This document shows, piece by piece, positions 1-56,553 of a DNA stretch of 56,553 bases. The notes under the pieces are model-generated. The model made no database searches, was not told where the DNA came from, and saw only the letters and a program-made list of their open reading frames with translations. How positions within the stretch are numbered: the first letter of the stretch is position 1; each line of letters begins with the position of its first letter. The position numbers were made by a program, and so were the translations under genes. Location: the IMG/VR virus record IMGVR_UViG_3300047472_000137, positions 1 through 56,553 of that record; one strand, 5' to 3'. Source of the DNA: a virus.

Positions 1-127
1 TAGCCGTTAGCCATTACCCCTACGTCCTGACACAGGTCTGCGTACGCAGCCATGCGCGAGCACACGTCTCCCCCGCCGGCAGCAGCTCGGGCACGCGAAC
101 GAACGTCCTCGACCACCAGGGGCCACA
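1..127. repeat. Terminal direct repeat, left copy
   Basis: These 127 bases are identical to the last 127 bases of the window (56427-56553). The repeat lies inside a minus-strand gene that is only complete when the two ends are joined. The length matches a widely used maximum k-mer of short-read assemblers, so the likeliest reading is an overlap from a circular assembly graph. A real terminal repeat cannot be excluded from sequence alone. Confidence 0.95.
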
Positions 128-143
128 CCCCCACGCGGCTCAC
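1..143 (-). CDS. Small hypothetical protein, N-terminal part (gene crosses the contig junction)
   Basis: Joining position 1 to 56426 gives one 75-residue protein that starts at GTG 143 and ends at 56342. The GTG overlaps the stop codon of the preceding gene (140-364) in a GTGA arrangement, which supports this start and translational coupling. The protein is basic and rich in Ala and Arg, with two or three Cys residues in its middle (DVCSRM, DLCQD, YACPK). I do not recognise a family. The matching 3' part is the entry at 56342-56553. Confidence 0.7.
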   Translation of the reverse strand, partial: MSRVGVWPLVVEDVRSRARAAAGGGDVCSRMAAYADLCQDVGVMANG

Positions 144-364
144 GCTGCCTCGATGTGACGGGACTGCCGAGCGGCGCTCGGGGGAACGAGCCACAGCCCG
201 CTAGACAGAGGGACAGGCCCGTAACCCGCCCTCCACACGACCCAATACACCCAACGTCGGCACGGCCAGATTCCCCGCTTCTCGACGCTCACGACCTTGC
301 CCGCGTTGCCTGCCTCGCGGAAGTGCGAGACCCAGTCACCCGGTATGAATTCAGGCTGTCTCAT
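140..364 (-). CDS. Small hypothetical protein, SH3/KOW-like
   Basis: A 74-residue protein beginning MRQPEFIPGDWV. The ATG at 364 follows a strong GGGGGA ribosome site; a longer reading frame upstream lacks such a site. The start PGDWVSHFREAGNAGKVVSV resembles small barrel proteins with a KOW- or SH3-like opening, and a similar opening (VVPGDRVELF) is found in the gene at 55759-56004 of the same arm. Function unknown. It is coupled to the next gene by a 4-base overlap. Confidence 0.65.
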   Translation of the reverse strand: MRQPEFIPGDWVSHFREAGNAGKVVSVEKRGIWPCRRWVYWVVWRAGYGPVPLSSGLWLVPPSAARQSRHIEAA

Positions 365-375
365 GTCATCCCCCT

Positions 376-714
376 TTAAGCGAACTTCTCGGTACGCCAG
401 TCCCAACCCCACGTAGTGGAGAAGTGGGCAGCGCATGAAATCGGGTCAACGACCCACCCCGAACCAACCATCCGGTGAGGGTTAAGGCACTTCCACACCA
501 TGTGATCGAGGGTCCTACCGGTCAGCGTCTCGCCCGGAATGGGCTCCGCCGTCTCCGCGTCCCACGCGCCGTACTCCTCGGTCAGATCCTCGCTCTTGAG
601 GACGACCCGGAACCCGCTCTCACTCGCGCACCAATAGACGTAAACGCGCAAGTCGAGCGGTTCCCTGATAACGCCCACCGCAACATGCGTCGCGATGTCT
701 TCTGCTACAGGCAT
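376..714 (-). CDS. Hypothetical protein (112 aa)
   Basis: Starts MPVAEDIATHVAVGVI with an AGGGAGG-type ribosome site just before the ATG at 714. It has many Trp residues (VYVYWC, MVWKC, GWDWRTEKF). No family is recognised. Its start lies about 25 bases downstream of a conserved hairpin at 740-774, which supports this start as the head of a unit. Confidence 0.6.
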   Translation of the reverse strand: MPVAEDIATHVAVGVIREPLDLRVYVYWCASESGFRVVLKSEDLTEEYGAWDAETAEPIPGETLTGRTLDHMVWKCLNPHRMVGSGWVVDPISCAAHFSTTWGWDWRTEKFA

Positions 715-739
715 TGCGCCTCCCTAATCGACCGAGCAA

Positions 740-774
740 GGGGCGCGGGAAGGTATCCCGTCTCACCGCACCCC
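740..774 (-). promoter_or_regulatory. GGGATAC-loop hairpin, copy A
   Basis: On the minus strand an 8-bp stem (GGGGTGCG with CGCGCCCC, one G-U pair) encloses a loop containing GGGATACCT. It sits upstream of the gene starting at 714. It belongs to a family of at least seven such elements in the leftward arm; see the findings. Confidence 0.7.
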
Positions 775-786
775 AAACTCAGCCGA

Positions 787-1095
787 CTACTGGCGGGCGT
801 TGTTCAGTGCCTCCACCGCTTTGTCCTGAACATCCTTGGGCAGGCAGCCCGCGTGACGCCGTGCGCGCCGCATGTGGCTGTAGAACATGACGCCTTCCCA
901 GTCCCCGTCTTGCTGGCACCCCAAGAGGCAACGCACCTTCCAATGCGTGTCACTTCCGGGGTAGGGGGCGAGAGGCTGCCAGCCCAGCTCACGAATGCGA
1001 GCGAGGGCCTTTTCAGCGCTCGCAATGTTGCGCTTGCTCATCCCCGTCTTCAATACGGGGTCGAGGTCCGGGAGTTCCGGGGTTTCCTCAGTCAT
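787..1095 (-). CDS. Hypothetical protein (102 aa)
   Basis: Starts MTEETPELPDLDPVLK at ATG 1095, which has a GAAAGG ribosome site about nine bases upstream. The N terminus is acidic. The middle part (WQPLAPYPGSDTHWKVRC, LLGCQQDGDWEGVMFYSHMRR, HAGC) carries three Cys and two His residues that could bind zinc, as in small phage proteins with a treble-clef or zinc-ribbon fold. That is inference; the family is not recognised. Confidence 0.65.
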   Translation of the reverse strand: MTEETPELPDLDPVLKTGMSKRNIASAEKALARIRELGWQPLAPYPGSDTHWKVRCLLGCQQDGDWEGVMFYSHMRRARRHAGCLPKDVQDKAVEALNNARQ

Positions 1096-1111
1096 TGCGT
1101 GTGGCCTTTCG

Positions 1112-1258
1112 TTAGATGTCGTCTGCGTGGCGCCGTGCGTGAATGAGGTCAACGCCCCCGTCTGGACAGTTGAGGCAGGGTATGACGTTCTCCCGCCTCC
1201 ACTGCTCTACGGTGACCAGGACCAATCCGCCGCACCCTCCACAGCTCATATGCAACAT
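1112..1258 (-). CDS. 48-residue zinc-ribbon protein
   Basis: A short gene, MLHMSCGGCGG to DDI, that fills the gap between its neighbours. It has two Cys pairs, CGGC near residue 6 and CLNC near residue 28, about 20 residues apart, as in zinc ribbons. An AAAGGA ribosome site lies six bases before ATG 1258. Hairpin copy B (1287-1319) lies about 30 bases upstream, at the same distance as other hairpins from their genes. This strongly supports a real gene. Role unknown; a nucleic-acid-binding or regulatory protein is likely. Confidence 0.7.
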   Translation of the reverse strand: MLHMSCGGCGGLVLVTVEQWRRENVIPCLNCPDGGVDLIHARRHADDI

Positions 1259-1286
1259 GCGCATTCCTTTCTAGGGACAGAGCAAA

Positions 1287-1319
1287 GGGCGCGAGGACGT
1301 ATCCCATTTCCGCGCGCCC
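1287..1319 (-). promoter_or_regulatory. GGGATAC-loop hairpin, copy B
   Basis: On the minus strand GGGCGCG pairs with CGCGCCC around a loop that contains GGGATACGT. It precedes the zinc-ribbon gene starting at 1258. Confidence 0.75.
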
Positions 1320-1324
1320 CAAAC

Positions 1325-2128
1325 TCAGTGCCTAGTGTGGATCTGGCGCGTACGCGCCTTCAGCTCCTCGGCCGCCTCACGCTCTATGAGGAGGTCCAGT
1401 TCCGTAGGGAACTCCACCTCCTCCTCTGGGCCGTAGCCCATGGCCTCGCGCATGTAGACAGCCCACATCCCCTTTGCGTGGTCGTAGGCGTGCTGCCACT
1501 GCGTACGCGCGTCCCGGAACTGCGTCACATTGACGGGGTCCGGGAACCGTGCCAAGTGCCCCCACCAGTAGCGGTACTTGGCCAAGGGACGGACGGCGCG
1601 GTTAACCGCGATCCACGCGTTCCGCTCCGAGATTACGAATGCGTCCCGGACGCATTCGGCAGTAGGCGGGTTGTCCACGGTCGGGGTGATGCGATCCCCG
1701 ATGATCTGCGAATCGGGCAAGAGCCCGTGCGCCTTCCGGTACTCCCAGAGGCGCATGGTGTCCCACCCCTTCAGCACCCCGGAGTGCTCGCCACACGCGA
1801 CCATGCTGAGCCGCTTGCCCTTGTACTCCGTAGTCCGAACGACTGCCCCGGGATAAGGGCAGTGCCCCCGTTCGTCACTGCGGAACACCTCACACAGGAA
1901 CTCGCCACGAACGGCCGTCTGTGCCGCTTCACGAGTAGGCGCCTTAGCCACCCAAACGTGTTCCCCGTGCTCCCCCATTCTGGGCACCCATTCATAGGCG
2001 TACCACTCCTCATTGAGCCCTTCGTCTTCCCCCTTCGCCCGCACTACGTAGCCGCTGTACTCAACACCAGCAACACCCCCCGTGAGTCGCCACATGCCCT
2101 CATAGCCCGACTGAACCCATTCCGGCAC
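1325..2128 (-). CDS. Hypothetical protein (267 aa)
   Basis: The largest gene of the left arm. GTG 2128 follows a GGAAGG ribosome site. The N-terminal 60 residues (SGYEGMWRLTGG, YEWVPRMGEHGEHVWV) look like a small beta-rich domain. The C-terminal half is helical and charged. There are four Cys residues but no clear zinc motif. No family recognised and no operon partner gives a hint. Confidence 0.6.
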   Translation of the reverse strand: MPEWVQSGYEGMWRLTGGVAGVEYSGYVVRAKGEDEGLNEEWYAYEWVPRMGEHGEHVWVAKAPTREAAQTAVRGEFLCEVFRSDERGHCPYPGAVVRTTEYKGKRLSMVACGEHSGVLKGWDTMRLWEYRKAHGLLPDSQIIGDRITPTVDNPPTAECVRDAFVISERNAWIAVNRAVRPLAKYRYWWGHLARFPDPVNVTQFRDARTQWQHAYDHAKGMWAVYMREAMGYGPEEEVEFPTELDLLIEREAAEELKARTRQIHTRH

Positions 2129-2181
2129 TCAACTTGCCTTCCCCTAAAGCCTCTGAGCTTGTCTCTAGAGACTGGCCGAGT

Positions 2182-2231
2182 AGGGCATGGGTGATCCTGC
2201 CCGGATATCCGGGTGACGCTTCCCATGCCCT
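2182..2231. other. Intergenic cruciform / RNA hairpin
   Basis: AGGGCATGGG (2182-2191) pairs with CCCATGCCCT (2222-2231), and inside it lies the perfect palindrome CCCGGATATCCGGG (2200-2213). It separates the stop of the 2249-2428 gene from the start of the 1325-2128 gene. There is no T-run, so it may be an RNA processing or attenuation structure rather than a simple terminator. Confidence 0.55.
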
Positions 2232-2248
2232 CTACGGTCAACCGCTAG

Positions 2249-2428
2249 CTACTTGCAGATGTGGCCGAACGCGTCTTGCCCGTGGGAGCAAGCGCCGTCC
2301 ATGACACCCTCGTTGAACGCGTCCACCTTCACGCGGTCCTCGCGCGTCTGCATGTGCTGGTAGGTGAGGCCGACCGACAGTGCGGCCGTGAGTACGGCCG
2401 TGACGAGAGCGATGATGAAAGTGCGCAT
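2249..2428 (-). CDS. Small membrane or secreted protein (59 aa)
   Basis: Starts MRTFIIALVTAVLTAALSVG, a single hydrophobic N-terminal helix, followed by a short polar tail with two Cys residues (GACSHG, GHICK). It could be a membrane anchor or an exported Cys-containing peptide. The start overlaps the stop of the upstream gene (GTGATG), suggesting coupling. GTG 2431 is an alternative start. Function unknown. Confidence 0.6.
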   Translation of the reverse strand: MRTFIIALVTAVLTAALSVGLTYQHMQTREDRVKVDAFNEGVMDGACSHGQDAFGHICK

Positions 2429-2679
2429 CACGCGGCCACCTCTCCCGTGATGTAGTCCCGTTCGTGCTCCCGCTTACTGATCAGGAGCCCGTCAAAGGTC
2501 TGGTGGGGGAACGGGATGAACCCGCTCTGTCCGTCCCTTCGGACGAAGTGCAGCCCGACGAGTCCGGTAGCCAGTTGCACCACGCTGTCAGTGGCGAGAC
2601 ACCTACTCTTGCCCAGAATGAGCGTGTGCCTACGGGTGACCTTTGCGAGGATGAGCCCGCCTGTTTCCCAGTTGCGCAT
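2428..2679 (-). CDS. Hypothetical protein (83 aa)
   Basis: Starts MRNWETGGLILAKVTRRHTL at ATG 2679 after an AAGG ribosome site. It continues with a beta-rich stretch (VVQLATGLVGLHFVRRDGQS) and ends REHERDYITGEVAA. No family recognised. Hairpin copy C lies about 45 bases upstream. Confidence 0.6.
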   Translation of the reverse strand: MRNWETGGLILAKVTRRHTLILGKSRCLATDSVVQLATGLVGLHFVRRDGQSGFIPFPHQTFDGLLISKREHERDYITGEVAA

Positions 2680-2723
2680 TTGCCTTGCTCCTTCTCTCCG
2701 CTCCTGTGAGCGGGCATGAGAAA

Positions 2724-2757
2724 GGGCGCGGAGACGTATCCCTAAATCCACGCGCCC
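2724..2757 (-). promoter_or_regulatory. GGGATAC-loop hairpin, copy C
   Basis: On the minus strand GGGCGCG and CGCGCCC form the stem and the loop contains TTTAGGGATACGTCTC. The same extended loop occurs in copies D and E, although their stems differ. Confidence 0.8.
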
Positions 2758-2809
2758 AACTAACCCAAATCCGCGGTGACTCTGTGCCGGCGGGGACTAC
2801 TCCCCGTGC

Positions 2810-3187
2810 TCAGTAGCAGTACGGGAGACCCGCCCGCATCTCACACGCGTGGCAGTTGCCTCCGTCGTTGCAGCACTTGACTAGGTCCGTATTGGACCCG
2901 GCAACGTGCATGTCATAGACAGTGGTGATGTCCTCCCGGTACAGGCGCACCTGAGCGTTGCGTCTGGCCGCTTTCTCGTCGTGGGCGAGGACATCGAGGG
3001 TGTGGACAATCGCTCCCACATCGTTCCGGCACTCCACAGTCATCCGGCGACGGATGAACCAATGGCACCCGTGCTTAAGCCAGCAACCGCACGGGAGTTG
3101 GGGCAGACCCTCAGTGAGTGCGAGTGCCGCTCGCTCGCGACGCTCACGCGCTTCGTCGAGAGCGCTACGCGCTTCAGTGCTCCGCAT
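2810..3187 (-). CDS. Cys-rich hypothetical protein (125 aa)
   Basis: Starts MRSTEARSALDEARERRE at ATG 3187, a charged helix. It contains CGCWLKHGCHWF near residue 33 and a C-terminal cluster (KCCNDGGNCHACEM, PYCY). The number and spacing of Cys and His suggest one or two bound metals. Only two bases separate it from the stop of the upstream gene. Function unknown. Confidence 0.6.
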   Translation of the reverse strand: MRSTEARSALDEARERRERAALALTEGLPQLPCGCWLKHGCHWFIRRRMTVECRNDVGAIVHTLDVLAHDEKAARRNAQVRLYREDITTVYDMHVAGSNTDLVKCCNDGGNCHACEMRAGLPYCY

Positions 3188-3189
3188 GA

Positions 3190-3582
3190 CTAGCGCACCT
3201 GCCACGGGTTCATGCAGCGCGGGGAAGCGCCGTTGTACGGGCCGCACTCCTCGCAGTGCTCGCCCATGTCCAAGCGGCACCCGCACGGCGTTACCCACTT
3301 GGACAGTGACCAGCCGTTCGGCTCCGCGTTCGCGAGCGGGATGCGCCCGACAGAGGCCGCCTGCCCGTCCGTGAACACGTACGTTCCTGCGCCGTCGTGG
3401 GTTGCCGTTTCGAGTAGCCACCACCCGGCACGAGTCGGGTGCGGCTCGGCCGGTCCCTCCACAACCGCTACGGCTTCATAGTGGAATCCCGTGATGATGT
3501 CTCCCCGCTTGAGGTACTGCGGCGGGACGGACGTACCCAAGTAGCGCTGAGCCTTGCGCCCAGCTTCCTGCCACGCGTTCAT
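3190..3582 (-). CDS. Hypothetical protein with a Cys cluster (130 aa)
   Basis: Starts MNAWQEAGRKAQRYLG at ATG 3582 with an AGGGGA ribosome site. The C-terminal third holds CGCRLDMGEHCEECGP and a further Cys, a pattern like a zinc finger. The downstream gene (2810-3187) has a similar CGCW motif, so the two may be related in fold. No family recognised. Hairpin copy D lies 53 bases upstream. Confidence 0.6.
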   Translation of the reverse strand: MNAWQEAGRKAQRYLGTSVPPQYLKRGDIITGFHYEAVAVVEGPAEPHPTRAGWWLLETATHDGAGTYVFTDGQAASVGRIPLANAEPNGWSLSKWVTPCGCRLDMGEHCEECGPYNGASPRCMNPWQVR

Positions 3583-3634
3583 GTGTATTCCCCTCACTCG
3601 ACTACTCGCCCTTATGGCGCAGTAGATAGAGGAA

Positions 3635-3666
3635 GGCACGGAGACGTATCCCTAAACCTCCGTGCC
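3635..3666 (-). promoter_or_regulatory. GGGATAC-loop hairpin, copy D
   Basis: Stem GGCACGGAG with CTCCGTGCC, a different stem sequence from copies B and C, with the loop TTTAGGGATACGT retained. Confidence 0.8.
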
Positions 3667-3684
3667 CCCGTGCTACCGACTACG

Positions 3685-3948
3685 TCAGTGCAGACCCATG
3701 CAGTTCTGTTCCACGGGGCCCATTCGGACCCCACACCGCCGGAAGTGGTTAGGCAGCACTTCCCCGCTCTTCTTAAGCGCTGATATGAGGGTGTCAAGGT
3801 CCCAACCCTCGTAATGCCAGAGAGCACCCTTACAGTCCTCTCCCGTTTCGGGGAACATCGCGCCGAGAGATTCGGCCATGTGTTCCTCGCACAGGAACAA
3901 ATCAGCAGGCTCGTAAGAGAAGTAGCGCTCATGCTCACGCTTAGGCAT
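3685..3948 (-). CDS. Hypothetical protein (87 aa)
   Basis: Starts MPKREHERYFSYEPADLFLC. It contains four Cys residues (LCEEH, DCKGA, RRCGV, NCMGLH) and several His, so metal binding is possible. It follows its upstream neighbour after two bases, as in an operon. Function unknown. Confidence 0.6.
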   Translation of the reverse strand: MPKREHERYFSYEPADLFLCEEHMAESLGAMFPETGEDCKGALWHYEGWDLDTLISALKKSGEVLPNHFRRCGVRMGPVEQNCMGLH

Positions 3949-3950
3949 GC

Positions 3951-4202
3951 TTAGACCCCCTCAACGACGGAGCGGCCCGAGAGGCGCACTGCCAGTGCGT
4001 GAGCGTCGACCTTATTCAGGCCGCGCCCACCGTAGAAAGGACGCTCACCGGTCGCGTTGTACGAAACGACCATGAACAGCCCTTCGTCGTGCTGGTCAGG
4101 CTTGACGCGGTATCCCTTCGAGCCGGTGAACACCCACCGGTTGCCGATGAAGGACATTCCGTTGGTGTTGCCCGTCGGGTAGTTCGTAATTCCCTCGCTC
4201 AT
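3951..4202 (-). CDS. Hypothetical protein (83 aa)
   Basis: Starts MSEGITNYPTGNTNGMSF at ATG 4202 with a strong GGAGAGG ribosome site. The sequence is beta-rich (RWVFTGSKGYRVKPD, FMVVSYNATGERPFYGG) and ends in a short helix with LAVRLSGR. Function unknown. Hairpin copy E lies about 45 bases upstream. Confidence 0.6.
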   Translation of the reverse strand: MSEGITNYPTGNTNGMSFIGNRWVFTGSKGYRVKPDQHDEGLFMVVSYNATGERPFYGGRGLNKVDAHALAVRLSGRSVVEGV

Positions 4203-4245
4203 GTCACCTCTCCTTACTCCATTACGACTGTCGCAATGGGTGAGA

Positions 4246-4285
4246 GGGCACACAGGAGACGTATCCCTAAATCCACTGTGTGCCC
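4246..4285 (-). promoter_or_regulatory. GGGATAC-loop hairpin, copy E
   Basis: A 10-bp perfect stem, GGGCACACAG with CTGTGTGCCC, around a loop with TTTAGGGATACGTCTC. This is the longest stem in the left-arm set. Confidence 0.8.
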
Positions 4286-4345
4286 GACTCCCCTACGAAA
4301 GCGGGTTACATGATCAAAATTGGAGCTCTGGCCGGCATGGGCCTA

Positions 4346-4642
4346 CTACTGGACGGGAGTTACGCGGACGTTGAACCCGTTCACCAGCGCATAGCCCGTG
4401 CGGTAGATATCCGCAACAGGTCGAGTGCTCCACTCAGTCACGCACTCCGTGAACACGCGGACGGAGGAAACCATGTTGTTCCACCCGCGCACTGTGTAGA
4501 CGAACGGCGCGTCATCCCCTGCGCCGATAACGCTCACATCAAATGCCTCGTGAGCCCGGTACTCCCGCTCAAAGGAGAACTGAACGAGCGGGATGGACTC
4601 CCGCTTACGCTCACGGGTAGCAGGCTCGAAAACAACGCTCAT
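4346..4642 (-). CDS. Hypothetical protein (98 aa), first gene of the left arm
   Basis: Starts MSVVFEPATRERKRESIPL; an AAGGGG ribosome site lies close before the ATG. It has a beta-rich body with a single Cys (FTECVTEW). It is the first gene of the leftward arm and next to the 1.8-kb non-coding region, so its promoter should lie in 4643-4800. No family recognised. Confidence 0.55.
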   Translation of the reverse strand: MSVVFEPATRERKRESIPLVQFSFEREYRAHEAFDVSVIGAGDDAPFVYTVRGWNNMVSSVRVFTECVTEWSTRPVADIYRTGYALVNGFNVRVTPVQ

Positions 4643-5173
4643 TGCATGCCCCTTAAGGGTTGCTGTATGGCCCGTGTTGGCCCTTTGGTGTGCCTAACCG
4701 ACACTCCCCCCGACTCACTCACTCTCAGGGGTTTAAGGCGCACTCAGATGCCCGGGTGAGTATCAGTCACCGTGGACACTGGACGCCGGACACCCCATGT
4801 TGAACGCGTGAGCCGTAGGCAATCTCAGTTGTGCATTCCCGGCCTGTTTGGCTGTCCCGCCGGGCGAACGCATGCGTCTTACTGCGGTTACTGTTCAACG
4901 CGCTTCATCTACCCCTGTGTGTGGCTTACTCGCATTCACACGTTGCTCGTATCGCGCTACTCAATCCACGTTTGAAGAGTGGAGAGCCTGCTAACGACGT
5001 CCGCAACGTTGCTGGCACGCACAGAGACAGACTCGGCTTGTTTATGGCCACCGCATTCTGTCTCGCATGAACCTATTGGCTATCGGGGACGGTTAGTTCC
5101 CCGCTTAGCAGTGCACCCCGAGCCTTTCGGCCTCTAGCCCTGTCATCGCGCAGTCTCGGCCGCGCTACAGCAA

Positions 5174-5199
5174 CTTGGGATCACACCCCTATTCACTTC
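5174..5199. other. Hairpin CACACCCC / GGGGTGTG
   Basis: An 8-bp perfect inverted repeat with a 10-base spacer. No T-run follows on either strand, so it is not a classical terminator. Nearby GGGACGG/TTCCCC and GGCCCT/AGGGCC hairpins suggest that this stretch is structured if transcribed. Confidence 0.5.
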
Positions 5200-5461
5200 G
5201 GGGTGTGGGCACTGCCCTATGGAGTTCTCAAGGAAGTACGCAGACGGCCCTAGAAGGGCCCTGACGCCACTGGTTAGGAATCGGTGCGGAGCTATTGGGC
5301 TAGGCCCGCTCACGCGCTCTCAGGGCCGATTCCGGGCCCGGTGAGGGATGGACACTCACCCGTGCTTTGAGTGGTGGGGACCGTGCGCTCATTTGCTTGC
5401 CTGCCTCTCCGTTGCCCGCTGCTCGGTTGCTGCGGTGACAGGGAGGACACTTCCGGGATTC

Positions 5462-5479
5462 ATCACAGGAAGCAACTTT
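5462..5479 (+). repeat. 18-bp dispersed repeat (stoperator candidate), site 1
   Basis: ATCACAGGAAGCAACTTT; differs from the consensus ATCACAGGAGGCAACTTA at two positions. It is in plus orientation, against the direction of the leftward genes. Confidence 0.75.
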
Positions 5480-5593
5480 GAGCATGCAAGGTTGAGAGAG
5501 ACGCGCTCGCGCACGTTGGGGCCACAAAACCCCAGGTCAGAGGGGGTGCAATCCTTCGCCGGCAACTATGACATAGGGGTGCAAATAGGACTC

Positions 5594-5611
5594 ATCACAG
5601 GAGGCAACTTA
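5594..5611 (+). repeat. 18-bp dispersed repeat (stoperator candidate), site 2
   Basis: Exact consensus ATCACAGGAGGCAACTTA. It looks like a ribosome site on the plus strand (AGGAGG), but no gene follows it. Confidence 0.85.
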
Positions 5612-5775
5612 TTTGCATACCCTTTACCTTTACAAGCCGCAGAATGGGACATCTCGGGCCGGCATTTTTGCAGTGCCTTGAATATGAAAGGACCCTGCAT
5701 AAGTGATTCTGACGGGCCGTCATACGGACATTAGGGTGCAAATGTATTTACGCAACAACCCTGCATATACCTATC

Positions 5776-5979
5776 TGACACCAGGTCAGGTATGCGCTAT
5801 GCCCTTTATGGGTGCTATATGGGTGACCCACGTCACATATATGACGCAGGATCAGGTTGCGCTTAGCCCGTATCTGACACCTAGTCAGGGATTAGGCACG
5901 TAGCTGAGTGCCTGTTAGGTGGAAGTGATGCTCATCTGACATTCCATCACGTCTCCACACCCAACCTGACACCACGTCA
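5776..5979. promoter_or_regulatory. Cluster of six TGAC-N5-GTCA palindromes
   Basis: Sites at 5776-5788, 5824-5835 (4-base spacer), 5842-5854, 5875-5887, 5937-5949 and 5967-5979. Three share TGACACC followed by (A/G)GTCA or AGTCA-type arms. Clustering of dyads within about 200 bases in a non-coding AT-rich region is typical of operators for a dimeric repressor or of binding sites for a replication initiator. Confidence 0.65.
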
Positions 5980-6036
5980 CCTGACGCTCAATTACCTCGC
6001 GCTATTGATGCACCAATTACGCAATGCATCATTATC

Positions 6037-6053
6037 ATTCACAAGCGCACAAG
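6037..6053 (+). repeat. Direct repeat ATTCACAAG(C/G)GCACAAG, copy 1
   Basis: Matches 6166-6182 at 16 of 17 positions, 129 bases apart, in the same orientation, inside the AT-rich non-coding region. Could be a pair of initiator or regulator sites. Confidence 0.55.
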
Positions 6054-6165
6054 TAATTAATGTTACCGCACCACTAAGTGATGCACATATACGGGGGTAA
6101 TATAACGAAAATGCTGTCACGAGGACCGCAGGGGCGCCTTCCTTCCATCGTGTACGAGTTTCAAC

Positions 6166-6182
6166 ATTCACAAGGGCACAAG
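6166..6182 (+). repeat. Direct repeat ATTCACAAG(C/G)GCACAAG, copy 2
   Basis: Second copy of the 17-base repeat at 6037-6053. Confidence 0.55.
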
Positions 6183-6399
6183 CCCTAATCACCCGGACCT
6201 CGTTTCAGGCCCCCAAGTGGCCGGCACCAGGCACCGCGGACCCATCTGAGGCCCTCTAATGTTGCATCACATGGGTGAGGTAACAACATTATTGTTGCTT
6301 GGCTCACACTCTGGGCCTTTTGTGTCCCGATCCTGCTCAGAGGACACGTACGTAATCTATGGAGCCGGTTGGTATACCCGGCTCCGGAGACACAGAGAA

Positions 6400-6423
6400 G
6401 CCCCCTCCCGCGAAGGAGGGGGC
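6400..6423 (-). terminator. Terminator after the methyltransferase gene
   Basis: GCCCCCTCC and GGAGGGGGC form a 9-bp stem with a short CGCGAA loop, 23 bases beyond the stop of the methyltransferase. On the minus strand it is followed by TTCTCTGTGT, a weak T-rich tail. A second hairpin, GGAGCCGG/CCGGCTCC, follows at 6361-6385. Confidence 0.65.
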
Positions 6424-6445
6424 CGCTCATGAACACCTCAGGGTG

Positions 6446-7570
6446 TCACTCGATCTCTGCTCTCCAAGCTCCTCGACTGATCGTGCAGACACCCTCTGGA
6501 CTGATCTCGACCCGGGCATTAGTCAGCGGAAGTGACCCCTCTATGTTGAGTCGGAGCCGAATACGCTCCAATTCGTCGTAAAGGCGCCTAGGTCCGCCTT
6601 GATGCACAGTGGGGAAATCCTTCCAAACACCTTCAGCACGAGCCCAGGAACCGTCAGGGTGGATCATCCACGCCTTTCGAGTCCGATCATCATCGTTCGA
6701 GAAGTAATGTTGGATTCCCGGCACGGTCAATTCGAGCATTGACCACACGTCATAGGACTCAGGGACATTCAAGACGGGGAATCGGCCCATGGAGACCTCT
6801 TCCCCCTCCAAATTGGACACTTCCTTGAATTCAGGGCCCATATTGGAGTAGTTAGCACCCTGGCGAGTCTTCATGAAGCTCGCTCGGTCCGCTTCTACGC
6901 GGCCAATGGCGCTTCCATCCTCTTGTTTATCCGCTGTGACGATAAGCCAGGTGCCGGCCAGGGTCGTAACGAGCCTTCCACCAGGGCGAAGGGCCTTCAG
7001 CCACGGTGCCGGAACGCCCCTCGTGGACACCGTGGCAATGATGCGATCGAACGTGCCAGGAAGAGGCCCCGTGATGTCGCAGACGGCCATCTGAGGGCGA
7101 AGGCCGATGTCATGCAGTCGGTTGGCCGCTGCTGTCACAAGGTAGGGATCGACGTCCAGGCTCGTCACATGCTCAGCGCCAAGGCGTCGACAGGCCAAGG
7201 CAGTTCCGTAGCCCGTTCCTGTCGTCACAAGGATGTCTGAGTCATCGGCAATCATCGCGTGGCGGTACATCTGGACCACCAGAGAAGGCAGCGTTGAGGA
7301 TGACGTGGGCAGGCCGTCAGCCTGCTTCTCCTCCGCCTGGTCCGCATGCTCCTCTCCCACACGGGTTACAAGGGTGCGGTTGGAGTACGCCGCAGCCATC
7401 CACGCATCCGGGTCCTGGGGGCCGTCCTGAAGCGCCCAACGCCCCCCACTGGCCTTCCACCAGTGAGGGACGAAGAGATGCCGTGGAGTGGTCGCCAGGG
7501 GCTCACGCCAGCGTGAGAAAGGGTGAGCGACTTCTTCAGCGAGTCGAGCAGCGTGAGTTGTCCACTCCAT
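6446..7570 (-). CDS. PIMT-like protein methyltransferase (FxLD-system type)
   Basis: A 374-residue SAM-dependent methyltransferase of the protein-L-isoaspartate methyltransferase fold. The SAM-binding motif I is DILVTTGTGYGTALACRRLG, followed by the acidic strand VTSLDVDPYLV, and FDRIIATVSTRGVPAPWLKAL. The N-terminal segment TTPRHLFVPHWW and the long C-terminal extension fit the family annotated as 'methyltransferase, FxLD system' in Streptomyces peptide-natural-product loci. ATG 7570 follows a GAGAAGG ribosome site that overlaps the stop of the radical SAM gene, so the two are coupled. The target is probably a peptide or protein side chain; no FxLD-type precursor was found nearby. Confidence 0.75.
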   Translation of the reverse strand: MEWTTHAARLAEEVAHPFSRWREPLATTPRHLFVPHWWKASGGRWALQDGPQDPDAWMAAAYSNRTLVTRVGEEHADQAEEKQADGLPTSSSTLPSLVVQMYRHAMIADDSDILVTTGTGYGTALACRRLGAEHVTSLDVDPYLVTAAANRLHDIGLRPQMAVCDITGPLPGTFDRIIATVSTRGVPAPWLKALRPGGRLVTTLAGTWLIVTADKQEDGSAIGRVEADRASFMKTRQGANYSNMGPEFKEVSNLEGEEVSMGRFPVLNVPESYDVWSMLELTVPGIQHYFSNDDDRTRKAWMIHPDGSWARAEGVWKDFPTVHQGGPRRLYDELERIRLRLNIEGSLPLTNARVEISPEGVCTISRGAWRAEIE

Positions 7571-7580
7571 GAGCGCCTTC

Positions 7581-8537
7581 TCAGTTGTAGGCGGGGTTAC
7601 AGGCTTCAGTCTCCGCAGGAGAGCAGTCCGAACCATCTTGGTCCGGGTTGCACGCGGTCACTGTGCCGAAGCCGTCGGCCCCTGGGGACGGTTGGCAGGA
7701 ATCTTCGTTGGGGGTGCAGGAGTCCGGGACGCAGGCGCCCTTGTTCCGCCGTGGGATTACCGCCGAGTTGGCCGCCCATGCTGAGCCGCTCATGATCTCG
7801 GTGAGTGGCTGCTCCTTCACGTTGCCGGCGACCAGCCAGCGGGACATGACGCAAGGCGTCACCTCGCCGTCAGGGTGAACGGCTGCCCGGTTCACTCCGC
7901 AGTTGCCACACAGCTCCTTGGGGTCGTGGAACTCGACGCCTGTGGGGTCGCCCTTGCCGATGGCCCTGACGCGGTCGTACCGGATTTCCCCAGTGACACC
8001 AAGGGCACGCAGTTCTGCCCGAGCCTCCTCGACCCTCTGTCCCTCAAGGACGTGCACCAGCGACACCCGAAGCGGGATGTTGCGCCGCTGTGCTTCGATG
8101 ATGTTGCCCTTGGTCCGCTTGTAGGACCCGCGGCCTTCTGTGAGTGCCTCGTGCTCCGCCTCGTTGTCGCTGTAGTAGCTCGTCGCGAGACTCACGCCGG
8201 GGAGGGAGAAGACCCTCCACATTGCTGGACGGACGTGCACGAGGTTGGAGAAGACCTCAACACGGATGGTCCGAGCGAGAGTCCGCTCTACGAGCTGCGG
8301 AAGGTAGGGGTGAAGTGTCGCCTCCCCTCCGATGTACTGGATCAGCTTCACACCCGCAGCGGCGGCCTGGTCGATCACCGCATACCAGTCGTCCAGCGTC
8401 ATCGTGCCGTGGCTGCCCTGCGGCCCCGACTTGGCGTAGCAGAAGGTTCCACACTGGTTCTGGCACTTCCCAGTGATCTCCAGCGCCAGGGTTTTGATGG
8501 TGAGGGGGGTGGTCGGAGCGTCAAGGATGGCTGTCAC
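7581..8537 (-). CDS. Radical SAM/SPASM-type enzyme
   Basis: A 318-residue protein starting at GTG 8537 after GAGAGGA. The iron-sulphur motif is CQNQCGTFCYA near residue 20, a C-x3-C-x3-C spacing also known from Streptomyces peptide-modifying radical SAM enzymes, and it is followed by GGEATLHP. The C-terminal part has LCGNCGVN, EVTPC and a Cys-rich tail (CVPDSC, EDSC, TACNP, SDCSP, EACNP), as expected of SPASM auxiliary clusters. It lies upstream of and coupled to the methyltransferase. Radical chemistry on a peptide or protein is likely; the substrate is unknown. The last 50 residues could also be a tethered substrate-like segment, which is speculation. Confidence 0.8.
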   Translation of the reverse strand: MTAILDAPTTPLTIKTLALEITGKCQNQCGTFCYAKSGPQGSHGTMTLDDWYAVIDQAAAAGVKLIQYIGGEATLHPYLPQLVERTLARTIRVEVFSNLVHVRPAMWRVFSLPGVSLATSYYSDNEAEHEALTEGRGSYKRTKGNIIEAQRRNIPLRVSLVHVLEGQRVEEARAELRALGVTGEIRYDRVRAIGKGDPTGVEFHDPKELCGNCGVNRAAVHPDGEVTPCVMSRWLVAGNVKEQPLTEIMSGSAWAANSAVIPRRNKGACVPDSCTPNEDSCQPSPGADGFGTVTACNPDQDGSDCSPAETEACNPAYN

Positions 8538-8566
8538 GCGTTTTCCTCTCGCAGTTGGGGCAGGAG

Positions 8567-8657
8567 TTCCCTCGCCCGGACTCGAACCGGGGTCACGGAT
8601 GCGAGGGGAGCCCCCCACGGAGTTACATCCGGCTCTTCCTGACTGAGTTACGAGGGA
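8567..8657 (-). tRNA. Atypical tRNA-like gene with an enlarged anticodon loop
   Basis: The acceptor stem is TCCCTCG with CGAGGGA, the D-arm ACTC...GAGC, and the T-arm CCCGG-TTCGAGT-CCGGG, all normal. The middle can fold as a 6-bp stem CGGATG/CATCCG closing a 24-base loop that itself contains GGGG/CCCC. A standard loop has 7 bases, so this would be a tRNA with about 17 extra bases. An alternative fold gives a Tyr-like GTA anticodon in a 6-base loop with a long variable arm. The isotype is therefore undecided. It lies directly before the radical SAM gene on the same strand. Confidence 0.55.
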
Positions 8658-8797
8658 TCGCACGTCTCTGCCAGGCGGATTCACCAACAGAGACGGCGGG
8701 TCTCAATAGGGGGTAGCCAGGGCCACCCCGAGGACGAAGCCAATGGAGCCCGATAACGCGATGATCAGAATGGGCCCGGCTAAGGCCATCACCCGCC

Positions 8798-9076
8798 TCA
8801 TCGAGGCACCCTCGCAACTCGTGCAGGCTCAAGGGGAGGCGGGACAGTCTCCTTCGGCTCCCAAATCACGAAGTCAGACCACGTCCGCTGATAGCGGGTG
8901 TGTCTCGTCTCCCGAGTGTGTTCGTGCATCCACTCTTCAACGGCGGCAGTGCAGTCCTGGGGGCCCGATTCGGCCCCACATTCGGCATCCTCTCCATAGA
9001 CGCACCGTGCGGCGTACTCCAGCTCCCCGAGAGGGTCTTGACGCACCTTGTAGCTCACCAGTCGGATGACAGGCAT
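8798..9076 (-). CDS. DUF7848-like small protein
   Basis: A 92-residue protein with three Cys residues in the first half (ARCVYGEDAECGAESGPQDC) followed by helical WMHEHTRETRHTRYQRTW. The Cys pattern, the 'MHEHTRETGH' motif and the length match small proteins common beside Xre/DUF397 genes in Streptomyces chromosomes (DUF7848 type). A zinc-finger fold is likely. It overlaps the preceding gene by 22 bases. Role unknown. Confidence 0.65.
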   Translation of the reverse strand: MPVIRLVSYKVRQDPLGELEYAARCVYGEDAECGAESGPQDCTAAVEEWMHEHTRETRHTRYQRTWSDFVIWEPKETVPPPLEPARVARVPR

Positions 9077-9327
9077 TTGCCACTGCTCCTCGCGTTAGCC
9101 ACGGCAAGCTTGTGCTTCAGGGCCTCTTCCGGTGAACACATCCGGATTTGGCTCTCGGGCACGTCGCGTTCCTTCCCGCCTCCGATGGGGCGGAGTTGGT
9201 AGTAACCACCTACGTGACCCATGACTTCGCCGATGGTGCCGGCGGCATCCTTCACCGTCTCGTGGAGCATGGGGACGTGTGGTTGGTCGGTAGTTGGCTC
9301 AGCCTCTACCTGGGCTGATTCAGACAT
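9055..9327 (-). CDS. Small hypothetical protein of the cargo operon
   Basis: A 90-residue protein, MSESAQVEAEPTTDQPHV, with an acidic unstructured N terminus and a body GEVMGHVGGYYQLRPIGGGKERDVP that looks like a small beta barrel. It is the first gene of the leftward four-gene block. GTG 9342 is an alternative start. It could be a precursor or partner of the radical SAM and methyltransferase enzymes, but it lacks an obvious core peptide. Confidence 0.6.
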   Translation of the reverse strand: MSESAQVEAEPTTDQPHVPMLHETVKDAAGTIGEVMGHVGGYYQLRPIGGGKERDVPESQIRMCSPEEALKHKLAVANARSSGKCLSSDW

Positions 9328-9410
9328 GGGGGGACCTCTCACGAAGCCGAAGGGTTTTCACCCTGCGTGCTTCAAGGGTCGCCCTCAGTCCCCTACGATC
9401 TCCACAGGTT

Positions 9411-9438
9411 CATGTCCCAACTTCAAAGATGGAACATG
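9411..9438. promoter_or_regulatory. Candidate Xre operator
   Basis: Inverted repeat CATGTCCCA (9411-9419) and TGGAACATG (9430-9438), 8 of 9 positions paired, in the space between the divergent cargo operon and the Xre gene, 11 bases before GTG 9449. Position suggests autoregulation of both directions. Confidence 0.55.
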
Positions 9439-9448
9439 GGGGTTGATC

Positions 9449-10294
9449 GTGGGAGCACGACCGAAGGACTTGACGCCGGACCTCTCTGCCCGACACATGT
9501 TCGGGGCGAAGTTGCGGGAGTACCGGGGCCGGAATGACATGAGCCTTGACGGACTGTCAGGGATTGTGAACGTGAGCAAGACCCATCTGTCTCGGATCGA
9601 AAATGCCGAGTACATGATCCCGCCGGGCCTCCCTGAGAAGCTTGACGCTGCCTTCGGGACAGAGGCGATCTTCACGGACCTCTACAGCCTGGCGAAGAAG
9701 GAGATCCACCCAGACAAATTCCGGCGCCGGATGAATCTTGAGGCCAGAGCCACCGTCATCAAGGAGTACAGCCCTCAGGTTGTGCCGGGCCTCCTCCAGG
9801 TCGAGTCATACGCCCGAGCCCAGTTCGCAATGTTCGATCCGCGGGCAAGCGCTGAGGTCGTTGACGAGCTGGTGACGGGCCGTATCACCCGTCAGGGCAT
9901 GCTCTTAGGAGACCCCCGACCCGACTACGCCGCCATCCTGGATGAGGCTGTACTCCGCCGGGCCTTCGGCGGGCCCTCGGTCATGAGGGAGCAGCTCCAG
10001 CGACTCCTAGAGCTGACGCTCACTCCGTCCACGTTCATCCAGGTACTTCCGTTCGAGCACGGGGGGCATGCCCTGGTTGGAGGGTCGCTGTCTCTGTGGT
10101 CCCTCGATGATGGGACCCAAGTAGCCTATGAAGAGGCGATTTCCACTGGGACAGTGCTAGAGGAAATCTCTGAGGTCCAGGCCCGTGTTCGGGCCTACGA
10201 TCTGCTCAGCGCTTCAGCGCTGTCCCCCGTCAAGTCGGCGGATCTCATCCGGTCCGTAGTGGAGGCAATACCCCATGAGCACCACCACCCCTGA
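9449..10294 (+). CDS. Xre-family regulator (HTH plus DUF5753-type domain)
   Basis: A 281-residue protein, the normal length for this Streptomyces family. The N-terminal helix-turn-helix (about residues 20-75) contains LREYRGRNDMSLDGLSGIVN and KTHLSRIENAE. The C-terminal DUF5753-type domain contains VPGLLQVESYARAQF and the typical ILDEAVLRR and FIQVLPF motifs. GTG 9449 follows a GGGGG ribosome site; the longer upstream frame is not needed. It overlaps the DUF397 gene by 20 bases. Such pairs act as developmental or antibiotic regulators and have been proposed to behave as toxin-antitoxin-like modules. Here it probably controls the divergent radical SAM operon. Confidence 0.85.
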   Translation: MGARPKDLTPDLSARHMFGAKLREYRGRNDMSLDGLSGIVNVSKTHLSRIENAEYMIPPGLPEKLDAAFGTEAIFTDLYSLAKKEIHPDKFRRRMNLEARATVIKEYSPQVVPGLLQVESYARAQFAMFDPRASAEVVDELVTGRITRQGMLLGDPRPDYAAILDEAVLRRAFGGPSVMREQLQRLLELTLTPSTFIQVLPFEHGGHALVGGSLSLWSLDDGTQVAYEEAISTGTVLEEISEVQARVRAYDLLSASALSPVKSADLIRSVVEAIPHEHHHP

Positions 10295-10490
10295 CCTCTC
10301 CGGTGAGTGGGTCGCATCTTCGTTCAGCGGTAACGGTGGAGGCAACTGCCTTGAGTGGATGCCTTCGGCCGTCGCTCCCTCAGGTCTCGTTCCTGTCCGT
10401 GACAGCAAGACCCCTGAGGGACCCACTCTTATCCTCTCTGCCTCGCAGTGGAGCACCTTCGTGGACTTCGCCAAGGGGCACACTGCCTGA
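10275..10490 (+). CDS. DUF397 protein
   Basis: A 71-residue protein with the family landmarks: SGEWVASSFSGNGGGNCLEW, VAPSGLVPVRDSKTPEGP and ILSASQWSTFVDFAKG. DUF397 proteins are the standard partners of the Xre/DUF5753 regulator encoded just upstream. The two genes overlap and must be co-translated. Confidence 0.9.
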   Translation: MSTTTPDLSGEWVASSFSGNGGGNCLEWMPSAVAPSGLVPVRDSKTPEGPTLILSASQWSTFVDFAKGHTA

Positions 10491-10513
10491 CCTGATCCCG
10501 TACACTCAGAGCT

Positions 10514-10548
10514 GAGGGCCCTCCCCACGTATCCCGGGGAGGGCCCTC
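10514..10548. terminator. Perfect 13-bp hairpin with GGGATACGT loop (copy H)
   Basis: GAGGGCCCTCCCC (10514-10526) and GGGGAGGGCCCTC (10536-10548) are perfectly complementary; the 9-base loop reads GGGATACGT on the minus strand, identical to the loop core of the left-arm hairpins. It lies between convergent genes (DUF397 and the DUF2637-like gene), so it may end transcription in both directions although no T-run is present. Confidence 0.7.
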
Positions 10549-10567
10549 ATTTGCTGTCTCGCCGAGG

Positions 10568-11362
10568 CTAGGCCCCCTGGGGCTGGTAGTACCGGTAGTA
10601 CGAGGCTTGAGAGATCCCGAGCGCCTGGCAGACTCCCTCAACAGTGACCTTGCCGCCCTTGCTAGTGGCAGCGAGACGCTTGCGAGCCTCCTCAATCTCG
10701 TCCGACGTCACCGTGAGGGCCTTCCGGCTCTTCCTCGCACTGAGGGACTTCTCAATCTCCTCGGAGAGTCCCTCAGCCTCTTCGGTCAGCTCCCCAGCGA
10801 GAGCCTTCACGTAGTCCATCTCTCTCACCACGTTGGCGGAGTGAGAGACCAGGGCTCGGCTCTCAGAGACCACCAGGGCCGTCATGAGGTTCGCCGTGAG
10901 GTCTCTCAGCTCGTCCAGCTCCTCAGAGGCAGAGCGCACCTGAGAGGGAGTCTCAGCCATGTGCACGAGGTGCGCGATGGTGAGGGGCGGGACGCATGAG
11001 ACAGCCACCACCAGGAGAGGGGAACTCTCCATGTAGCTCGCCTCGATGAGGTGAGAGATGGACTGGGCACTCATGGCCAGCAGCAGCGCCATGAGAGAGC
11101 CGAGGAGAGCTGTCACCTGACCAGGCAGCTCCATCTTGCGGCGGTAGGTAGCGATAGCCCCGGCTGAGAGGGCATAGACCGAGAGGCACACAGGCATGGC
11201 AGGTGCGTAGTGCTCGGACCATCCGGCAGTCCTCGCCAAAGCAACCTCTCCCGGAATCGAGAGGTACAGGGCGGCGACACATGCAGCGGGCAGAGCGACG
11301 TACAGGATTCCCTTGAGGTACCAGGGCAGGGCAGAGCTAGGCACAGTAGTTGTCCCCTTCAC
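10568..11362 (-). CDS. DUF2637-like membrane protein with C-terminal HTH
   Basis: A 264-residue protein. The N-terminal half has about four hydrophobic segments (ILYVALPAACVAALYLSI, MPVCLSVYALSAGAIATY, LLGSLMALLLAMSAQ, LLVVAVSCVPPLTIAHLVHM). This resembles the DUF2637 proteins of Streptomyces plasmids and conjugative elements. A long charged helix follows, and the C terminus VTVEGVCQALGISQASYYRYY is a helix-turn-helix. The combination suggests a membrane-tethered DNA-binding protein, possibly in replication or transfer. It follows the next HTH gene after 14 bases. Confidence 0.65.
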   Translation of the reverse strand: MKGTTTVPSSALPWYLKGILYVALPAACVAALYLSIPGEVALARTAGWSEHYAPAMPVCLSVYALSAGAIATYRRKMELPGQVTALLGSLMALLLAMSAQSISHLIEASYMESSPLLVVAVSCVPPLTIAHLVHMAETPSQVRSASEELDELRDLTANLMTALVVSESRALVSHSANVVREMDYVKALAGELTEEAEGLSEEIEKSLSARKSRKALTVTSDEIEEARKRLAATSKGGKVTVEGVCQALGISQASYYRYYQPQGA

Positions 11363-11376
11363 GTGGGCTGGCTAAG

Positions 11377-12219
11377 TCAGAGGGAGTCGCGGCAGTCGGC
11401 GCAGATGCCGCCGGGGTGTCCGGCTCGGTAGGGCCGGTGGCAGTCGGGGCACTGCTCCCGCTTCACGGGGGCGGCAGTAGGTGCCGGCGGCGGGGTCTCA
11501 CTCCGCTTCGGCTCGTGGTTCTTGAGCCGGTAGGAGACCAGGGCCACCGCGGATTCGATGGAGTCAGGCAGAGCCCGAGTCAGGGTCTTGATGATCTCCA
11601 TCTCGTGGAAGCCCTCAGAGAGCCACTGGGCAGCCAGCGGGGCGAGCCGCATGGATTCCCTCATGGAGAGCTTCAGTTGGGGCTCAACACGCCCCAGGCG
11701 GCCAAGGCAGGCCACGGCTCGACCGGTCATCGCGTCAGCGATGGCGGAAGGCCGGTCGTTGTTCGGGAGAGAGGAGCCCTCCCCTCCCTGCTTGCTCTCG
11801 GCCTCTCGGCCCTCAAGCTCCTCGACGAGCTCAGGGGGGAGGTCATTTTCCTTCGGGTTCTTTACTCCCTTGGGATAACCGCCGACAGCCTGACCGGTCG
11901 GCTCCCCGACCGTCGCCATGTGGTCAGTCGGGTTGTCCGTGACAGTCGTGAGGGTGACCCAACGACCCGTCTCGGGGTCCTGGACCTTCGCCCGCTTCAC
12001 GTAGCCGTGCGAGATCAGCTCGTTCATGGCGTTGGAGACAGAGCGTCGGCCGTTGGGGACCTTGGCAGTGACGCGCTCGACCGTGGCGCCGTTGGCGTCC
12101 GGGAGCGACAGAAGCCGGGTGAGGAGTCCGACAGCCTCAAGGCTGAGGGAATCGTGACGCGCGATCCCGTTAGGAATCTGCACGTAGGCACGGGTGTGCC
12201 TAGTACGCTGGACCTGCAC
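11377..12219 (-). CDS. HTH protein of plasmid/prophage type
   Basis: A 280-residue protein. Residues 1-90 form a winged HTH of the type found at the start of Streptomyces plasmid and prophage replication-associated proteins: YVQIPNGIARHDSLSLEAVG, VPNGRRSVSNAMNELISHGY. A disordered middle follows. The C terminus carries a zinc-ribbon CPDCHRPYRAGHPGGICADC. The likely job is DNA binding in replication or partitioning; it pairs with the DUF2637-like gene downstream. GTG 12219 is the start that fits the conserved N terminus, though the ribosome site is weak. Confidence 0.65.
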   Translation of the reverse strand: MQVQRTRHTRAYVQIPNGIARHDSLSLEAVGLLTRLLSLPDANGATVERVTAKVPNGRRSVSNAMNELISHGYVKRAKVQDPETGRWVTLTTVTDNPTDHMATVGEPTGQAVGGYPKGVKNPKENDLPPELVEELEGREAESKQGGEGSSLPNNDRPSAIADAMTGRAVACLGRLGRVEPQLKLSMRESMRLAPLAAQWLSEGFHEMEIIKTLTRALPDSIESAVALVSYRLKNHEPKRSETPPPAPTAAPVKREQCPDCHRPYRAGHPGGICADCRDSL

Positions 12220-12271
12220 TTAGAGACCCACTCTCTAGGTGTACCTCCCACCAGGTAGCAGCCTGGCGGGC

Positions 12272-12300
12272 ACCCCCCGGAGGCTGACGCCTCCGGGGGT
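12272..12300. terminator. Strong intergenic hairpin
   Basis: CCCCCGGAGGC and GCCTCCGGGGG pair around a TGAC loop. There is no T-run. It lies between the start of the leftward HTH gene and a pair of inverted 18-bp repeats, so it may block read-through towards the integrase. Confidence 0.55.
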
Positions 12301-12318
12301 TAGTTGCTTCCTGTGAAG
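12301..12318 (-). repeat. 18-bp dispersed repeat, site 3 (inverted)
   Basis: On the minus strand CTTCACAGGAAGCAACTA; matches the consensus at 15 of 18 positions. This is the only copy in minus orientation. It faces site 4, 12 bases away, forming an inverted pair upstream of the leftward HTH gene and the integrase. Confidence 0.7.
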
Positions 12319-12330
12319 TTACTCGGATGG

Positions 12331-12348
12331 ATCACAGGAGGCAACTAA
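12331..12348 (+). repeat. 18-bp dispersed repeat, site 4
   Basis: ATCACAGGAGGCAACTAA, one or two changes from the consensus. It overlaps the stop codon of the 36-residue gene 12345-12455. Confidence 0.8.
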
Positions 12349-12455
12349 CTGGGTTCATCGCTAGAGGTGAGACGAGTGAGGATGTCTTCGTACTGTTCAG
12401 CAGAGGGCACCGGCGCTTGTGACAGCCAGTGGTCAAGCCAGTCGCGGAGAGTCAT
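12345..12455 (-). CDS. Possible 36-residue protein
   Basis: A short frame, MTLRDWLDHWLSQAPVPSAE, ending RLTSSDEPS. Its composition is protein-like (Trp-rich amphipathic helix, acidic tail), and it fills part of the space before the integrase on the opposite strand. The ribosome site (GGGGCTGAG) is weak and distant. The 38-residue gene at 14102-14218 is similar in size and opening (MT.DQW / MTLRDW). Low to moderate confidence. Confidence 0.4.
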   Translation of the reverse strand: MTLRDWLDHWLSQAPVPSAEQYEDILTRLTSSDEPS

Positions 12456-12545
12456 AACCGCAGCTCAGCCCCTTCCTAGGGGTTAGAGCGTTTGGAGGTC
12501 CTTCTCCCAGGAGAACGACCCCCGAACGCGTCATTGCGTGCTTCA

Positions 12546-14060
12546 ATGGACACCATACACAGGAAGCAACTTAAGGGGGAGAAGTTGGCGACAGAAAGGC
12601 CGTGGTGTGCCTACTGCCGGATCTCGGATGCGGACCTTGCAGAGCTTCGCTACCTCGTAGCCGCAGGGACGCTCACACCAGAGCAGGCCAAAGAGAGGGA
12701 GAGGAAGGGAGTCCTCAAGCAGCGGGAGGACTTGGCCGCCCTCGCGGCCAGCCTCGGCGTCTCCGTCGTCTGGTACGAGGACAACAACCTCAGCGCCTTC
12801 AAGCGCAAGGTGAAGCGCAAGGACTTCGAGCGGATGCTCACGGACCTTGCCGCCCCAGGTCTGCGCGGTGGGATCCTCGCCATCGACATTGACCGAATCA
12901 CCCGTCAGAACCGGGACCTTGAGAGGGTCATCGACATCTATGAGGGCACCAAGCTGAGTCTTGGGTTCCACACCCTCTCTGGGCAGAACTTTGACCTCTC
13001 CACCCCTGACGGACGGTTCTCAGCCCGCATCATGGTCAGCGTGGCCAACAAATCGTCTGAGGACATGTCCCGCCGACTCAAGCGGGAGATGTTGAGGAAG
13101 GCCCGAGAGGGAGAGATCTCGGGCGGGCACACGCCCTTCGGTTGGGAGGAGGACCGCAAGACGCGGCGGCCCAAGGAAGCCGACTTCGTCGCCGACCAGA
13201 CTGAGGCCGGAATCAAAGGTGACTCGGTCGCCACGATCACCAACCGCTTCAAGGAAGCGGGCTTCGTCGGCCGAACCGGCAAGCCGTTCGACCGCACGGC
13301 GGTACGTCGCATCATGCTCAACCCTCGGAACGCGGGAATCAGGGTCTACCAGGGGGAGCCGCTCAAAGACGACGAGGGCAACTACATCCTCGGCGAGTGG
13401 GACGTGTTGGTTGAGATCGAGAAGTGGGAAGCCCTCCGAGCCAAGTGGGCAACCAACCAGGGCGCTGGGAAGGCCAGGGAGTACCGCATCAGCACACTCC
13501 TTTCCGGCATCCTCCGCTGTGGTGCCTGCGGTACTCGCATGGTTGCGGCTAACAGCGCATCCAAGTACCCCAAGTACAGGTGTGCCGATGGTGCCGGCGG
13601 CTGCGGCAACGTGTCGATCATCCGAAACAAGACTGACGAGGTGATCCGCAAACTCGTGTCTGAGTACCTGGAGCGGGCGGCGGCAACCCTCAGCCTTGCC
13701 CAGCCTGAGGAGGAGCCTTGGGCCAAGGCTCCCGAGCTGCAAGAGGCCGAGAGTGAACTGAAGAAGATCAAGGCCATGTACAAGGAGGGGACGATCAAGG
13801 CCACCACGTACGCGATCCTCCTGGACGACCTTGAGGCCAAGGTGGACACCCTCCGGGGCGAACGCGCCTTGCATCAGGCAACGCGGCCCGACTTGAAGCC
13901 GTCCCTAGACGCGCTCAAGGACGGGTGGGGGAAGCTGTCCGTCGAGAGGCAGCGGGACACGATCCGTTCGGTTCTCCGGTCCGTCCTCGTGAACCCCACT
14001 ACCCGGAGAGGGGCAGGAATCGACCTCTCCCGACTGACCCCCGTCTTCCAGGACGCGTGA
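12546..14060 (+). CDS. Large serine integrase
   Basis: A 504-residue recombinase. Residues about 15-175 are the catalytic domain, with the nucleophile Ser in CAYCRISDADL and the arginines in AIDIDRITRQNRDL and SEDMSRRLKREMLRKA. The recombinase domain (GGHTPFGWEEDRKTRRP, AVRRIMLNPRNAG) follows, then a zinc ribbon (RCGACGTRM...YRCADGAGGCGN) and a coiled-coil (ELQEAESELKKIKAM). This is the standard order for phage integrases such as phiC31, which act on attP/attB without supercoiling. ATG 12546 gives the canonical length; TTG 12534 and TTG 12492 are in frame. One copy of the 18-bp repeat lies 10 bases into the gene. attP was not identified. Confidence 0.93.
   Translation: MDTIHRKQLKGEKLATERPWCAYCRISDADLAELRYLVAAGTLTPEQAKERERKGVLKQREDLAALAASLGVSVVWYEDNNLSAFKRKVKRKDFERMLTDLAAPGLRGGILAIDIDRITRQNRDLERVIDIYEGTKLSLGFHTLSGQNFDLSTPDGRFSARIMVSVANKSSEDMSRRLKREMLRKAREGEISGGHTPFGWEEDRKTRRPKEADFVADQTEAGIKGDSVATITNRFKEAGFVGRTGKPFDRTAVRRIMLNPRNAGIRVYQGEPLKDDEGNYILGEWDVLVEIEKWEALRAKWATNQGAGKAREYRISTLLSGILRCGACGTRMVAANSASKYPKYRCADGAGGCGNVSIIRNKTDEVIRKLVSEYLERAAATLSLAQPEEEPWAKAPELQEAESELKKIKAMYKEGTIKATTYAILLDDLEAKVDTLRGERALHQATRPDLKPSLDALKDGWGKLSVERQRDTIRSVLRSVLVNPTTRRGAGIDLSRLTPVFQDA
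12556..12573 (+). repeat. 18-bp dispersed repeat, site 5
   Basis: TACACAGGAAGCAACTTA, two changes from the consensus, within codons 4-10 of the integrase. A bound repressor here would block integrase transcription. Confidence 0.7.
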
Positions 14061-14070
14061 AAACACAGTG

Positions 14071-14102
14071 AGGCCCCCTCCGAAAGGAGGGGGCCTTTGT
14101 TC
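14071..14102 (+). terminator. Terminator after the integrase
   Basis: AGGCCCCCTCC pairs with GGAGGGGGCCT over a 4-base loop, followed by TTTGTTCT, 10 bases after the integrase stop. A classical factor-independent terminator. Confidence 0.85.
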
Positions 14103-14218
14103 TATCGCTCAGGCAGTCTGATGCGGATTCCGAACGCTGCGAGGGCATCAGCCAGTTGTTCGGTCGGAATCTGCGGAGCCTTGTCCACCTGTTGCTTCAC
14201 CCATTGATCTACTGTCAT
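14102..14218 (-). CDS. 38-residue protein coupled to dCMP deaminase
   Basis: MTVDQWVKQQVDKAPQIPTE to RLPER. The ATG at 14218 overlaps the stop of the deaminase gene in the ATGA arrangement, a strong sign of a real coupled gene. The sequence is an amphipathic helix plus a short basic tail. It is the last gene of the leftward operon and converges on the integrase terminator. Function unknown. Confidence 0.7.
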   Translation of the reverse strand: MTVDQWVKQQVDKAPQIPTEQLADALAAFGIRIRLPER

Positions 14219-14652
14219 GGCTTCTTCCCCCAGTCCAACACCTTGGCTTCCCAGCCCGTCTCAGTCCGCCACACCACCCGGAAGACGCCTGCCGCCTTGA
14301 GGCGGGGAAGGCACCGGTAACAGGGGGCACGAGTCACGTAGACCGTGCCGCCTTCCAGGTCTTCGCGCCTCGCATGAATCAACAAGTTCTCTTCAGCGTG
14401 GATCGCAATGCAGTTGCCGTAGTCGCTGCCGGCGGGGATCTGCTCGTACGTCGACCTGCCCCGAGGACACGCACCCGCTAGGCAGCCCTTCTCACCTGAA
14501 ACCGTGCCGTTCATCCCCGACATGACCACGCGCCGCTTACGGTCCAGGAGGACCGCACCGACACGCGATCTGGTGCAGTCCCCCCGAGTCGCTACAGCGT
14601 CAGCAATTCCGAGTGCCCACACGTCCCAGGAGGGACGATCAGAAGGCTTCAT
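14215..14652 (-). CDS. Deoxycytidylate deaminase-like protein
   Basis: A 145-residue zinc deaminase of the cytidine/deoxycytidylate family. It has the HAE motif (AIHAEENLLIHARR, near residue 90) and the PCxxC motif (TRAPCYRCLPRLKAAGV), which together bind the catalytic zinc. The N terminus, SWDVWALGIADAVATRGDCT, is typical of dCMP deaminases. It would convert dCMP to dUMP and so feed the ThyX encoded nearby. The ATG at 14652 gives the usual family length; GTG 14661 is possible. Confidence 0.85.
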   Translation of the reverse strand: MKPSDRPSWDVWALGIADAVATRGDCTRSRVGAVLLDRKRRVVMSGMNGTVSGEKGCLAGACPRGRSTYEQIPAGSDYGNCIAIHAEENLLIHARREDLEGGTVYVTRAPCYRCLPRLKAAGVFRVVWRTETGWEAKVLDWGKKP

Positions 14653-14689
14653 TGTGGTCACTCGCAGTCGTTTTCCATGTCCTCGAACA

Positions 14690-14950
14690 TCACTCGCCGT
14701 CTCCCCCATCAACAACCTCGATGCCCTGGAAGCCCATAATTGAGTTCCAGGTGTCTGCGGCCATCTCCTTAGCCAGTTCGTGAGGGACCCCTGAGGCCAT
14801 TGCCTCATTCAGCACGGTTCCGGAGATTCGAGCCGCAGTGATGGCGTAAGCGCCCTGCTTTTGAAGACGCTCAAGGTTCATCTGCGTCTCAATGCCCGCA
14901 ATCAGGTCCTCAAAGGAGCCCGCAGGCTCCTCCTGCTCGTTCTCGCTCAC
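14690..14950 (-). CDS. Hypothetical helical protein (86 aa)
   Basis: An acidic, helical protein (MSENEQEEPAGSFEDLI ... VPHELAKEMAADTWNSI). No family recognised. It overlaps its upstream neighbour by four bases, so it is part of the polymerase operon. Confidence 0.6.
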   Translation of the reverse strand: MSENEQEEPAGSFEDLIAGIETQMNLERLQKQGAYAITAARISGTVLNEAMASGVPHELAKEMAADTWNSIMGFQGIEVVDGGDGE

Positions 14951-15153
14951 TTGCTCTCCCCCGCACCCTCAAGCCAGTTGTTGTGAAGCTTGGCAACATG
15001 TCGGGCTGTGTCTTCCATGAAGAGACCCGCCATTGTCGGAGCACCCTCAGCAGGTGTCCGCTTATCCGCTGCCGGTGTGATGCACCAACCGCCGATCAAG
15101 TCGTCACGCTGTGCACGCCACTTCTGCGACATGAAATTGACTACTGCTCCCAT
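14947..15153 (-). CDS. Hypothetical protein (68 aa)
   Basis: Starts MGAVVNFMSQKWRAQRDDLIGGWC at ATG 15153, after an AGGGGGAG ribosome site. It may be helical and ends NNWLEGAGESK. No recognised family. It lies eight bases after the DNA polymerase stop. Confidence 0.6.
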   Translation of the reverse strand: MGAVVNFMSQKWRAQRDDLIGGWCITPAADKRTPAEGAPTMAGLFMEDTARHVAKLHNNWLEGAGESK

Positions 15154-15161
15154 GACTCCCC

Positions 15162-16970
15162 CTAGTGCTTGCTTTCTTCCAGTTCCAGGACGCTGCCCCA
15201 TGACTGTTCGCCGATCTCGGCGTCAGCGGGTATCAAGAGCCCCTGCACTGTGAATTCCATTAGCTTCGCGGCTTCACGAGCCATTTCCTTGGCTTCGTTC
15301 CTCGGGAACGAAAAGACGATCTCGTCATGAATCGGGAGGCGCATAAAGGGGCTGAAGCCTGCCCGATCGAGCTCCAGCAGGGCCCTAGCAGTTACATCCC
15401 TGGATCCGCCTTGCACGAAGTAGTTGAGAGCCCGGAACCACTTACCGGGGTCGACCGGAAGGGCTCGCCCAGTGGCCGTGTATATGACGCCAGTGCGGCG
15501 GGCTTCGTCCGCGAGCTTCCTACCGAAGGCGCCAACACCCGGATAGGTTCTCGCGAAGGCTTCGAGTGTCTTCCTCGCGGTGGCTTCATCAATGTGAGCC
15601 TGTTCCATAAGGGCGGCCCAGCCGCCACCATAGACCGTAAGGAAGTTGGCCATCTTCCCGATTTTGCGGCCGACTTCCGCAGCATCGGCAGTGATCTGAT
15701 GCAGATCGAGGCCGTTAAGGAAGGCGTTCAGCATCGTGGGATCACGAGAGAACGCAGCCAGATATCGGAGTTCCATGTTGCCGAAGTCGATGGAGCACGA
15801 GACGTGACCCTCATCGGCAAGGAACATGTGCCGGACATAGCCGTCCCCGGAAGGGAATGTCTGTGCCGGAATGCTCCCGGATATGGACATCCTTGACGTT
15901 CTGGCCTGGAGACTATTGATGCTTGCATGCACGCGGTCGAATGGGTCTCGACCGTTCAGCGCTCTCTCAAACCAGGTCTTGCGCCACTTACCAGCCTTCT
16001 TAGCCTGGACAACAGCATCCGCCAGAGGATGACCAATGCCCTTAAGCACGTCGTCATCCATGGCCAATTGGCCCTGTGGATGGTTCTTACTCGGCTTCGT
16101 CCGCTTGGTGAGCTTCACGCCCAGGGACGTGAACACATCCACGAGTTGCTGATTTGAGTTGGGATTCTCGACGCCAAACGACTTGGCGACCCGTTCCCAT
16201 TTCAGCTGTTCGTTCGTGAGTTCTGCACACCGCTTCTCGGCGTACTCGACATCCAGGAGGTAACCGGTTCGTTCCATCTTGGCTGTCACATGGGCTAGCT
16301 GGTGTTCCCAGCCGATGAGTCCCTGAGACTTGGAGCGTGCCGGCACCAGTCGATAGAGGATCTGGAAGAGCCTGTAAGCAAGAGCCGGATCCATACCCGC
16401 GTAGAGCAAGTAATCCGGATCGAAAAGCTCTACAAGCTTCCAGATCTTTTCCTTGGTGGTCTTGTACTTCTTGGCAATCTCCCCTATGGAGCCCTTGACC
16501 TCTTCGGCCGTCTCCTGGCAGAGATAGAACTTCGTGAGTTCCTCTAGCTTGAGTCCGGGCCCCTTCTCCTTGATGGCCCTCGGGTCGACGAGATGAGCCA
16601 GGAGCCGCGTATCCCACATCTTCGGAGCAAGCTCCTCCATGGGAATTCCTAGAGCCACCTCCACCACGTGGAGATCAAAGGTCCCGTTGTGCGCCACCAG
16701 CCATTCGAGCCGCAGGAGGGCCCGCCGTACGGCCTCAGCGAAGACGGGCCCCAACTCGACGGGTACAACCCACGTCTCTGCCCCTGTGCCAAATTGAGCC
16801 AGTCGGCAGCGGAAGTCTGGAGCCCACCAGTCGAGCCCGGTTGTCTCCGTATCGAACCCGAGGATTCGATTCCGAGAGATGAACTCCTCGAACTCAGGGA
16901 GGTCCCTCTCAGTCTCGACAACCCGAATGGATATCGGCTGACCTTTCATCCTGTAAGCAAGATGCCTCAA
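15162..16970 (-). CDS. DNA polymerase I (family A) with 3'-5' exonuclease
   Basis: A 602-residue replicative polymerase without a 5'-3' exonuclease domain, the usual phage form. Exonuclease motifs are GFDTETTGLDWW (residues about 38-50), LVAHNGTFDLHVVE, and DYLLYAGMDPALAYRLF. Polymerase motif A is IDFGNMELRYLAAFSRD, motif B RKIGKMANFLTVYGGG, and motif C LPIHDEIVFSFP, which holds the metal-binding Asp. TTG 16970 is chosen because a GGGGAGG site lies four bases before it; ATG 16949 has no clear site. It sits between the cytosine methyltransferase and small unknown genes. Confidence 0.95.
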   Translation of the reverse strand: MRHLAYRMKGQPISIRVVETERDLPEFEEFISRNRILGFDTETTGLDWWAPDFRCRLAQFGTGAETWVVPVELGPVFAEAVRRALLRLEWLVAHNGTFDLHVVEVALGIPMEELAPKMWDTRLLAHLVDPRAIKEKGPGLKLEELTKFYLCQETAEEVKGSIGEIAKKYKTTKEKIWKLVELFDPDYLLYAGMDPALAYRLFQILYRLVPARSKSQGLIGWEHQLAHVTAKMERTGYLLDVEYAEKRCAELTNEQLKWERVAKSFGVENPNSNQQLVDVFTSLGVKLTKRTKPSKNHPQGQLAMDDDVLKGIGHPLADAVVQAKKAGKWRKTWFERALNGRDPFDRVHASINSLQARTSRMSISGSIPAQTFPSGDGYVRHMFLADEGHVSCSIDFGNMELRYLAAFSRDPTMLNAFLNGLDLHQITADAAEVGRKIGKMANFLTVYGGGWAALMEQAHIDEATARKTLEAFARTYPGVGAFGRKLADEARRTGVIYTATGRALPVDPGKWFRALNYFVQGGSRDVTARALLELDRAGFSPFMRLPIHDEIVFSFPRNEAKEMAREAAKLMEFTVQGLLIPADAEIGEQSWGSVLELEESKH

Positions 16971-16984
16971 GAGACCTCCCCTTT

Positions 16985-17611
16985 CTAGAGTTGTTCAAGG
17001 AACGCCTTGCCTACGTACTCCGTGTAGGCAGGTGGGATGCACTCGCGGATTCCTTCGCGTGACATCCAGGGAACGCCGAGGTCTTCTTTAGCTCCGTCGA
17101 CTCCGATGAAGTTCCCGACGTAAATTCCCATCTCGTCGGGCTTTCGGCGGCGCCCCATCTTGGTTTGGCGCCTAATGTGTTCCGGATGATCCGGTGGCTT
17201 CAGCTCCCAGCCGCCCGGCTCAAAGAGTCGATGGCGGTAGGTATCGAGGCCGAAGTAAGCTCCGCACAAGAGGACCGGATCACGCATTTCCGGTTCTGCA
17301 CCCATGACGTTCTCGATGACCCAAGGAACACCGACGGCATTCAGTGCGTCCCTGGTAGGCGCCAATAGGTCCGGGTGGTCGTTTTGCATGATGCGCTGTG
17401 TCTTGCTGTAGAGCTGACACGGCGGCGAAGCATGTATGAAGTCGAATCGGTGTCCATACGTGAGTAGGAACTGAATCGCTTCCGCTTGGACAAATTCCCA
17501 CGGGTAGCGCGGTTGCGGCACAATGTCGACGCCCACCACTTCAAAACCCGCATCGCGGTATCCCTTACCTGCTCCCCCCTGGCAGCAGTAAAGGTCAAGT
17601 AGTTTTCGAAT
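16985..17611 (-). CDS. C5 cytosine DNA methyltransferase (start or frame problem)
   Basis: A short phage-type enzyme of about 208 residues. Motif I is LLDLYCCQGGAGKGYRDAGF, followed by VVGVDIVPQP; the catalytic motif IV is SPPCQ; motif VI is WVIENV; motif VIII is RHRLFE. The target domain is minimal. The frame contains no ATG, GTG or TTG before motif I, so either ATT 17611 is used or the true start is ATG 17627 (overlapping the upstream stop as TAATG) with one extra base in the G6 run at 17612-17617. Deleting one G would join ATG 17627 to motif I directly. It probably protects phage DNA from host restriction. Confidence 0.8.
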   Translation of the reverse strand: MRKLLDLYCCQGGAGKGYRDAGFEVVGVDIVPQPRYPWEFVQAEAIQFLLTYGHRFDFIHASPPCQLYSKTQRIMQNDHPDLLAPTRDALNAVGVPWVIENVMGAEPEMRDPVLLCGAYFGLDTYRHRLFEPGGWELKPPDHPEHIRRQTKMGRRRKPDEMGIYVGNFIGVDGAKEDLGVPWMSREGIRECIPPAYTEYVGKAFLEQL

Positions 17612-17626
17612 CCCCCCGCACCCCCA

Positions 17627-17725
17627 TTAGCGGCGACGAAACCCGCCGAAGAATCCGATCAGGCAAATAGCCCCCCAGATGCCCACCCAGAAACCGGCGC
17701 TGTTCAAATCAAGGTTGAAGATCAC
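17627..17725 (-). CDS. 32-residue single-pass membrane peptide
   Basis: MIFNLDLNSAGFWVGIWG, then AICLIGFFGGFRRR. One hydrophobic helix with a positively charged C-terminal end. GTG 17725 overlaps the ThyX stop as GTGA, and its own stop overlaps an ATG as TAATG. Both overlaps support a real gene. Small peptides like this can act on host membrane proteins; that is inference. Confidence 0.65.
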   Translation of the reverse strand: MIFNLDLNSAGFWVGIWGAICLIGFFGGFRRR

Positions 17726-18429
17726 GGCGCCACCCGACCGTGCTTGTTGAAGGCGGCATGGGTGTGCGGCATAGCTCCCCGGAACTCTCGCTCCATCCCC
17801 TCTGCAACCAGCTCTATTTCCCGCTGCGGGAACGAGGGGAATCGAGCCCCCTCGGAGACGGTTCGGAGACTCAGGAAGTGCATGAGAGACCGCGCATTAC
17901 AGGTCGCGTAGTACGACGTGAAGATGCCAACCGGAAGAACCATGCGGGCCACTTCCCGCGCAATGCCCGCCTTGATCGAGTCCCGGTATGCCGCGAAAGC
18001 TTCGCCGTACGCCTCCAGCATGTTGGAAGCCATACGCGCAAAGTGCGCGTCGCTTCCCGCCTTAAAGACGTATGCGCCGGGCTTGCCTACCTGCAAAAGC
18101 GCTCGCTCTTTGGCGGGGACGTAGAACGTGCCCTCAAGTTCCTTGTAGCGCCCTGATTCCTCGTTGTAGCTCCATCCAGCCCTGTGCCTCATGTGCTCTC
18201 GGGCTACGAAGATCGGGGCCTCAACTAGGAAAGTGAGTGAGGTGTGCTCGAAAGGACTCCCGTGCCTGTCACGCATCAGGAAGTTGATAAGACCCTCGGT
18301 AGGCAGATCGTCAGCAGCCGATTCCTTGCCGATGGTCGAAACACGTGCAGCCTTCGCAACCATGGCGTCATTGGCCGAGATGTTGACCAACTTCACGGTT
18401 ACGTCAGACCTGATCTTGATGTCTGCCAC
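17722..18429 (-). CDS. thyX: Flavin-dependent thymidylate synthase
   Basis: A 235-residue ThyX that makes dTMP from dUMP using FAD and methylenetetrahydrofolate. The signature RHRAGWSYNEESGRY (RHRxxSxNEESGRY-like) lies near residue 82, followed by YVPAKER. The FAD/dUMP-binding arginine region VLPVGIFTSYYATCNARSLMHFLSLR is intact. GTG 18429 has a GGAG site seven bases upstream. With the deaminase at 14.4 kb and the reductase at 20 kb it forms a nucleotide supply set. Confidence 0.95.
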   Translation of the reverse strand: MADIKIRSDVTVKLVNISANDAMVAKAARVSTIGKESAADDLPTEGLINFLMRDRHGSPFEHTSLTFLVEAPIFVAREHMRHRAGWSYNEESGRYKELEGTFYVPAKERALLQVGKPGAYVFKAGSDAHFARMASNMLEAYGEAFAAYRDSIKAGIAREVARMVLPVGIFTSYYATCNARSLMHFLSLRTVSEGARFPSFPQREIELVAEGMEREFRGAMPHTHAAFNKHGRVAP

Positions 18430-18440
18430 TGAATGACTCC

Positions 18441-18474
18441 AAAAGGAAAGGGGGCCGAGGAATCCCCGGCCCCC
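18441..18474 (-). terminator. Terminator between the 18.5-kb gene and thyX
   Basis: On the minus strand GGGGGCCG pairs with CGGCCCCC, followed by TTTCCTTTT, just upstream of the thyX start. It would separate thyX and downstream genes from the gene at 18505-19020, or attenuate read-through. Confidence 0.75.
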
Positions 18475-18504
18475 TGTGAGGTGCCTAGAAAGAGCTGCTA
18501 GCCC

Positions 18505-19020
18505 TTACTCGAAAGAACCGTTCTTCTGTCGCCACAGCGGGTCACACTGGCTGCCCTTCGGGGCATTGCAGAACAGGGCCGCCCACGGGCCCTTAGCGCC
18601 CTGGCCCTCGCGCAGAGTCCGGCCGTGAGAGCAGGAGTCGCCCGCAGGACCAGCGGGGGCCGCGTCCTGGACCTTGCCGCCCTGGAAGGTCTTGGGCGTG
18701 GAAGTCCCGCCCTTGCCGGCGGTGGGCTGGTGCGTCTCGCGCACCTTCTTCGCAGCATGCGAAGCCAGCTCGATCACGCCCTTGTCCGCGAGGGCCTTCA
18801 TGAGGTCCACGGCGTTGGTTGCAACCTCATCGGCGCTCTGGCCGAAGACAGTCGGCGTAATCCACTCGGCGTCAAAGCCAGCCGCAGCCTTGAAGGTCAG
18901 GCCGATCTTGAACTTGTTTGGGGCAACAGCGGCGACGGTTTCGGTCATAGGCTTGTTCTCCTTGGGAGTTTCTGGCTCGCCCCACGGGGAGGGGCCATCA
19001 AATGGGTTCGGGAAGCTCAT
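18505..19020 (-). CDS. Hypothetical protein with C-terminal zinc-finger-like segment (171 aa)
   Basis: The N terminus is MSFPNPFDGPSPWGEPETP; the middle (VAAVAPNKFKIGLTFKAAAG) may be a small ssDNA-binding or beta domain. The C-terminal part has CSHGRT, LFCNAPKGSQCDPLW, three Cys and one His arranged like a zinc finger found at the ends of phage DNA-metabolism proteins. ATG 19020 has a GGAGAGAG ribosome site. Site 6 of the 18-bp repeat lies 34 bases upstream. A single-strand binding role is possible but unproven. Confidence 0.55.
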   Translation of the reverse strand: MSFPNPFDGPSPWGEPETPKENKPMTETVAAVAPNKFKIGLTFKAAAGFDAEWITPTVFGQSADEVATNAVDLMKALADKGVIELASHAAKKVRETHQPTAGKGGTSTPKTFQGGKVQDAAPAGPAGDSCSHGRTLREGQGAKGPWAALFCNAPKGSQCDPLWRQKNGSFE

Positions 19021-19053
19021 TCAGCTCTCTCCGTTGCTGTGTCGATGCTTCAC

Positions 19054-19071
19054 ATCACAGGACGCAACTTA
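19054..19071 (+). repeat. 18-bp dispersed repeat, site 6
   Basis: ATCACAGGACGCAACTTA, one change from consensus. It lies between the reductase stop and the start of the 18505-19020 gene. On the minus strand it is preceded by a T6 run and GCCCGA, as is site 8. Confidence 0.85.
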
Positions 19072-19091
19072 TCGGGCAAAAAAGAAGGGCC

Positions 19092-21092
19092 TTAGATCGG
19101 GCAGGCGCCCGAGGCACAGATTTCGTCGTAAGAGGTATCGGAGTTCTCGATCCCTACGGCTGCCGCAAGCTCCTCGTACTCTTCCTTGGAGATGCGCTCA
19201 TAGGGCGGCTGCTCAAACGACAGCTCGGGGAAAATCGTGGTCCCCTTGAGCCTCGAAAGAAAGGGAAGCAGCGTCTCAACGAGGTCGTCAACCGTATATG
19301 CGGCAGGGTCGACATTTCCTGTGTAGGACACAGCCTGATCCGCCCAATACTCCTGATAGAGCGCCTGGACGGAAAGCATGTCTTTCAGCGTCAGTTCCCC
19401 TGCGTGCTGGAAGGCGCCTCCTGCTACCTCAACAAGAGGATCCTTCGTCGGGATCGTGACAACGCTGGTGTTGGCTGCGTGCTTGTCCGGCTCTACGTGG
19501 TAGCCCTTGCGCCGGTACGCCTCCACCTGAGCCTTCTCCGTGGGCTCCAGATCGCTGAACCGGATCCGGCGCTTGAAGTACCCGGCGAATGGTGCGTGGA
19601 CAGCCTCACCCGAGCTGCCCGCGAGCTTGGACGTGGTGCCCGTGGGGGCGATGACTCGGGACTTGATCGGCACCGGGATGCGCAGGGTGTTCGTGTACTC
19701 GACTGACGCCTTGTCCACCACGTACGCAAGGTCTGCGAGGTCGTATCCGACCGTGGACCCTTCCCCGCCGGCATCGGAATACTTGATCCCCTGCTTGACT
19801 AGGAAGTCAGCGAAGCCCAGGTGACCGACACCGATACGCCTGTACTTGGCAATGGCCACGGCTGACTTGGGGTCAGCCACGTCCGCGAACGTTGCTCGGA
19901 TCAGGTACCGGGTGATGAGCCGGTGAGCTTCCTCCAGCCCTGCCCAGTCAACCTCTCCGTGTTCGGAGACGAAGGCACCTAGGTTGACGGAGCCAAGGTT
20001 GCAGGGCTCCCAAGGGGTCAACGTCGCCTCACCACATGGGTTGGTGGTGTACGTCCCGTCGACTTCGCCCACGGCGGTCAGGGAAGAGTTCCAGATGCCG
20101 GGCTCGCCGTTCCGGAGCATTCCCGCTGCGATCTCGCGGAGGATCGGCATGGACGGAGATGACATCTTGCCGAGAAGACTTATGAAGTCGTCGTCAACCT
20201 CAACAGAGATGTTCGTTGTCCAGTGCCCTCCCTCAGCCTTGATCCGCAGGAAGGTCCAGATGTGCGGGTCACGCCAATGCATGATCGCCATTCGGGCCGA
20301 CCGACGCACACCCCCAGACACGATGCACTGAGCGATCTCGTGATCAATCTGCATGGCGTCGATGCCGTGAAGCTGCCGCCCGTGGCCCTGCTTGAGCACC
20401 TGGCCGACGGCCTTCATCATCCGCCCGAACGGCTCGGGACCACTGGCCGTGCCACCGAACGCCTTGAGCGGCGTCCCCTTGGCCCGTACACGGCTCACGT
20501 CGTAGACACGAGCTGCGTGACGCGTTTTGGGATCGTGGGCCGTCCTCACGAGGTCCCCCAGGGCCTCAGCCCAGCCCTCACGGCTGTCCTGGACCTGATA
20601 CGCCCCAGTCCACTCGTGGCTGTACTCCGTGGAGATCAGACCAGCTTCAACGAGGTCGAGATAGTCAGCGTGGGAGGGGTCGCACACGATGTGGACCTCT
20701 ACCGGGACCACCACCTCAGGGAAGTCCATGAGGTACCGCGACGAGTAGTTGGCACCGACGCCACCGCCTTCGGCTAGGCGGAGGAGCGTGAAGGTGAAGT
20801 GCTCCTCAGGACGCTTCTCGTCCCAGCCTGCCGCCCAGCAGTTGTTCAGGGCGAAGTCGTTGACGCCACTCGACTTGAGGTGCCGGCCAGCAGGCAGAAC
20901 CTTGAAGGACTCGATCAGGTCGAGGAGAGCGATGCGTTCGCCGTCCTCGATGTACCGCTCGGGCACCAAGTGAAGGTTGCCGTCAACGACTCGCTCAACG
21001 GTCTCCTCCCACGTCTCCTGTTCGCCGTTGGGCTTCACGCGGGAGTACGTACGCTCATAGACGGTCTTGGCCGTCTCGGTTGGAAAAGTCAT
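19092..21092 (-). CDS. nrdJ: Class II (B12-dependent) ribonucleotide reductase
   Basis: A 666-residue reductase that turns ribonucleotides into deoxyribonucleotides with adenosylcobalamin. Active-site motifs: NNCWAAG (first redox Cys), NPCGEATLTPWEPCNLGSVN (Asn, radical Cys, Glu), APTGTTSKLAGSSG, and the C-terminal redox pair CASGACPI. The CIVSGGVRRSA segment contributes substrate binding. Length and motifs fit the monomeric triphosphate reductase type. It works without oxygen and needs only cofactor from the host. It overlaps the sigma-like gene by four bases. Confidence 0.95.
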   Translation of the reverse strand: MTFPTETAKTVYERTYSRVKPNGEQETWEETVERVVDGNLHLVPERYIEDGERIALLDLIESFKVLPAGRHLKSSGVNDFALNNCWAAGWDEKRPEEHFTFTLLRLAEGGGVGANYSSRYLMDFPEVVVPVEVHIVCDPSHADYLDLVEAGLISTEYSHEWTGAYQVQDSREGWAEALGDLVRTAHDPKTRHAARVYDVSRVRAKGTPLKAFGGTASGPEPFGRMMKAVGQVLKQGHGRQLHGIDAMQIDHEIAQCIVSGGVRRSARMAIMHWRDPHIWTFLRIKAEGGHWTTNISVEVDDDFISLLGKMSSPSMPILREIAAGMLRNGEPGIWNSSLTAVGEVDGTYTTNPCGEATLTPWEPCNLGSVNLGAFVSEHGEVDWAGLEEAHRLITRYLIRATFADVADPKSAVAIAKYRRIGVGHLGFADFLVKQGIKYSDAGGEGSTVGYDLADLAYVVDKASVEYTNTLRIPVPIKSRVIAPTGTTSKLAGSSGEAVHAPFAGYFKRRIRFSDLEPTEKAQVEAYRRKGYHVEPDKHAANTSVVTIPTKDPLVEVAGGAFQHAGELTLKDMLSVQALYQEYWADQAVSYTGNVDPAAYTVDDLVETLLPFLSRLKGTTIFPELSFEQPPYERISKEEYEELAAAVGIENSDTSYDEICASGACPI

Positions 21093-21640
21093 GCAGTCAC
21101 CTTTCGAAGGTCCCGATTCATCTGACGAGCAAGGGCATCGAGCCCGCGGTTGCTTGCCTTGCGCTCCGTGTCGTCCTTTGGAGGCATCCCGAAGACGTAC
21201 CGACGCATCAGGATTTCCCGCTGATGCTTGGGCAGTCGGTTGAGGGCTATCGACGCATCGAGTCGGGCAGAGACGAGATTGTCAGTGATGCGGCAGGACA
21301 AGAGATCGTCTTGCTTGCCCAGCATTCCGCCTAGCTCGTCGTCCGAGTAGATGAAGGTGGCAAGGGCCAACTTCGCCTCATCCGGGGTGTAGTAGTAATT
21401 GCCATCCTCAACGTCCCGTGCATCACGTTCCTTTGAGGCGTACTGGTTTCCCGCCTTCTTACAGAACGTCCAGATGAACGGATCCTCATAGTGCTGCTCG
21501 ATGAGGTGACGACGCTCGTATGCGTGCAGCAAGATCGCTTGCTTAACGTCGTCCTTTTCCACGACGCTCCACGCGGATGCAATAGACCGTGCGGTCTTGT
21601 CTGCGATCTCAGCCACGTGAGCCCAGTCGATCTCAGTCAC
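21089..21640 (-). CDS. Sigma-factor-like protein
   Basis: A 183-residue protein. The C-terminal part, ALNRLPKHQREILMRRYVFG, followed by RGLDALARQMNRDLRKV, resembles region 4 of sigma-70 factors (helix-turn-helix that reads -35 elements). The N-terminal half (KDDVKQAILLHAYERRHLIE) may correspond to a reduced region 2. It could redirect host RNA polymerase to phage promoters; it could also be a sigma-like DNA-binding protein without region 2 function. It is coupled to the phosphoesterase and reductase genes by 4-base overlaps. Confidence 0.65.
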   Translation of the reverse strand: MTEIDWAHVAEIADKTARSIASAWSVVEKDDVKQAILLHAYERRHLIEQHYEDPFIWTFCKKAGNQYASKERDARDVEDGNYYYTPDEAKLALATFIYSDDELGGMLGKQDDLLSCRITDNLVSARLDASIALNRLPKHQREILMRRYVFGMPPKDDTERKASNRGLDALARQMNRDLRKVTA

Positions 21641-22446
21641 GTGGTCTCCCCCTTCTTTACAAAGCGCCCCCCAGCGCCTCGAACGATCTTTCCGTACCGC
21701 GTTCCCTCGACGACGAATGAGCCGTCCCGACGGATATCAACCGGGTACGGGGATACCTCGTGGTCCCCGACGTACAGAATGCCGAAGCCGCTCTGCCAGT
21801 TGGCCACGGCACCAGGGCCCAGGTATTGAGCCTTCCGCGGATCCATGATGTGGCCGACCTCAAAGCCCCACCGCATTCCCCCGAGATGCGATGCGCCGTG
21901 CCGGCGGACGCCCAGGCGGTGAGTGTGGCCCATGACGAGATTCATGGTTGCCTTGCTCGCATGACCATAGGCAGTGGTCCCCGCAATGCTCGACATTCCC
22001 TTGATCTCGTGCCCGTGGATGAGAGCCGTATCAGGCCCCACCTTGTGGAACGGTGGGGTCAGGTCGATACCGAAGGCGTCGAAGTCCAGGAGCTTGGAGA
22101 AGTGGAAGTCATCCGCGTACTCAGCTAGGGCCGGTGCCTTAGCGCTGAGGTACGTTCGGGGCCGAAGGTCGTGGTTACCTTCCAGGATTCCGAAGGGGCC
22201 GTCATAGACGGCCCGAATCGGCTCTAGGACCCGCTTCTTCGTGACATCCGAGTCACTACGAACCTGCTGCCTGTACTCGAACCGAGTCCCCTCGTTCCAG
22301 CGGCTTGGGGTCTCGTAGTCGTTGAGATCCCCGATCTGATATAGCTCGTCGGGCTGATAGTCCCCGATGAAGCTGATCAGATTGTTCAGAGCCTTCGGGT
22401 CGTGGTACGGGACCTGAAGATCCGAGATAACAACTACGCGCTTCAA
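21637..22446 (-). CDS. Calcineurin-like metallophosphoesterase
   Basis: A 269-residue enzyme with all metal motifs of the family: VVISDLQVPYHD (D..H-type, with Gln in place of the usual His-x), IGDLNDYE, GNHDLR, LIHGHE and GHTHRLG. The two-metal centre is thus intact. Substrate unknown; phage enzymes of this kind often act on nucleic acids or nucleotides. It overlaps genes on both sides by four bases. Confidence 0.85.
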   Translation of the reverse strand: MKRVVVISDLQVPYHDPKALNNLISFIGDYQPDELYQIGDLNDYETPSRWNEGTRFEYRQQVRSDSDVTKKRVLEPIRAVYDGPFGILEGNHDLRPRTYLSAKAPALAEYADDFHFSKLLDFDAFGIDLTPPFHKVGPDTALIHGHEIKGMSSIAGTTAYGHASKATMNLVMGHTHRLGVRRHGASHLGGMRWGFEVGHIMDPRKAQYLGPGAVANWQSGFGILYVGDHEVSPYPVDIRRDGSFVVEGTRYGKIVRGAGGRFVKKGETT

Positions 22447-22832
22447 ATGGTCTCCCCCGTAGCCTTAGCGAAGGACAGCCCCCACGGCGTACCGCTGTCC
22501 TGGTACATCTGCATGCTGTTGAACTTCTCGATCGTCTTGCGCGAAAGGCCAGGGAAGAACAGCTTTACCAACGAGTAGGCGGTAACCCCCTCATGCTCCG
22601 CGAGCGTTTTCAGCGGGACGCCAAGGCGGTTGAGGGCCACGCCTATTGCACAGCCAGGTGCGACAAACGCACCGTCCTCATCGGCATGGGCGTAGTAGCA
22701 GGACGGGTCATCGCCGTCCAGGTCATCCTTCATGTGGTCGGGCGCCGAATAGACGTACTCGGGCCGCTCCGCGACGACTTCCCGGAGGACGGTGAGGGCT
22801 CGCTCATCCGTGATCTCTGCAACGTCGGTCAT
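22443..22832 (-). CDS. Hypothetical protein (129 aa)
   Basis: Starts MTDVAEITDERALTVLREVV at ATG 22832. The segment DPSCYYAHADEDGAFVAPGC looks like the start of small proteins found widely in Streptomyces phages and in bacteria near nucleotide genes. Unknown function. Overlaps both neighbours. Confidence 0.6.
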   Translation of the reverse strand: MTDVAEITDERALTVLREVVAERPEYVYSAPDHMKDDLDGDDPSCYYAHADEDGAFVAPGCAIGVALNRLGVPLKTLAEHEGVTAYSLVKLFFPGLSRKTIEKFNSMQMYQDSGTPWGLSFAKATGETI

Positions 22833-23104
22833 CGGTTCTCCCCGTTCTTGAAGCACTTCGGATCGTCGATTACGGCGATGGCCTTTCCGGCCTTGCCGCC
22901 ACCTCTGGTAGTAAAGACTCGGTGCCCGAACCCATCGCACTTGTCAGCGAAGTTGGCAAAGCCATCGGGCATTGAGTGAATGCGAGCCGGGCCGTCGTCC
23001 TTGTACTGCACAGGAGCGTCGTTCCACTCCTCAGTCACGGAACTGCACCCGGAAAGAGAAAGGGCCGCTATAGCGGCCCCGGCAGCAATGATGGCGCGTT
23101 TCAT
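22829..23104 (-). CDS. Phage-encoded lipoprotein
   Basis: A 91-residue protein with a lipoprotein signal peptide, MKRAIIAAGAAIAALSLSGC; the Cys of the LSGC lipobox (residue 20) would be lipidated and anchor it on the outside of the membrane. The mature part is small with two Cys residues that could form a disulphide (DKCDGFG, DPKCFK). Phage lipoproteins often block superinfection by related phages; that role is inferred. It is embedded in the early operon. Confidence 0.75.
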   Translation of the reverse strand: MKRAIIAAGAAIAALSLSGCSSVTEEWNDAPVQYKDDGPARIHSMPDGFANFADKCDGFGHRVFTTRGGGKAGKAIAVIDDPKCFKNGENR

Positions 23105-23514
23105 CGCGAGGTCCTCACCCGATCAATTTCCCGCTGGATGTACCAAGCGGCCTTCTGGAGGTCTTCCAGCTCCGTCGACTTGAACTTTCGACCAGCGCGG
23201 CAGAGGTACTTGACCGCGTTGCCTCGGTTGAAGCACAGGTGTTCCGTGAGGTCGATGACCTCAATGCCGTTCGGCAACCACGTGTAATGCGCCGGGTGCT
23301 CAACTGCCGTGGCCTTTACGTCCTCGGCGGGAGCCTCAAGCGGCGTGATCTCGTCCTCGGCCATGTTGAGGAACTTGGGCTTTCCGCCCACGTACACCTT
23401 CACCCCGTACGGGTAAGGGGCAGTGGTGTGGGAATTAACGGAGTAGACGACACCCCGGTACCCCCCATGGTCACGTGCGGTCACTCGAATCTTGTCACCG
23501 GCTTTGAACTTCAC
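23101..23514 (-). CDS. DUF3310 protein with N-terminal SH3/KOW-like domain
   Basis: A 137-residue protein. The N-terminal 60 residues (FKAGDKIRVTARDHGGYRGV) look like a KOW-type barrel. The C-terminal 65 residues are DUF3310: HPAHYTWLPNGIEVIDLTEH, followed by RGNAVKYLCRAGRK and EDLQKAAWYIQREID. DUF3310 proteins are common in phages and are sometimes called nucleotide kinases, without firm evidence. Confidence 0.8.
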   Translation of the reverse strand: MKFKAGDKIRVTARDHGGYRGVVYSVNSHTTAPYPYGVKVYVGGKPKFLNMAEDEITPLEAPAEDVKATAVEHPAHYTWLPNGIEVIDLTEHLCFNRGNAVKYLCRAGRKFKSTELEDLQKAAWYIQREIDRVRTSR

Positions 23515-24215
23515 AGCCCGATCCGTTCTCTTAGGGCCTGCATGCCCTGGCTGATCAGGACCGCGTTCGAGTCCTGCTTATCCGACATTTCAATGACCTT
23601 GGCGTTCGACAGATCCGCTGCCAGCCCATCCATAAACGTGAGGCCGGGTCCGTCCTCTGCAATGAGGTAGACGGTTTCGTACCCGAGAAGGGCAGGCGTC
23701 CAATACTTTCGCCACGTCCCTGTTCCGGGGGCCCCTACGCAGGGGATGCCGGCATACGCCCAGGACATCGTGTCGAACTCGCCCTCTACCACCACAAGGA
23801 CGGGACTGGGCTCGATCAATGCGTTCGTATTGAAGAGCCGCGGTGGGTCGCCTGGAAGGCTGTTGAACTTTGCGTGATTGAACTCCTCGTGTCGCTCCTT
23901 CTCGCCCTTCTGGAAGAAGTAGTAACCATCAGAGTCCTTAACGCACCTGTCGGCTACACAGCGGAATCGGCAGGTGGCAACGCCGTCTTCTCCGCCCGCA
24001 GGGCGCATGTACGGGAGGCAGAGACTTCCCGTGTAGCGCTCATGTCCAGGTTGAGCCGAACGGACGTAGCCCAGGCCGAAGCTGCCTGCGATTTCGCCCA
24101 GACCCCGAGCCGTTATGTATGCCTCTCCCGGACTTCCCTGGTACGTCTGGTGGTAGATCTTGGCTATCTCCACCGAATTCGGCACGTGCGAATTCTTGGG
24201 CTTCAAGGAAGCCAC
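23511..24215 (-). CDS. Primase Toprim-domain protein
   Basis: A 234-residue protein. Its Toprim motifs are VLVVVEGEFDTMSWA and VYLIAEDGPGLTF, as in DnaG-type primases, and the preceding part (GEAYITARGLGEIAGSFGLG) matches the RNA-polymerase-like region of phage primases. GTG 24215 lies inside the zinc-finger gene upstream but in another frame, after a strong GGGAGAGGA ribosome site. The two proteins probably act together as a split primase. Confidence 0.85.
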   Translation of the reverse strand: MASLKPKNSHVPNSVEIAKIYHQTYQGSPGEAYITARGLGEIAGSFGLGYVRSAQPGHERYTGSLCLPYMRPAGGEDGVATCRFRCVADRCVKDSDGYYFFQKGEKERHEEFNHAKFNSLPGDPPRLFNTNALIEPSPVLVVVEGEFDTMSWAYAGIPCVGAPGTGTWRKYWTPALLGYETVYLIAEDGPGLTFMDGLAADLSNAKVIEMSDKQDSNAVLISQGMQALRERIGL

Positions 24216-24435
24216 AGTTCCTCTCCCTCATAATCACGGCATAGCTGTCTTCGCTGAGGTTGCAGACGAAGCAGTTCCAGCGGTTGCCGTCCACGTCGAC
24301 GGAGGCTGACGGGTTGGAGTCAGCATGAAGGGGACAACAGACTTTCTGTCGTCCCCTTGATGCCGTGACATCTAGCCCGTAGAAATGCGCCAGGACCCTA
24401 GCGATTGCTGGCTTCGGCGGGCTGTTTCTGTTCAC
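24040..24435 (-). CDS. Primase zinc-finger (CHC2-like) protein
   Basis: A 131-residue frame whose first 80 residues are a DnaG/gp4-type zinc-binding domain: VCCPLHADSNPSASVDVDG, WNCFVCNLSED and FLEAQEFARAEFGG. The last 50 residues (after GGDSQDLP) have poor composition and overlap the Toprim gene by 176 bases, so they may be a non-functional extension. A +1 frameshift near 24170-24215 would fuse both domains. Confidence 0.75.
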   Translation of the reverse strand: MNRNSPPKPAIARVLAHFYGLDVTASRGRQKVCCPLHADSNPSASVDVDGNRWNCFVCNLSEDSYAVIMRERNCGFLEAQEFARAEFGGDSQDLPPDVPGKSGRGIHNGSGSGRNRRQLRPGLRPFGSTWT

Positions 24436-24553
24436 CGATACGCCTTACGGTCACCGGAAAGTCGTACTTGCGGGCTGCGGCCTGCCACATGTAGTAATTG
24501 CCGCGCCAGTTGCGGGAGAACGACGGGTCAGACCCCGTGTGGGTGTCGCTCAC
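24398..24553 (-). CDS. 51-residue hypothetical protein
   Basis: MSDTHTGSDPSFSRNWRGNY, ending EQKQPAEASNR. GTG 24553 follows two bases behind the stop of the upstream gene, and the 3' end overlaps the primase zinc-finger gene. The RNWRGNYYMWQAAARKYDF segment is protein-like and rich in aromatic residues. Function unknown. Confidence 0.6.
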   Translation of the reverse strand: MSDTHTGSDPSFSRNWRGNYYMWQAAARKYDFPVTVRRIGEQKQPAEASNR

Positions 24554-24554
24554 G

Positions 24555-24830
24555 TCAGTAAGCGCGGTAGGGGGTGCGCGGTACGGCCGTCCACCGCAGA
24601 GAGCCGGACAGGCGCTTTGCTTCCTTGCTGGTGTCCACACCGGCCTTGGCGAGAGCCCAGTACGCGGCATCGGTGTGCTTTCGCGGGGTGTCCTCCGTCG
24701 AGCCCGAAACGCTGCCCAGGAGGGCGCCCAGCGCCTCGGCCTCCGCCTTGGTGAGCGTCAGGGTGTATCCCGTCTGCTTCTCGACCTTCGTGACCGGCTT
24801 CTCAATGGTGGTGCTCTTGGCCTCAGCCAT
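24555..24830 (-). CDS. Hypothetical protein (91 aa)
   Basis: Starts MAEAKSTTIEKPVTKVEKQT. The middle LTLTKAEAEALGALLGSVSG and AYWALAKAGVD suggest a small helical DNA-binding-like protein. It overlaps the endonuclease VII gene by eight bases. Function unknown. Confidence 0.55.
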   Translation of the reverse strand: MAEAKSTTIEKPVTKVEKQTGYTLTLTKAEAEALGALLGSVSGSTEDTPRKHTDAAYWALAKAGVDTSKEAKRLSGSLRWTAVPRTPYRAY

Positions 24831-25260
24831 TTTCATTCCCCTTGTCGAATGTGTGTCTCGGGCCGAGAACTCTCCAGGCCGGATAGTCCTCTAGGTAATC
24901 CGCTGCGCGGCGTAGAACCTCAGGACGGTCCCTAGCCCCTCTCGCTAGGAGTTGTCCGTTGCAGCGGGCACAAAGAAGGCCGCGAATCGCTTCTGTCTTG
25001 TGACAGTGGTCCACGGCCAGGTTGGTTTTGCGGGTCTCTCGGCAGATGGCGCATTTGCCGTCCTGAGCTTCAAAGAGGCGCTGGTAATCCTCTGCGGTGA
25101 GCCCGTAGGTTGCCAGAATGCGCGTGTTGCGTGATGCCTGCCTGCGGGTGCCTTTGCGGCAGGAAGAACAGACCTTCCCCCGAGAGGAGGTGTAGAACCT
25201 CTCAGCTCTGTTCTTCCCGCACTTCGTGCACTCGCGGAGCCCCTTTCGGGGTGCAGCCAT
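24823..25260 (-). CDS. Recombination endonuclease VII-like nuclease
   Basis: A 145-residue His-Me finger nuclease. An N-terminal zinc knuckle (CTKCGKNRAERFY, VCSSCRKG) is followed by the catalytic part: YGLTAEDYQRLFEAQDGKC, CAICRETRKTNLAVDHCHKT and GLLCARCNGQL. This is the T4 endonuclease VII family, which resolves branched DNA before packaging. It overlaps the upstream gene by one base. Confidence 0.9.
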   Translation of the reverse strand: MAAPRKGLRECTKCGKNRAERFYTSSRGKVCSSCRKGTRRQASRNTRILATYGLTAEDYQRLFEAQDGKCAICRETRKTNLAVDHCHKTEAIRGLLCARCNGQLLARGARDRPEVLRRAADYLEDYPAWRVLGPRHTFDKGNENG

Positions 25261-25607
25261 TAGACCCCCGTCCTGATGGCTGACTCCAGCTGCCTCATTT
25301 CCTTGAGCTGGGTGTTCTCGTCCACGATGGCGAAGAGGTTGAACAGCGGAATTGCCGCCGTCATCCTGCGTCCCCGGAAGTCGATGACAGCTGTCTTGAC
25401 TCCGCCGTTGCCGGCGCCGATGAGGACCCTGGAGAGCTGGAAGAGATTCAGGGTCCTCGGGTTGTCGATCTCAATCACGATGGCAACACCATCGGTGTCC
25501 ACCCCCGAGAGGTCGAGGTGCGGGAAGCGGGACGCAAGGGCGAACCCGAACTCTCGCTCCGCCTTGAACCCGCCCCTGATTCCCCGAACCACTGCCGTGC
25601 TTTCCAT
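25260..25607 (-). CDS. Hypothetical protein (115 aa)
   Basis: Starts MESTAVVRGIRGGFKAEREF at ATG 25607, preceded by site 7 of the 18-bp repeat. It is a mixed alpha/beta protein (VDTDGVAIVIEIDNPRTLNL, KTAVIDFRGRRMTAAIPLF). The acidic residues around EIDN and a Lys-x-VID segment are faintly like a small nuclease or RuvC-type fold, but I cannot assign it. Confidence 0.55.
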   Translation of the reverse strand: MESTAVVRGIRGGFKAEREFGFALASRFPHLDLSGVDTDGVAIVIEIDNPRTLNLFQLSRVLIGAGNGGVKTAVIDFRGRRMTAAIPLFNLFAIVDENTQLKEMRQLESAIRTGV

Positions 25608-25626
25608 TTTGAACGTACGCCCTTCG

Positions 25627-25644
25627 ATCACAGGAGGCAACTTA
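25627..25644 (+). repeat. 18-bp dispersed repeat, site 7
   Basis: Exact consensus ATCACAGGAGGCAACTTA, in the 37-base gap between the ATPase stop (25645) and the start of the next gene (25607). Confidence 0.9.
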
Positions 25645-26478
25645 TTAAGCAGCAAAAGAACCCGGAAGCTCCTCGTCAAGCTCCTCCAGCCGCAGGTTAG
25701 AGCGGTTGAGTCGGAAGCTTGCGAAGGTCCCCCCGGAGGAGTCTTCGAATCCCTCACGGTTTTTGACCGGAGATGCGTGGAGAATCCGGCTGTTCATGCC
25801 GTCAACTTCTTTGTGAATGGTCAGGATGAGCGACGGTACCCGGTGAACCTTTCCCTTGACTCCGCTCAGCGGAATCGGGTTCAAGCCGTCCGAGTGTTCG
25901 CCAGTCACATGATGCAGTCCGAGCACGTGAGCGCAAGTCTCACGGGCCATTTCGGAGAGATACTCACACAGGCCCTCAAGCCCAAACGTATAGCTCTCAG
26001 CGTCCCCCACGGCCCCCGTGTCGACGTTGGTTATGTTGTCGACCACCAGGAGATGAGGAGTGCACCCATACACCTCTAGATAGCACAGGAGGTGCATCTC
26101 GATCTCCGCCTGACTAGGTCGGGCAGAGAAGTTGAACCGCGTCCACCAGCGCTTTCCCAAAGCATCTTCATACTCGGAGAAGTCGCCGTGCAACAGCGAT
26201 TCCTTTACGGTCTTGGCATCATCCCCGGTAACCATGGCCGTAGCCCTGGCCACCTGAGTTGCCGCACTGGAGTCAGCCGAGAAGTACATCACTGGCACGT
26301 TTGCCGACATGGTCAGGAAGAGCGCAAACAAGCTCTTTCCCGTGCCAGGCCCGGCGACAACCAGCGAAAGTTCCGACCTCCGGAACTCAACCTCTAGGCG
26401 CTTCAACGACTTGAACGGATTGGGGATCGGCTCGCCAGCAGCTCCCCGGATCCCTACCGACTGAACTAGGGAGAACAA
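25645..26478 (-). CDS. DnaB/RecA-like ATPase
   Basis: A 277-residue P-loop ATPase. Walker A is VAGPGTGKSLFALF (near residue 43), followed by VMYFSADSS (the glutamate-site position is Asp here); Walker B is PHLLVVDNITN, and an arginine-rich segment SRILHASPVKNREG ends the core. It resembles the RecA-like half of replicative DnaB helicases or phage RadA-type proteins but lacks the DnaB N-terminal domain. TTG 26478 has an AAGGTGA site upstream. It probably works with the split primase and polymerase. Confidence 0.8.
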   Translation of the reverse strand: MFSLVQSVGIRGAAGEPIPNPFKSLKRLEVEFRRSELSLVVAGPGTGKSLFALFLTMSANVPVMYFSADSSAATQVARATAMVTGDDAKTVKESLLHGDFSEYEDALGKRWWTRFNFSARPSQAEIEMHLLCYLEVYGCTPHLLVVDNITNVDTGAVGDAESYTFGLEGLCEYLSEMARETCAHVLGLHHVTGEHSDGLNPIPLSGVKGKVHRVPSLILTIHKEVDGMNSRILHASPVKNREGFEDSSGGTFASFRLNRSNLRLEELDEELPGSFAA

Positions 26479-26499
26479 CAGCTCACCTTCCCCGCCTCC

Positions 26500-26517
26500 A
26501 TCACAGGAGGCAACTTA
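26500..26517 (+). repeat. 18-bp dispersed repeat, site 8
   Basis: Exact consensus ATCACAGGAGGCAACTTA, between a terminator and the start of the ATPase gene. On the minus strand it is preceded by TTTTTTCGCCCGAG, close to the sequence before site 6. Confidence 0.9.
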
Positions 26518-26525
26518 CTCGGGCG

Positions 26526-26553
26526 AAAAAAGGACCCTTGAGGGCCCTGTCCT
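26526..26553 (-). terminator. Terminator after the Cas4-like gene
   Basis: On the minus strand AGGAC pairs with GTCCT around a GGGCCCTCAAGG core, followed by a T6 run. It lies 45 bases past the nuclease stop. Confidence 0.65.
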
Positions 26554-26599
26554 TCTGCTTCCAGCATATGCCAGGAGCACTCTCCTGGACAACACAGTT

Positions 26600-27364
26600 T
26601 CATCCGCGCCTCGACGAACAGGCGTGGGAAACGTCGCAGAACCGGCAGTGAAACCCGGGCTTGGCGGGGAAGTTCCCCGCCTTCACGCCCTGGTCCAGCT
26701 CCACGAAGCGCGCCGCAACGGCTTCCTCGGTGACCTCGGTCAGGTCGACGGGCTTTGACGGCTTGCCAGTCTTCGCCATGTACCAATCGGCGTCGTTGAC
26801 TTCCACCCCCAGGACCTTCCGCGCCAGTACGCCGTAGGTCTGAAGCTGGAACTTGCTCTTCGTGCTGCCTGTCTTGAGGTCACGCACCTTCACCGTGCCG
26901 TCAGGCTTGCCGAGAAGCTGATCCACGTAGCCCTGCACGGCCACGCCACCGATCTCGGCCGACAGGTGCAGCTCGATGCCCGGCTTGCCGGCGGGGTCCT
27001 TCCAGATCTCGGGACGGTTCTCCTCGGCCCACCGAACGTAGGCCCGAGTCTGCTCCATCCCAAGGACGTACCGGGACTCAATATCTGACTGACCATCGGT
27101 GCCGGCGGTCATCCAGTGATCCAGGTTGGGTTCCTCAAGCAGGCTCTTATTCACCCTCGACGTGTAGTCCTGGTGGAAGAGCTCTGCCGCCTGATCCGCG
27201 GTGAGCTTTCGCCCACCTTCCTCGTACGTTTCTATGGCCGAGTGAAATGCCGACCCCTGATGAGACCAAGCAGCGGGCCGGGGGATGACCCTCCGAACCC
27301 GCTGTAGCTCGTACTGGTGTGGGCACTTGTCATATTGCTCCGCCTGTGACACCGAGCGTGTCAT
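26600..27364 (-). CDS. PD-(D/E)XK nuclease of the Cas4/RecB type
   Basis: A 254-residue nuclease. It has an N-terminal Cys (QAEQYDKCPHQY) and the C-terminal set HCRFCDVSHAC, four Cys that probably bind an iron-sulphur cluster as in Cas4 and AddB. The active-site motifs are GSAFHSAIE, VQGYVDQLLG (Asp) and VKVRDLKTGSTKSKFQLQTY (Asp-x-Lys plus QxxxY). ATG 27364 has an AAGG site. There is no CRISPR array in the window, so a recombination or DNA-end processing role is likelier than spacer acquisition. Confidence 0.85.
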   Translation of the reverse strand: MTRSVSQAEQYDKCPHQYELQRVRRVIPRPAAWSHQGSAFHSAIETYEEGGRKLTADQAAELFHQDYTSRVNKSLLEEPNLDHWMTAGTDGQSDIESRYVLGMEQTRAYVRWAEENRPEIWKDPAGKPGIELHLSAEIGGVAVQGYVDQLLGKPDGTVKVRDLKTGSTKSKFQLQTYGVLARKVLGVEVNDADWYMAKTGKPSKPVDLTEVTEEAVAARFVELDQGVKAGNFPAKPGFHCRFCDVSHACSSRRG

Positions 27365-27386
27365 TGCGGCGACCTTAGCGAATCTG

Positions 27387-27749
27387 TCAGTCAATGTACT
27401 CCCATTCAGAGCGGAAGGCCGGGTGCACCAAATGCACCTGGAAACTGTTGGAGAAGGGGAACTGCCTGTGAGGGTGACCGTAGGAGTCTGATTCCACAAC
27501 CCGATTACGCCAGTTCGCCATGAGTTCCATGTCGAGCCTCTCCAGTGCAGAGAAGTCCTCGGGGAACAGAATGTCCGCTTCCGTCACGATGAAGTAGGAC
27601 CCGGCCGTGAGCGTGGCCACCCGCACGATGCGGAGCGCTTCCGAGGCGTACACGTCCGCCCGCATGACCGGTCGAGCCGCCCCCATCACTCTTCGCAGCT
27701 CCGTGCGCGTCTGCCAACGACTCGATACGGCCCCCATGACCATCAACAC
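27387..27749 (-). CDS. Hypothetical protein (120 aa)
   Basis: An alpha/beta protein, AVSSRWQTRTELRRVM ... SYFIVTEADILFPEDFSALE ... QVHLVHPAFRSEWEYID. GTG 27749 has a GGGGAG site five bases upstream; ATG 27743 or 27737 are alternatives. Function unknown. It would be the first gene of the leftward early operon after the repressor's terminator. Confidence 0.55.
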   Translation of the reverse strand: MLMVMGAVSSRWQTRTELRRVMGAARPVMRADVYASEALRIVRVATLTAGSYFIVTEADILFPEDFSALERLDMELMANWRNRVVESDSYGHPHRQFPFSNSFQVHLVHPAFRSEWEYID

Positions 27750-27894
27750 ACACGCTCCCCGCCCCGGATCTGATGTACCCGAACGCCTGTGCGACAGACC
27801 GTCCGTGAGAAGAGCGTACGCGGTCGAGAGTGTGGAGAAGGTGTGAAAATTGCTGTGCCGTGGATCACAGTTGATCTTTGCGCTTGACGTACAA

Positions 27895-27931
27895 CCAAAA
27901 ATGGCCCGTGCAGGTCAAACCTGCTCGGGCC
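27895..27931 (-). terminator. Terminator after the repressor gene
   Basis: On the minus strand GGCCCG-A-GCAGG pairs with CCTGC-A-CGGGCC across a five-base loop, followed by ATTTTTGG, 20 bases past the repressor stop. It would isolate the repressor from the early operon. Confidence 0.8.
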
Positions 27932-27951
27932 TTGCAGTCGTGACGATCTTG

Positions 27952-28443
27952 TCAGGTTGCCGCGTCAGCGTCCTGAGCTGTGGGCAAGTGGAACAGGGCG
28001 GTCCGTTCGTCCTGCGGGACACCCTCGGGCCACCGGACAACGAGTGATCCATCTCGCTCCGGATCTCGCGGCACATAGTGCGCCCCCTGGACGTCATCCA
28101 GGTTGAGCACCTCTCCGTTTTGAACATGATTCAAGAAGGCCCTGAGTGCAGCTCTGGACCTAGGCGAGACCTCTGCGCCCATCCGCTCCCGCAGGAGGGC
28201 ACGCAGCCCCACATAAGGCTGCTGTCGCCACAGCTTCGCCTTCGCCGGGTGATTGGCGACATCCCAGGGAAGAACAGCAGTCACGTCCTGGAGAGGGCCT
28301 CTGCGGTACTCACCCATATCGTTAAACCGCTTAGTGACGGCCTGTCGGCTAACGCCATACTTCTTAGCGATTTCGCTATGCGTCAGACCGGCCGCTTCCA
28401 GCTTCAGAAGCTCCGCATTGTCCGGAAGAATCGGCCGTCTCAT
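27952..28443 (-). CDS. Candidate immunity repressor (L5 gp71-like layout)
   Basis: A 163-residue DNA-binding protein. The N-terminal HTH, LEAAGLTHSEIAKKYGVSRQ, then AVTKRF, matches in layout the HTH of the mycobacteriophage L5 repressor gp71 as I recall it (TEIAELYGVTRQAVS). Two further landmarks agree: PWD followed by His and Lys (LPWDVANHPAKAK; L5 has PWDTRKPHDKSK) and GAHYVPRDPERDGSLVVRW (L5: FRYVPRGIEDDDLLIRV). L5 gp71 binds many asymmetric 'stoperator' sites. This gene lies alone, with its own terminator, at the divide between leftward early and rightward late genes, as expected for a repressor. Alternatively it is a general HTH regulator. Confidence 0.7.
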   Translation of the reverse strand: MRRPILPDNAELLKLEAAGLTHSEIAKKYGVSRQAVTKRFNDMGEYRRGPLQDVTAVLPWDVANHPAKAKLWRQQPYVGLRALLRERMGAEVSPRSRAALRAFLNHVQNGEVLNLDDVQGAHYVPRDPERDGSLVVRWPEGVPQDERTALFHLPTAQDADAAT

Positions 28444-28947
28444 TTTCCCTATCTCCGTTCAACTGCTTTAAAGTTCAGCTACCTCCAGCGGGAGGCGCGC
28501 GGAGAGTGAGCCGCACTCTACCGGCTCGGCCAAGGAGGCTGCACTGTTTAGCGAGACAGGTGTGATCTAGGTCTCAGCGTTACCTCTTCGTGTCCAGGAT
28601 GCCCACTCAGGACACGTACATACTTAGTGAGACTGAAAGACAGCCACACTAGTTTCAAAGGTTTCTTGAGTAACTCAGTTCCTACTCAGAGTGACAGACT
28701 CCTGTTACTTCCCATAGAGGAGTCCCTCATTCCTCTTCCTGAAGTCTTCCCTTCTGTTGAGTCTCCCTGATGGCCCCACGGCCCAGGTTTGAGAGCCAGT
28801 AGGGACAGGTGGCCCCGGCGCCAGACTAGAAGCCTCCGGGGCCACCCCAGCCGTTCAACGTGTGTCAACTTAGCCTTACCTAACCTAGAAGGCTACTCTC
28901 TGCGAGTAGTCGGTTTTCGAACACCTAAGCGAATAGAGGTGTGGCTC
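28444..28947. promoter_or_regulatory. Central divergent control region
   Basis: About 500 bases without a gene between the repressor and the rightward late genes. It is less GC-rich than its surroundings, with repeated ACTCAG and GTGAGACTG-like words near 28628-28700 and a CAACTTAG at 28866-28873 that matches part of the 18-bp repeat. A perfect 11-bp hairpin, GGTGGCCCCGG with CCGGGGCCACC, lies at 28808-28846. It should hold the repressor promoter and the early or late rightward promoter; I cannot fix their positions. Confidence 0.5.
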
Positions 28948-29277
28948 ATGCCCCGAGCGGCATCCATTTGCCTCGTGGGGGGCTGCACGAAGAGAACCAG
29001 CCACGCGGGACGCTGTGTTGAACACGCGCCCAGTAATCGACCCTGGTCTCGTAAGAGTGCGAGGAACCAGCACAGGGACCCCAAGTGGGAACGGCATGTG
29101 AGGCCGCGGGCCCTTGCTCGTGACGGCTTCGCCTGTGTCCGCTGCGGTGAGCGTGAGGCCCTGGAGGTCGATCACGTGGTGCCCATCGCCAAGGGCGGTA
29201 CCTGGACGCTCGACAACGCACAGACCTTGTGCCGGCGGTGCCACCAGGCCAAGACGGCAGAGGACAGACGGCAGTAA
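28948..29277 (+). CDS. HNH endonuclease
   Basis: A 109-residue nuclease. The HNH core is CVRCGEREALEVDHVVPIAK, then GGTWTLDNAQTLCRRCHQAKT; two Cys pairs frame the metal site. An N-terminal Cys/His segment (CLVGGCTKRTSHAGRCVEH) may add a second zinc. Small HNH proteins next to the terminase genes are needed for cos-type packaging in several phages. Here six tRNA genes separate it from the terminase. ATG 28948 follows GAGGTG. Confidence 0.85.
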   Translation: MPRAASICLVGGCTKRTSHAGRCVEHAPSNRPWSRKSARNQHRDPKWERHVRPRALARDGFACVRCGEREALEVDHVVPIAKGGTWTLDNAQTLCRRCHQAKTAEDRRQ

Positions 29278-29282
29278 GCAAT

Positions 29283-29355
29283 GGCCATTAGCTCAGTCGG
29301 GGAAGAGCAACGCTCTGATAAAGCGTAGGTCCCTGGTTCAAATCCGGGATGGTCA
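29283..29355 (+). tRNA. tRNA-Ile (GAT)
   Basis: Full cloverleaf: acceptor GGCCATT/GATGGTC with G-U pairs, D-arm CTC...GAG, anticodon loop CTGATAA, T-arm CTGGTTCAAATCCGG. CCA is not encoded. Confidence 0.85.
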
Positions 29356-29473
29356 ACGAGAGGTGTTCCTTCGCTAGGAACTTAATGGGGGATAGTCGCG
29401 GCCCTCGCCTCATCCAGTAGTGGGGTAGCTCCCCTGGTTCTGAAACTCGCCCTGATCAGGTGACGGAGGAACC

Positions 29474-29545
29474 GCGCGTTTCGTCTAGTGGCTCAGGACT
29501 CCCCCACGCAAGGGGGTAACACGGGTTCGAATCCCGTAACGCGCC
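29474..29545 (+). tRNA. tRNA-like gene with abnormal anticodon loop
   Basis: The acceptor (GCGCGTT/AACGCGC), D-arm (GTCTAGTGGCTCAGGAC) and T-arm (ACGGGTTCGAATCCCGT) are perfect and resemble tRNA-Glu. The anticodon arm reads CCCCC-ACGCAA-GGGGG: the loop has 6 bases and no U before the anticodon. The isotype cannot be assigned. Confidence 0.6.
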
Positions 29546-29550
29546 CTCAT

Positions 29551-29623
29551 GCTCTCTTAGTTCAGTGGTCAGAACACCGCCCTGTCGAGGCGGATGCCAC
29601 CGGTTCGAGTCCGGTAGGGAGCG
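29551..29623 (+). tRNA. tRNA-Asp (GTC)
   Basis: Anticodon arm CCGCC-CTGTCGA-GGCGG, acceptor GCTCTCT/AGGGAGC, discriminator G, T-arm ACCGGTTCGAGTCCGGT. Fits bacterial tRNA-Asp well. Confidence 0.9.
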
Positions 29624-29725
29624 CTTGGAGCTGGGAAGCATGTGCGGTCCGGGACCAGCGGTGAACCCGCGTGAGAGTCCCAGCGGGGGCATGCAAGGTA
29701 CGGAGTGGTTTCCGCACCACAACAA

Positions 29726-29797
29726 TGACACGTAGCTCAATGGCAGAGCAGGGCACTGTTAATGCGCGGGTTGCTGGTTCGAGTCCAGCCGTGTCAG
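29726..29797 (+). tRNA. tRNA-Asn (GTT)
   Basis: Acceptor TGACACG/CGTGTCA, D-arm GCTC...GAGC, anticodon loop CTGTTAA with one mismatch in the stem, T-arm GCTGGTTCGAGTCCAGC. Confidence 0.85.
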
Positions 29798-29824
29798 CTA
29801 GGCATGATCTCACTAGACACGGTG

Positions 29825-30802
29825 TCAGAGTCTCTTCAGTACATCAGGAAAGAGGACATTGGCGTCGATCTCTCTGTAATGAGAAACGCACGAAAGCCTG
29901 GCAAGCTGAGCCTTTACTCCCGCCCTGAAATCCCTCTGCTCCAGCTCACCATGCCAGCCCCACGAGAGCGCCATATCCAAACAATCCCCTTTACTGAGGA
30001 ACCCCATGAGGCACTTGGTAAATACATCACGCCAACCCCCGTACCCCACCACGACAACGTAGTTTCCCTGGAGCCGTCTTTCAAGCGAAGAGGCCAGTCT
30101 CGTTCTCGTGCGTGACAACTGATACTGCGTATGCAGGGTTTCCCCCTGTCGCCAATATCCGTGCACGTGGATCACATTGATTGCGGAATGCTGAAGGGAG
30201 GGAGGTATTCTCCCATCAGTGGAGTCCATGCACTGTACGTCGCACTGCCCCCCTGCCTGTTGAACGGAAAGCTCAATGAGCGGATCAAAATTTGTGGTGA
30301 TAACTGGGCCACTTTTTCCGGCAGCTTTTATTCCAGTCAGGACGCGGCCAAAGGCTTTAACCCCTTCAGGCAGCTTCCAGGCAGCCGACGTCTCCAGATC
30401 CTCAAGGGCGACTTCGTTCATCACGAGACGCCGCGCTTCCTCCCGCGTCAACTCCCCGAGAACGTCACGCTGACAGGCCCGAAGAACACCAATGCGAATT
30501 ATTTCATTCAGCCGCTCATGACCCCTGCTGCCTTGAATGAAAGAAGCCGCCCTCTGATATTTCACGGATGACAAGTGATCATCTACGGCCATGTCGAATG
30601 CTTCGAAGGCTTTAACGAGGCCACCGACACGCGTCGTGTCATCTAGACTCGCACGCATGGCATGAATGTATTCAGCGACATCCGGGATCGACGGTCGCGT
30701 AAGACCGGAACCCACGACAAAGGCGATCTTCCTGTCTGATCCAGGTCCGATCCTGTAGATCAGCTGTTCAGCCAGACGGTCAGCATCGTAAATCTCGATC
30801 AT
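29825..30802 (-). CDS. SIR2-like protein (candidate NADase)
   Basis: A 325-residue protein with the SIR2 landmarks: KIAFVVGSGLTRPSIPDV at the N terminus (NAD-binding loop), PVITTNFDPLIE (TTNYD-like), and NVIHVHGYWR (catalytic His region), then NYVVVVGYGGWRD. This is the SIR2-like family used by many bacterial defence systems to destroy NAD during phage attack. ATG 30802 has a GAGGGG site. It lies on the minus strand between tRNA-Asn and tRNA-Trp, all of which are on the plus strand, so it is an independent insertion. No partner gene is adjacent. Superinfection defence is the favoured, unproven, role. Confidence 0.8.
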   Translation of the reverse strand: MIEIYDADRLAEQLIYRIGPGSDRKIAFVVGSGLTRPSIPDVAEYIHAMRASLDDTTRVGGLVKAFEAFDMAVDDHLSSVKYQRAASFIQGSRGHERLNEIIRIGVLRACQRDVLGELTREEARRLVMNEVALEDLETSAAWKLPEGVKAFGRVLTGIKAAGKSGPVITTNFDPLIELSVQQAGGQCDVQCMDSTDGRIPPSLQHSAINVIHVHGYWRQGETLHTQYQLSRTRTRLASSLERRLQGNYVVVVGYGGWRDVFTKCLMGFLSKGDCLDMALSWGWHGELEQRDFRAGVKAQLARLSCVSHYREIDANVLFPDVLKRL

Positions 30803-30913
30803 TGAGCACCCCTCATTTGAGGATCGCCTTAGGGCGTCTCTGCGAAGAGGATGTCGCTCTTTGTTGATCATACAGGCCGGATGAGCTTCATGCATCTCCG
30901 GTTCTGCTGACAA

Positions 30914-30986
30914 TGGGACGTAGCTCAATTGGTAGAGCACCGGTCTCCAAAACCGGACGATGTTGGTTCGAATCCAACCGGCTCAG
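30914..30986 (+). tRNA. tRNA-Trp (CCA anticodon)
   Basis: Anticodon arm CCGGT-CTCCAAA-ACCGG and T-arm GTTGGTTCGAATCCAAC; the acceptor stem TGGGACG/CGGCTCA has one mismatch. Confidence 0.85.
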
Positions 30987-31124
30987 CAAGGCCCGAAAAT
31001 AGCGCCCTGACCGGCGCAACGATAGGGCTAGGGGAAGCTCACGAGCGAGCACCCGCCCGAGTACCTAGGGCTAGTCACCCGATGGGAAACGGCGGCGGAC
31101 CGGTGCAAGTCCGGTACCCGACCT

Positions 31125-31197
31125 CTGGTCGTAGCTCAGTAGGCAGAGCGCCGCATTTGGGATGCGGAGGCCGCAGGTTCGAGACCTGCCGACTAGA
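31125..31197 (+). tRNA. tRNA-Pro (TGG)
   Basis: Acceptor CTGGTCG/CGACTAG, anticodon arm CCGCA-TTTGGGA-TGCGG, T-arm GCAGGTTCGAGACCTGC, discriminator A, then encoded CCA (31198-31200). Confidence 0.9.
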
Positions 31198-31206
31198 CCA
31201 CCACCA

Positions 31207-31236
31207 GGCCCCCGAGGAGGGGCCTTCTTTGTTGTT
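31207..31236 (+). terminator. Terminator after the tRNA array
   Basis: GGCCCC pairs with GGGGCC across CGAGGA, followed by TTCTTTGTTGTT, directly after tRNA-Pro. Confidence 0.75.
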
Positions 31237-31258
31237 ACCTCAGGGAAGTGATGCAGCA

Positions 31259-31417
31259 ATGTTCGAGCGCCAGGAGGAGCCCGAGGGCCCTCGTCTCCGG
31301 ACGGCGGATGAGCCCAACCGGGCGGAGCGAAACCGGAGTTGGCGCCAAGACGCCCTCTTCGAGCTGGAAGAGCTTGGAGAGCTGTACGGCGTTGATGTAT
31401 CGGCGGTCCGCCTGTGA
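31259..31417 (+). CDS. 52-residue protein upstream of terminase
   Basis: MFERQEEPEGPRLRTADEPN, ending GELYGVDVSAVRL. Acidic and helical. Its stop overlaps the GTG start of the small terminase as GTGA. Function unknown; possibly part of the packaging unit. Confidence 0.6.
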   Translation: MFERQEEPEGPRLRTADEPNRAERNRSWRQDALFELEELGELYGVDVSAVRL

Positions 31418-31839
31418 CCAGAGGACCAGCCCCCAAGGAGAACGCACAGCGGCGCAACGTCCACCCCGGAGCACAGAGCTTGCCGGCGGACGCACGGCCA
31501 GGGCGCGAGCTGCCCAAGGCACTCGGCGTCACCACCGGTGGAGCCCGCCGGTTCTGGAGGACCTGGAGCCACGCACCCCAGACAGCCGCTTGGACTGAGA
31601 CGGACTGGGCTGAGCTTGAGCTCACTACGAAGCTCGTCGACGGCCTGTTTCTCGGTGACCTGAAGCTAGCCGGTGAGATCCGGCAGCGAGTTGCCAAGTG
31701 GGGCGCCACGGTCGAGGACCGCGCCCGACTCCGAATGACATTTGAGAAGACCAATGACAACGAGCCCGAGGCGCCCTCTGAGGCCCCTCCGGAGGTCGAC
31801 ATGGACGAGGAGCTTTACAAGCTGCTGAACGGCTCCTAG
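31414..31839 (+). CDS. Terminase small subunit
   Basis: A 141-residue protein: TRGPAPKENAQRRNVHPGAQ, a helical middle RRFWRTWSHAPQTAAWTETD and TKLVDGLFLGDLKLAGEIRQ, and an acidic C-terminal tail (DMDEELYKLLNGS). This is the usual layout of small terminases in actinobacterial siphoviruses and it precedes the large subunit. It would recognise the packaging site. Confidence 0.8.
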   Translation: MTRGPAPKENAQRRNVHPGAQSLPADARPGRELPKALGVTTGGARRFWRTWSHAPQTAAWTETDWAELELTTKLVDGLFLGDLKLAGEIRQRVAKWGATVEDRARLRMTFEKTNDNEPEAPSEAPPEVDMDEELYKLLNGS

Positions 31840-31853
31840 ATAGGCGGTGATCC

Positions 31854-33416
31854 TTGCAGACAGGCAACCTGCCCGCAGGGGTCCCGAAGCCCACTGAGAC
31901 TCTCGGATACCAAGTCATCCGCTGGGCCTCCAAGTTCATCGTCCAGCCAGATGGAGACAGGGCCGGTGAGCCCTGGCAGTTCACCCCGGAACAGCTCCGC
32001 TTCGTTCTGTGGTTCTACGCCATCAAGCCGGACGGGACTTGGAAGTACAGCGCTGCCACTCTTCGCCGTGCGAAGGGTTGGGGGAAGACTCCCCTCCTGG
32101 CCGCTCTCGCGATCGTTGAGTTCCTCGGCCCTTGCCGCTTCTCTCACTTCGATGCTTTCGGCCTCCCTGTCGGGAAGCCTGTCCCCCTGCCTGTCGTGCA
32201 GGTCGGTGCTACTGCGCTCGACCAGACGGAACAGACGATGGACATGATCCGAGGCATGCTCTCGGAGTCTCCGGCCGAAGCGGTGTACGGCCTGGACATC
32301 GGCAAGATGGTCGTCCAGTTCAAGAGCGGCAAGCCCGGCTCCATCAAGCCGAAGGCAACCGCCGGCAGGACCAACGAGGGCAACAGACCCACGTTTGCTC
32401 TGATGGATGAGGTCCACCACTGGGTTGGCTCCAACGGAGGCCCGGACTTCTACCAGACAATCAAGCGCAACATCGAGAAGACGACCAAGGCAGGTTCTCG
32501 CTGGGTCTGCACCACGAACGCGTACAACCCCAACGAGGACAGTGTTGCCCAGATCATCCATGAGTCAGAGATGGTCGCTCAGGGCTATTGGCTGTACGAC
32601 TGCCTTGAGGGCTCCATTGCCCTTGAGGACATCCGAGACGCTGACGCGGTTCGAGCCGCCCTCACAGAGGCGTACGGAGACGCGAGTTGGGCCGACATCG
32701 AGGGCCTTACCCGAACGGTCCTCTACGACCGCACGACCCCGGACAGCACGTATTGCCGCTTCTTCTTCAACCAGATCGCTGAGTCTTCAGACGGCTGGAT
32801 GAGTAAGAGCGAGTGGGACTCTTGCTTTGAGGATGACGACCCGATCAAGCCCGGCGATCAGATAGCCATCGGCTTTGATGGATCGATCCGCGGTGACGCA
32901 ACGGGCCTTGTCGGCGTCCGACTTCGTGACGCCAAGCTCTTTATCCTCGGTCTTTGGGAGCGTCCTGAGCACGCTAATGATGACTGGGAAGTCGATGTTC
33001 TCTCTGTAGAGGCCGCTGTCAATGCCGCCTTCAAGACGTACCGGGTGGCCTGGATGTATGCCGACCCTCCGTACTGGCAAGAGGCCATCGGCCGTTGGGC
33101 CATTGAGCACGGAGACGACACAGTCTTTGAGTTCTGGACCAATAAGCCGACCAGGATGGTTCAGGCCGTGGAGAGATTCCGAACGGCCGCCATGGTCGGC
33201 GATTTGAGGCACGACGGGGACCATCGCCTTACTCGGCATGTCCTGAACGCCGTGACTCGTGAAGTACCTCAGGGGCTCCTCATTCAGAAGGACTCCCCCC
33301 GATCCAAAAGGAAGATCGACCTTGCCGTATGCGCCGTGCTCGCCCTGGAGGCGAGGGCAGACGCCATCGCTGATGGCCGTATGCAGATCCGGAGGTCCCG
33401 AGTAGTGGGGTGGTAG
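31854..33416 (+). CDS. Terminase large subunit
   Basis: A 520-residue packaging motor. The ATPase half has LRRAKGWGKTPLLAALAIVE (Walker A variant), FALMDEVHHWV (Walker B with Glu) and RWVCTTNAYNP (motif III). The nuclease half has IAIGFDGSIRGDATGLVGVR, MYADPPYWQEAI and DLAVCAVLALEARADA, supplying the Asp residues of the RNase H-like site. TTG 31854 is preceded by AGGCGGTGA. Confidence 0.95.
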   Translation: MQTGNLPAGVPKPTETLGYQVIRWASKFIVQPDGDRAGEPWQFTPEQLRFVLWFYAIKPDGTWKYSAATLRRAKGWGKTPLLAALAIVEFLGPCRFSHFDAFGLPVGKPVPLPVVQVGATALDQTEQTMDMIRGMLSESPAEAVYGLDIGKMVVQFKSGKPGSIKPKATAGRTNEGNRPTFALMDEVHHWVGSNGGPDFYQTIKRNIEKTTKAGSRWVCTTNAYNPNEDSVAQIIHESEMVAQGYWLYDCLEGSIALEDIRDADAVRAALTEAYGDASWADIEGLTRTVLYDRTTPDSTYCRFFFNQIAESSDGWMSKSEWDSCFEDDDPIKPGDQIAIGFDGSIRGDATGLVGVRLRDAKLFILGLWERPEHANDDWEVDVLSVEAAVNAAFKTYRVAWMYADPPYWQEAIGRWAIEHGDDTVFEFWTNKPTRMVQAVERFRTAAMVGDLRHDGDHRLTRHVLNAVTREVPQGLLIQKDSPRSKRKIDLAVCAVLALEARADAIADGRMQIRRSRVVGW

Positions 33417-33419
33417 CCA

Positions 33420-34844
33420 TTGGCCGATATTGAAGTTGGGTCTCCACCCAATACGCCTTCAGGCTGGGTCGACTGGCTACACAGCAAGCTACTCAGGCGC
33501 CGGACCTATCTACGGTTCTGTTCGGACTATTACGACGGCAAGCATCAGAAGATGGTGTTCGCTCAGGCCAAGTATCAAAGCGAGTTCGGCCGGATCTTTG
33601 ATGGCTGGTCGGACAACTTCTGTGGCCTCATCGTCGACTCAGTGAATGAGCGCATGTTCATTGACGGGTTTCAGATGACTGATGAGCCCGGAGGGGACAA
33701 GGACGCTCGGGAGATCTGGCAGCGCAACCACCTCGACGCCGAGTCGAACGCGGCCCACCTGGACGCCATGATTCATGGAGTCTCGTACGCGATCGTCTGG
33801 GCCGATGCCGGCGGAGAGCCGACCATCAGCATCGAGAGCGCTGAGAACGTGGTTGTCCAGTACAAGCCTGGTAGCCGCTGGGACATCGAGGCCGCAGCGA
33901 AGTTCTACACGGACGACTGGGGACGCGAGTTCGTCACGCTCTGGTGGAACGGCCGGGTCTACACCGGTACGGGCCTCACAGGAGCTTGGGGCGACTACAC
34001 CGAGAAGCCCAACCCTCTGGGTGAGCCTCCCGTGGTTCCGATCCCCAACCGGTCCCGCCTCACGGGCCCTCAGATCTCTGACCTTTCCATCATCATCCCT
34101 CTGGCTGACGCGATCAATAAGACCGTGGCGGATGCCCTGGTTGCATCCGAGTACGCGGCATGGCCACAGAGGTACGTGACTGGCCTGGAGATCCAGGAGG
34201 ACGAACAGGGCCGTCCCATCGAGCCGTACAAGGTTGCGGTGGACAAGCTTCTTCAGGCCGAAAGTCCTGATGTCAAGTTCGGCCAGTTCGAGGCCGCAGA
34301 CCTTAAGAATTACGTGAATCTCGTCAACATGCTGGTACAGCACATGGCGAGTATCAGCCGTATCCCATTCCACTACTTCCTGCTGAATGGCGGTACAGCG
34401 CCGTCTGGCGAGTCCATCACCTCTGCGGAGGCTGGCCTTATCGCCAAGACGCGAGAGCGGATGTTGCACTTCGGAGAGGCGTGGGAGCGCGTAATGCGCC
34501 TGGCCTTTCAGGTCATGGGCGACAAGAGGGCCGATGCCTTTGGGGCTGAGGTCATCTGGCGCGACCCGGAGAACCGAACCGAAGCACAGCACATGGACGC
34601 ACTTCTCAAGCGCCAGTTGCTTGGTGCTCCAAGAGATCAGCTCCTTCTCGACTCGGGTTACACCCCGCAGCAGATCGAGCGCTTCCGCTCCATGCGGGAG
34701 CAAGACGCCAAGGACGCAATGGAACTGGCGAAGAAGTACCCGGCTCCAATGCCGGAAAAGCCCAATGACCCAAAGGCCAACGAGAAGGAAGCCCGTAAGG
34801 CCCCACAGGGTAATTCAGGGAACGCAGCCCGTAAGGCCGCGTAA
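33420..34844 (+). CDS. Portal protein (SPP1 gp6-like)
   Basis: A 474-residue protein. YLRFCSDYYDGKHQKMVFAQ, DNFCGLIVDSVNERMFIDGF and LIPLADAINKTVADALVASE-like segments, then PFHYFLLNGGTAPSGESI, are portal hallmarks of actinobacterial phages. TTG 33420 starts three bases after the terminase stop. The dodecameric portal forms the DNA channel of the head. Confidence 0.92.
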   Translation: MADIEVGSPPNTPSGWVDWLHSKLLRRRTYLRFCSDYYDGKHQKMVFAQAKYQSEFGRIFDGWSDNFCGLIVDSVNERMFIDGFQMTDEPGGDKDAREIWQRNHLDAESNAAHLDAMIHGVSYAIVWADAGGEPTISIESAENVVVQYKPGSRWDIEAAAKFYTDDWGREFVTLWWNGRVYTGTGLTGAWGDYTEKPNPLGEPPVVPIPNRSRLTGPQISDLSIIIPLADAINKTVADALVASEYAAWPQRYVTGLEIQEDEQGRPIEPYKVAVDKLLQAESPDVKFGQFEAADLKNYVNLVNMLVQHMASISRIPFHYFLLNGGTAPSGESITSAEAGLIAKTRERMLHFGEAWERVMRLAFQVMGDKRADAFGAEVIWRDPENRTEAQHMDALLKRQLLGAPRDQLLLDSGYTPQQIERFRSMREQDAKDAMELAKKYPAPMPEKPNDPKANEKEARKAPQGNSGNAARKAA

Positions 34845-34863
34845 CCACCACTCGCTTAAGGAC

Positions 34864-34888
34864 GGCTCCCGCAATGGGGGCCTTTTTT
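34864..34888 (+). terminator. Terminator between portal and scaffold
   Basis: GGCTCCC pairs with GGGGGCC over GCAAT and is followed by TTTTTT. It sits inside the structural operon, so it would reduce or separate transcription of capsid genes unless anti-termination or a new promoter acts. Confidence 0.8.
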
Positions 34889-34913
34889 GATGCCACCGAA
34901 ATGGAAGGCTCCC

Positions 34914-35495
34914 ATGGACGACACCAAGAACAACCAGCCCGACCCGCAGAACACCCCCGACCCAAAGACCTCTGAGGGCGTGCCCGATGTGGCAGCCCTT
35001 CAGGCAGACGTCGAGCGGTGGAAGGCCCTTTCTCGGCAGAACGAGAAGAACTTTAACGATGCTCGCACCGAGCTGACTCAGCTCCGGGAAGCGTCCATGA
35101 CGGACGCAGAGAAGGCCATTGAGAACGCTAAGGCTGAGGCGCGTAATGCGGCTCTCTCCGAGGTCGGTACTCGACTGGTCGACGCTGAGCTTCGCGTTCA
35201 GGCCGCTACTGCGGGCGTGACTCTGCCTAGCCCGGAATTCCTCAACACCGGCGCCTTTCTCGGCGCTGACGGTGGAGTGAACACCGAGGCCATTACGGCG
35301 TTTGTGTCGTCCCTCCCCAAGCCGTCCAACTCCCCCGAATTTGCCCAGGGGATTGGCCTTGGCCGTCAGGGCGATTCCGGCTCCTACAACGCCGGACAGA
35401 TCGGCCGTGACGCCCTTACTCGAATGTCCCCCCAGGAGATCGCTGCTGCCCGTAAGGCGGGAAAGCTCGACGCGCTTATGCGGGGGGACCTCTGA
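34914..35495 (+). CDS. Capsid scaffolding protein
   Basis: A 193-residue protein with a disordered acidic N terminus, a long coiled-coil (ALQADVERWKALSRQNEKNF, NDARTELTQLREASMT) and a C-terminal helix EIAAARKAGKLDALMRGDL that would touch the capsid protein. ATG 34914 has a GGAAGG site five bases upstream. Position directly before the capsid gene supports the call. Confidence 0.85.
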   Translation: MDDTKNNQPDPQNTPDPKTSEGVPDVAALQADVERWKALSRQNEKNFNDARTELTQLREASMTDAEKAIENAKAEARNAALSEVGTRLVDAELRVQAATAGVTLPSPEFLNTGAFLGADGGVNTEAITAFVSSLPKPSNSPEFAQGIGLGRQGDSGSYNAGQIGRDALTRMSPQEIAAARKAGKLDALMRGDL

Positions 35496-35510
35496 CACAT
35501 GAGGTAGCCC

Positions 35511-36551
35511 ATGACTTTTACCACTCAGGCCGGTAACAACCCTGGTGCCGGTGCACTTCAGGCCGCAGGCGGCCATTTCATCCCCGAGATTTGGACGTCT
35601 CAGCTCCTTGAGGACCTGGACGACAATCTTGTTCTCGGTTCCCCGGAGATCGTAAATCGCCAGTATGAGGGCGAGTTCCGGCGAGAGGGCGACGTTGTTC
35701 GGATCCCTCACTTCGTCGACACCGTGACTGACAAGGGCATCGTCAAGGCGTATGGGTCCATCGGTACGGCGGACCACGCGGCCCTTGAGTACATCAAGAT
35801 GACTGTTGCGAAGGGTTCGAGCTTCCACCTGGAGCTTGACAACCTCCACCAGCTCCAGACGAAGACCGGTATCGACCTCATGTCGAACCTGGTCAAGCAG
35901 CGTGCTCGCACTCTGGCGAACACGATGGACTCGCTCATTGCCAAGACGATCCTTGCGGCCGTTGCCGGCAAGGACCTGAACGGCACTGAGGACCGCAACG
36001 CGACCGTTTCGGGTCTGCCTGCCCTGCACGGCAAGATCGACGCCGTTGTTGACGGGGACTTCACTGCGGGTGTCGACATCTCCGTGTACGACTTCGTTGT
36101 GTCCATGCTTGAGAAGCTGGACATCAAGGGCGCTCCGCAGGACCGCTTCCTCTTCATCTCGCCGAAGCTTCGTTCCGCGCTTCTGCGTGACCCGAAGTTC
36201 ATCGACGCGTCCCACTTCGGTGGTGGCGCTGTGATGCCAACTGGCGTCATCGGCACCATTCTTGGCGTCCCGGTCCGGGTTGCGAACACCCTGGGTTCTC
36301 ACACCCGCCCGACTGAGAAGCTCGTCAAGAACCGTCACACCGACTTCAGCTCGGTGGACATGTTCATGGGCTCTACGGCTGCGGTGTCGCTCATCGTCCC
36401 GTTCGCGGAGATGCAGGCTTACCAGCCTGAGGTGAAGTTCACCAACGCCATCAAGAGCCGCGTCATCTACGACGCGAAGGTGATTCGTCCTGAGCAGCTC
36501 GTTGTGGCGCAGAGCGTCACGTCTCTGATCACGACCCACAACGCGGCGTAA
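35511..36551 (+). CDS. Major capsid protein
   Basis: A 346-residue HK97-fold-type capsid protein of the Gp5/coat family found in Streptomyces phages. Segments: FIPEIWTSQLLEDLDDNLVL, EGDVVRIPHFVDTVTDKGIV, DRFLFISPKLRSALLRDPKF and SVDMFMGSTAAVSLIVPFAE. It follows the scaffold gene with an AGGTAG ribosome site. Codon use is strongly GC-ending, as expected of a highly expressed gene. Confidence 0.92.
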   Translation: MTFTTQAGNNPGAGALQAAGGHFIPEIWTSQLLEDLDDNLVLGSPEIVNRQYEGEFRREGDVVRIPHFVDTVTDKGIVKAYGSIGTADHAALEYIKMTVAKGSSFHLELDNLHQLQTKTGIDLMSNLVKQRARTLANTMDSLIAKTILAAVAGKDLNGTEDRNATVSGLPALHGKIDAVVDGDFTAGVDISVYDFVVSMLEKLDIKGAPQDRFLFISPKLRSALLRDPKFIDASHFGGGAVMPTGVIGTILGVPVRVANTLGSHTRPTEKLVKNRHTDFSSVDMFMGSTAAVSLIVPFAEMQAYQPEVKFTNAIKSRVIYDAKVIRPEQLVVAQSVTSLITTHNAA

Positions 36552-36559
36552 GAGCGGCA

Positions 36560-36595
36560 GGGCCTCGGAGTGCGTCCACCCCGAGGCCCTTGGTT
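36560..36595 (+). terminator. Terminator after the major capsid gene
   Basis: GGGCCTCGG pairs with CCGAGGCCC; a short TTGGTT tail follows. It lies eight bases past the capsid stop. Confidence 0.7.
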
Positions 36596-36615
36596 CCTAC
36601 TGATAATTGAGGCAG

Positions 36616-36852
36616 CTAGCGCCTTGCCGCTACCTTGACCGAATAGATGACACCGACAATTGTTAGCCCAAGCATGGAGACAGCGATAAATACCTCTCCA
36701 GCGGATTTCAGTGCATCCATGACGCCTGTCCCCGTGGAGGTCTCAATCAGTGCCCACACAAGTGCTGCAATGAGAGATGCGGTCAGTGCAACCCAAACGG
36801 CACGCACCACCGACTGACTAATGTCGTCTGCGGTAACGGTATTTCTGGTCAT
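36616..36852 (-). CDS. Two-helix membrane protein on the opposite strand
   Basis: A 78-residue protein with two hydrophobic segments (AVWVALTASLIAALVWALIE and VFIAVSMLGLTIVGVIYSVK) and a basic end (VAARR). An AAGGAGAATC site precedes ATG 36852. It is the only minus-strand gene in the late region and lies between a terminator and a 365-base gap. This is typical of a moron: an independently expressed extra gene. Membrane location suggests a holin-like or superinfection-exclusion role. Confidence 0.7.
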   Translation of the reverse strand: MTRNTVTADDISQSVVRAVWVALTASLIAALVWALIETSTGTGVMDALKSAGEVFIAVSMLGLTIVGVIYSVKVAARR

Positions 36853-37217
36853 AGCGGATTCTCCTTGTAGTCATCAACGGCATCACTTCTCCTTCTTTTG
36901 GCGAATAAAATTAACTTGGCCATGCACTGACGTCCTTAGCGCGTTCCACGGTGCGCCAAAACACCGAGCTTCGCAGGGGGCCAGCACACCGACAGGGTGC
37001 GCCCAGGGCTAGCTGAGCGCCCCCACTTCGCCGCGCCTTCCGTTCATGGTGTTCCCCTTTCGGATCATGTGGACGAGCTTGCCCCCATCACGCCCGTCGG
37101 CAGGGGCAGACGCCGCCATCTAGCGCCGTCACTCGGTGTGGCAGACGTAGCCCACCACCCATTAGTTCCCCTGCACCACCCCGTTCACCCGATCCGCACC
37201 AACCCGAGGAGGCGCCT
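36853..37217. other. 365-base gap in the structural operon
   Basis: No convincing gene. It should contain the promoter of the minus-strand membrane gene, and possibly a rightward promoter for the connector genes. Short dyads such as GGGGCAGACGCC lie near 37100. A 98-residue open frame on the plus strand (36997-37293) has no ribosome site and overlaps the next gene. Confidence 0.5.
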
Positions 37218-37811
37218 ATGCCTCTGGCAATCTCTGATGATGTGTCAGCCCGTCTCGGGCGGCCCCTTGAACCTGATGAACTCCCCCGAGTAACCGCCTT
37301 CTTGGCCGACGTGTCAGCCCTTGTTGAGGACTACTGCGGCCGAGACTTGGACAGACGGAGCGGCCAGAGCATCACCCTCTATCCCGAGGGTGGCTGTGTC
37401 CTCTCCGTACCCGCCCGGTATCAGACCTTCCTCACTGTCTCTGCCGTCCAGCAGGACGGCCAGGAGGTCACTGACTGGACCTTCAACGGCCGTCAGCTGA
37501 ACCGTGACGCCGACTGGGGCGAATCCGCGGTGACCCTCACAGCCGCTTGGGGCTATGAGGTACCTCCCGCTTCGCTCAAGGCTCTTGCGTGCTCTGAGGT
37601 CATCCGATGGGTTGCACTCTCCCCTGGTGTGGGGCGTGAACGCGTCGGAGAGGTCGAGGTTGAGTTCTCCTCTCCCAGCTCTGCTCAGACTCTCTCCTCG
37701 GCCACCAGGACCAGCCTCGCGCCCTACAGGCGTCGGGGCGCCGGATCCCTGCCGCTCCGTAGAGAAGGCCCTTCCCTCGACCTGAGGGGGCCTGATGTTC
37801 TCCATGGTTGA
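37218..37811 (+). CDS. Head-tail connector (adaptor)
   Basis: A 197-residue protein with the adaptor pattern: DDVSARLGRPLEPDELPRVT, FLADVSALVEDYCGRDLDRR, VSAVQQDGQEVTDWTFNG and an Ala/Trp-rich middle (LTAAWGYEVPPASLKALACS). ATG 37218 has a GAGGAGG site. It is the first of four overlapping connector genes. Confidence 0.8.
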   Translation: MPLAISDDVSARLGRPLEPDELPRVTAFLADVSALVEDYCGRDLDRRSGQSITLYPEGGCVLSVPARYQTFLTVSAVQQDGQEVTDWTFNGRQLNRDADWGESAVTLTAAWGYEVPPASLKALACSEVIRWVALSPGVGRERVGEVEVEFSSPSSAQTLSSATRTSLAPYRRRGAGSLPLRREGPSLDLRGPDVLHG

Positions 37812-38124
37812 TCCAGCGGAGGTCTGGCGGGCCTCCACACAGGTCAAGAACGCGTACACCAGTCGTCCCGACTGGGACCAGGCCCTCAAGGTCTGGGAAG
37901 GCCGGGCCTCTGTGCAGCCTGACAAGACGTACGAGAGCTTTAGCCCTGCCCGTGACCAGTCTCAGGAACGGCTTACAGCCTTCCTCCCGTTCGGCGCCGT
38001 GGTCGCTTCCGGCGACCGGGTCAAGCTCAACAACCACATGTATGAGGTCGACGGGGAGCCTGAGCGGTGGGGCTACACCTCCCGCCGGCACCTGAAGCTC
38101 TCCCTGTGGAGGGCGCTCAAATGA
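37795..38124 (+). CDS. Head closure (stopper) protein
   Basis: A 109-residue protein, with beta-strands PFGAVVASGDRVKLNNHMYE and VDGEPERWGYTSRRHLKLSL. The phrase VASGDRV..NNHMYEVDGEPERW is typical of phage head-closure proteins. ATG 37795 follows GAGGGGG. It overlaps genes on both sides. Confidence 0.75.
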   Translation: MFSMVDPAEVWRASTQVKNAYTSRPDWDQALKVWEGRASVQPDKTYESFSPARDQSQERLTAFLPFGAVVASGDRVKLNNHMYEVDGEPERWGYTSRRHLKLSLWRALK

Positions 38125-38483
38125 CTGACTCCAAGCGTGCCCGTACCAAGCTCGTTCTGCATGCGAGCTGGAAGCGCGAAGTTCTGTCGGCCCCTGGGGT
38201 CAAGGAGCTGGTGGCCAAGCACACGGGCGAACTCCTTCACCGGGCCACTGCTGATGCTCCGCGTCGAGGTCACAGCGCCCTTCCCTGGAACGCGATCAAG
38301 AAGAACCTTGAGGCATACGTACAGCTCTCCCACGAGGGTTGGTTCGGCAACGTCGTCATCGAAGACGATCCCCAGGTTCGTCACGCGATGTTGCAGGAGG
38401 AGGGGTTCACGACCCCTCAGGGCCGCAGGATCAAGGGCCGTAGGTACCTCAAGGGCGCCCTGTTGAAGATGAGGGCGGAATGA
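38121..38483 (+). CDS. Tail-completion / HK97 gp10-like protein
   Basis: A 120-residue basic protein: WKREVLSAPGVKELVAKHTG, ATADAPRRGHSALPWNAIKK, then RHAMLQEEGFTTPQGRRIKG. Position between the stopper and tail terminator supports the HK97 gp10 role (neck or tail completion). ATG 38121 overlaps the upstream stop as ATGA. Confidence 0.7.
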   Translation: MTDSKRARTKLVLHASWKREVLSAPGVKELVAKHTGELLHRATADAPRRGHSALPWNAIKKNLEAYVQLSHEGWFGNVVIEDDPQVRHAMLQEEGFTTPQGRRIKGRRYLKGALLKMRAE

Positions 38484-38866
38484 GAATCGACCCAATTGAG
38501 TTCCTGGTCACCTACCTCCAATCTGTTCAGGAGATCCCTGACGGTTCGGTACTCGGTGACCTCAACAATCACGTGACTGGCGAGACTGCCGTCTACCTGG
38601 TGCACATGGGTGGCTTCCGCGTAGTGCGGGACCGCATGGACCGGATTGACATCGAGTACGCCGCGTACTCCATGGACCGTAAGGAAGCCATCGATCTAGC
38701 GCTTCTCGTCCGGGAAAAGCTCCTTGAGGAGCTTCCTGACACTGCCGTTGGCGGTGCTCTCGTACTGGACGTGGACGAGATCGACTCTCCCAAGTACGAG
38801 CCTGACGACTCCTCGCGTGAGCACGTGTATTGCGGACAGGTGGCCATCTTCTATACCGCCGTCTGA
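38480..38866 (+). CDS. Tail terminator protein
   Basis: A 128-residue protein, RIDPIEFLVTYLQSVQEIPD, VYLVHMGGFRVVRDRMDRID and ALLVREKLLEELPDTAVGGA, with the fold pattern of tail terminators that cap the tail tube. It overlaps the previous gene by four bases and is followed by a terminator. Confidence 0.75.
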   Translation: MRIDPIEFLVTYLQSVQEIPDGSVLGDLNNHVTGETAVYLVHMGGFRVVRDRMDRIDIEYAAYSMDRKEAIDLALLVREKLLEELPDTAVGGALVLDVDEIDSPKYEPDDSSREHVYCGQVAIFYTAV

Positions 38867-38899
38867 CAACCCCTCCGATCCTTAGAGGACTCGGATCGA

Positions 38900-38925
38900 A
38901 GCCCCCTCCCTGGGGGCTTTTTTTA
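38900..38925 (+). terminator. Terminator before the major tail gene
   Basis: AGCCCCC pairs with GGGGGCT over a five-base loop, followed by T7. A perfect factor-independent terminator inside the structural region, 33 bases after the tail terminator gene. Confidence 0.85.
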
Positions 38926-38945
38926 TGCCCCGAGGAGATCCCCAT

Positions 38946-39536
38946 ATGGCGAATGACGCTAAGAAGATTCGGTTTGCTCCCAACGGAGCCATCTATGTAG
39001 CTCCTGCCGGCGGCAGTCTCGTTGTGCCGACCGAGCTGGGCGACGGTACGACCCCGCCAACCGGATACAAGGCTCTCGGCTATGTCGATGAGGGCGGCGT
39101 GACGCTGACCCCAGCCATCGAGACGCAGCCTGTGAACGCGTGGCAGTCGGCTACTGCCGTTCTCTACAACGTGACTTCTGCGAGCTTCTCTGTGAAGGCA
39201 ACCCTTCAGGAGACCAACGAGGTTACGACTGAGCTTTTCTGGGGCGCTGAGTGGGTCGAGGTCATGTCCAACGACCCGACGCCGGTTGGCACTGGCGTCT
39301 TCAAGCTCGACCTGTCGTCCACTCCGGACCTCAAGGAGCTGTCCATTGTCGTGGACTGGAATCAGGGTGCTATCCGCAGCCGCTGCGTGATCCCCCGTTC
39401 CATGATTTCGGACCGTGGCGCTATCCAGCTCTCCCGTACGGAAAACGGCAAGTACGAGCTGACCATTGAGGCGCTCGACTCTGACGGCAAGCTCGGCTAC
39501 GTGCTGACCAACGACGACATCGTTGTTGGCCCCTAA
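38946..39536 (+). CDS. Major tail tube protein
   Basis: A 196-residue protein beginning MANDAKKIRFAPNGAIYVAP. GYKALGYVDEGGVTLTPAIE, TQPVNAWQSATAVLYNVTSA and FSVKATLQETNEVTTELFWG are typical of tail tube proteins of actinobacterial siphoviruses. ATG 38946 follows GAGGAG. Confidence 0.88.
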   Translation: MANDAKKIRFAPNGAIYVAPAGGSLVVPTELGDGTTPPTGYKALGYVDEGGVTLTPAIETQPVNAWQSATAVLYNVTSASFSVKATLQETNEVTTELFWGAEWVEVMSNDPTPVGTGVFKLDLSSTPDLKELSIVVDWNQGAIRSRCVIPRSMISDRGAIQLSRTENGKYELTIEALDSDGKLGYVLTNDDIVVGP

Positions 39537-39603
39537 GTAGTCCCCTGAGCCGGGGCAGGGCAATTTCCCCGGCACTCTCTCTCACCCCACCCAAGGAGTT
39601 CCC

Positions 39604-39912
39604 ATGTCTACTCAGAAGAAGTCTGGTGCCCCGAACCGGAACGGCGCCAAGAAGGTTGCTGCGGCCAAGGCTGATGCGACTAATGCGGGCCTCACCTTCA
39701 AGCACCGCGGGCTCAACTTCAAGCTCCCACAGCCGAAGAACTTCCCGCTTGAAGTCCTGCTCACAGACGATGAGATCGTTGCTACTCAGCTGATCCTCGG
39801 CGAGGACCAGTGGGCCGCGTACATGGCCACCCGGCCCGATATCGAAGACTTCGGCGAGCTTGCCCGCAAGATGGGCGAGGCTCAGGGTCGGGACGACGAC
39901 GCGGGAAACTGA
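39604..39912 (+). CDS. Tail assembly chaperone, short form
   Basis: A 102-residue protein (MSTQKKSGAPNRNGAKKVAA; LNFKLPQPKNFPLEVLLTDD) that corresponds to lambda gpG. Its last codons are GCG GGA AAC TGA, which include the slippery GGGAAAC (39903-39909). ATG 39604 follows AAGGAG. Confidence 0.88.
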   Translation: MSTQKKSGAPNRNGAKKVAAAKADATNAGLTFKHRGLNFKLPQPKNFPLEVLLTDDEIVATQLILGEDQWAAYMATRPDIEDFGELARKMGEAQGRDDDAGN

Positions 39913-40325
39913 TGGCAGTCGTCCATGTCGTTCAGAACTTCCCCGATGAACTTGAAGCGGACTTGCTTGAGTTCTTCGGGGTCGATCTCCTGAACCTGTG
40001 GCGTGGGCGGCTCTCTCTTCGCCGTATCGGAGTTCTCATCAAGTCTCTGATGCACAAGCCAGGACGCTCAACTCTGCTCATGGCCATTGACGAACGCGCT
40101 AAGTGGTCCGAGCAAGACTATGTGCTCGCGCGTTGCTCTGACGCGCTTGAGCTTTCCAACTTCCTCTTCATCAAGGCCAATGCCAGCGAAGAGGACACGC
40201 ATGACCTAGAAACACCTCCACCGATTCCACGGCCCGGCGAACCGGAGCCACAGCCTGAGTCACGGCCAGAGTTCAGCGATGCGCAGGAACTCACCCAATT
40301 CTTCGGGCAATTGAACAGCCTATAA
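39604..40325 (+). CDS. Tail assembly chaperone, frameshift form (gpG-T-like)
   Basis: A -1 frameshift at GGGAAAC (39903-39909) changes ...GGA AAC TGA into ...GGG AAA CTG ATG and extends the protein to 240 residues. The added part continues MAVVHVVQNFPDELEADLLE, LEFFGVDLLNLWRGRLSLRR and a Pro-rich tail. The pair lies directly before the tape measure gene, as in most siphoviruses. The in-frame ATG at 39912 could also start the downstream frame separately. Confidence 0.85.
39903..39909 (+). promoter_or_regulatory. Slippery heptamer GGGAAAC
   Basis: Classical X-XXY-YYZ sequence in the correct phase (G GGA AAC) immediately before the stop codon of the short chaperone. Confidence 0.88.
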
Positions 40326-40334
40326 GGGGGTTCC

Positions 40335-43300
40335 ATGGCTGAAGGGCGCGGGCCGATCAAGGTCGGAACCGGATACATCGAGATCATTCCTAAGGTCCTT
40401 CAGAAGGACGTGGAGGAACTCCGCCGCAAGGTCTCAGGCGAGATGGCCAAGTTGGGTGTCTCCGCCTCCAAGGAGATTTCCAAGTCCGTGAAGGAGGGCC
40501 TTGCTGGCTTGCCGAAGGAAACGGCTAAGCAGGCGAAGAAGGCCAAGGAAGCGGTTGAGAAGGAAGCTGTCGACTCCGCTAAGACTCTGAAGAAGATCGA
40601 GAAGAAGATCACGAAGGAGTTCGGCGAGGAGGCCGCTCAGCGGTTCCGCGAGTACCGGAAGCTTGAGGAGAAGAAGCAGAAGCTTCTTGAGGAGACGTCT
40701 GCTGAGACCCGTAAGGCGCTCAAGGATGTCGTCCGCCTGGAGGAGAAGGCCAACCGCGAGCGTATGACTTCTGCGGAGCGCCTGGAGCGCGACAAGCGGA
40801 AGATCCAGGAGGCCAGCGACAAGGCCCAGCGCAAGGAAGCTGAGGCCCAGTCAAGGGCCATCACCAAGTACAACAAGATGATTGAGACGGCCTACGCGGA
40901 GAACGAGCGTAGGAAGCGGGCTGAGGCTGCCCAGACTGCCCGTGAAGAGCAGCAGTGGCGCCGGACGGTGTCTGCCGCCTACGCCGAGAACGCCAAGCGT
41001 GAGGCCGCCGCTCAGCGCGAGGCCCTGAGGCAGCAGGTAGCCGCACAGCGTGAGGCGGTTCGTCAGCAGGTTGCCGCCCTGCGGGAGCAGGCTGCGGCCC
41101 AGCGAGCGACGTTGCAGGACGGTATCTCGGCTCAGCAGCAGCACATGTTGCAGCTCCGGAATCAGATCCGGGACATCAACCGGAACATCAACACGACCAA
41201 CACCACAACTCAGAGCTACTTCACCAAGACTGGCAACAGCCTGAAGAAGATGGGCACTTGGTTCGATCAGGTCGGAATGTCGATTAGCGAGGCTGGAAAC
41301 ATCCTCAGCACTCGCTTCCTGGCGCCTCTGGCTATGGCTGGTGCGGGCCTCACGGCTATCGGTGTTGAGAACGCGGATAAGCGACTTCTGGGGCAGCTCG
41401 GTCTTAGCTCCGCTGGGGTATCCAAGTCCGTGTCTGCGGCTCAGATGTCCAACATCCAGAACTATGCGATCGATACGCCGTTCTCGATCGATGTCATGCA
41501 CGAATATCAGATGAAGCTGATTCGCTCCGTTGCTGGTGCTGACAAGAAGTGGTACAGCCCTGATGCCGGCACCAGGACGAACGCAGCCAACAAGGCTGCG
41601 GGCAAGACCACTGACCTCATCATGTCTATCGGTGACTCGATGGCCCGAGCGGGCAACCTGTCCCCACAGCAGTTCCAGCGCGCCATGTACGCGATGGACA
41701 TGATCATGGACATGGACCGGGCGCCCACGAGGAACGTGAAGCAGCTCGCTGCGGCTTCCGGTATGCCAGCGTCCGAGCTGGCTCAGCTCCTCGGCTTCAA
41801 GGACGCTCAGACCATGTGGAAGGTCGTGGGTACGCCTGCCGCTAAGGGCGGTGGCGTCTCCGGCACTCAGATCATGGATGCGATGCTCAACTACTGGAAC
41901 CCCGAGAAGTACAAGGGGCGCCAGAAGGGCGACGGTTCCATTGGCTCCGCTGCCTCCATGACCTCTGAGACCATCACCGGTCGCCTTCAGCAGATGAAGG
42001 AACGGGCCACTTTCGAGCTGGGCAACCTCTTCGTCAAGGAAGGCAAGGGCGGCCAGTACGAGTACACGGGCCTTGGCAAGAAGATCATGGGCGAGCGTGT
42101 ACCGCAGTACGCCGAGGACAAGCACGGTCGACAGGTCCTCACGGGCTACAAGACCGAGGGCGGCATTCTCAACCAGGTTCAGGACATGGCCGTGAAGTAC
42201 GGCCCCGACCTGAAGAAGTTCCTGGGGCTCTTCCTCGACTCACTGAGCAAGTTCATTTCGATGATCGACACGGCAGCCGCCTGGATCAAGGAATCCGGAC
42301 TCGGTGAACTCGCGGCATCGGTAGGCAAGTTCCTCGTTAAGTGGGGTCCTCTGATCCTCGCTGTAGGGCTCCTGTCCAAGGTTCTCGGCAAGACCGTGGG
42401 CCTGGTCGGTAGGGCGTTCGCTCCCATTGCCGCAGTGGGCAGGGGGGCTGTCCGTACCTACGAGGGACAGCGGGACCTTCGTAGCCAGCGTGCAGCAGCT
42501 CGTACCGCTCGCAGGGATGCCCGCTCCTCGGGCTCCTCGCGTAGTGACGCTCGTCAGGCAGGCCGAGACGCCTACAGGCAGCAGCGCCAGACCAACCGCA
42601 ACGGCGACACCCGCTCGCCCGGCAGGCGCCTCCTGGACGGCTTCATGGGACGAGACTCCCGCGAGACTGACGGACAGCGGCAGCTCCGGGCCCTTGAGGA
42701 CCAGATCCGTGAGGCGCGGGAAGAGGCCAACCGGCTTCGTGACGAGCTCCGTGAAGCTAACCGTGAGTCCATGCGGCAGATCACTGCGGCTCTCGCCGGC
42801 AACGGCAACAACTCCGTGCAGGGTGCTGCGAACCAGGCTCAGAACTCGGTCAACCAGATCCAGACGCAAGCTCAGCAGGCCAACAACACGAGCCTTGCTC
42901 AGCTTCAGCAGGAGATCGACAAGGTAAAGAAGGCCGCTCAGGACGTTGTGACGGAGCTGGGCAAGGTCAAGGTAGATGTCAATTCCCTCGATGGCCAGAA
43001 CCTCAACAAGGTCACTGCGGAATTCGGGCACCTGAAGTCTGCGGCGGATGAAGCTGGAAAGCAGATCACGTCTGACAACACCCGTGTGGGCAACCTGGAC
43101 AAGAAGAACGTCAAGGGTGTTACCGGCTCGATCGATGACCTCCGGTCCTCTGCGAAGAAGGCAGCCGACCAGATCGGCGATGGCGCTATGTCGTCGTCCA
43201 CCTCTGGCCGTACGGCGAACCTCAACAAGCGTCGACTGACGGACATCATCCACGAGTTCAAGAAGCTCACGAATGCCGCTGACGATGCTTACAAGAAGAT

Positions 43301-45038
43301 CGGGCAGGGCACTGGGGCAGGCTCCCTTGCCGGCCGCGTGGGTCTCCTTAACGGTCGCTCGTTGAAGAAGATCACCGATGCCGTCAAGGATCTCGAAAAG
43401 GCCCTCAGGAAGGCCAAGGACGAGGGTGACGGGCTCGATGACGCTCTCGGGCGCATCGGGAAGAAGTCTCCTGGTGGTGGCGGTAGCAGCTCCGGGGGTT
43501 CTTCCAAGAAGAGGAAGAACAGGGCCCGCGGTGGTGTGATGCGGGAAACGGATGTCATGCCGGGCTATCAGCCTTGGGCAGACTCCATTCCTACGCTTCT
43601 CACTCCTGGTGAGGCTGTACTTCGCCCTGAGGTCACTAACGCCATTGGCTCCGACACCATCAACTCGTGGAATGCGCTGGCAGTGCGAGGAAAGATCTCT
43701 CGCCATGCACGGGGTACAGGTGGTGGCGGAAAGTTCGACCTTGACCAGCTCAAGGAGCTGATGGACCTTCAGAACATTTGGCCAGTCGGTACGGCCATGC
43801 TCAAGACGATGAAGCTCGACGGGACTTCTGACCCATTGGGCGGAAGCGTTCAGGGCGGCATTCTCCGCACGGGTGACCACTCCGCCGGACTCGGTGGTGT
43901 AGTCGGTGCCGAGAAGTTCAAGGGCATGTACGACTGGATGACCGAGGACGTGTTTACGCTCCTCAAGAAGGTTCCGACAGGCGTTGGCCAGATCGCCGGT
44001 ATTCTCGGCGGATCCCTTTCACCGATTCTCGGAGACTACTTCTGGAATGACGTCTGGAAGGGCAAGGGCAACATCGTTGAGCGCGGAAACAGGTATCTCG
44101 GAGATGTCTTCAGCGCCAAGACCCTAGGCAAGGTCTGGGACGGCCTTTGGGGCGGAGTCGGTGACTCGCTCGGGGCTATTTGGGACACCGTAACCAACCC
44201 GATCGACACCTTTACGGACGCCTTCTCTGATGTCGGCGACATCCTTTCCGGGTCCTACAACAACATCATTGGCATGGTCCAGACGGTGAAGGAAGTCAAG
44301 GATGCCCCCGTGGCTTACGCAGGGCGGGTCTTTGACGGCTTCATGGACAACGCCAAGGAGTCGATGCCGAACACCAAGGGTCTCTTTGATTTCGACAAGG
44401 GGTCAAAGGTAAAGGCCAAGGTCCCTGACATGGGCGCCGATATGGTCGCCCCTGGAAAGGGATCAGGTGCGAAGAAGTGGGCTCCTGTTGCCGCTCAGGC
44501 GATGAGCATGCTCCATCTTCCCGGATCAGCGCTAAATACGGTCCTGTACCGAATTCAGATGGAGTCCGGGGGTAACCCGAACATCGTCAACAAATGGGAT
44601 TCAAACTGGAAGGCGGGCCACCCTTCAGTTGGTCTGATGCAGGTTATCGGCCCAACCTACGGCGCCTATGCCGGACCGTTCAAGAACACGGGTCCCAAGC
44701 TGTACGGCACGTCTGTTAACCCATTGGCCAACATCTATGCGGGCCTCAACTATGCCCGAAATCGCTACGGATCCCGATGGCAGTCCATGCTTGCCGGCCA
44801 CACCGGCTATGCAACGGGCACAGTGTCCGCTTCTCCTGGCCTCGCAATGGTCGGCGAGAAGGGCCGGGAACTGGTCGCATTCGGTGGGGGTGAGCGTGTC
44901 TTCAAGAACTCTGACACAGAGGCTCTCCTCAACGGAAAGAAGTACGAAATCCACATCCACGAGGCTCGCAACGAGCCAACGCCTCAGGCAGTAATGAGGG
45001 CGCTTCAGACAGCGGAGGCCCTTTACACGACCCTGTAA
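40335..45038 (+). CDS. Tape measure protein with lytic transglycosylase domain
   Basis: A 1567-residue protein that sets tail length. Residues 1-300 are charged coiled-coil; about 320-700 contain hydrophobic segments (STRFLAPLAMAGAGLTAIGV, WGPLILAVGLLSKVLGKTVG); a low-complexity Arg/Gln region follows. The C terminus (about 1380-1500) is a transglycosylase-like domain with YRIQMESGGNPNIVNKWDS, the catalytic Glu in RIQMESGG, and GLMQVIGPTYGAYAG. That domain would open the cell wall during DNA entry. The ATG follows AAGGGGG. Confidence 0.95.
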   Translation: MAEGRGPIKVGTGYIEIIPKVLQKDVEELRRKVSGEMAKLGVSASKEISKSVKEGLAGLPKETAKQAKKAKEAVEKEAVDSAKTLKKIEKKITKEFGEEAAQRFREYRKLEEKKQKLLEETSAETRKALKDVVRLEEKANRERMTSAERLERDKRKIQEASDKAQRKEAEAQSRAITKYNKMIETAYAENERRKRAEAAQTAREEQQWRRTVSAAYAENAKREAAAQREALRQQVAAQREAVRQQVAALREQAAAQRATLQDGISAQQQHMLQLRNQIRDINRNINTTNTTTQSYFTKTGNSLKKMGTWFDQVGMSISEAGNILSTRFLAPLAMAGAGLTAIGVENADKRLLGQLGLSSAGVSKSVSAAQMSNIQNYAIDTPFSIDVMHEYQMKLIRSVAGADKKWYSPDAGTRTNAANKAAGKTTDLIMSIGDSMARAGNLSPQQFQRAMYAMDMIMDMDRAPTRNVKQLAAASGMPASELAQLLGFKDAQTMWKVVGTPAAKGGGVSGTQIMDAMLNYWNPEKYKGRQKGDGSIGSAASMTSETITGRLQQMKERATFELGNLFVKEGKGGQYEYTGLGKKIMGERVPQYAEDKHGRQVLTGYKTEGGILNQVQDMAVKYGPDLKKFLGLFLDSLSKFISMIDTAAAWIKESGLGELAASVGKFLVKWGPLILAVGLLSKVLGKTVGLVGRAFAPIAAVGRGAVRTYEGQRDLRSQRAAARTARRDARSSGSSRSDARQAGRDAYRQQRQTNRNGDTRSPGRRLLDGFMGRDSRETDGQRQLRALEDQIREAREEANRLRDELREANRESMRQITAALAGNGNNSVQGAANQAQNSVNQIQTQAQQANNTSLAQLQQEIDKVKKAAQDVVTELGKVKVDVNSLDGQNLNKVTAEFGHLKSAADEAGKQITSDNTRVGNLDKKNVKGVTGSIDDLRSSAKKAADQIGDGAMSSSTSGRTANLNKRRLTDIIHEFKKLTNAADDAYKKIGQGTGAGSLAGRVGLLNGRSLKKITDAVKDLEKALRKAKDEGDGLDDALGRIGKKSPGGGGSSSGGSSKKRKNRARGGVMRETDVMPGYQPWADSIPTLLTPGEAVLRPEVTNAIGSDTINSWNALAVRGKISRHARGTGGGGKFDLDQLKELMDLQNIWPVGTAMLKTMKLDGTSDPLGGSVQGGILRTGDHSAGLGGVVGAEKFKGMYDWMTEDVFTLLKKVPTGVGQIAGILGGSLSPILGDYFWNDVWKGKGNIVERGNRYLGDVFSAKTLGKVWDGLWGGVGDSLGAIWDTVTNPIDTFTDAFSDVGDILSGSYNNIIGMVQTVKEVKDAPVAYAGRVFDGFMDNAKESMPNTKGLFDFDKGSKVKAKVPDMGADMVAPGKGSGAKKWAPVAAQAMSMLHLPGSALNTVLYRIQMESGGNPNIVNKWDSNWKAGHPSVGLMQVIGPTYGAYAGPFKNTGPKLYGTSVNPLANIYAGLNYARNRYGSRWQSMLAGHTGYATGTVSASPGLAMVGEKGRELVAFGGGERVFKNSDTEALLNGKKYEIHIHEARNEPTPQAVMRALQTAEALYTTL

Positions 45039-45047
45039 GGAGGCCCC

Positions 45048-46043
45048 ATGCCAATCCCGGTTAAGGCGCCACTAGCTCCCCTGGTATCACTTCCTAAGGA
45101 GCCAGTACCCATCCGGTGGGGCCACACGAGCGTTTCTATCGTAGGGAACAACGGTCAGGGAGAGGAAATCTCCCTGACCGCCTACAACCTCCCCGCTTGG
45201 CCCTCCGTCATCATGCAGCCCGGAGCAACCGGGCTCGACATGCCAGCATTCGGCCTCTTCTCTGACGATTCCCCGAATCTGGACGGTTCCATATTCAGGT
45301 CTGCTCGGGCTACCGCACGAGAGATCATGATTCCGGTCTACCTGCACGGTATCGACCGACAGACCATCAACCAGCTTAAGCGCAAGTTCTTCCAGGCCCT
45401 CAACCCGCAGCGTGGCTACTGCCTTCTGAAGTTCACAGAGAGCGGTGGCCGTACGCGTCAGATCTCCTGCTACTACAAGGGCGGCATGGAGGGTTCCGAG
45501 GGGACCGACACATCCGGATTCACGTGGGCCAAGTACGGCCTTGCATTCACTGCAATGGATCCGTGGTTCTACCCGACGCGTTCCCAGTCAGCCCGATGGG
45601 AGTTTGGGACGGGTGACCCGCTCCTCAGCTCCACCCTGAAGTTCTTCCCCATGAGGCTCAGTGACGGCGTCATGGGTGGCCCCGGGGAATCCCTGGTCAT
45701 CAACAACCCTGGTGACACGGAGGCTTGGCCCACTTGGGAGCTTCGCGGGCCCATCAAGTCCTTCACCCTTACCAGCCCGAGCGGGGACGTCATCAAGGCT
45801 TCCCCTCCTGCCGGCGGGGGTGACCTGGTCCCTGTCGGCCGCACTCTCACGATTGATACGAGGCCCGGGAAGAAGACCGTAAAGGACAACACCGGGCTCA
45901 ACTACTGGTCTGCGCTAGACACTAATCCGCAGTTCTGGCCGGTTGCGCCAGGCGACACCAACGCAAGCGTTTCTGTAGTGACCGGTTCAGGTAAGGCGGC
46001 AGTAACCCTGTCCTTCTACCCCCGGTATGCGAGTTACGTATAA
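45048..46043 (+). CDS. Distal tail protein (Dit-like)
   Basis: A 331-residue protein. TAYNLPAWPSVIMQPGATGL, RSARATAREIMIPVYLHGID and GLAFTAMDPWFYPTRSQSAR are siphovirus tail (Dit) hallmarks; the C-terminal half is a galectin-like beta domain (NPGDTEAWPTWELRGPIKSF). Follows the tape measure gene directly. Confidence 0.85.
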   Translation: MPIPVKAPLAPLVSLPKEPVPIRWGHTSVSIVGNNGQGEEISLTAYNLPAWPSVIMQPGATGLDMPAFGLFSDDSPNLDGSIFRSARATAREIMIPVYLHGIDRQTINQLKRKFFQALNPQRGYCLLKFTESGGRTRQISCYYKGGMEGSEGTDTSGFTWAKYGLAFTAMDPWFYPTRSQSARWEFGTGDPLLSSTLKFFPMRLSDGVMGGPGESLVINNPGDTEAWPTWELRGPIKSFTLTSPSGDVIKASPPAGGGDLVPVGRTLTIDTRPGKKTVKDNTGLNYWSALDTNPQFWPVAPGDTNASVSVVTGSGKAAVTLSFYPRYASYV

Positions 46044-46052
46044 GGGGGACCC

Positions 46053-47297
46053 TTGGGCTACCGAGTGGAAGTGTTCGACAAGAACCTGAAGCGCGTAGGC
46101 GAGATCGATGAATGGATCTCCCTTGACTTCACTGTTCGGCTCTGCCAAGAGGGTATCTGGCAGCTCCTCATCAAGGACGGGACGCCTCAATCTGATCTCA
46201 TCGAGAAGGGTGGGGGGATAGCCATTTGGCAGGATGGCGTTTCTAAGCCCCTGCTGAGTGGCCAGGTGGACGTGTTTCAGAAGTATTGGACCAAGGTTCA
46301 GCACACTGGGCCCGGCTCCCTCTACATCGGGGGCAAGTGTCACAACACCCTTGCCTATCGGCGCCTCGCATTCCCCGACCCTTCAAAGCCTGTCTCGCAG
46401 CAGTATCTAGCTAGACTGCCTAGCCGACTGGTCAGGAAGACGTATGCACCCACCGCCATCTACGAGGAGCTTTTCAACGCCCTTGGCGGAGGCGCCATTT
46501 CCGACCGGAGGGTAAGCGGACTCAACATGGTCGCTCCGACTGAGCCACCCTTCCCCGCCTTCCCTCTTATCGACTCTCTTAGGTTCGACGGCATCGGCGC
46601 AAAGATCGAGGAATGGTTCGCCAAGCGAAACGCGGCTTACCGATTCGTCTACAACGCCACTACGCAAAAGGTCGACCTTGAGGCCTTCTCCCCTCGCGAT
46701 CTCTCGAAGAGCATCCGCTTCTCCCCGGAGCTGGGCAACCTCCGTGAGTACATCTGGACGCTTAACGCACCGAAGGTGACGAGGGCCATCGTCGGCTGTG
46801 CCGGCGAGAACCTTGACCGGTTCTACTACCAGAAGATTGATTCTGCGGCCGAGGCCGAGTGGGGCATGCAGATTGAGCAGTTCATCGACCGGCGGGACAT
46901 TCAGCTAAAGGTCGACAAGGCCACGGGTAATCCCGTGAAGTCGGATGCCACTATGACAGCCGATGACGTTGACGCCGCTAAGGCGGCGTACGAGGAAGCG
47001 GCTACTAATGCCCTCGAAGAGGGCGTGATGTCGGGCAACTTCCAGATTTACCCCATCGACACAGCAGACTGCCTCTTTGGTCGAGATTACTTCGTGGGGG
47101 ACATCGTGACCGTGGCCGTTGACGGCACGGAATACAGCGATGTCGTCCGAGAGGTCACTATTTCCGTTGATGACGGGGGCAACGTCCAGGACGTGAATCC
47201 CAAGATTGGGCAGCAGGGAAGCGGTGAGCCCCTGAACCTCTACAAGACCGTTTACGAGATGCAGAAGAAGCTACGCAAGCTTGAGTCTAGGATGTGA
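46053..47297 (+). CDS. Tail-associated baseplate protein (Gp37-like)
   Basis: A 414-residue protein, YRVEVFDKNLKRVGEIDEWI, then LDFTVRLCQEGIWQLLIKDG, similar in layout to the ReqiPepy6 Gp37-type tail proteins with a prophage endopeptidase-like (Tal) fold. TTG 46053 is preceded by AAGGGGGACC. It ends in a coiled-coil (YEMQKKLRKLESRM). Confidence 0.75.
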   Translation: MGYRVEVFDKNLKRVGEIDEWISLDFTVRLCQEGIWQLLIKDGTPQSDLIEKGGGIAIWQDGVSKPLLSGQVDVFQKYWTKVQHTGPGSLYIGGKCHNTLAYRRLAFPDPSKPVSQQYLARLPSRLVRKTYAPTAIYEELFNALGGGAISDRRVSGLNMVAPTEPPFPAFPLIDSLRFDGIGAKIEEWFAKRNAAYRFVYNATTQKVDLEAFSPRDLSKSIRFSPELGNLREYIWTLNAPKVTRAIVGCAGENLDRFYYQKIDSAAEAEWGMQIEQFIDRRDIQLKVDKATGNPVKSDATMTADDVDAAKAAYEEAATNALEEGVMSGNFQIYPIDTADCLFGRDYFVGDIVTVAVDGTEYSDVVREVTISVDDGGNVQDVNPKIGQQGSGEPLNLYKTVYEMQKKLRKLESRM

Positions 47298-47303
47298 TGC
47301 CCC

Positions 47304-48359
47304 GTGGCAGAGATCAGTTACCCGTTTAACGCGGACAATGCCGACGGTGGCACTGCGATCGTTTCTCAGACCCAGTGGCAAGCAATGGCTTCCGGATGGG
47401 TCAATGACTTCATTGACATGCGTCTCACGACCCCGGGTGAATCACTTCCGTTCACCGCAGTGATTGCGAACGGGCGGGACGTACAGATCTCGTCCGGTCG
47501 AGCGTGGGTCGGTGGCTTCTACTACCAGAACACCAGCACCAAGACCATCACCATTCCCGCGAACGCCACGACCAAGCCACGAAAGGACTTGATCGTGATT
47601 CGGGTGGACATGGCCAAGAGCGCTGTCAATATCGCTCTCCGCACCGGTACCGCTGCTGCAACTCCTGTTGAGCCAAAGCCAGCCCGCAGTGCCGGCGGCA
47701 TGTGGGAGATGCCGCTGTACTGCATCGACGTCCCCGCGAGTAACGGCGCACTCGTTGCGAACCGCCGTGCGCCCTTCAACGCGGGGAGCCCGGTGGCCTT
47801 CCCCTGGAATGCGCCAGACAGCACCGCCCAACTGCCTCGGAACTCTTTCTCTCTCGACGTGGACCAGAACAACTCAGGTGGACAGACAGAGCAGTTCATA
47901 GGGCAGGACGGCTACGTAGTGTCGCGTCACCTTGGAAAGGCGCGAACCTTCACGCCTGCCCTGGTGAACGCAGGCTCGATGTCCGCCTCTCTGCGTACGG
48001 GCCGGTGGCGATGGATCGCCCCAAACACCGTGTGGTTCCAGGCGACCATTGACAACACGACCACGAAGGCTGTTGAGGCGACCGGTACCAACTGGCGGGT
48101 TGGAATCGTCCTCCCCCAGTTGGCGGGCCCCAAGGGCATTCAGGTAATGCACGGGTATCTCGCGAACCCCAACAAGAGTTCGGGCATGCCAAACATGCTG
48201 TCGGTCACGGGAACGACCACTCCGAAGTCACAGACGCTCTATCTGAGCATCCCCAACTTCAAGACACCTACCGAGGGCCTCGACGGCCTGAAGCTGTTCC
48301 CCGCTAAGTCAACTCTCTCGATCTCAGGAGTCTTTGAGTCGAATGCATTTAAGGAATAA
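47304..48359 (+). CDS. Minor tail / baseplate protein
   Basis: A 351-residue protein. EISYPFNADNADGGTAIVSQ, TQWQAMASGWVNDFIDMRLT and VWVGG-like repeats match receptor-side tail proteins of Streptomyces phages. The C-terminal 150 residues form a beta domain (WRWIAPNTVWFQATIDNTTT). GTG 47304 is the chosen start. Confidence 0.75.
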   Translation: MAEISYPFNADNADGGTAIVSQTQWQAMASGWVNDFIDMRLTTPGESLPFTAVIANGRDVQISSGRAWVGGFYYQNTSTKTITIPANATTKPRKDLIVIRVDMAKSAVNIALRTGTAAATPVEPKPARSAGGMWEMPLYCIDVPASNGALVANRRAPFNAGSPVAFPWNAPDSTAQLPRNSFSLDVDQNNSGGQTEQFIGQDGYVVSRHLGKARTFTPALVNAGSMSASLRTGRWRWIAPNTVWFQATIDNTTTKAVEATGTNWRVGIVLPQLAGPKGIQVMHGYLANPNKSSGMPNMLSVTGTTTPKSQTLYLSIPNFKTPTEGLDGLKLFPAKSTLSISGVFESNAFKE

Positions 48360-48368
48360 GGAGACAGC

Positions 48369-51119
48369 ATGGCCCGTAATCTGTTTGGTGGTACCGCCTC
48401 TGACGTTGCTGAGGACCTCTCGGGCGCCCGTGTGCCTGGCGCTACCGGGACCGTGTGGGACGGCCCCTCAGAGGAGGCAGTACAGGTAACTGACCTGCTG
48501 GACCTCGATGGAGGACCGATAGCCGCCCTCGTTGCCGACGACGACGGCATGATCCGTGGCTTCTACGGGCCGGATGCTGACAGCCCCCTAGAGCGGCTCT
48601 TCGTTGACTTCGGTGGCCCACGTGTCGCCATCCTCGCAACCGACGTTGGCGAGCGGCTCCAGGCGCACCTATCCGCGGTTGACCCTCACGACAGCAAGGC
48701 GGCTGCACTCGCCGACGTGGAGGCCCAGAAGGGCGCTCCTGGTGGCCTTGCCTCCCTTGGGTCTGACGGAGTCGTTCCCACTGACCAGGTGCCCACTGCT
48801 CTGGACTGGCTGAACGTCAAGAGCAAGGCATTCGGCGCCAAGGGCGACGGCACCACAGACGACACGGCAGCCATTCAGCGAGCCCTCAATGCCGCCGGCA
48901 CCGGTGGCGTCGTCTACCTCCCGAAGGGCGTGTATCGCACGTCCGCGCCCCTCGACCTCCCCAAGGGTGTGACCCTCACGGGCTCCCACTCCAACCTGAT
49001 GATTGGCCCAGGTATGGGGGACGACGATTTCCCCTGCTACATCCAGGCCCTTCCCTCGTTCACTACTGGCGCCATGATTCAGATGATCGGCGACAACGAC
49101 GGCACTCACCCCGCGATCAGCGGGGAACAGCGGATCCTGAATCTGATGCTCGACGGCTCGAAGGTTGCGACAGGCAACCTCGATGGCATCTACGCCAAGG
49201 GCAACGTTCAGAACGTCGTGATGCGGGACGTCTGTGTCCGGAAGATGCCGAACAACGGGGTCATTACCGGCAGCAACGCCGGGGGTGAGTGGCCCTACTC
49301 CTGGCGTCTGCACAGTGTGATGGTCGACAACTGCCACACCAACGGTTACGTGTTCGAGCGCAACACTGACTTGACCATGATCGACTGCCAGGCAATCGGT
49401 TGTTGGGCAACGGGCTTCAAGCTCATCAACTGCGCTAACTCCACGCTGCTTACCTGCCGTTCCGAGTGGACTGGTGGGCATGGGTACTGGCTCACGGGCG
49501 ACTGGGGCAACTGGCCCGGTTCCGGGTCGGCAACCCTCTCCTCGTGCTCTACCGACCGATCTGGTTGGGATGGCGTACGTATCGACGCCACGGGTAACGC
49601 CCCCTTCATCATCAACGCCCTCATGACCCGCAGGGACGGCCGTAACGGTGGTCCTGGTGGCGGTGGCTACGCGGGGCTCTCCCTGGCCAACCGTGCGCCT
49701 GTCGTGGTTCAGGGCGTGACCTGCTATCCGGGCACCGACGACGGGGGTACGGCCAACACGTCGCCTCAGTACGGTGTGAAGCTCTCGGGGGCCCGTGACG
49801 TCCAGTTGGACGGCGCATACCTTCACGCGGCTACTGCGGGCCTCTATGACGACGGGACCAACGACCGAGTGACGGTGGGCAACAACATCACGACTGTTGC
49901 CGGCAACAACTTCAGCGAGGCTCGCATCCCATCGCAGCTCTACGCACTCAGCTCCAAGACGGCGTATGCGACCAAGGGCGTTTACGCGCCTCCTGGTTGG
50001 GGCGAGTTCTGGAAGCCGAAGCGGGATGCTGCGGCCACTGGTGGCAAGGCTCGCATCCTGGTCGTGGGCGGCTCCGCCTCCCAGGGCTACTACGCGAGCA
50101 ACCTGCACAGTGGTGGTTGGGTCGGCAACGTCCGTCAGGCTCTCCAGGCGAAGTATGGCAATGGCGGTTCGGGCTTCTACAGCTCCTCCAGGTCCGGCAC
50201 GTACATCTCTGGGGCCGAGGACACTCAGGCCCTCACCTCGTGGCGAAGCGTCGGTTGCGTGATCACGCAGACTGGCTCTTGGACGCTCGGGGGCAGCAAC
50301 TACGGTCCGGGGTGCACGTACATCTACGCGGACACCACGGGCGCTAGCTCTCAGTTCAAGTTCACCGGGACCACGCTCAAGATCTACACCGTTACCGGTG
50401 GCACTCGTGCCGGGTACACGTACAAGATCGACGCTGGTGGAACTGTGGCAGTGCCTCAGGCTTCTGGTGGTGCTACAGACATCGCTGTGACGACCGTTAA
50501 CGGCCTTTCTGCTGGGGACCACACCGTAACGATTACCTGGAATGGCACCACTTCCGGTGTAGGCCAGTACCTCTCAATCGTCGGTGTGAGTGGTGAGAAT
50601 GTCTCGGGCATTGTCGTGGACAACCTTGCTAAGGCTGGCGCTAAGGCGTCGACCTTCGGTAATCCCGCTGACACTGCACTGAACGCAGTTTGGAACGGCG
50701 GAAAGAACTACCCGGCAGATCTGGTTATTTTCACCGCTGGTCCGAATGACGCTGCGGCGACTCCGCCGACAAGCGGTGACGCGTGGGCTAACTCGGTGGC
50801 GAAGTACATTCAGACCGTGAAGAACGCCAACAATGGCGCCACTGACGTGATGTTCGTTCTTCCTCACCTTGGAAAGCACGACACGACCAATTACGTCTAC
50901 CAGGATTACGCAGTTCGAGCCCGCGGCCTTGCCGAGGCTTACGGCGGCGCGATCCTAGACCTGTGGACCATCGGCCGTACTTCCTGGGACTACTGGAATT
51001 CGTTCGGCTACTGGGGTAACCCGGCGGCAGTCGGCACAACCGGAACTGACGGAGTCCACCTCTCCGATACCGGTTATACCCACGTGGCGAGCCACATCAC
51101 TCCCCTTCTCATGGCCTGA
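48369..51119 (+). CDS. Tail fibre with pectate-lyase-like helix and SGNH hydrolase domain
   Basis: A 916-residue protein with at least three parts. Residues 1-150 are a tail-attachment region. About 160-540 are a right-handed beta-helix that opens with GDGTTDDTAAIQRALNAAGT and GVVYLPKGVYRTSAPLDLPK, the pectate-lyase superfamily signature. About 560-916 are an SGNH hydrolase: RILVVGGSASQGYY (Ser), VIFTAGPNDAAAT (Asn) and DGVHLSDTGYTHVASHI (Asp-His). It may bind and degrade or deacylate a host surface polysaccharide. The ATG follows AAGGAG. Confidence 0.9.
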   Translation: MARNLFGGTASDVAEDLSGARVPGATGTVWDGPSEEAVQVTDLLDLDGGPIAALVADDDGMIRGFYGPDADSPLERLFVDFGGPRVAILATDVGERLQAHLSAVDPHDSKAAALADVEAQKGAPGGLASLGSDGVVPTDQVPTALDWLNVKSKAFGAKGDGTTDDTAAIQRALNAAGTGGVVYLPKGVYRTSAPLDLPKGVTLTGSHSNLMIGPGMGDDDFPCYIQALPSFTTGAMIQMIGDNDGTHPAISGEQRILNLMLDGSKVATGNLDGIYAKGNVQNVVMRDVCVRKMPNNGVITGSNAGGEWPYSWRLHSVMVDNCHTNGYVFERNTDLTMIDCQAIGCWATGFKLINCANSTLLTCRSEWTGGHGYWLTGDWGNWPGSGSATLSSCSTDRSGWDGVRIDATGNAPFIINALMTRRDGRNGGPGGGGYAGLSLANRAPVVVQGVTCYPGTDDGGTANTSPQYGVKLSGARDVQLDGAYLHAATAGLYDDGTNDRVTVGNNITTVAGNNFSEARIPSQLYALSSKTAYATKGVYAPPGWGEFWKPKRDAAATGGKARILVVGGSASQGYYASNLHSGGWVGNVRQALQAKYGNGGSGFYSSSRSGTYISGAEDTQALTSWRSVGCVITQTGSWTLGGSNYGPGCTYIYADTTGASSQFKFTGTTLKIYTVTGGTRAGYTYKIDAGGTVAVPQASGGATDIAVTTVNGLSAGDHTVTITWNGTTSGVGQYLSIVGVSGENVSGIVVDNLAKAGAKASTFGNPADTALNAVWNGGKNYPADLVIFTAGPNDAAATPPTSGDAWANSVAKYIQTVKNANNGATDVMFVLPHLGKHDTTNYVYQDYAVRARGLAEAYGGAILDLWTIGRTSWDYWNSFGYWGNPAAVGTTGTDGVHLSDTGYTHVASHITPLLMA

Positions 51120-51188
51120 CGAACACCTTCAACGGCGGTCCTGGACTTCGGTCCGGGGCCGCCTTTGTGCTGCCCTCCTGGAGTCCCT

Positions 51189-51473
51189 ATGACCCTTTCT
51201 AACGTCTTCTCTATCTCGGGGACCTTGGCGGCATTCATTGCGGCTGTCGTGGTTGTCCTCGCAAGTCACAGGACCAGTGCCGCGAAGGTGTGGCGTGAAG
51301 AGGCGGAAGCCCAGAAGGAACGGGCTGACCGCCTTGCCGGCGACCTGACTGAGATCAAGAACCGCCTTACTCGGATTGAGCAGGAGAACGCTCGGCTAAT
51401 CCAGCTTCTTACTTCTCTCGACCCTAACCGTCTCGCAGTAATGCGACTGGCGACGAACCCCACGGAGGACTAA
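51189..51473 (+). CDS. Single-pass membrane protein with coiled coil (lysis cassette)
   Basis: A 94-residue protein: one N-terminal helix (SISGTLAAFIAAVVVVLASH) followed by a charged coiled coil (EAEAQKERADRLAGDLTEIK, NRLTRIEQENARLIQLLTSL). Its stop overlaps the endolysin ATG as TAATG. It could be a holin-like or a membrane-anchored lysis accessory. Confidence 0.75.
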   Translation: MTLSNVFSISGTLAAFIAAVVVVLASHRTSAAKVWREEAEAQKERADRLAGDLTEIKNRLTRIEQENARLIQLLTSLDPNRLAVMRLATNPTED

Positions 51474-52330
51474 TGACGACCCTTTGGATTCCTGGCGCTG
51501 AGCGTCTCGGAGACGGCTCCATTGGCGGAGCCATGGACAAGCCGAATGCTCCTGCCCGAGTTGTGTGGCACACCACCGAGTCCGGTGATGGCGACGCTGC
51601 GTTTGAGAGCGTCGGAAAGTACCTGATCAGCATTGGCGCAGAGCCTCACATTCTGTATGACCCATCGACTGACCGCATCGGGCAGTTTGGTCCCCTGAAT
51701 GAGAGTGCGCGAGCCCTCAAGAATGACGGCTCGACGCGTACGAACCGTGTTGGTAAGGCTTGCATTCAGATTGAAGTCCTGGGCCGAGCCTCCAAGACTT
51801 TCACGGGCTACTGGAAGCCAGGGAAGAACTTCAAGGCCCTTATGGCTGCGATCCGCTCGTATGGCACCCCTGACGTGTTCCCTATGGGCACCCCTGCCAA
51901 GACGTCCAGCGCGTGTAAGCGTGACCGTGACGTATGGCTGTCCAAGGGAGGCCACTACGGTCACAGCAATGTCCCAGGGAATGACCACTGGGACCCTGGC
52001 GCCATTTCCACTAGCGCCCTTTTCAAGGCGGCTCCTAAGGCGTCCGCCGATAAGGGTGAGGACAAGCCGACGAGCACGCCTAAGCCTTCGGCTCCCGCCT
52101 TCCCCGGTGCCTACTACTTCCGCCCTGGTGCCAAGAACCAGTACGTCACCACGCTGGGCAAGCAGCTCGTGAAGAAGGGTTACGGCACGTTCTACAGGCA
52201 GGGTCCAGGCCCTCAGTGGACGGCCGTGGACCGAGCGGCCGTGAAGGCATTCCAGAAGGCCCAGGGATGGACTGGCAGCGATGCGGACGGTTACCCCGGT
52301 CCGCAGACCTGGAAGCGCCTTTTTAGCTAA
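51473..52330 (+). CDS. Endolysin: amidase plus peptidoglycan-binding domain
   Basis: A 285-residue lysin. Residues 1-165 form an N-acetylmuramoyl-L-alanine amidase (amidase_2-type) domain with VVWHTTESGDGD (first zinc His), ACIQIEVLG and GHSNVPGNDHWDPGAI (second His and the catalytic region). A Pro/Lys linker follows. The C-terminal 85 residues are a PG-binding domain ending VKAFQKAQGWTGSDADGYPG. It has no signal peptide, so it needs a holin. Confidence 0.92.
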   Translation: MTTLWIPGAERLGDGSIGGAMDKPNAPARVVWHTTESGDGDAAFESVGKYLISIGAEPHILYDPSTDRIGQFGPLNESARALKNDGSTRTNRVGKACIQIEVLGRASKTFTGYWKPGKNFKALMAAIRSYGTPDVFPMGTPAKTSSACKRDRDVWLSKGGHYGHSNVPGNDHWDPGAISTSALFKAAPKASADKGEDKPTSTPKPSAPAFPGAYYFRPGAKNQYVTTLGKQLVKKGYGTFYRQGPGPQWTAVDRAAVKAFQKAQGWTGSDADGYPGPQTWKRLFS

Positions 52331-52360
52331 TCCCCATTGATGGACGAGGAGTGATGCAGC

Positions 52361-52594
52361 ATTAACGTTATCGTTTCGAAACATTCTGTCCGGGTCTTCG
52401 CGGTACTGGCCGCCCTGGTCCCCCTTCTCAAGGTCATTTGGCCCAACCTTCCGTGGGAAGCCCTGGTTGCTTCTGCGGTCGGTCTCCTCGGTGCCGGCGA
52501 GGCAGCCCAGCGATACGAGGACATCAAAACTCTGCGAGCCCTTTACGAGGACTCCCCTTTCGCCGCTGAGCTTCGCGGCGAGTCGGCCAAGTAG
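52361..52594 (+). CDS. Holin candidate with an ATT start codon
   Basis: A 77-residue protein of the type found after Streptomyces phage endolysins. One hydrophobic stretch (VFAVLAALVPLLKVIWPNLP) and a second (EALVASAVGLLGAGEAA) precede an acidic cytoplasmic tail (YEDIKTLRALYEDSPF). No ATG, GTG or TTG is in frame after the upstream stop at 52352-52354. GAGGAG (52346-52351) lies nine bases before ATT 52361, which makes ATT the likely start. Its position between endolysin and terminator fits a holin. Confidence 0.75.
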   Translation: MNVIVSKHSVRVFAVLAALVPLLKVIWPNLPWEALVASAVGLLGAGEAAQRYEDIKTLRALYEDSPFAAELRGESAK

Positions 52595-52644
52595 CCGACA
52601 CACGAACTAGGTGGAGGGGTCCACCTGGGGTTGAGAGAAACAAA

Positions 52645-52678
52645 AAAAGCCCCCTCCCGATTGGGAGGGGGCTTTTTT
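52645..52678. terminator. Bidirectional terminator between late and leftward genes
   Basis: AAGCCCCCTCCC and GGGAGGGGGCTT form a 12-bp stem over GATT, flanked by A7 on one side and T6 on the other, so it works on both strands. It ends the rightward lysis unit and the leftward arm. Confidence 0.9.
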
Positions 52679-52691
52679 ACGTTTAGCTGCC

Positions 52692-52874
52692 TCAGAACTT
52701 GCGATCCAGGTCAATGGTCATGACCGGAGACCACTCCTTGATGGGCAAGGGCTTGACCTTCCCCGCCTTCACTTCAGCCTGTGCCAACCGGTTAGCCTCC
52801 TGAGAGTCGTTGGCATCCACGAACACGACTGCCGTGGCGTGCGCATGAAGCGCGACGCGATACCTCTTAGCCAC
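52692..52874 (-). CDS. Hypothetical protein (60 aa)
   Basis: MAKRYRVALHAHATAVVFVD and NDSQEANRLAQAEVKAGKVK. A beta-alpha small protein. GTG 52874 has a GGAAGGGG site upstream; a longer frame is not needed. Similar small proteins with an 'A.A.V.VDA.D..EA..LA' pattern are common in actinobacteriophages; function unknown. Confidence 0.65.
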   Translation of the reverse strand: MAKRYRVALHAHATAVVFVDANDSQEANRLAQAEVKAGKVKPLPIKEWSPVMTIDLDRKF

Positions 52875-52947
52875 TGCGTTCCCCTTCCAACGAGAAGCGG
52901 CCCACCCCCGAAGGGATGGGCCGCACTCAGACGCTAGAGCTGCTCGG

Positions 52948-53280
52948 TTACTTGTTGGCCGCCGTGTACGCCTCCTTGATGGAAGCAGGGACACGGCCCC
53001 GCTCGCTCACCTCGTAGCCGTTGGCCTTGGCCCACTTACGCAGTTCCTCGGCGGACGGCTCACCCGCAGCGCGGACAGGCTTGGACGACGCGCGCCCCCG
53101 CTGGCTACCAACCCGACGACCAGCCGTCAGGTACACCGCCAGAGCCTCCCGCAGCTTCGCAGCGTTCTTGTCGCTCAGGTCGATCTCGTAAGTCTTGCCG
53201 TCCAGCGCGAACGTCACGCTTTCGTCCGCCTCGCCACCGTCGATGTCGTCGACAAGGAGAACCTGAACCTTCTGAGCCAT
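52948..53280 (-). CDS. lsr2: Lsr2-like nucleoid-associated protein
   Basis: A 110-residue protein that closely follows actinobacterial Lsr2. The dimerisation domain is MAQKVQVLLVDDIDGGEADE, VTFALDGKTYEIDLSDKNAA and KLREALAVYL. The C-terminal DNA-binding domain is LRKWAKANGYEVSERGRVPA, with the RGR loop that enters the minor groove of AT-rich DNA. Host Lsr2 silences foreign AT-rich DNA; a phage copy could compete with it, silence phage genes in the lysogen, or organise phage DNA. Hairpin copy G lies 49 bases before its start. Confidence 0.93.
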   Translation of the reverse strand: MAQKVQVLLVDDIDGGEADESVTFALDGKTYEIDLSDKNAAKLREALAVYLTAGRRVGSQRGRASSKPVRAAGEPSAEELRKWAKANGYEVSERGRVPASIKEAYTAANK

Positions 53281-53328
53281 GGTGTGGCCTTTCTACCTAA
53301 GTGCGATTCGTACACGATCGGGCCGCCA

Positions 53329-53347
53329 TCCGTCGTATCCCTACGGA
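53329..53347 (-). promoter_or_regulatory. GGGATAC-loop hairpin, copy G
   Basis: Short stem TCCGT/ACGGA around AGGGATACG on the minus strand, upstream of lsr2. The stem is the shortest of the family. The rest of the 53281-53569 gap holds no gene that I can support. Confidence 0.6.
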
Positions 53348-53569
53348 AGTCGTCCCGCTAATTGATCTGCGCCGTAAACTTGGTGCGTGTTACAGCGAGA
53401 GTCCCACAGTCCCGCTTTCTGCTCAAGTTCGATTCATTCTCTCCACCTCCCCTCTGACCACTTCCGGCAGAGGGGCTGATAGCGCCCCTGAACCGCCCGG
53501 AAAGCCCTGACCTTGGGCATTGCCCTAGGTGACGCGGGATTGCAGCCCAGAGGCTTAGAGGCGTTCACC

Positions 53570-54220
53570 TTAGACCTCCTCCACGGGCGTGAACTTGTCC
53601 GGGGTCCAGTAGCCGACCAGCGCCCCCGTCTCGACGTGATAGACGGGCTTACCCAGGGACGTTCCCGAGCTGGGCTCGTCGTGCTCCTGGTCGTGCTCCT
53701 GGTGCTCGTTGTCCTTCGGGGCGACGGACCACCAGACCTGTGCGTTCCAGGCTCCAGAGAACAGCTCGTCTCCGGATTCCAGGGAGCGAATCGAGTAGGA
53801 CCCACTTCCCACGTGGACGATTTCCGCCCGCTCCCCTTCGGTGGGTTCAGCGGTTCGCTTGCCGCCCTTGCCGCCGAACAGGATGGGCATCGGGGCGTTC
53901 ACCCTCATGCCGGGGATGTCCTTGAGCGGGCCGTTGGTCCAGTCCCCGGGCTGCGGGGGCTTGGTGCGGTTGAGGGTGCCGTGGTCGAGGAAGAGCGTCG
54001 TCCACGTGGACCGTGCTTCGGGGTCCGTGCCTTCCAGCCCCACGCAGACGCGAATGGCGTCCTGCTTGGACCCGTTGCGCGTGCCCTTCATGTACTTGGG
54101 CGGGGCCAGGAGGGTTCCCTCCCTGGTGACTTCAGCGCCTCTCGTGTCGACGCCGAAGGCTGTCACGTAGTCCCCGGCCTTGATGCCCTTAACCAGCTTG
54201 CCGAGTGCTTCTTTGGGCAT
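53570..54220 (-). CDS. Hypothetical protein, DUF2815/ssDNA-binding-like (216 aa)
   Basis: MPKEALGKLVKGIKAGDYVT, then GTLLAPPKYMKGTRNGSKQD, mostly beta-rich, with an acidic His/Glu-rich segment (NEHQEHDQEHDEPSSG) and a final HVETGALVGYWTPDKFTP. The middle is compatible with an OB-like single-strand-binding fold, but no clear signature is present. It is followed by the ATPase-like gene's product in the same unit (14-base gap). Confidence 0.5.
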   Translation of the reverse strand: MPKEALGKLVKGIKAGDYVTAFGVDTRGAEVTREGTLLAPPKYMKGTRNGSKQDAIRVCVGLEGTDPEARSTWTTLFLDHGTLNRTKPPQPGDWTNGPLKDIPGMRVNAPMPILFGGKGGKRTAEPTEGERAEIVHVGSGSYSIRSLESGDELFSGAWNAQVWWSVAPKDNEHQEHDQEHDEPSSGTSLGKPVYHVETGALVGYWTPDKFTPVEEV

Positions 54221-54234
54221 GAGTGCTCCTCCTC

Positions 54235-55656
54235 TTACTGCTCAGCCGAGACAGGCTGAGTCGTCTTCTTCGCTGCCGTCTTCCGGGCAGCCCTCGGCCG
54301 TGCCGGCGGAGTAGCCGCGGTGGCCTTCTTCACCGGTGCCGCTGCCTTCTTGGCAGTCGTCTTCTTTCGTGCCGGTGCACGTCGAGCGGGAGCCTTCATG
54401 GGCTCGGGCTCGGGTTCCGGGTCGGGCTGACGCTCGACCAACCGGAAGATCGTGGGGTTCTGTCCGGGACGATTGATCCGGGGTTGGTGGGTCTCGATCT
54501 CCGGCATCTCGTCAACGATGTTGAGGATCTGAGAGGCCGTGTAGCGAGACGAGAGCGCTCGGTAAAGCTGCGTGCTCGTCATCTCGCCCCCGTGCATGGC
54601 GAGCTTCTCGCGGATCTTCACGTCTAGGGGCTGGACCGTACGCGCCCTCTGAACGTTGGTCTGAGCAATGAGTTGCTTCACGGAGGCAATGGAGAACTCG
54701 ACGAACGCGGTAGCAGCCTCAAGGGCCTTGACGCTTACGAGCGTCTTCCGCTCAGCGGCAGTGAGGATGCACGCGACCCGCATCACCTGTTCGTCTGCCC
54801 GCTCGATGAAGCACGAGACTTCCTCGGGCAACTCATCCATGGTGTCTTCGTACTCGGCCCGAAGGTCGTCGTATCGCTCTGCCGCAGCGTCGCTCAGCTC
54901 CATCTCGCGGACCTCCTTCCGGGCCCACTCGTAGGCGAGACGGAGAGAGGCACTGACCTTGATCTCAGTCAGCGGGTTGCGCCGGTTCTTCGCCGTCCGG
55001 ATCAACTTGGACCGCTCGACCATGACGGGAAGAATGCGGTTGTACGAGCCGCCCTGAGCCTCAGCCATGCTGATGTACTTGGCCCACGCTGCGGGTTGGA
55101 TGTGGGCATGGAATCCCAGGGCGGGAGTGTCAACGGTGACCTCGACTCTTTTACCGTCCTTCTTCGTGACGTTGGACAGTCGGCCCCCATCCCAAGCGGT
55201 TCGGAACACACCCGAGTATTTGGGGCAACGGTTCGTGAGCTTGAGCGTGGTCGACCACTCCTCATCCACGATGACCGCTCGCCCGTCCATGCCTCCTTCG
55301 GAGGTGAGCGAGTCTTGCTCGGTCTCGTACAAGGTCTGTACGAGGGACGGACCCGAGGAGATGCCTCCCTGTGTCCGCAACCCGAGGAAGTCCCCGATGG
55401 AGTCGCCCAACAAAGCCTTCGCGGTTGAGAGCGCGTATCCCTTACGCCCCACTCGCGAACGACCAGCAAGCGCCGTCCAGACCACAGACGGACGGCCGTT
55501 GGGCTGCAACACGTTGCCGTTCAGGGCAGCGGAGTACAGGGCCAGGACAGCCGCGTGAACTCCTACCGGATCCGCTTCGGTGTGCGGCATTGCTGCCTTG
55601 ACTGCCGCTCCGATCGGCCCGTATGCCATGGGCTCATAGCGGCCCTTCTCGTCCAT
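54235..55656 (-). CDS. DUF3987-like protein with histone-H1-like C-terminal tail
   Basis: A 473-residue protein. Residues about 10-400 have the layout of DUF3987 (primase/helicase-related) proteins: PNGRPSVVWTALAGRSRVGR (degenerate P-loop, no GK-S/T), RAVIVDEEWSTTLKLTNRCP and NVTKKDGKRVEVTVDTPALG. The C-terminal 70 residues are Lys/Ala/Pro-rich (ARRAPARKKTTAKKAAAPVK, KATAATPPARPRAARKTAAK), like eukaryotic H1 or Streptomyces HupS tails, and would bind DNA without sequence preference. ATG 55656 is chosen because hairpin copy F precedes it. Confidence 0.65.
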   Translation of the reverse strand: MDEKGRYEPMAYGPIGAAVKAAMPHTEADPVGVHAAVLALYSAALNGNVLQPNGRPSVVWTALAGRSRVGRKGYALSTAKALLGDSIGDFLGLRTQGGISSGPSLVQTLYETEQDSLTSEGGMDGRAVIVDEEWSTTLKLTNRCPKYSGVFRTAWDGGRLSNVTKKDGKRVEVTVDTPALGFHAHIQPAAWAKYISMAEAQGGSYNRILPVMVERSKLIRTAKNRRNPLTEIKVSASLRLAYEWARKEVREMELSDAAAERYDDLRAEYEDTMDELPEEVSCFIERADEQVMRVACILTAAERKTLVSVKALEAATAFVEFSIASVKQLIAQTNVQRARTVQPLDVKIREKLAMHGGEMTSTQLYRALSSRYTASQILNIVDEMPEIETHQPRINRPGQNPTIFRLVERQPDPEPEPEPMKAPARRAPARKKTTAKKAAAPVKKATAATPPARPRAARKTAAKKTTQPVSAEQ

Positions 55657-55720
55657 TGCCTTCCCTTCTGTTCGGTTGTGATTGCACGTCCACGCTTGGT
55701 GCGTGAGCGCCCATGGAATG

Positions 55721-55745
55721 GGGCCGGACGTATCCCACCCGGCCC
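55721..55745 (-). promoter_or_regulatory. GGGATAC-loop hairpin, copy F
   Basis: GGGCCGG pairs with CCGGCCC around GTGGGATACGT on the minus strand, 65 bases upstream of the DUF3987-like gene. Confidence 0.75.
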
Positions 55746-55758
55746 ACACCAAAGAGGC

Positions 55759-56004
55759 TCAAACCTTCACGAGTACAGCAGGGTTGGACCACTCCCACTT
55801 GATGTCATGGGGTGCCTGATAGGTGGCCCTCTCGTCGTGCTCGACGAGCACGCGTCCAGCTCCGTCAATTCCCTTCACGGTTCCGGGGATCCCACCCTTC
55901 CAACCGAGCGCGTCACCGCCCGTAGAGCCGACCGCTACGCGGAACAGCTCCACTCGGTCCCCCGGGACAACCGTCCGCCCGAAGTGGTCATGACCGGACC
56001 TCAT
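55759..56004 (-). CDS. Hypothetical protein, SH3/KOW-like (81 aa)
   Basis: MRSGHDHFGRTVVPGDRVEL, then GVKGIDGAGRVLVEHDER-like strands: a small barrel protein. ATG 56004 overlaps the upstream stop as ATGA. Same opening type as the gene at 140-364. Function unknown. Confidence 0.65.
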   Translation of the reverse strand: MRSGHDHFGRTVVPGDRVELFRVAVGSTGGDALGWKGGIPGTVKGIDGAGRVLVEHDERATYQAPHDIKWEWSNPAVLVKV

Positions 56005-56342
56005 GACACCTCCCGCTCGACACACCAGCGGGCAAGCTCGTTCCCCTGGATTGGCCAAGTGGGATCCGCGTTCCAGTCCTTGCCCCAACCGCCCTTCTCG
56101 CCCAGTCCCCACTTATTCGGGTAGAGCCACCCCAGAGGAACGAAGGCTTCGGCCTTCACGTCCTCCACGTTGGTCACGAGGGCATCCGCCCAGTGATAGA
56201 CGGTCGTCGCACCCGCACGATTTCGTGACGGGTACTCGTTCGCCTCACCCCTGAGAAGGATCCGCATTCCGTAGTTGAGGATCACGTCTCCCGCCCTGAG
56301 TTCCGACGTGTTGAGGTTGAGCGTTTCCACGTTGCTTTCCAT
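56001..56342 (-). CDS. Hypothetical protein (113 aa)
   Basis: MESNVETLNLNTSELRAGDV and ILNYGMRILLRGEANEYPSR open a beta-rich protein, with a Trp-rich end (GLGEKGGWGKDWNADPTWPI). Coupled on both sides by 4-base overlaps. No family recognised. Confidence 0.6.
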   Translation of the reverse strand: MESNVETLNLNTSELRAGDVILNYGMRILLRGEANEYPSRNRAGATTVYHWADALVTNVEDVKAEAFVPLGWLYPNKWGLGEKGGWGKDWNADPTWPIQGNELARWCVEREVS

Positions 56343-56553
56343 CAGACGAGCACCCCTCTGCGAGCGTTCTGATACGAGCGAGCCGCTTCCGCCACGAGAA
56401 GACGAGCGGCTGTCTTGGGGCAGGCGTAGCCGTTAGCCATTACCCCTACGTCCTGACACAGGTCTGCGTACGCAGCCATGCGCGAGCACACGTCTCCCCC
56501 GCCGGCAGCAGCTCGGGCACGCGAACGAACGTCCTCGACCACCAGGGGCCACA
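56342..56553 (-). CDS. Small hypothetical protein, C-terminal part (crosses the junction)
   Basis: The 3' part of the 75-residue protein whose start codon (GTG) is at 143 at the other end of the contig. Within the window the frame runs open to the right edge. It ends ARLLVAEAARSYQNARRGVL-V and overlaps the next gene by one base. Confidence 0.7.
   Translation of the reverse strand, partial: WPLVVEDVRSRARAAAGGGDVCSRMAAYADLCQDVGVMANGYACPKTAARLLVAEAARSYQNARRGVLV
56427..56553. repeat. Terminal direct repeat, right copy
   Basis: Identical to 1-127. See the left copy. Confidence 0.95.

Follow-up and report, generated by a model that had tools for sequence, protein, structure and literature searches.

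Phage-specific loop codes in intergenic hairpins of Streptomyces phages, candidate RNA docking sites for a phage-encoded factor

A family of hairpins with unlike stems and one loop code, GGGATAC, was found in the right arm of a phage related to Streptomyces phage Success. Among its relatives every phage repeats one loop tag of 7 to 10 nucleotides in all its copies, and the tag changes from phage to phage. The stems are supported as a selected structure in RNA form, and we give about even chances to the view that a phage-specific factor docks on these RNA hairpins and thereby controls passage through the early operons.

The window, that is, the whole stretch of 56,553 nucleotides that was analyzed, is a circularized record whose ends overlap by 127 bases, and its position 6137 corresponds to position 1 of Success. 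The hairpin-bearing genes, described as left-arm genes in the sequence-only reading, are in fact the leftward-transcribed right arm of this circularized phage record. The window contains 15 copies of GGGATAC where 4.6 would be expected, a count reached in none of 100 shuffles, and 14 of the 15 are on the minus strand. At the seven positions first listed, all seven minus-strand copies are in place, but the stem at 53329 is weak (its counterparts in Success and G001 are stronger, with stems of 7 to 11 bp), and a hairpin at 10513 to 10549 had been overlooked. The hairpins are thereby confirmed: of the copies at these positions six are strong and one is weak, and the overlooked one is added:

4246 to 4285, minus strand: coded hairpin 1, the first of the leftward early operon; 10-bp stem, loop including TTTAGGGATACGTCTC, z = -5.5; orthologous site alignment A2
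3632 to 3669, minus strand: coded hairpin 2; loop ttAGGGATACgt, z = -4.5
2724 to 2757, minus strand: coded hairpin 3; 7-bp stem, loop including TTTAGGGATACGTCTC, z = -2.3
1286 to 1320, minus strand: coded hairpin 4; loop GGGATACGT, z = -4.5
740 to 774, minus strand: coded hairpin 5; loop GGGATACCT, long outer helix up to the next Shine-Dalgarno sequence, z = -6.0
55721 to 55745, minus strand: coded hairpin 6, upstream of a DUF3987-like gene; z = -2.6
53329 to 53347, minus strand: weak copy upstream of an Lsr2-like gene; 5-bp stem, z = -0.2
10513 to 10549, minus strand: additional coded hairpin; perfect 14-bp stem, loop GGGATACGT, z = -4.4

The z values are from RNA folding of 71-nucleotide regions and range from -2.3 to -6.0 for the six strong copies. 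Six distinct stems have a loop 6-mer in common, compared with a maximum of 2 to 4 in 60 resampled genomes, which bears out the original description of stems that differ yet pair around a constant loop. The recurrence of TTTAGGGATACGTCTC in three copies was likewise seen (at 2731, 3641, and 4256), but the loop of the copy at 740 had been misread: it is GGGATACCT, not GGGATACGT. The other GGGATAC copies lie mostly within coding sequence and look like chance occurrences. A non-hairpin code site before a DNA methylase gene (window position ~17560, and in G001) was set aside, as it overlaps the Shine-Dalgarno sequence just ahead of the ATG.

Two genes near these hairpins are listed here, one being the sole early-operon gene upstream of the first coded hairpin and the other lying behind hairpin 6:

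4346 to 4642, minus strand: gp92 homologue, gene 1 of the early operon, found in the window clade only
54235 to 55655, minus strand: gene for a DUF3987-like protein

The latter gene served as the alignment query with which relatives were found; a scan for relatives with the single DUF3987-like protein gave no matches, and a scan of IMG/VR with TTTAGGGATACGTC gave unrelated chance matches only. Rfam covariance models at the gathering score returned only tRNAs from the window, and the hairpins matched none of them.

Across 15 code phages, the tag differs from one phage to another. The window has GGGATAC, Success has AAGGACAC, and Ponzi has GTCGAGA; a dozen more codes occur in related records, with GAGTAAG in G014 and GTAGCAG in G026, and the codes of the relatives also include AGGGGTAC and AGGGATG. 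The codes of G025 and Ponzi have GTCGA in common. At orthologous sites the flanks and stems are conserved and only the loop tracks the phage, changing between relatives at all sites together. Relatives that keep the loop and lose the pairing had been named as the observation that would speak against structure; the opposite was seen, the pairing being kept and the loop changed. Each phage has 4 to 9 copies, located at the ends of gene blocks, with loops of 7 to 20 nucleotides; in the phages with heptaloops, the loop consists of the 7-nucleotide code and nothing else in 25 of 28 cases, with a fixed helix register. Among the 15 phages, 67 of 140 sense code copies lie in hairpin loops versus 1 of 58 antisense copies and approximately 1.2% of random positions, and since the code words were chosen from hairpin loops, the antisense copies provide the better control. 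Strong code copies outside hairpins are almost absent. In some codeless relatives these sites are occupied by ordinary tetraloop hairpins that resemble terminators, often with T-rich tails. These observations support the conclusion that the loop behaves like a specific recognition site. No paper describing loop-coded hairpins in actinophages was found among the open-access literature.

The compensatory changes between copies had been taken to argue for structure, whether in RNA or as a DNA cruciform. Alignments of relatives revealed 3 and 4 pairs changed on both sides with approximately 99% of cells paired, compared with 0 to 1 covarying pairs in slid-alignment controls. When stems were identified by a strand-neutral rule, imperfect pairs on the transcribed strand were G.U in 40 cases and A.C in 9, against a background of 320:259. 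With unique stems the ratio was 36:9 (P = 0.0008 versus background), and it weakened to 25:9 (P = 0.04) when related stems were collapsed. Because the stems covary, G.U is favored over A.C, and code copies sit in loops in the sense orientation, the selected form is RNA; the structural part of the claim therefore stands in its RNA form, while the 40:9 ratio speaks against a cruciform or a plain double-stranded palindrome.

These elements are intergenic RNA hairpins of the leftward early (right-arm) operons in a set of temperate phages of Streptomyces. Directly after a stop codon, the stem forms a terminator-like hairpin. We propose that the loop tag, on the nascent transcript, is where a phage-encoded factor docks to govern the passage of RNA polymerase, or less likely of the ribosome, between consecutive early gene blocks. 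We infer both the trans-acting, phage-encoded reader of the loop and the controlled step, termination or read-through. The reader is probably encoded by the phage, because Success and Ponzi have the same host strain yet different codes. With regard to termination, the stems are GC rich and the U tract is sparse: only 9 of the 67 coded hairpins have TTT within 8 nucleotides (33 have at least three T's), which makes many of them weak if judged by the classical form of intrinsic termination. None of the coded hairpins was picked up by a formal terminator scan of positions 1 to 6500, which was limited to loops of at most 8 nucleotides.

This proposal resembles the lambdoid nut/boxB sites, which also consist of an RNA hairpin with a phage-specific apical loop. 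In lambdoid phages the boxB loop is read by a phage-specific N protein acting on transcription of the early operons. The nut sites come as a pair near promoters and include boxA, whereas the coded hairpins occur in 4 to 9 copies at the ends of gene blocks; their flanks differ between sites. P22 N-boxB is an instance of a nut/boxB site read by an N protein (PMC11480772). More tentatively, and with the balance somewhat against it, the loops may constitute a second self/non-self code independent of the repressor and its stoperators, in which each phage's own RNA-binding factor would pass or stop polymerase only at hairpins bearing that phage's loop. Such a code would confer immunity or antitermination specificity at the RNA level and would diversify as fast as operator codes.

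A search for the reader among 15 code and 13 codeless phages found no gene family that tracks the presence of the code and identified no N-like arginine-rich RNA-binding protein; a small, fast-evolving protein would escape this comparison. Among individual candidates, a winged-helix-turn-helix protein lies in the operon running up to the convergent coded hairpin:

11377 to 12219, minus strand: gp9 homologue, winged-HTH protein

This candidate was rejected, as 10 of the 15 code phages and 2 of the 13 codeless ones encode gp9, G006, G007, and G008 lack it, and its two types do not follow the code. All 15 code phages have the gp73 family, but so do 6 of the 13 codeless ones, with shuffled domains. 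The gene for gp28, which by eye we take to resemble a DUF3310 protein, is universal, and its ORF set is too noisy. A coevolution ranking in the window clade had too few taxa for a decision, and proteins specific to Ponzi and G025, or to G021 and G031, included no convincing candidate.

The best-surviving alternative, possible though doubtful, is that recognition takes place on double-stranded DNA: the loop sequence would be an operator, a further type of stoperator that happens to sit within terminator hairpins, and at it a phage DNA-binding protein would block RNA polymerase in the prophage. The phages do have L5-type repressors and linear stoperators of phage-specific sequence; in the window, the following were found (stoperator coordinates were converted by hand from sense coordinates):

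27952 to 28443, minus strand: L5-type immunity repressor gene (phrog_357; tblastn to annotated immunity repressors; PDB 7r6r, E = 0.014)
5592 to 5610, minus strand: linear stoperator-like site AAGTTGCCTCCTGTGATGA
near 5477, 26515, 25642, 19069, 12571, and 12346, minus strand: other stoperator-like sites
near 12302, plus strand: another stoperator-like site

The window consensus of these separate sites is AAGTTGC[CT]TCCTGTGAT. The repressor is presumed to read the linear stoperators and apparently does not read the loops. Like the L5-type stoperators of cluster A mycobacteriophages, which have also been reported in R4-like Streptomyces phages, the coded sites are many, asymmetric, and intergenic, with a phage-specific sequence that is exchanged throughout the set from one relative to the next, and they share the orientation with transcription that is known for stoperators (PMC9283540, PMC6550527). 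Furthermore, the linear sites of code phages avoid the body of the right arm, where the coded hairpins sit. Some right-arm hairpin loops of G009 to G012 contain the stoperator of the repressor, and since stoperators of known systems are double-stranded DNA, we retain some probability for a DNA-level reading. An EM motif search yielded mostly codon-like motifs, G009, G010, and G016 being the exceptions. Against this reading, L5-type stoperators are linear duplex DNA of ~13 bp bound by a monomeric repressor, while the coded sites are tags of 7 to 10 nucleotides in the loops of covarying RNA hairpins; the A[CG]TTG half shared by such stoperators is missing from the tags and present in the separate linear sites of the same phages. 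The identity of a loop with the same phage's own stoperator, suggested by G009 and G010, was thus rejected for the code phages. Nor does the repressor follow the code: the repressors of G014 and G026 are 76% identical despite different codes, and those of Ponzi and G025 are just 43% identical despite the shared GTCGA. Lastly, strong copies are nearly always within hairpins, which a DNA site would not require, and seven bases are few for such a site.

It is unlikely that the hairpins act in translation control, with the hairpin and an outer helix bringing the stop codon near to, or masking, the downstream Shine-Dalgarno sequence while a loop-binding factor tunes initiation. In many copies an outer helix does form between the region of the stop codon and the bases that precede the Shine-Dalgarno sequence (the copy at 740 to 774 is an example), and the mean outer duplex is -16.5 kcal/mol versus -13.9 kcal/mol for mismatched flanks, but the helix is unclear in some copies. 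The hairpin at 10513 to 10549, moreover, has no gene start after it; it lies between a 264-amino-acid gene ending at 10568 and a 71-amino-acid ORF ending at 10490, and this convergent-junction site is coded in five phages (the window, Success, G019, G032, and G003). For the same reason, and because tetraloop hairpins occupy the same sites elsewhere, the association with gene starts claimed at first is not a defining one, although most copies do lie 25 to 65 nucleotides ahead of a start codon.

There is little probability that these are ordinary terminators or RNase-processing hairpins that share loops through common ancestry or gene conversion and have no reader. The ordinary tetraloop hairpins of other relatives would fit such an origin; however, stems and flanks differ within a phage around an identical loop of 7 to 10 nucleotides, stems are kept between phages while the loop is changed everywhere, and conversion cannot plausibly homogenize such short tracts between unlike stems. 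Still less probable is a trans-encoded antisense RNA pairing with the loops as kissing loops (compare P4/P1-type RNA immunity): loops of exactly 7 nucleotides are typical of kissing hairpins, but the complement of the code occurs at about chance frequency with no conserved place or hairpin.

Least probable is a promoter element or a start-associated sequence (SAS) like that of cluster K, the parallel first drawn, for which the usual distance to start codons speaks. Both families have multiple copies in one orientation near nonstructural genes, and the SAS word begins with GGGATA. The SAS, however, is a 13-bp sequence, GGGATAGGAGCCC, unlike that of the coded sites and located 3 to 7 bp from start codons, with inverted repeats that are conserved arms lacking support for RNA pairing (PMC3203893); the extended form (ESAS) has conserved 17-bp arms and a variable spacer, which is the opposite of the variable arms and conserved loop seen here at 25 to 65 nucleotides from starts. 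One copy lies at gene ends, and no sigma-70-like hexamer pairs were found in positions 1 to 6500. The 17-bp palindromes of cluster O (Corndog) are also numerous intergenic repeats, denser at the right end, but have invariant arms, a variable 3-bp center, and no orientation (PMC4351075).

That the loop changes in concert at 4 to 9 unlike hairpins per phage points strongly to a phage RNA-binding specificity that evolves quickly in actinobacteriophages, and we found no such system described in searchable open-access papers. The natural loop variants make the question directly testable by loop swap. If a reader exists, the hairpins would be an RNA counterpart of stoperators, their fifteen natural specificity variants would allow the recognition of a hairpin by a protein to be dissected, and they may provide a set of orthogonal switches for Streptomyces.

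GGGATAC occurs 15 times in the window, almost exclusively on the minus strand, against 4.6 copies expected, and no shuffle reached 15. Six copies are held in strong hairpins with dissimilar stems, which confirms and extends the sequence-only reading of a hairpin family with variable stems and a fixed GGGATAC loop; under the same rule, 60 resampled genomes gave at most four distinct stems per common loop 6-mer, compared with six in the window. The copy listed in that reading at 53329 has a stem of only five pairs. An additional eighth copy, absent from that reading, lies at 10513-10549 with a perfect 14-bp stem.

The first 127 bases of the 56,553-base record are identical to the last 127, so the window is a circularised contig. 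Among named phages, Streptomyces phage Success is the closest to it (~80% nucleotide identity), and the replication genes and their order recall the cluster A mycobacteriophages. Since Success position 1 corresponds to window 6137, positions 1-4,642 and 52,700-56,553 form a single leftward-transcribed region, and the hairpin genes, previously assigned to a left arm, lie by this alignment in the right arm of the phage's linear map. Other features of the genome are as follows.

4643-6450: ~1.8 kb at the right end lacking clear genes, with many short inverted repeats and two stoperator-like sites; likely the early promoter and genome-end region
12492-14060, plus: serine integrase gene (the Success lysogeny region has a tyrosine recombinase instead)
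27952-28443: L5-type immunity repressor gene
29282-31197, plus: at least five tRNA genes (Rfam), with the immunity repressor region on one side and the terminase genes on the other; Success has eight at the matching position

The 9-mer TGCCGGCGG/CCGCCGGCA is in ~17-fold excess on both strands in the window and most relatives of its clade (21 copies in the window, 1.2 expected).

At the equivalent gene junctions Success also carries hairpins; their stems and flanks closely resemble those of the window, and every loop reads AAGGACAC. Using an alignment of a right-arm protein as the query, we found 39 further loci, retrieved some two dozen additional genomes of phages or prophages, and searched for loop words common to hairpins with different stems. 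The loop is a phage-specific code: that of Streptomyces phage Ponzi is GTCGAGA, weaker codes were found in two genomes (G008 and G015), and the others are listed here.

Loop codes of related phage or prophage genomes
G001: AGGGGTAC
G002: AGGGACAC
G003: ATGAGTAG
G006: TTGATGT
G007: ATGGTGC
G014: GAGTAAG
G019: AGGGGTAG
G025: GTCGATG
G026: GTAGCAG
G032: AGGGATG

Five phages conserve most of the stem of the first operon hairpin together with its flanks GGGGAGTC...TCACCC, and the loop reads TTTAGGGATACGTC, AAAAGGACACTC, ATAGGGGTACAT, CTAGGGGTAGAT, or TTAGGGATGGC. Stem and flanks are likewise kept and the loop changed upstream of a DUF3987-like gene in seven phages and at the convergent site (10513-10549 in the window) in five. 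Relatives thus vary the loop and retain the stem, the opposite of the loop conservation with lost pairing that had been named as refuting a structure.

At the first operon hairpin and the pre-DUF3987-like site, ~99% of alignment cells are paired, with both-side changes at three and four pairs, respectively, compared with 0 to 1 with slid partners. Code words from 15 phages lie in hairpin loops at 67 of 140 sense and 1 of 58 antisense occurrences; the words were picked from hairpin loops, so the fair controls are the count on the antisense strand and the comparison of orthologous sites. A strand-neutral stem search, treating G.U and A.C alike, found 40 G.U and 9 A.C pairs in coded stems (36:9 among unique stems, P = 0.0008 against a background of 320:259; 25:9, P = 0.04, after collapsing stems sharing the inner six pairs). 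This excess favors RNA over the cruciform, the other form first proposed, and indicates that the selected structure forms in RNA from the transcribed strand. Among phages with a 7-nt code, the loop is exactly the code in 25 of 28 hairpins, its register with the helix fixed.

In the Success annotation, six right-arm hairpins start 8 to 49 nt after a stop codon, one starts ~240 nt after a stop codon, and the eighth is flanked by two converging genes. In relatives without a code (e.g., loci L079, L081, and L084), tetraloop hairpins with similar stems occupy these junctions, and T-rich tails often follow them. The underlying structure is therefore an intergenic hairpin resembling a terminator, with the code placed in its loop. 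G021 (L175-L177) and G031 (L094) each have one GGAGAAG-loop hairpin among hairpins with TTCG-type tetraloops, a mixed state that could represent a code under gain or loss. The coded hairpins may have a translational role, given that TTT follows within eight bases in only 9 of 67 and that in many an outer helix links the stop-codon side with the Shine-Dalgarno side.

Among known systems, the coded hairpins resemble boxB in anatomy, with a phage-specific hairpin loop, and stoperators in their spread; they differ from stoperators in sequence and in correspondence to the repressor. The cluster K SAS/ESAS, put forward earlier as the closest parallel, differ in distance and in the part conserved. 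The hairpins had no Rfam match (tRNAs were the only matches in the window), and the open-access papers searched on stoperators and repressor structure (PMC9283540, PMC6550527, PMC10276819, and PMC13313380) say nothing of hairpins.

The window repressor best matches the TipsytheTRex repressor in the PDB (7r6r, E = 0.014). The loops are apparently not the binding sites of this L5-type repressor, as initially supposed: code phages have separate linear sites, which combine a common A[CG]TTG half with a phage-specific half.

Linear stoperator-like sites
Window, AAGTTGC[CT]TCCTGTGAT, minus: near 5609, 5477, 26515, 25642, 19069, 12571, and 12346
Window, same site, plus: near 12302
Success: AGTTGCCTCCTGGGT
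Ponzi: ACTTGAAACTGTCA

In code phages these sites occupy the right-end promoter region and left arm and are missing from the body of the right arm, the location of the coded hairpins. Four genomes without a separate code, G009 to G012 (L072 to L075), do have right-arm stoperators (e.g., AGTTGGGATGTGA), most of them in loops of hairpins of up to 15 bp, and those outside the right arm are mostly not in hairpin loops. Where these genomes have right-arm stoperators, code phages thus have coded hairpins. Repressor and code do not sort together: G014 and G026 have 76% identical repressors and unrelated codes, whereas GTCGA is common to the codes of Ponzi and G025, whose repressors are 43% identical.

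A single host strain served for the isolation of both Success and Ponzi, so the code is not set by the host, and the natural inference is that its reader is phage encoded. Antisense RNA pairing with the loops is disfavored, as the complement of the code was found at no conserved place. No gene family was present in all code phages and missing from the rest, and gp9 (winged HTH), gp73, and gp92 were examined as readers and found unsupported. We infer that a phage-encoded factor would bind the coded loop and, so bound, would control how transcription or translation proceeds along the early operon.

Follow-up and report, generated by a model that had tools for sequence, protein, structure and literature searches.

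Gene content of the phage block

Which peptide or protein is modified by a block that places a radical SAM enzyme beside a methyltransferase in a phage genome? We addressed this question in a 56.5-kb virus record (the window, 56,553 nt) from a Streptomyces phage that is related to Streptomyces phage Success and encodes a serine recombinase. The window carries a RiPP-type block, whose genes are given in Table 1. The original prediction was of a peptide-modification cassette, in which a radical SAM/SPASM enzyme, a PIMT-like methyltransferase, a DUF7848 protein and a 90-aa protein face a divergent Xre/DUF397 pair across a shared palindrome. All of these elements were found, and the cassette reading is supported. 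The same order was expected on Streptomyces chromosomes, and checking the gene order in host genomes recovered it at loci L069 and L005. The 90-aa protein has no match in Pfam; its relatives adjoin Xre/DUF397 genes in Streptomyces and in the phages Success (gp5), L089 and L163. No transporter gene lies within the block.

Table 1. Features of the block and its borders, in window coordinates
Feature	Position	Strand	Support
Terminator-like hairpin 3' of the methyltransferase gene	6401..6419	-	Consensus scan: 3 found vs 2.1 expected by chance
PIMT-like O-methyltransferase, PAMT family	6446..7570 (ORF extends to 7636)	-	TIGR04188 251.8 bits over 29-382; PCMT 5.3e-9
Radical SAM/SPASM enzyme, 318 aa, GTG start, CX3CX3C cluster motif	7581..8537	-	Pfam Radical_SAM 2.2e-11, SPASM 4.2e-8; fold like SkfB 6efn
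Residues 269-318 of the radical SAM enzyme (CVPDSCTPNEDSCQPSPGADGFGTVTACNPDQDGSDCSPAETEACNPAYN), its C-terminal CxP tail and proposed core/substrate	7584..7733	-	Tail conservation; pLDDT 26-34
tRNA-like RNA	8566..8657	-	ARAGORN call tRNA-Tyr; covariation over 14 elements
DUF7848 protein	8798..9076	-	Pfam PF25232 3.9e-10
90-aa protein	9055..9327	-	Homologues beside Xre/DUF397
Inverted repeat CATGTCCCAAC-ttcaaa-GATGGAACATG	9411..9438	.	Kept in L089 and L069
Xre/HTH_31-DUF5753 regulator	9449..10294	+	Pfam DUF5753 1.4e-49
DUF397 protein	10275..10490	+	Pfam DUF397 3.1e-17

Identity of the two enzymes

The methyltransferase had been assigned to the FxLD type, an assignment that did not hold: it scores 52.1 bits against TIGR04364 (FxLD-system methyltransferase), where 320 are required, compared with 252 for TIGR04188 (ATP-grasp system methyltransferase). 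The latter match covers nearly the full model and lies below the cutoff of 380, so that TIGR04188 is the nearest family only. The PCMT match spans residues 117-247 of 396 and the TIGR04188 alignment runs to residue 382, which gives the PCMT domain with a C-terminal extension of more than 100 aa that characterizes PAMTs. By its sequence the protein is thus a graspetide-type PAMT rather than an FxLD enzyme, and by homology its start is probably the ATG at 7570. An FxLD lanthipeptide system was rejected on account of the low methyltransferase score.

The radical SAM enzyme has the Pfam domains and the SkfB-like fold of a sactipeptide-type radical SAM/SPASM maturase and lacks the second group of SPASM cysteines. 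SkfB (6efn) is the nearest solved structure by both sequence and fold, the latter from a model built on six sequences. This resemblance to SkfB and other RiPP maturases speaks against a tRNA- or cofactor-modifying enzyme, the case that would have overturned the original prediction. Against the viperin profile pVip, for which PADLOC gives no cutoff, the enzyme gave a partial match of 31 bits; a viperin-type defence function was not adopted, this similarity being weak and at most at the superfamily level.

No match was returned when known phages were searched at the nucleotide level with the whole block, or when viral contigs were scanned with the back-translated radical SAM enzyme. Relatives were therefore gathered by searching with proteins, from host genomes and by way of genes that neighbour the slot. 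The family comparison covers about 100 relatives, with a readable tail at 105 loci. In a phylum-wide sample, hardly any close members (E <= 1e-35) occur outside Streptomyces relatives.

The CxP tail of the radical SAM enzyme

The radical SAM enzyme ends in a tail in which cysteines stand almost always in Cys-x-Pro (490 of the 505 tail cysteines at the 105 loci). The tail of the window is conserved in 6/6 close relatives, among which the preceding helix diverges and the tail is nearly invariant. Across the PAMT group the tail measures 20-94 aa. A unit of about 21 aa is repeated two or three times in some tails; L135 has two copies of the 21-aa unit CPPDDSNDCSPASTEACDPAY, and L109, L111 and L117 have three units. 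The only family member without a CxP tail is L002, where a TGA stop directly precedes it. A separate precursor was sought in tail-less relatives, a search that failed because every relative has a tail, L002 being the case with the stop in front of it. With a CxP tail at all loci but L002 and with core-like repeats, the tail has the properties of a gene-encoded precursor with a conserved core, and we infer a precursor role for it.

The tail sequence also varies with the tailoring partner. Asp-Gly/Ser is present in 62/62 PAMT-linked tails. In the first set it was found in 37/37 tails with an adjacent PAMT versus 2/8 without; in a second genome set, assembled after the rule had been fixed, the figures were 25/27 and 6/29, the two exceptions having a PAMT 916 nt off. 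Shuffling with CxP held fixed predicts Asp-Gly/Ser in 36.1 ± 3.6 of the 62 tails, and all 62 contain it; for mutually dissimilar tails the prediction is 19.2 of 32, and all 32 contain it. This test leaves shared ancestry in. A CxPG..CxP[RK] motif is found in 17/19 kinase-linked tails versus 1/86 others. In the enzyme tree the PAMT-linked and the kinase-linked enzymes form one clade each; since partner type follows the tree, the association amounts to one evolutionary change and not to many independent ones.

These features suggest that the enzyme probably acts on its own C-terminal tail. The original prediction had regarded the target as not evident; a likely one has now emerged, and the Cys-rich tail was already among the candidates named there. 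We consider it rather likely that the phage carries, in this block, a RiPP cassette which modifies the tail of its own enzyme, with the PAMT acting on a tail Asp. The radical SAM/SPASM domain would modify its own CxP tail, in cis or between subunits, and the tail cysteines would most likely be converted to thioether or other radical crosslinks. The PAMT would methylate the tail Asp before Gly or Ser (here Asp301-Gly302), leading to aspartimide or isoaspartate; RiPP PIMTs are described to act at Asp, mostly with Gly next (PMC13001092). The tail would then be cleaved and released, and the modified peptide may provide the lysogen with a signal, a toxin or a fitness trait.

The tail could instead be structural: its cysteines would stand in for the second SPASM half as ligands of zinc or of an auxiliary iron-sulfur cluster, and the real substrate would be a protein of the host or a peptide whose gene lies elsewhere. 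This fits the missing second SPASM cysteine group, the nearly constant start of PAMT-type tails 35-37 residues past the conserved PC, and the presence of at least two and mostly at least three Cys, which is compatible with metal ligation; zinc-bound cysteines are important in type II pamtides (PMC13001092). Against it, the tails differ widely in how many cysteines they have (2-12) and in how these are spaced, entire units occur in duplicate, the tail motif tracks the tailoring partner, LCGxC...PC already supplies three ligands, the tail is predicted to be disordered, and L002 has no tail, if its stop is read as a stop. We regard the structural role as unlikely.

Still less probable is a tail that is modified and never released, so that the self-modified enzyme would be the active species or the PAMT would only repair tail isoaspartate. 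Neither a leader nor a protease site could be identified, and PIMTs are repair enzymes by ancestry, but repeat units with spacers resemble multi-core precursors and the PAMT has the C-terminal extension of the RiPP type (PMC10787088).

The least probable substrate, and a very improbable one, is the 90-aa protein, the other candidate named earlier, or the DUF7848 protein. Both share an operon with the enzymes and the 90-aa protein has a recurring Gly-rich motif; however, they lie near only 9/62 and 3/62 PAMT-linked loci, respectively, the 90-aa protein is poor in Cys, and related small proteins sit with other cargo or none (L089, L163).

The Xre/DUF397 pair and the cassette slot

The regulator pair consists of an HTH-DUF5753 protein followed by a DUF397 protein. 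The palindrome taken alone is weak, 48/500 shuffles being equal or better, but it is kept at both loci at which Xre shows 68-74% identity (L069, 68%; L089, 73%), and it ends 10 bp 5' of the Xre start. It is probably the Xre operator. The pair would control the cassette divergently and may be a private switch of the block, as had been proposed.

In related phages the slot holds other RiPP cassettes, a further argument for the cassette reading. At L090 and L093 it is occupied by a graspetide precursor and an ATP-grasp ligase, and in Success by a radical SAM enzyme, a separate short precursor-like peptide and a kinase. RiPP cassettes of differing chemistry are thus swapped in one phage slot under a single regulator type. 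This slot, together with the divergent Xre/DUF397 control, makes expression in the lysogen probable. Two of the phage groups have laboratory strains as hosts, Streptomyces venezuelae ATCC 10712 and S. lividans JI 1326.

A tRNA-like RNA within the block

The block also holds a tRNA-like RNA, overlooked in the original prediction, which precedes the radical SAM gene. It has acceptor, D and T arms, and a variable hairpin replaces the anticodon arm; the fold is supported by covariation (Table 1). The window element has no Rfam match at E<=1, falling short of the 29 bits and the decodable anticodon arm expected for RF00005, and its counterpart in Success scores 51.9 against that model. An ordinary tRNA-Tyr or an attachment site was rejected, as no long match to host tRNAs was seen in four genomes and the element proved to be tRNA-like. 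It recurs 5' of the biosynthetic genes in several phage cassettes. We tentatively propose that in actinophages and some Streptomyces such RNAs with variable hairpins could be a standing part of Xre/DUF397 RiPP cassettes, directly upstream of the biosynthetic genes for radical SAM-PAMT, radical SAM-kinase or pamtide cargo. Rather than decoding, they might have a role in processing or regulation, or be the acceptor in the modification itself. The element points to a tRNA-like RNA, so far undescribed, that is tied to phage RiPP cassettes.

Comparison with known systems

The lack of any description in a phage, as originally stated, holds narrowly: no functional description was found in the open-access papers searched, but phage cassettes exist, an Xre/PAMT cassette being carried by Austintatiousvirus phages and another radical SAM cassette by Success, and the methyltransferase is already covered by PHROG 13505. 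XRE/DUF397 pairs of Streptomyces are reported antibiotic regulators, and 14 DUF397 proteins were without toxicity (PMC10364602); the regulator pair is alike here, and it is phage-encoded and faces a biosynthetic block. DUF397/DUF5753 are also found alongside graspetide groups (PMC13097080).

The sactipeptide maturases SkfB and StsB are the two best family matches of the phage radical SAM domain, but the family cutoffs are far from reached (48 vs 300 bits), and SkfB and StsB have separate precursors, whereas the phage enzyme has a half-SPASM and a tail. The block is not classed as a sactipeptide system, a Cys to alpha-carbon thioether being a putative linkage here. With pamtides and PIMT-containing graspetides the block has the methyltransferase family in common; those systems use an ATP-grasp ligase or a separate precursor, and the block has neither.

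Lee et al. (2023) described 249 radical SAM-PAMT clusters in which no precursor was found (PMC10787088). In these clusters, as in the phage block, the radical SAM gene adjoins a C-terminally extended PIMT-like methyltransferase, and they are very probably the CxP-tail clusters. The present analysis adds the tail as proposed precursor, a phage member, the kinase-linked sister group and the repeat-unit tails. If the proposal is right, it supplies the missing substrate of the 249 clusters and answers a published question.

No report of a fused radical SAM precursor was found in the main texts of open-access papers. A parallel is given by the borosins, in which an N-methyltransferase is fused to a C-terminal core (PMC7878506). 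Borosins and the phage enzyme would have in common one polypeptide for enzyme and core, a C-terminal core and the autocatalytic logic proposed here; the chemistry differs, with a radical SAM enzyme and a predicted modification in the phage in place of the N-methyltransferase, and the phage enzyme would then be a radical SAM counterpart to the borosins.

Organization of the gene block

The named genes of the predicted block are all present in the window, with corrections to the original prediction, and the coordinates are collected in the table. The structural half of this viral record of 56,553 bases is 79.9% identical to Streptomyces phage Success, with 61% of the query covered. The methyltransferase had been assigned to the FxLD type, an assignment that does not hold, as it scores 52 bits for FxLD versus 252 bits for the graspetide-associated TIGR04188, the latter being under the cutoff of 380. 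The palindrome noted between the divergent genes lies 10 bp before the Xre start and is kept in L089 (phage relative, Xre 73% identical) and L069 (Streptomyces contig), which carry the closest Xre homologues.

Coordinates of the cassette genes and tRNA-like RNAs
Feature	Sequence	Position	Strand
Methyltransferase	window	6446-7636 (probable start 7570)	minus
Radical SAM/SPASM	window	7581-8537	minus
tRNA-like RNA	window	8566-8657	minus
DUF7848	window	8798-9076	minus
90-aa protein (p90)	window	9055-9327	minus
Xre/DUF5753	window	9449-10294	plus
DUF397	window	10275-10490	plus
Serine recombinase	window	12492-14060	
Slot, gp1-gp3	Success (L010)	266-2380	
Graspetide precursor, ATP-grasp ligase	L090	4272-5419	
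Graspetide precursor, ATP-grasp ligase	L093	12795-13971	
tRNA-like RNA	L069	3814-3961	
tRNA-like RNA	L173	428-525	
tRNA-like RNA	L169	3932-4028	
JmjC/cupin-like protein	L166	2087-2971	

The radical SAM and methyltransferase genes adjoin on Streptomyces chromosomes and plasmids. The search for the gene order of the block in host genomes was answered by L069, in the order DUF397, Xre (68%), p90, DUF7848, tRNA-like RNA, radical SAM and methyltransferase; a single small open frame precedes the radical SAM gene. A relative was present in 58/396 Streptomycetaceae genomes (E <= 1e-50); a phylum-wide sample gave 4/397, all four already in the Streptomyces genome set.

The radical SAM enzyme and its tail

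The radical SAM domain resembles RiPP maturases, SkfB being the best match, and the protein ends in CVPDSCTPNEDSCQPSPGADGFGTVTACNPDQDGSDCSPAETEACNPAYN. This tail is nearly invariant among close relatives, while the preceding helix diverges. Family-wide, each tail holds 2 to 12 cysteines, and 490/505 tail cysteines are in CxP; an identical 21-aa stretch occurs twice in the L135 tail, and the tails of L109, L111 and L117 have three related units each. The tail pLDDT is 26-34, in a structure model built from six sequences only.

The gene 3' of the radical SAM gene encodes a PAMT, an APH-like kinase (in L063, 36% identical to Success gp1) or neither. Asp-Gly or Asp-Ser was present in 37/37 tails with a PAMT versus 2/8 without in a first sample, and in 25/27 versus 6/29 when a second, separate set of genomes was sampled. 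The two exceptions are L140 and L142, where the tail is of the kinase type and the PAMT lies 916 nt away. If CxP is held in place and all remaining residues are permuted, 36.1 of 62 PAMT-linked tails are expected to contain the dipeptide; the shuffles show that it is retained while the remaining tail residues change. The motif CxPG..CxP[RK] is found in 17/19 kinase-linked tails versus 1/86 others. In a tree built without tails, counting L140 and L142 as kinase-linked and L100, cut by a contig end, as PAMT-linked, the PAMT-linked enzymes form one clade and the kinase-linked another; because of this, the partner association counts as one evolutionary event.

At 8537-8435 in the window, the radical SAM motif reads CX3CX3C, exceeding the usual length by one residue. 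This form is found in 33/62 PAMT-linked enzymes and is absent from all kinase-linked ones. A third, highly conserved tail type, CTPPQFLPMCGPCGPCVPSVGHCDP, occurs with neither PAMT nor kinase (L125, L128, L133, L134, L136, L144, L146, L149 and L150). In a Mycobacterium prophage homologue (L002, 2862), a TGA immediately precedes an in-frame CxP tail (GPNCNPQCTPQTICAPTHCVPVRGHCGPNEP), through either nonsense mutation or read-through.

The cassette slot in related phages

Among related phages, picked through the neighbouring HTH gene, the cargo adjoining Xre/DUF397 differs. Phage contigs L090 and L093 carry a graspetide precursor (PF14404, 3.9e-17 and 2.9e-18) with an ATP-grasp ligase beside Xre/DUF397. 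In Success, the slot is occupied by genes for a radical SAM enzyme, a peptide of 38 aa and a kinase, whose annotations go no further than oxidoreductase, hypothetical protein and kinase. The peptide family also adjoins similar enzymes on Streptomyces plasmids (L175-L178), and ends in GCGxDNP[YF] in Success and 3/4 plasmid copies and in CNAGDDNPH in the fourth; an APH-like kinase lies 3' of the enzyme/peptide pair in Success, L175 and L177. L089 has p90 and DUF7848 homologues, with neither radical SAM enzyme nor methyltransferase within the stretch examined. The S. venezuelae phages of Austintatiousvirus (L169-L172) present an Xre-type regulator, two small genes, a tRNA-like RNA, a peptide of about 47 aa rich in Gly/Ser/Asp and a PAMT-type methyltransferase, likely a pamtide cassette; DUF397 is annotated in Ididsumtinwong and a serine integrase in two of the four.

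The tRNA-like RNA

The window element, called tRNA-Tyr by ARAGORN, has acceptor, D and T arms, with a hairpin replacing the anticodon arm; searched against Rfam, it gives no hit at E <= 1, and the Success element matches tRNA (51.9 bits). Such elements lie 5' of the biosynthetic genes in the window, in L069 and L074, and in Success and Austintatiousvirus. Others adjoin Xre-type cassettes in L089 (two), L094, L096, L163 and L166 (more than one); none was found in L090 or L093. The association with cassettes is frequent rather than strict, because further elements lie away from any such cassette, in L160, L161 and the tRNA cluster of L165/L168. Across 14 elements, with the variable arm omitted, 95.1% of cells pair versus 87.3% when shuffled, both partners vary in eight pairs (1/500 shuffles), and sliding the structure lowers pairing to 58% or less. 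These data show a working tRNA-like fold and do not alone establish a separate family, because true tRNAs have the same arms. In L166, a 109-kb viral contig, the Xre cassette with tRNA-like RNAs includes a protein that is JmjC/cupin-like by eye.

Interpretation

We consider it probable that the block is a phage RiPP cassette, whose precursor is fused to its own radical SAM maturase and tailored by the PAMT. The sequence evidence pointing to this reading spans conservation, repeats, partner-specific motifs and slot exchange. The maturase would form crosslinks of a presumed type in the tail, aspartimide may form, and the tail would be released; the cassette would be regulated in the lysogen, with a putative benefit. 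Lee et al. 2023 (PMC10787088) described 249 radical SAM-PAMT clusters for which they found no precursor. A fused precursor would be missed when only neighbouring genes are searched, and we found no report of a maturase-tail precursor fusion in the open-access literature. Where PIMT homologues accompany lanthipeptide precursors, Gly usually comes directly after the conserved Asp (PMC13001092).
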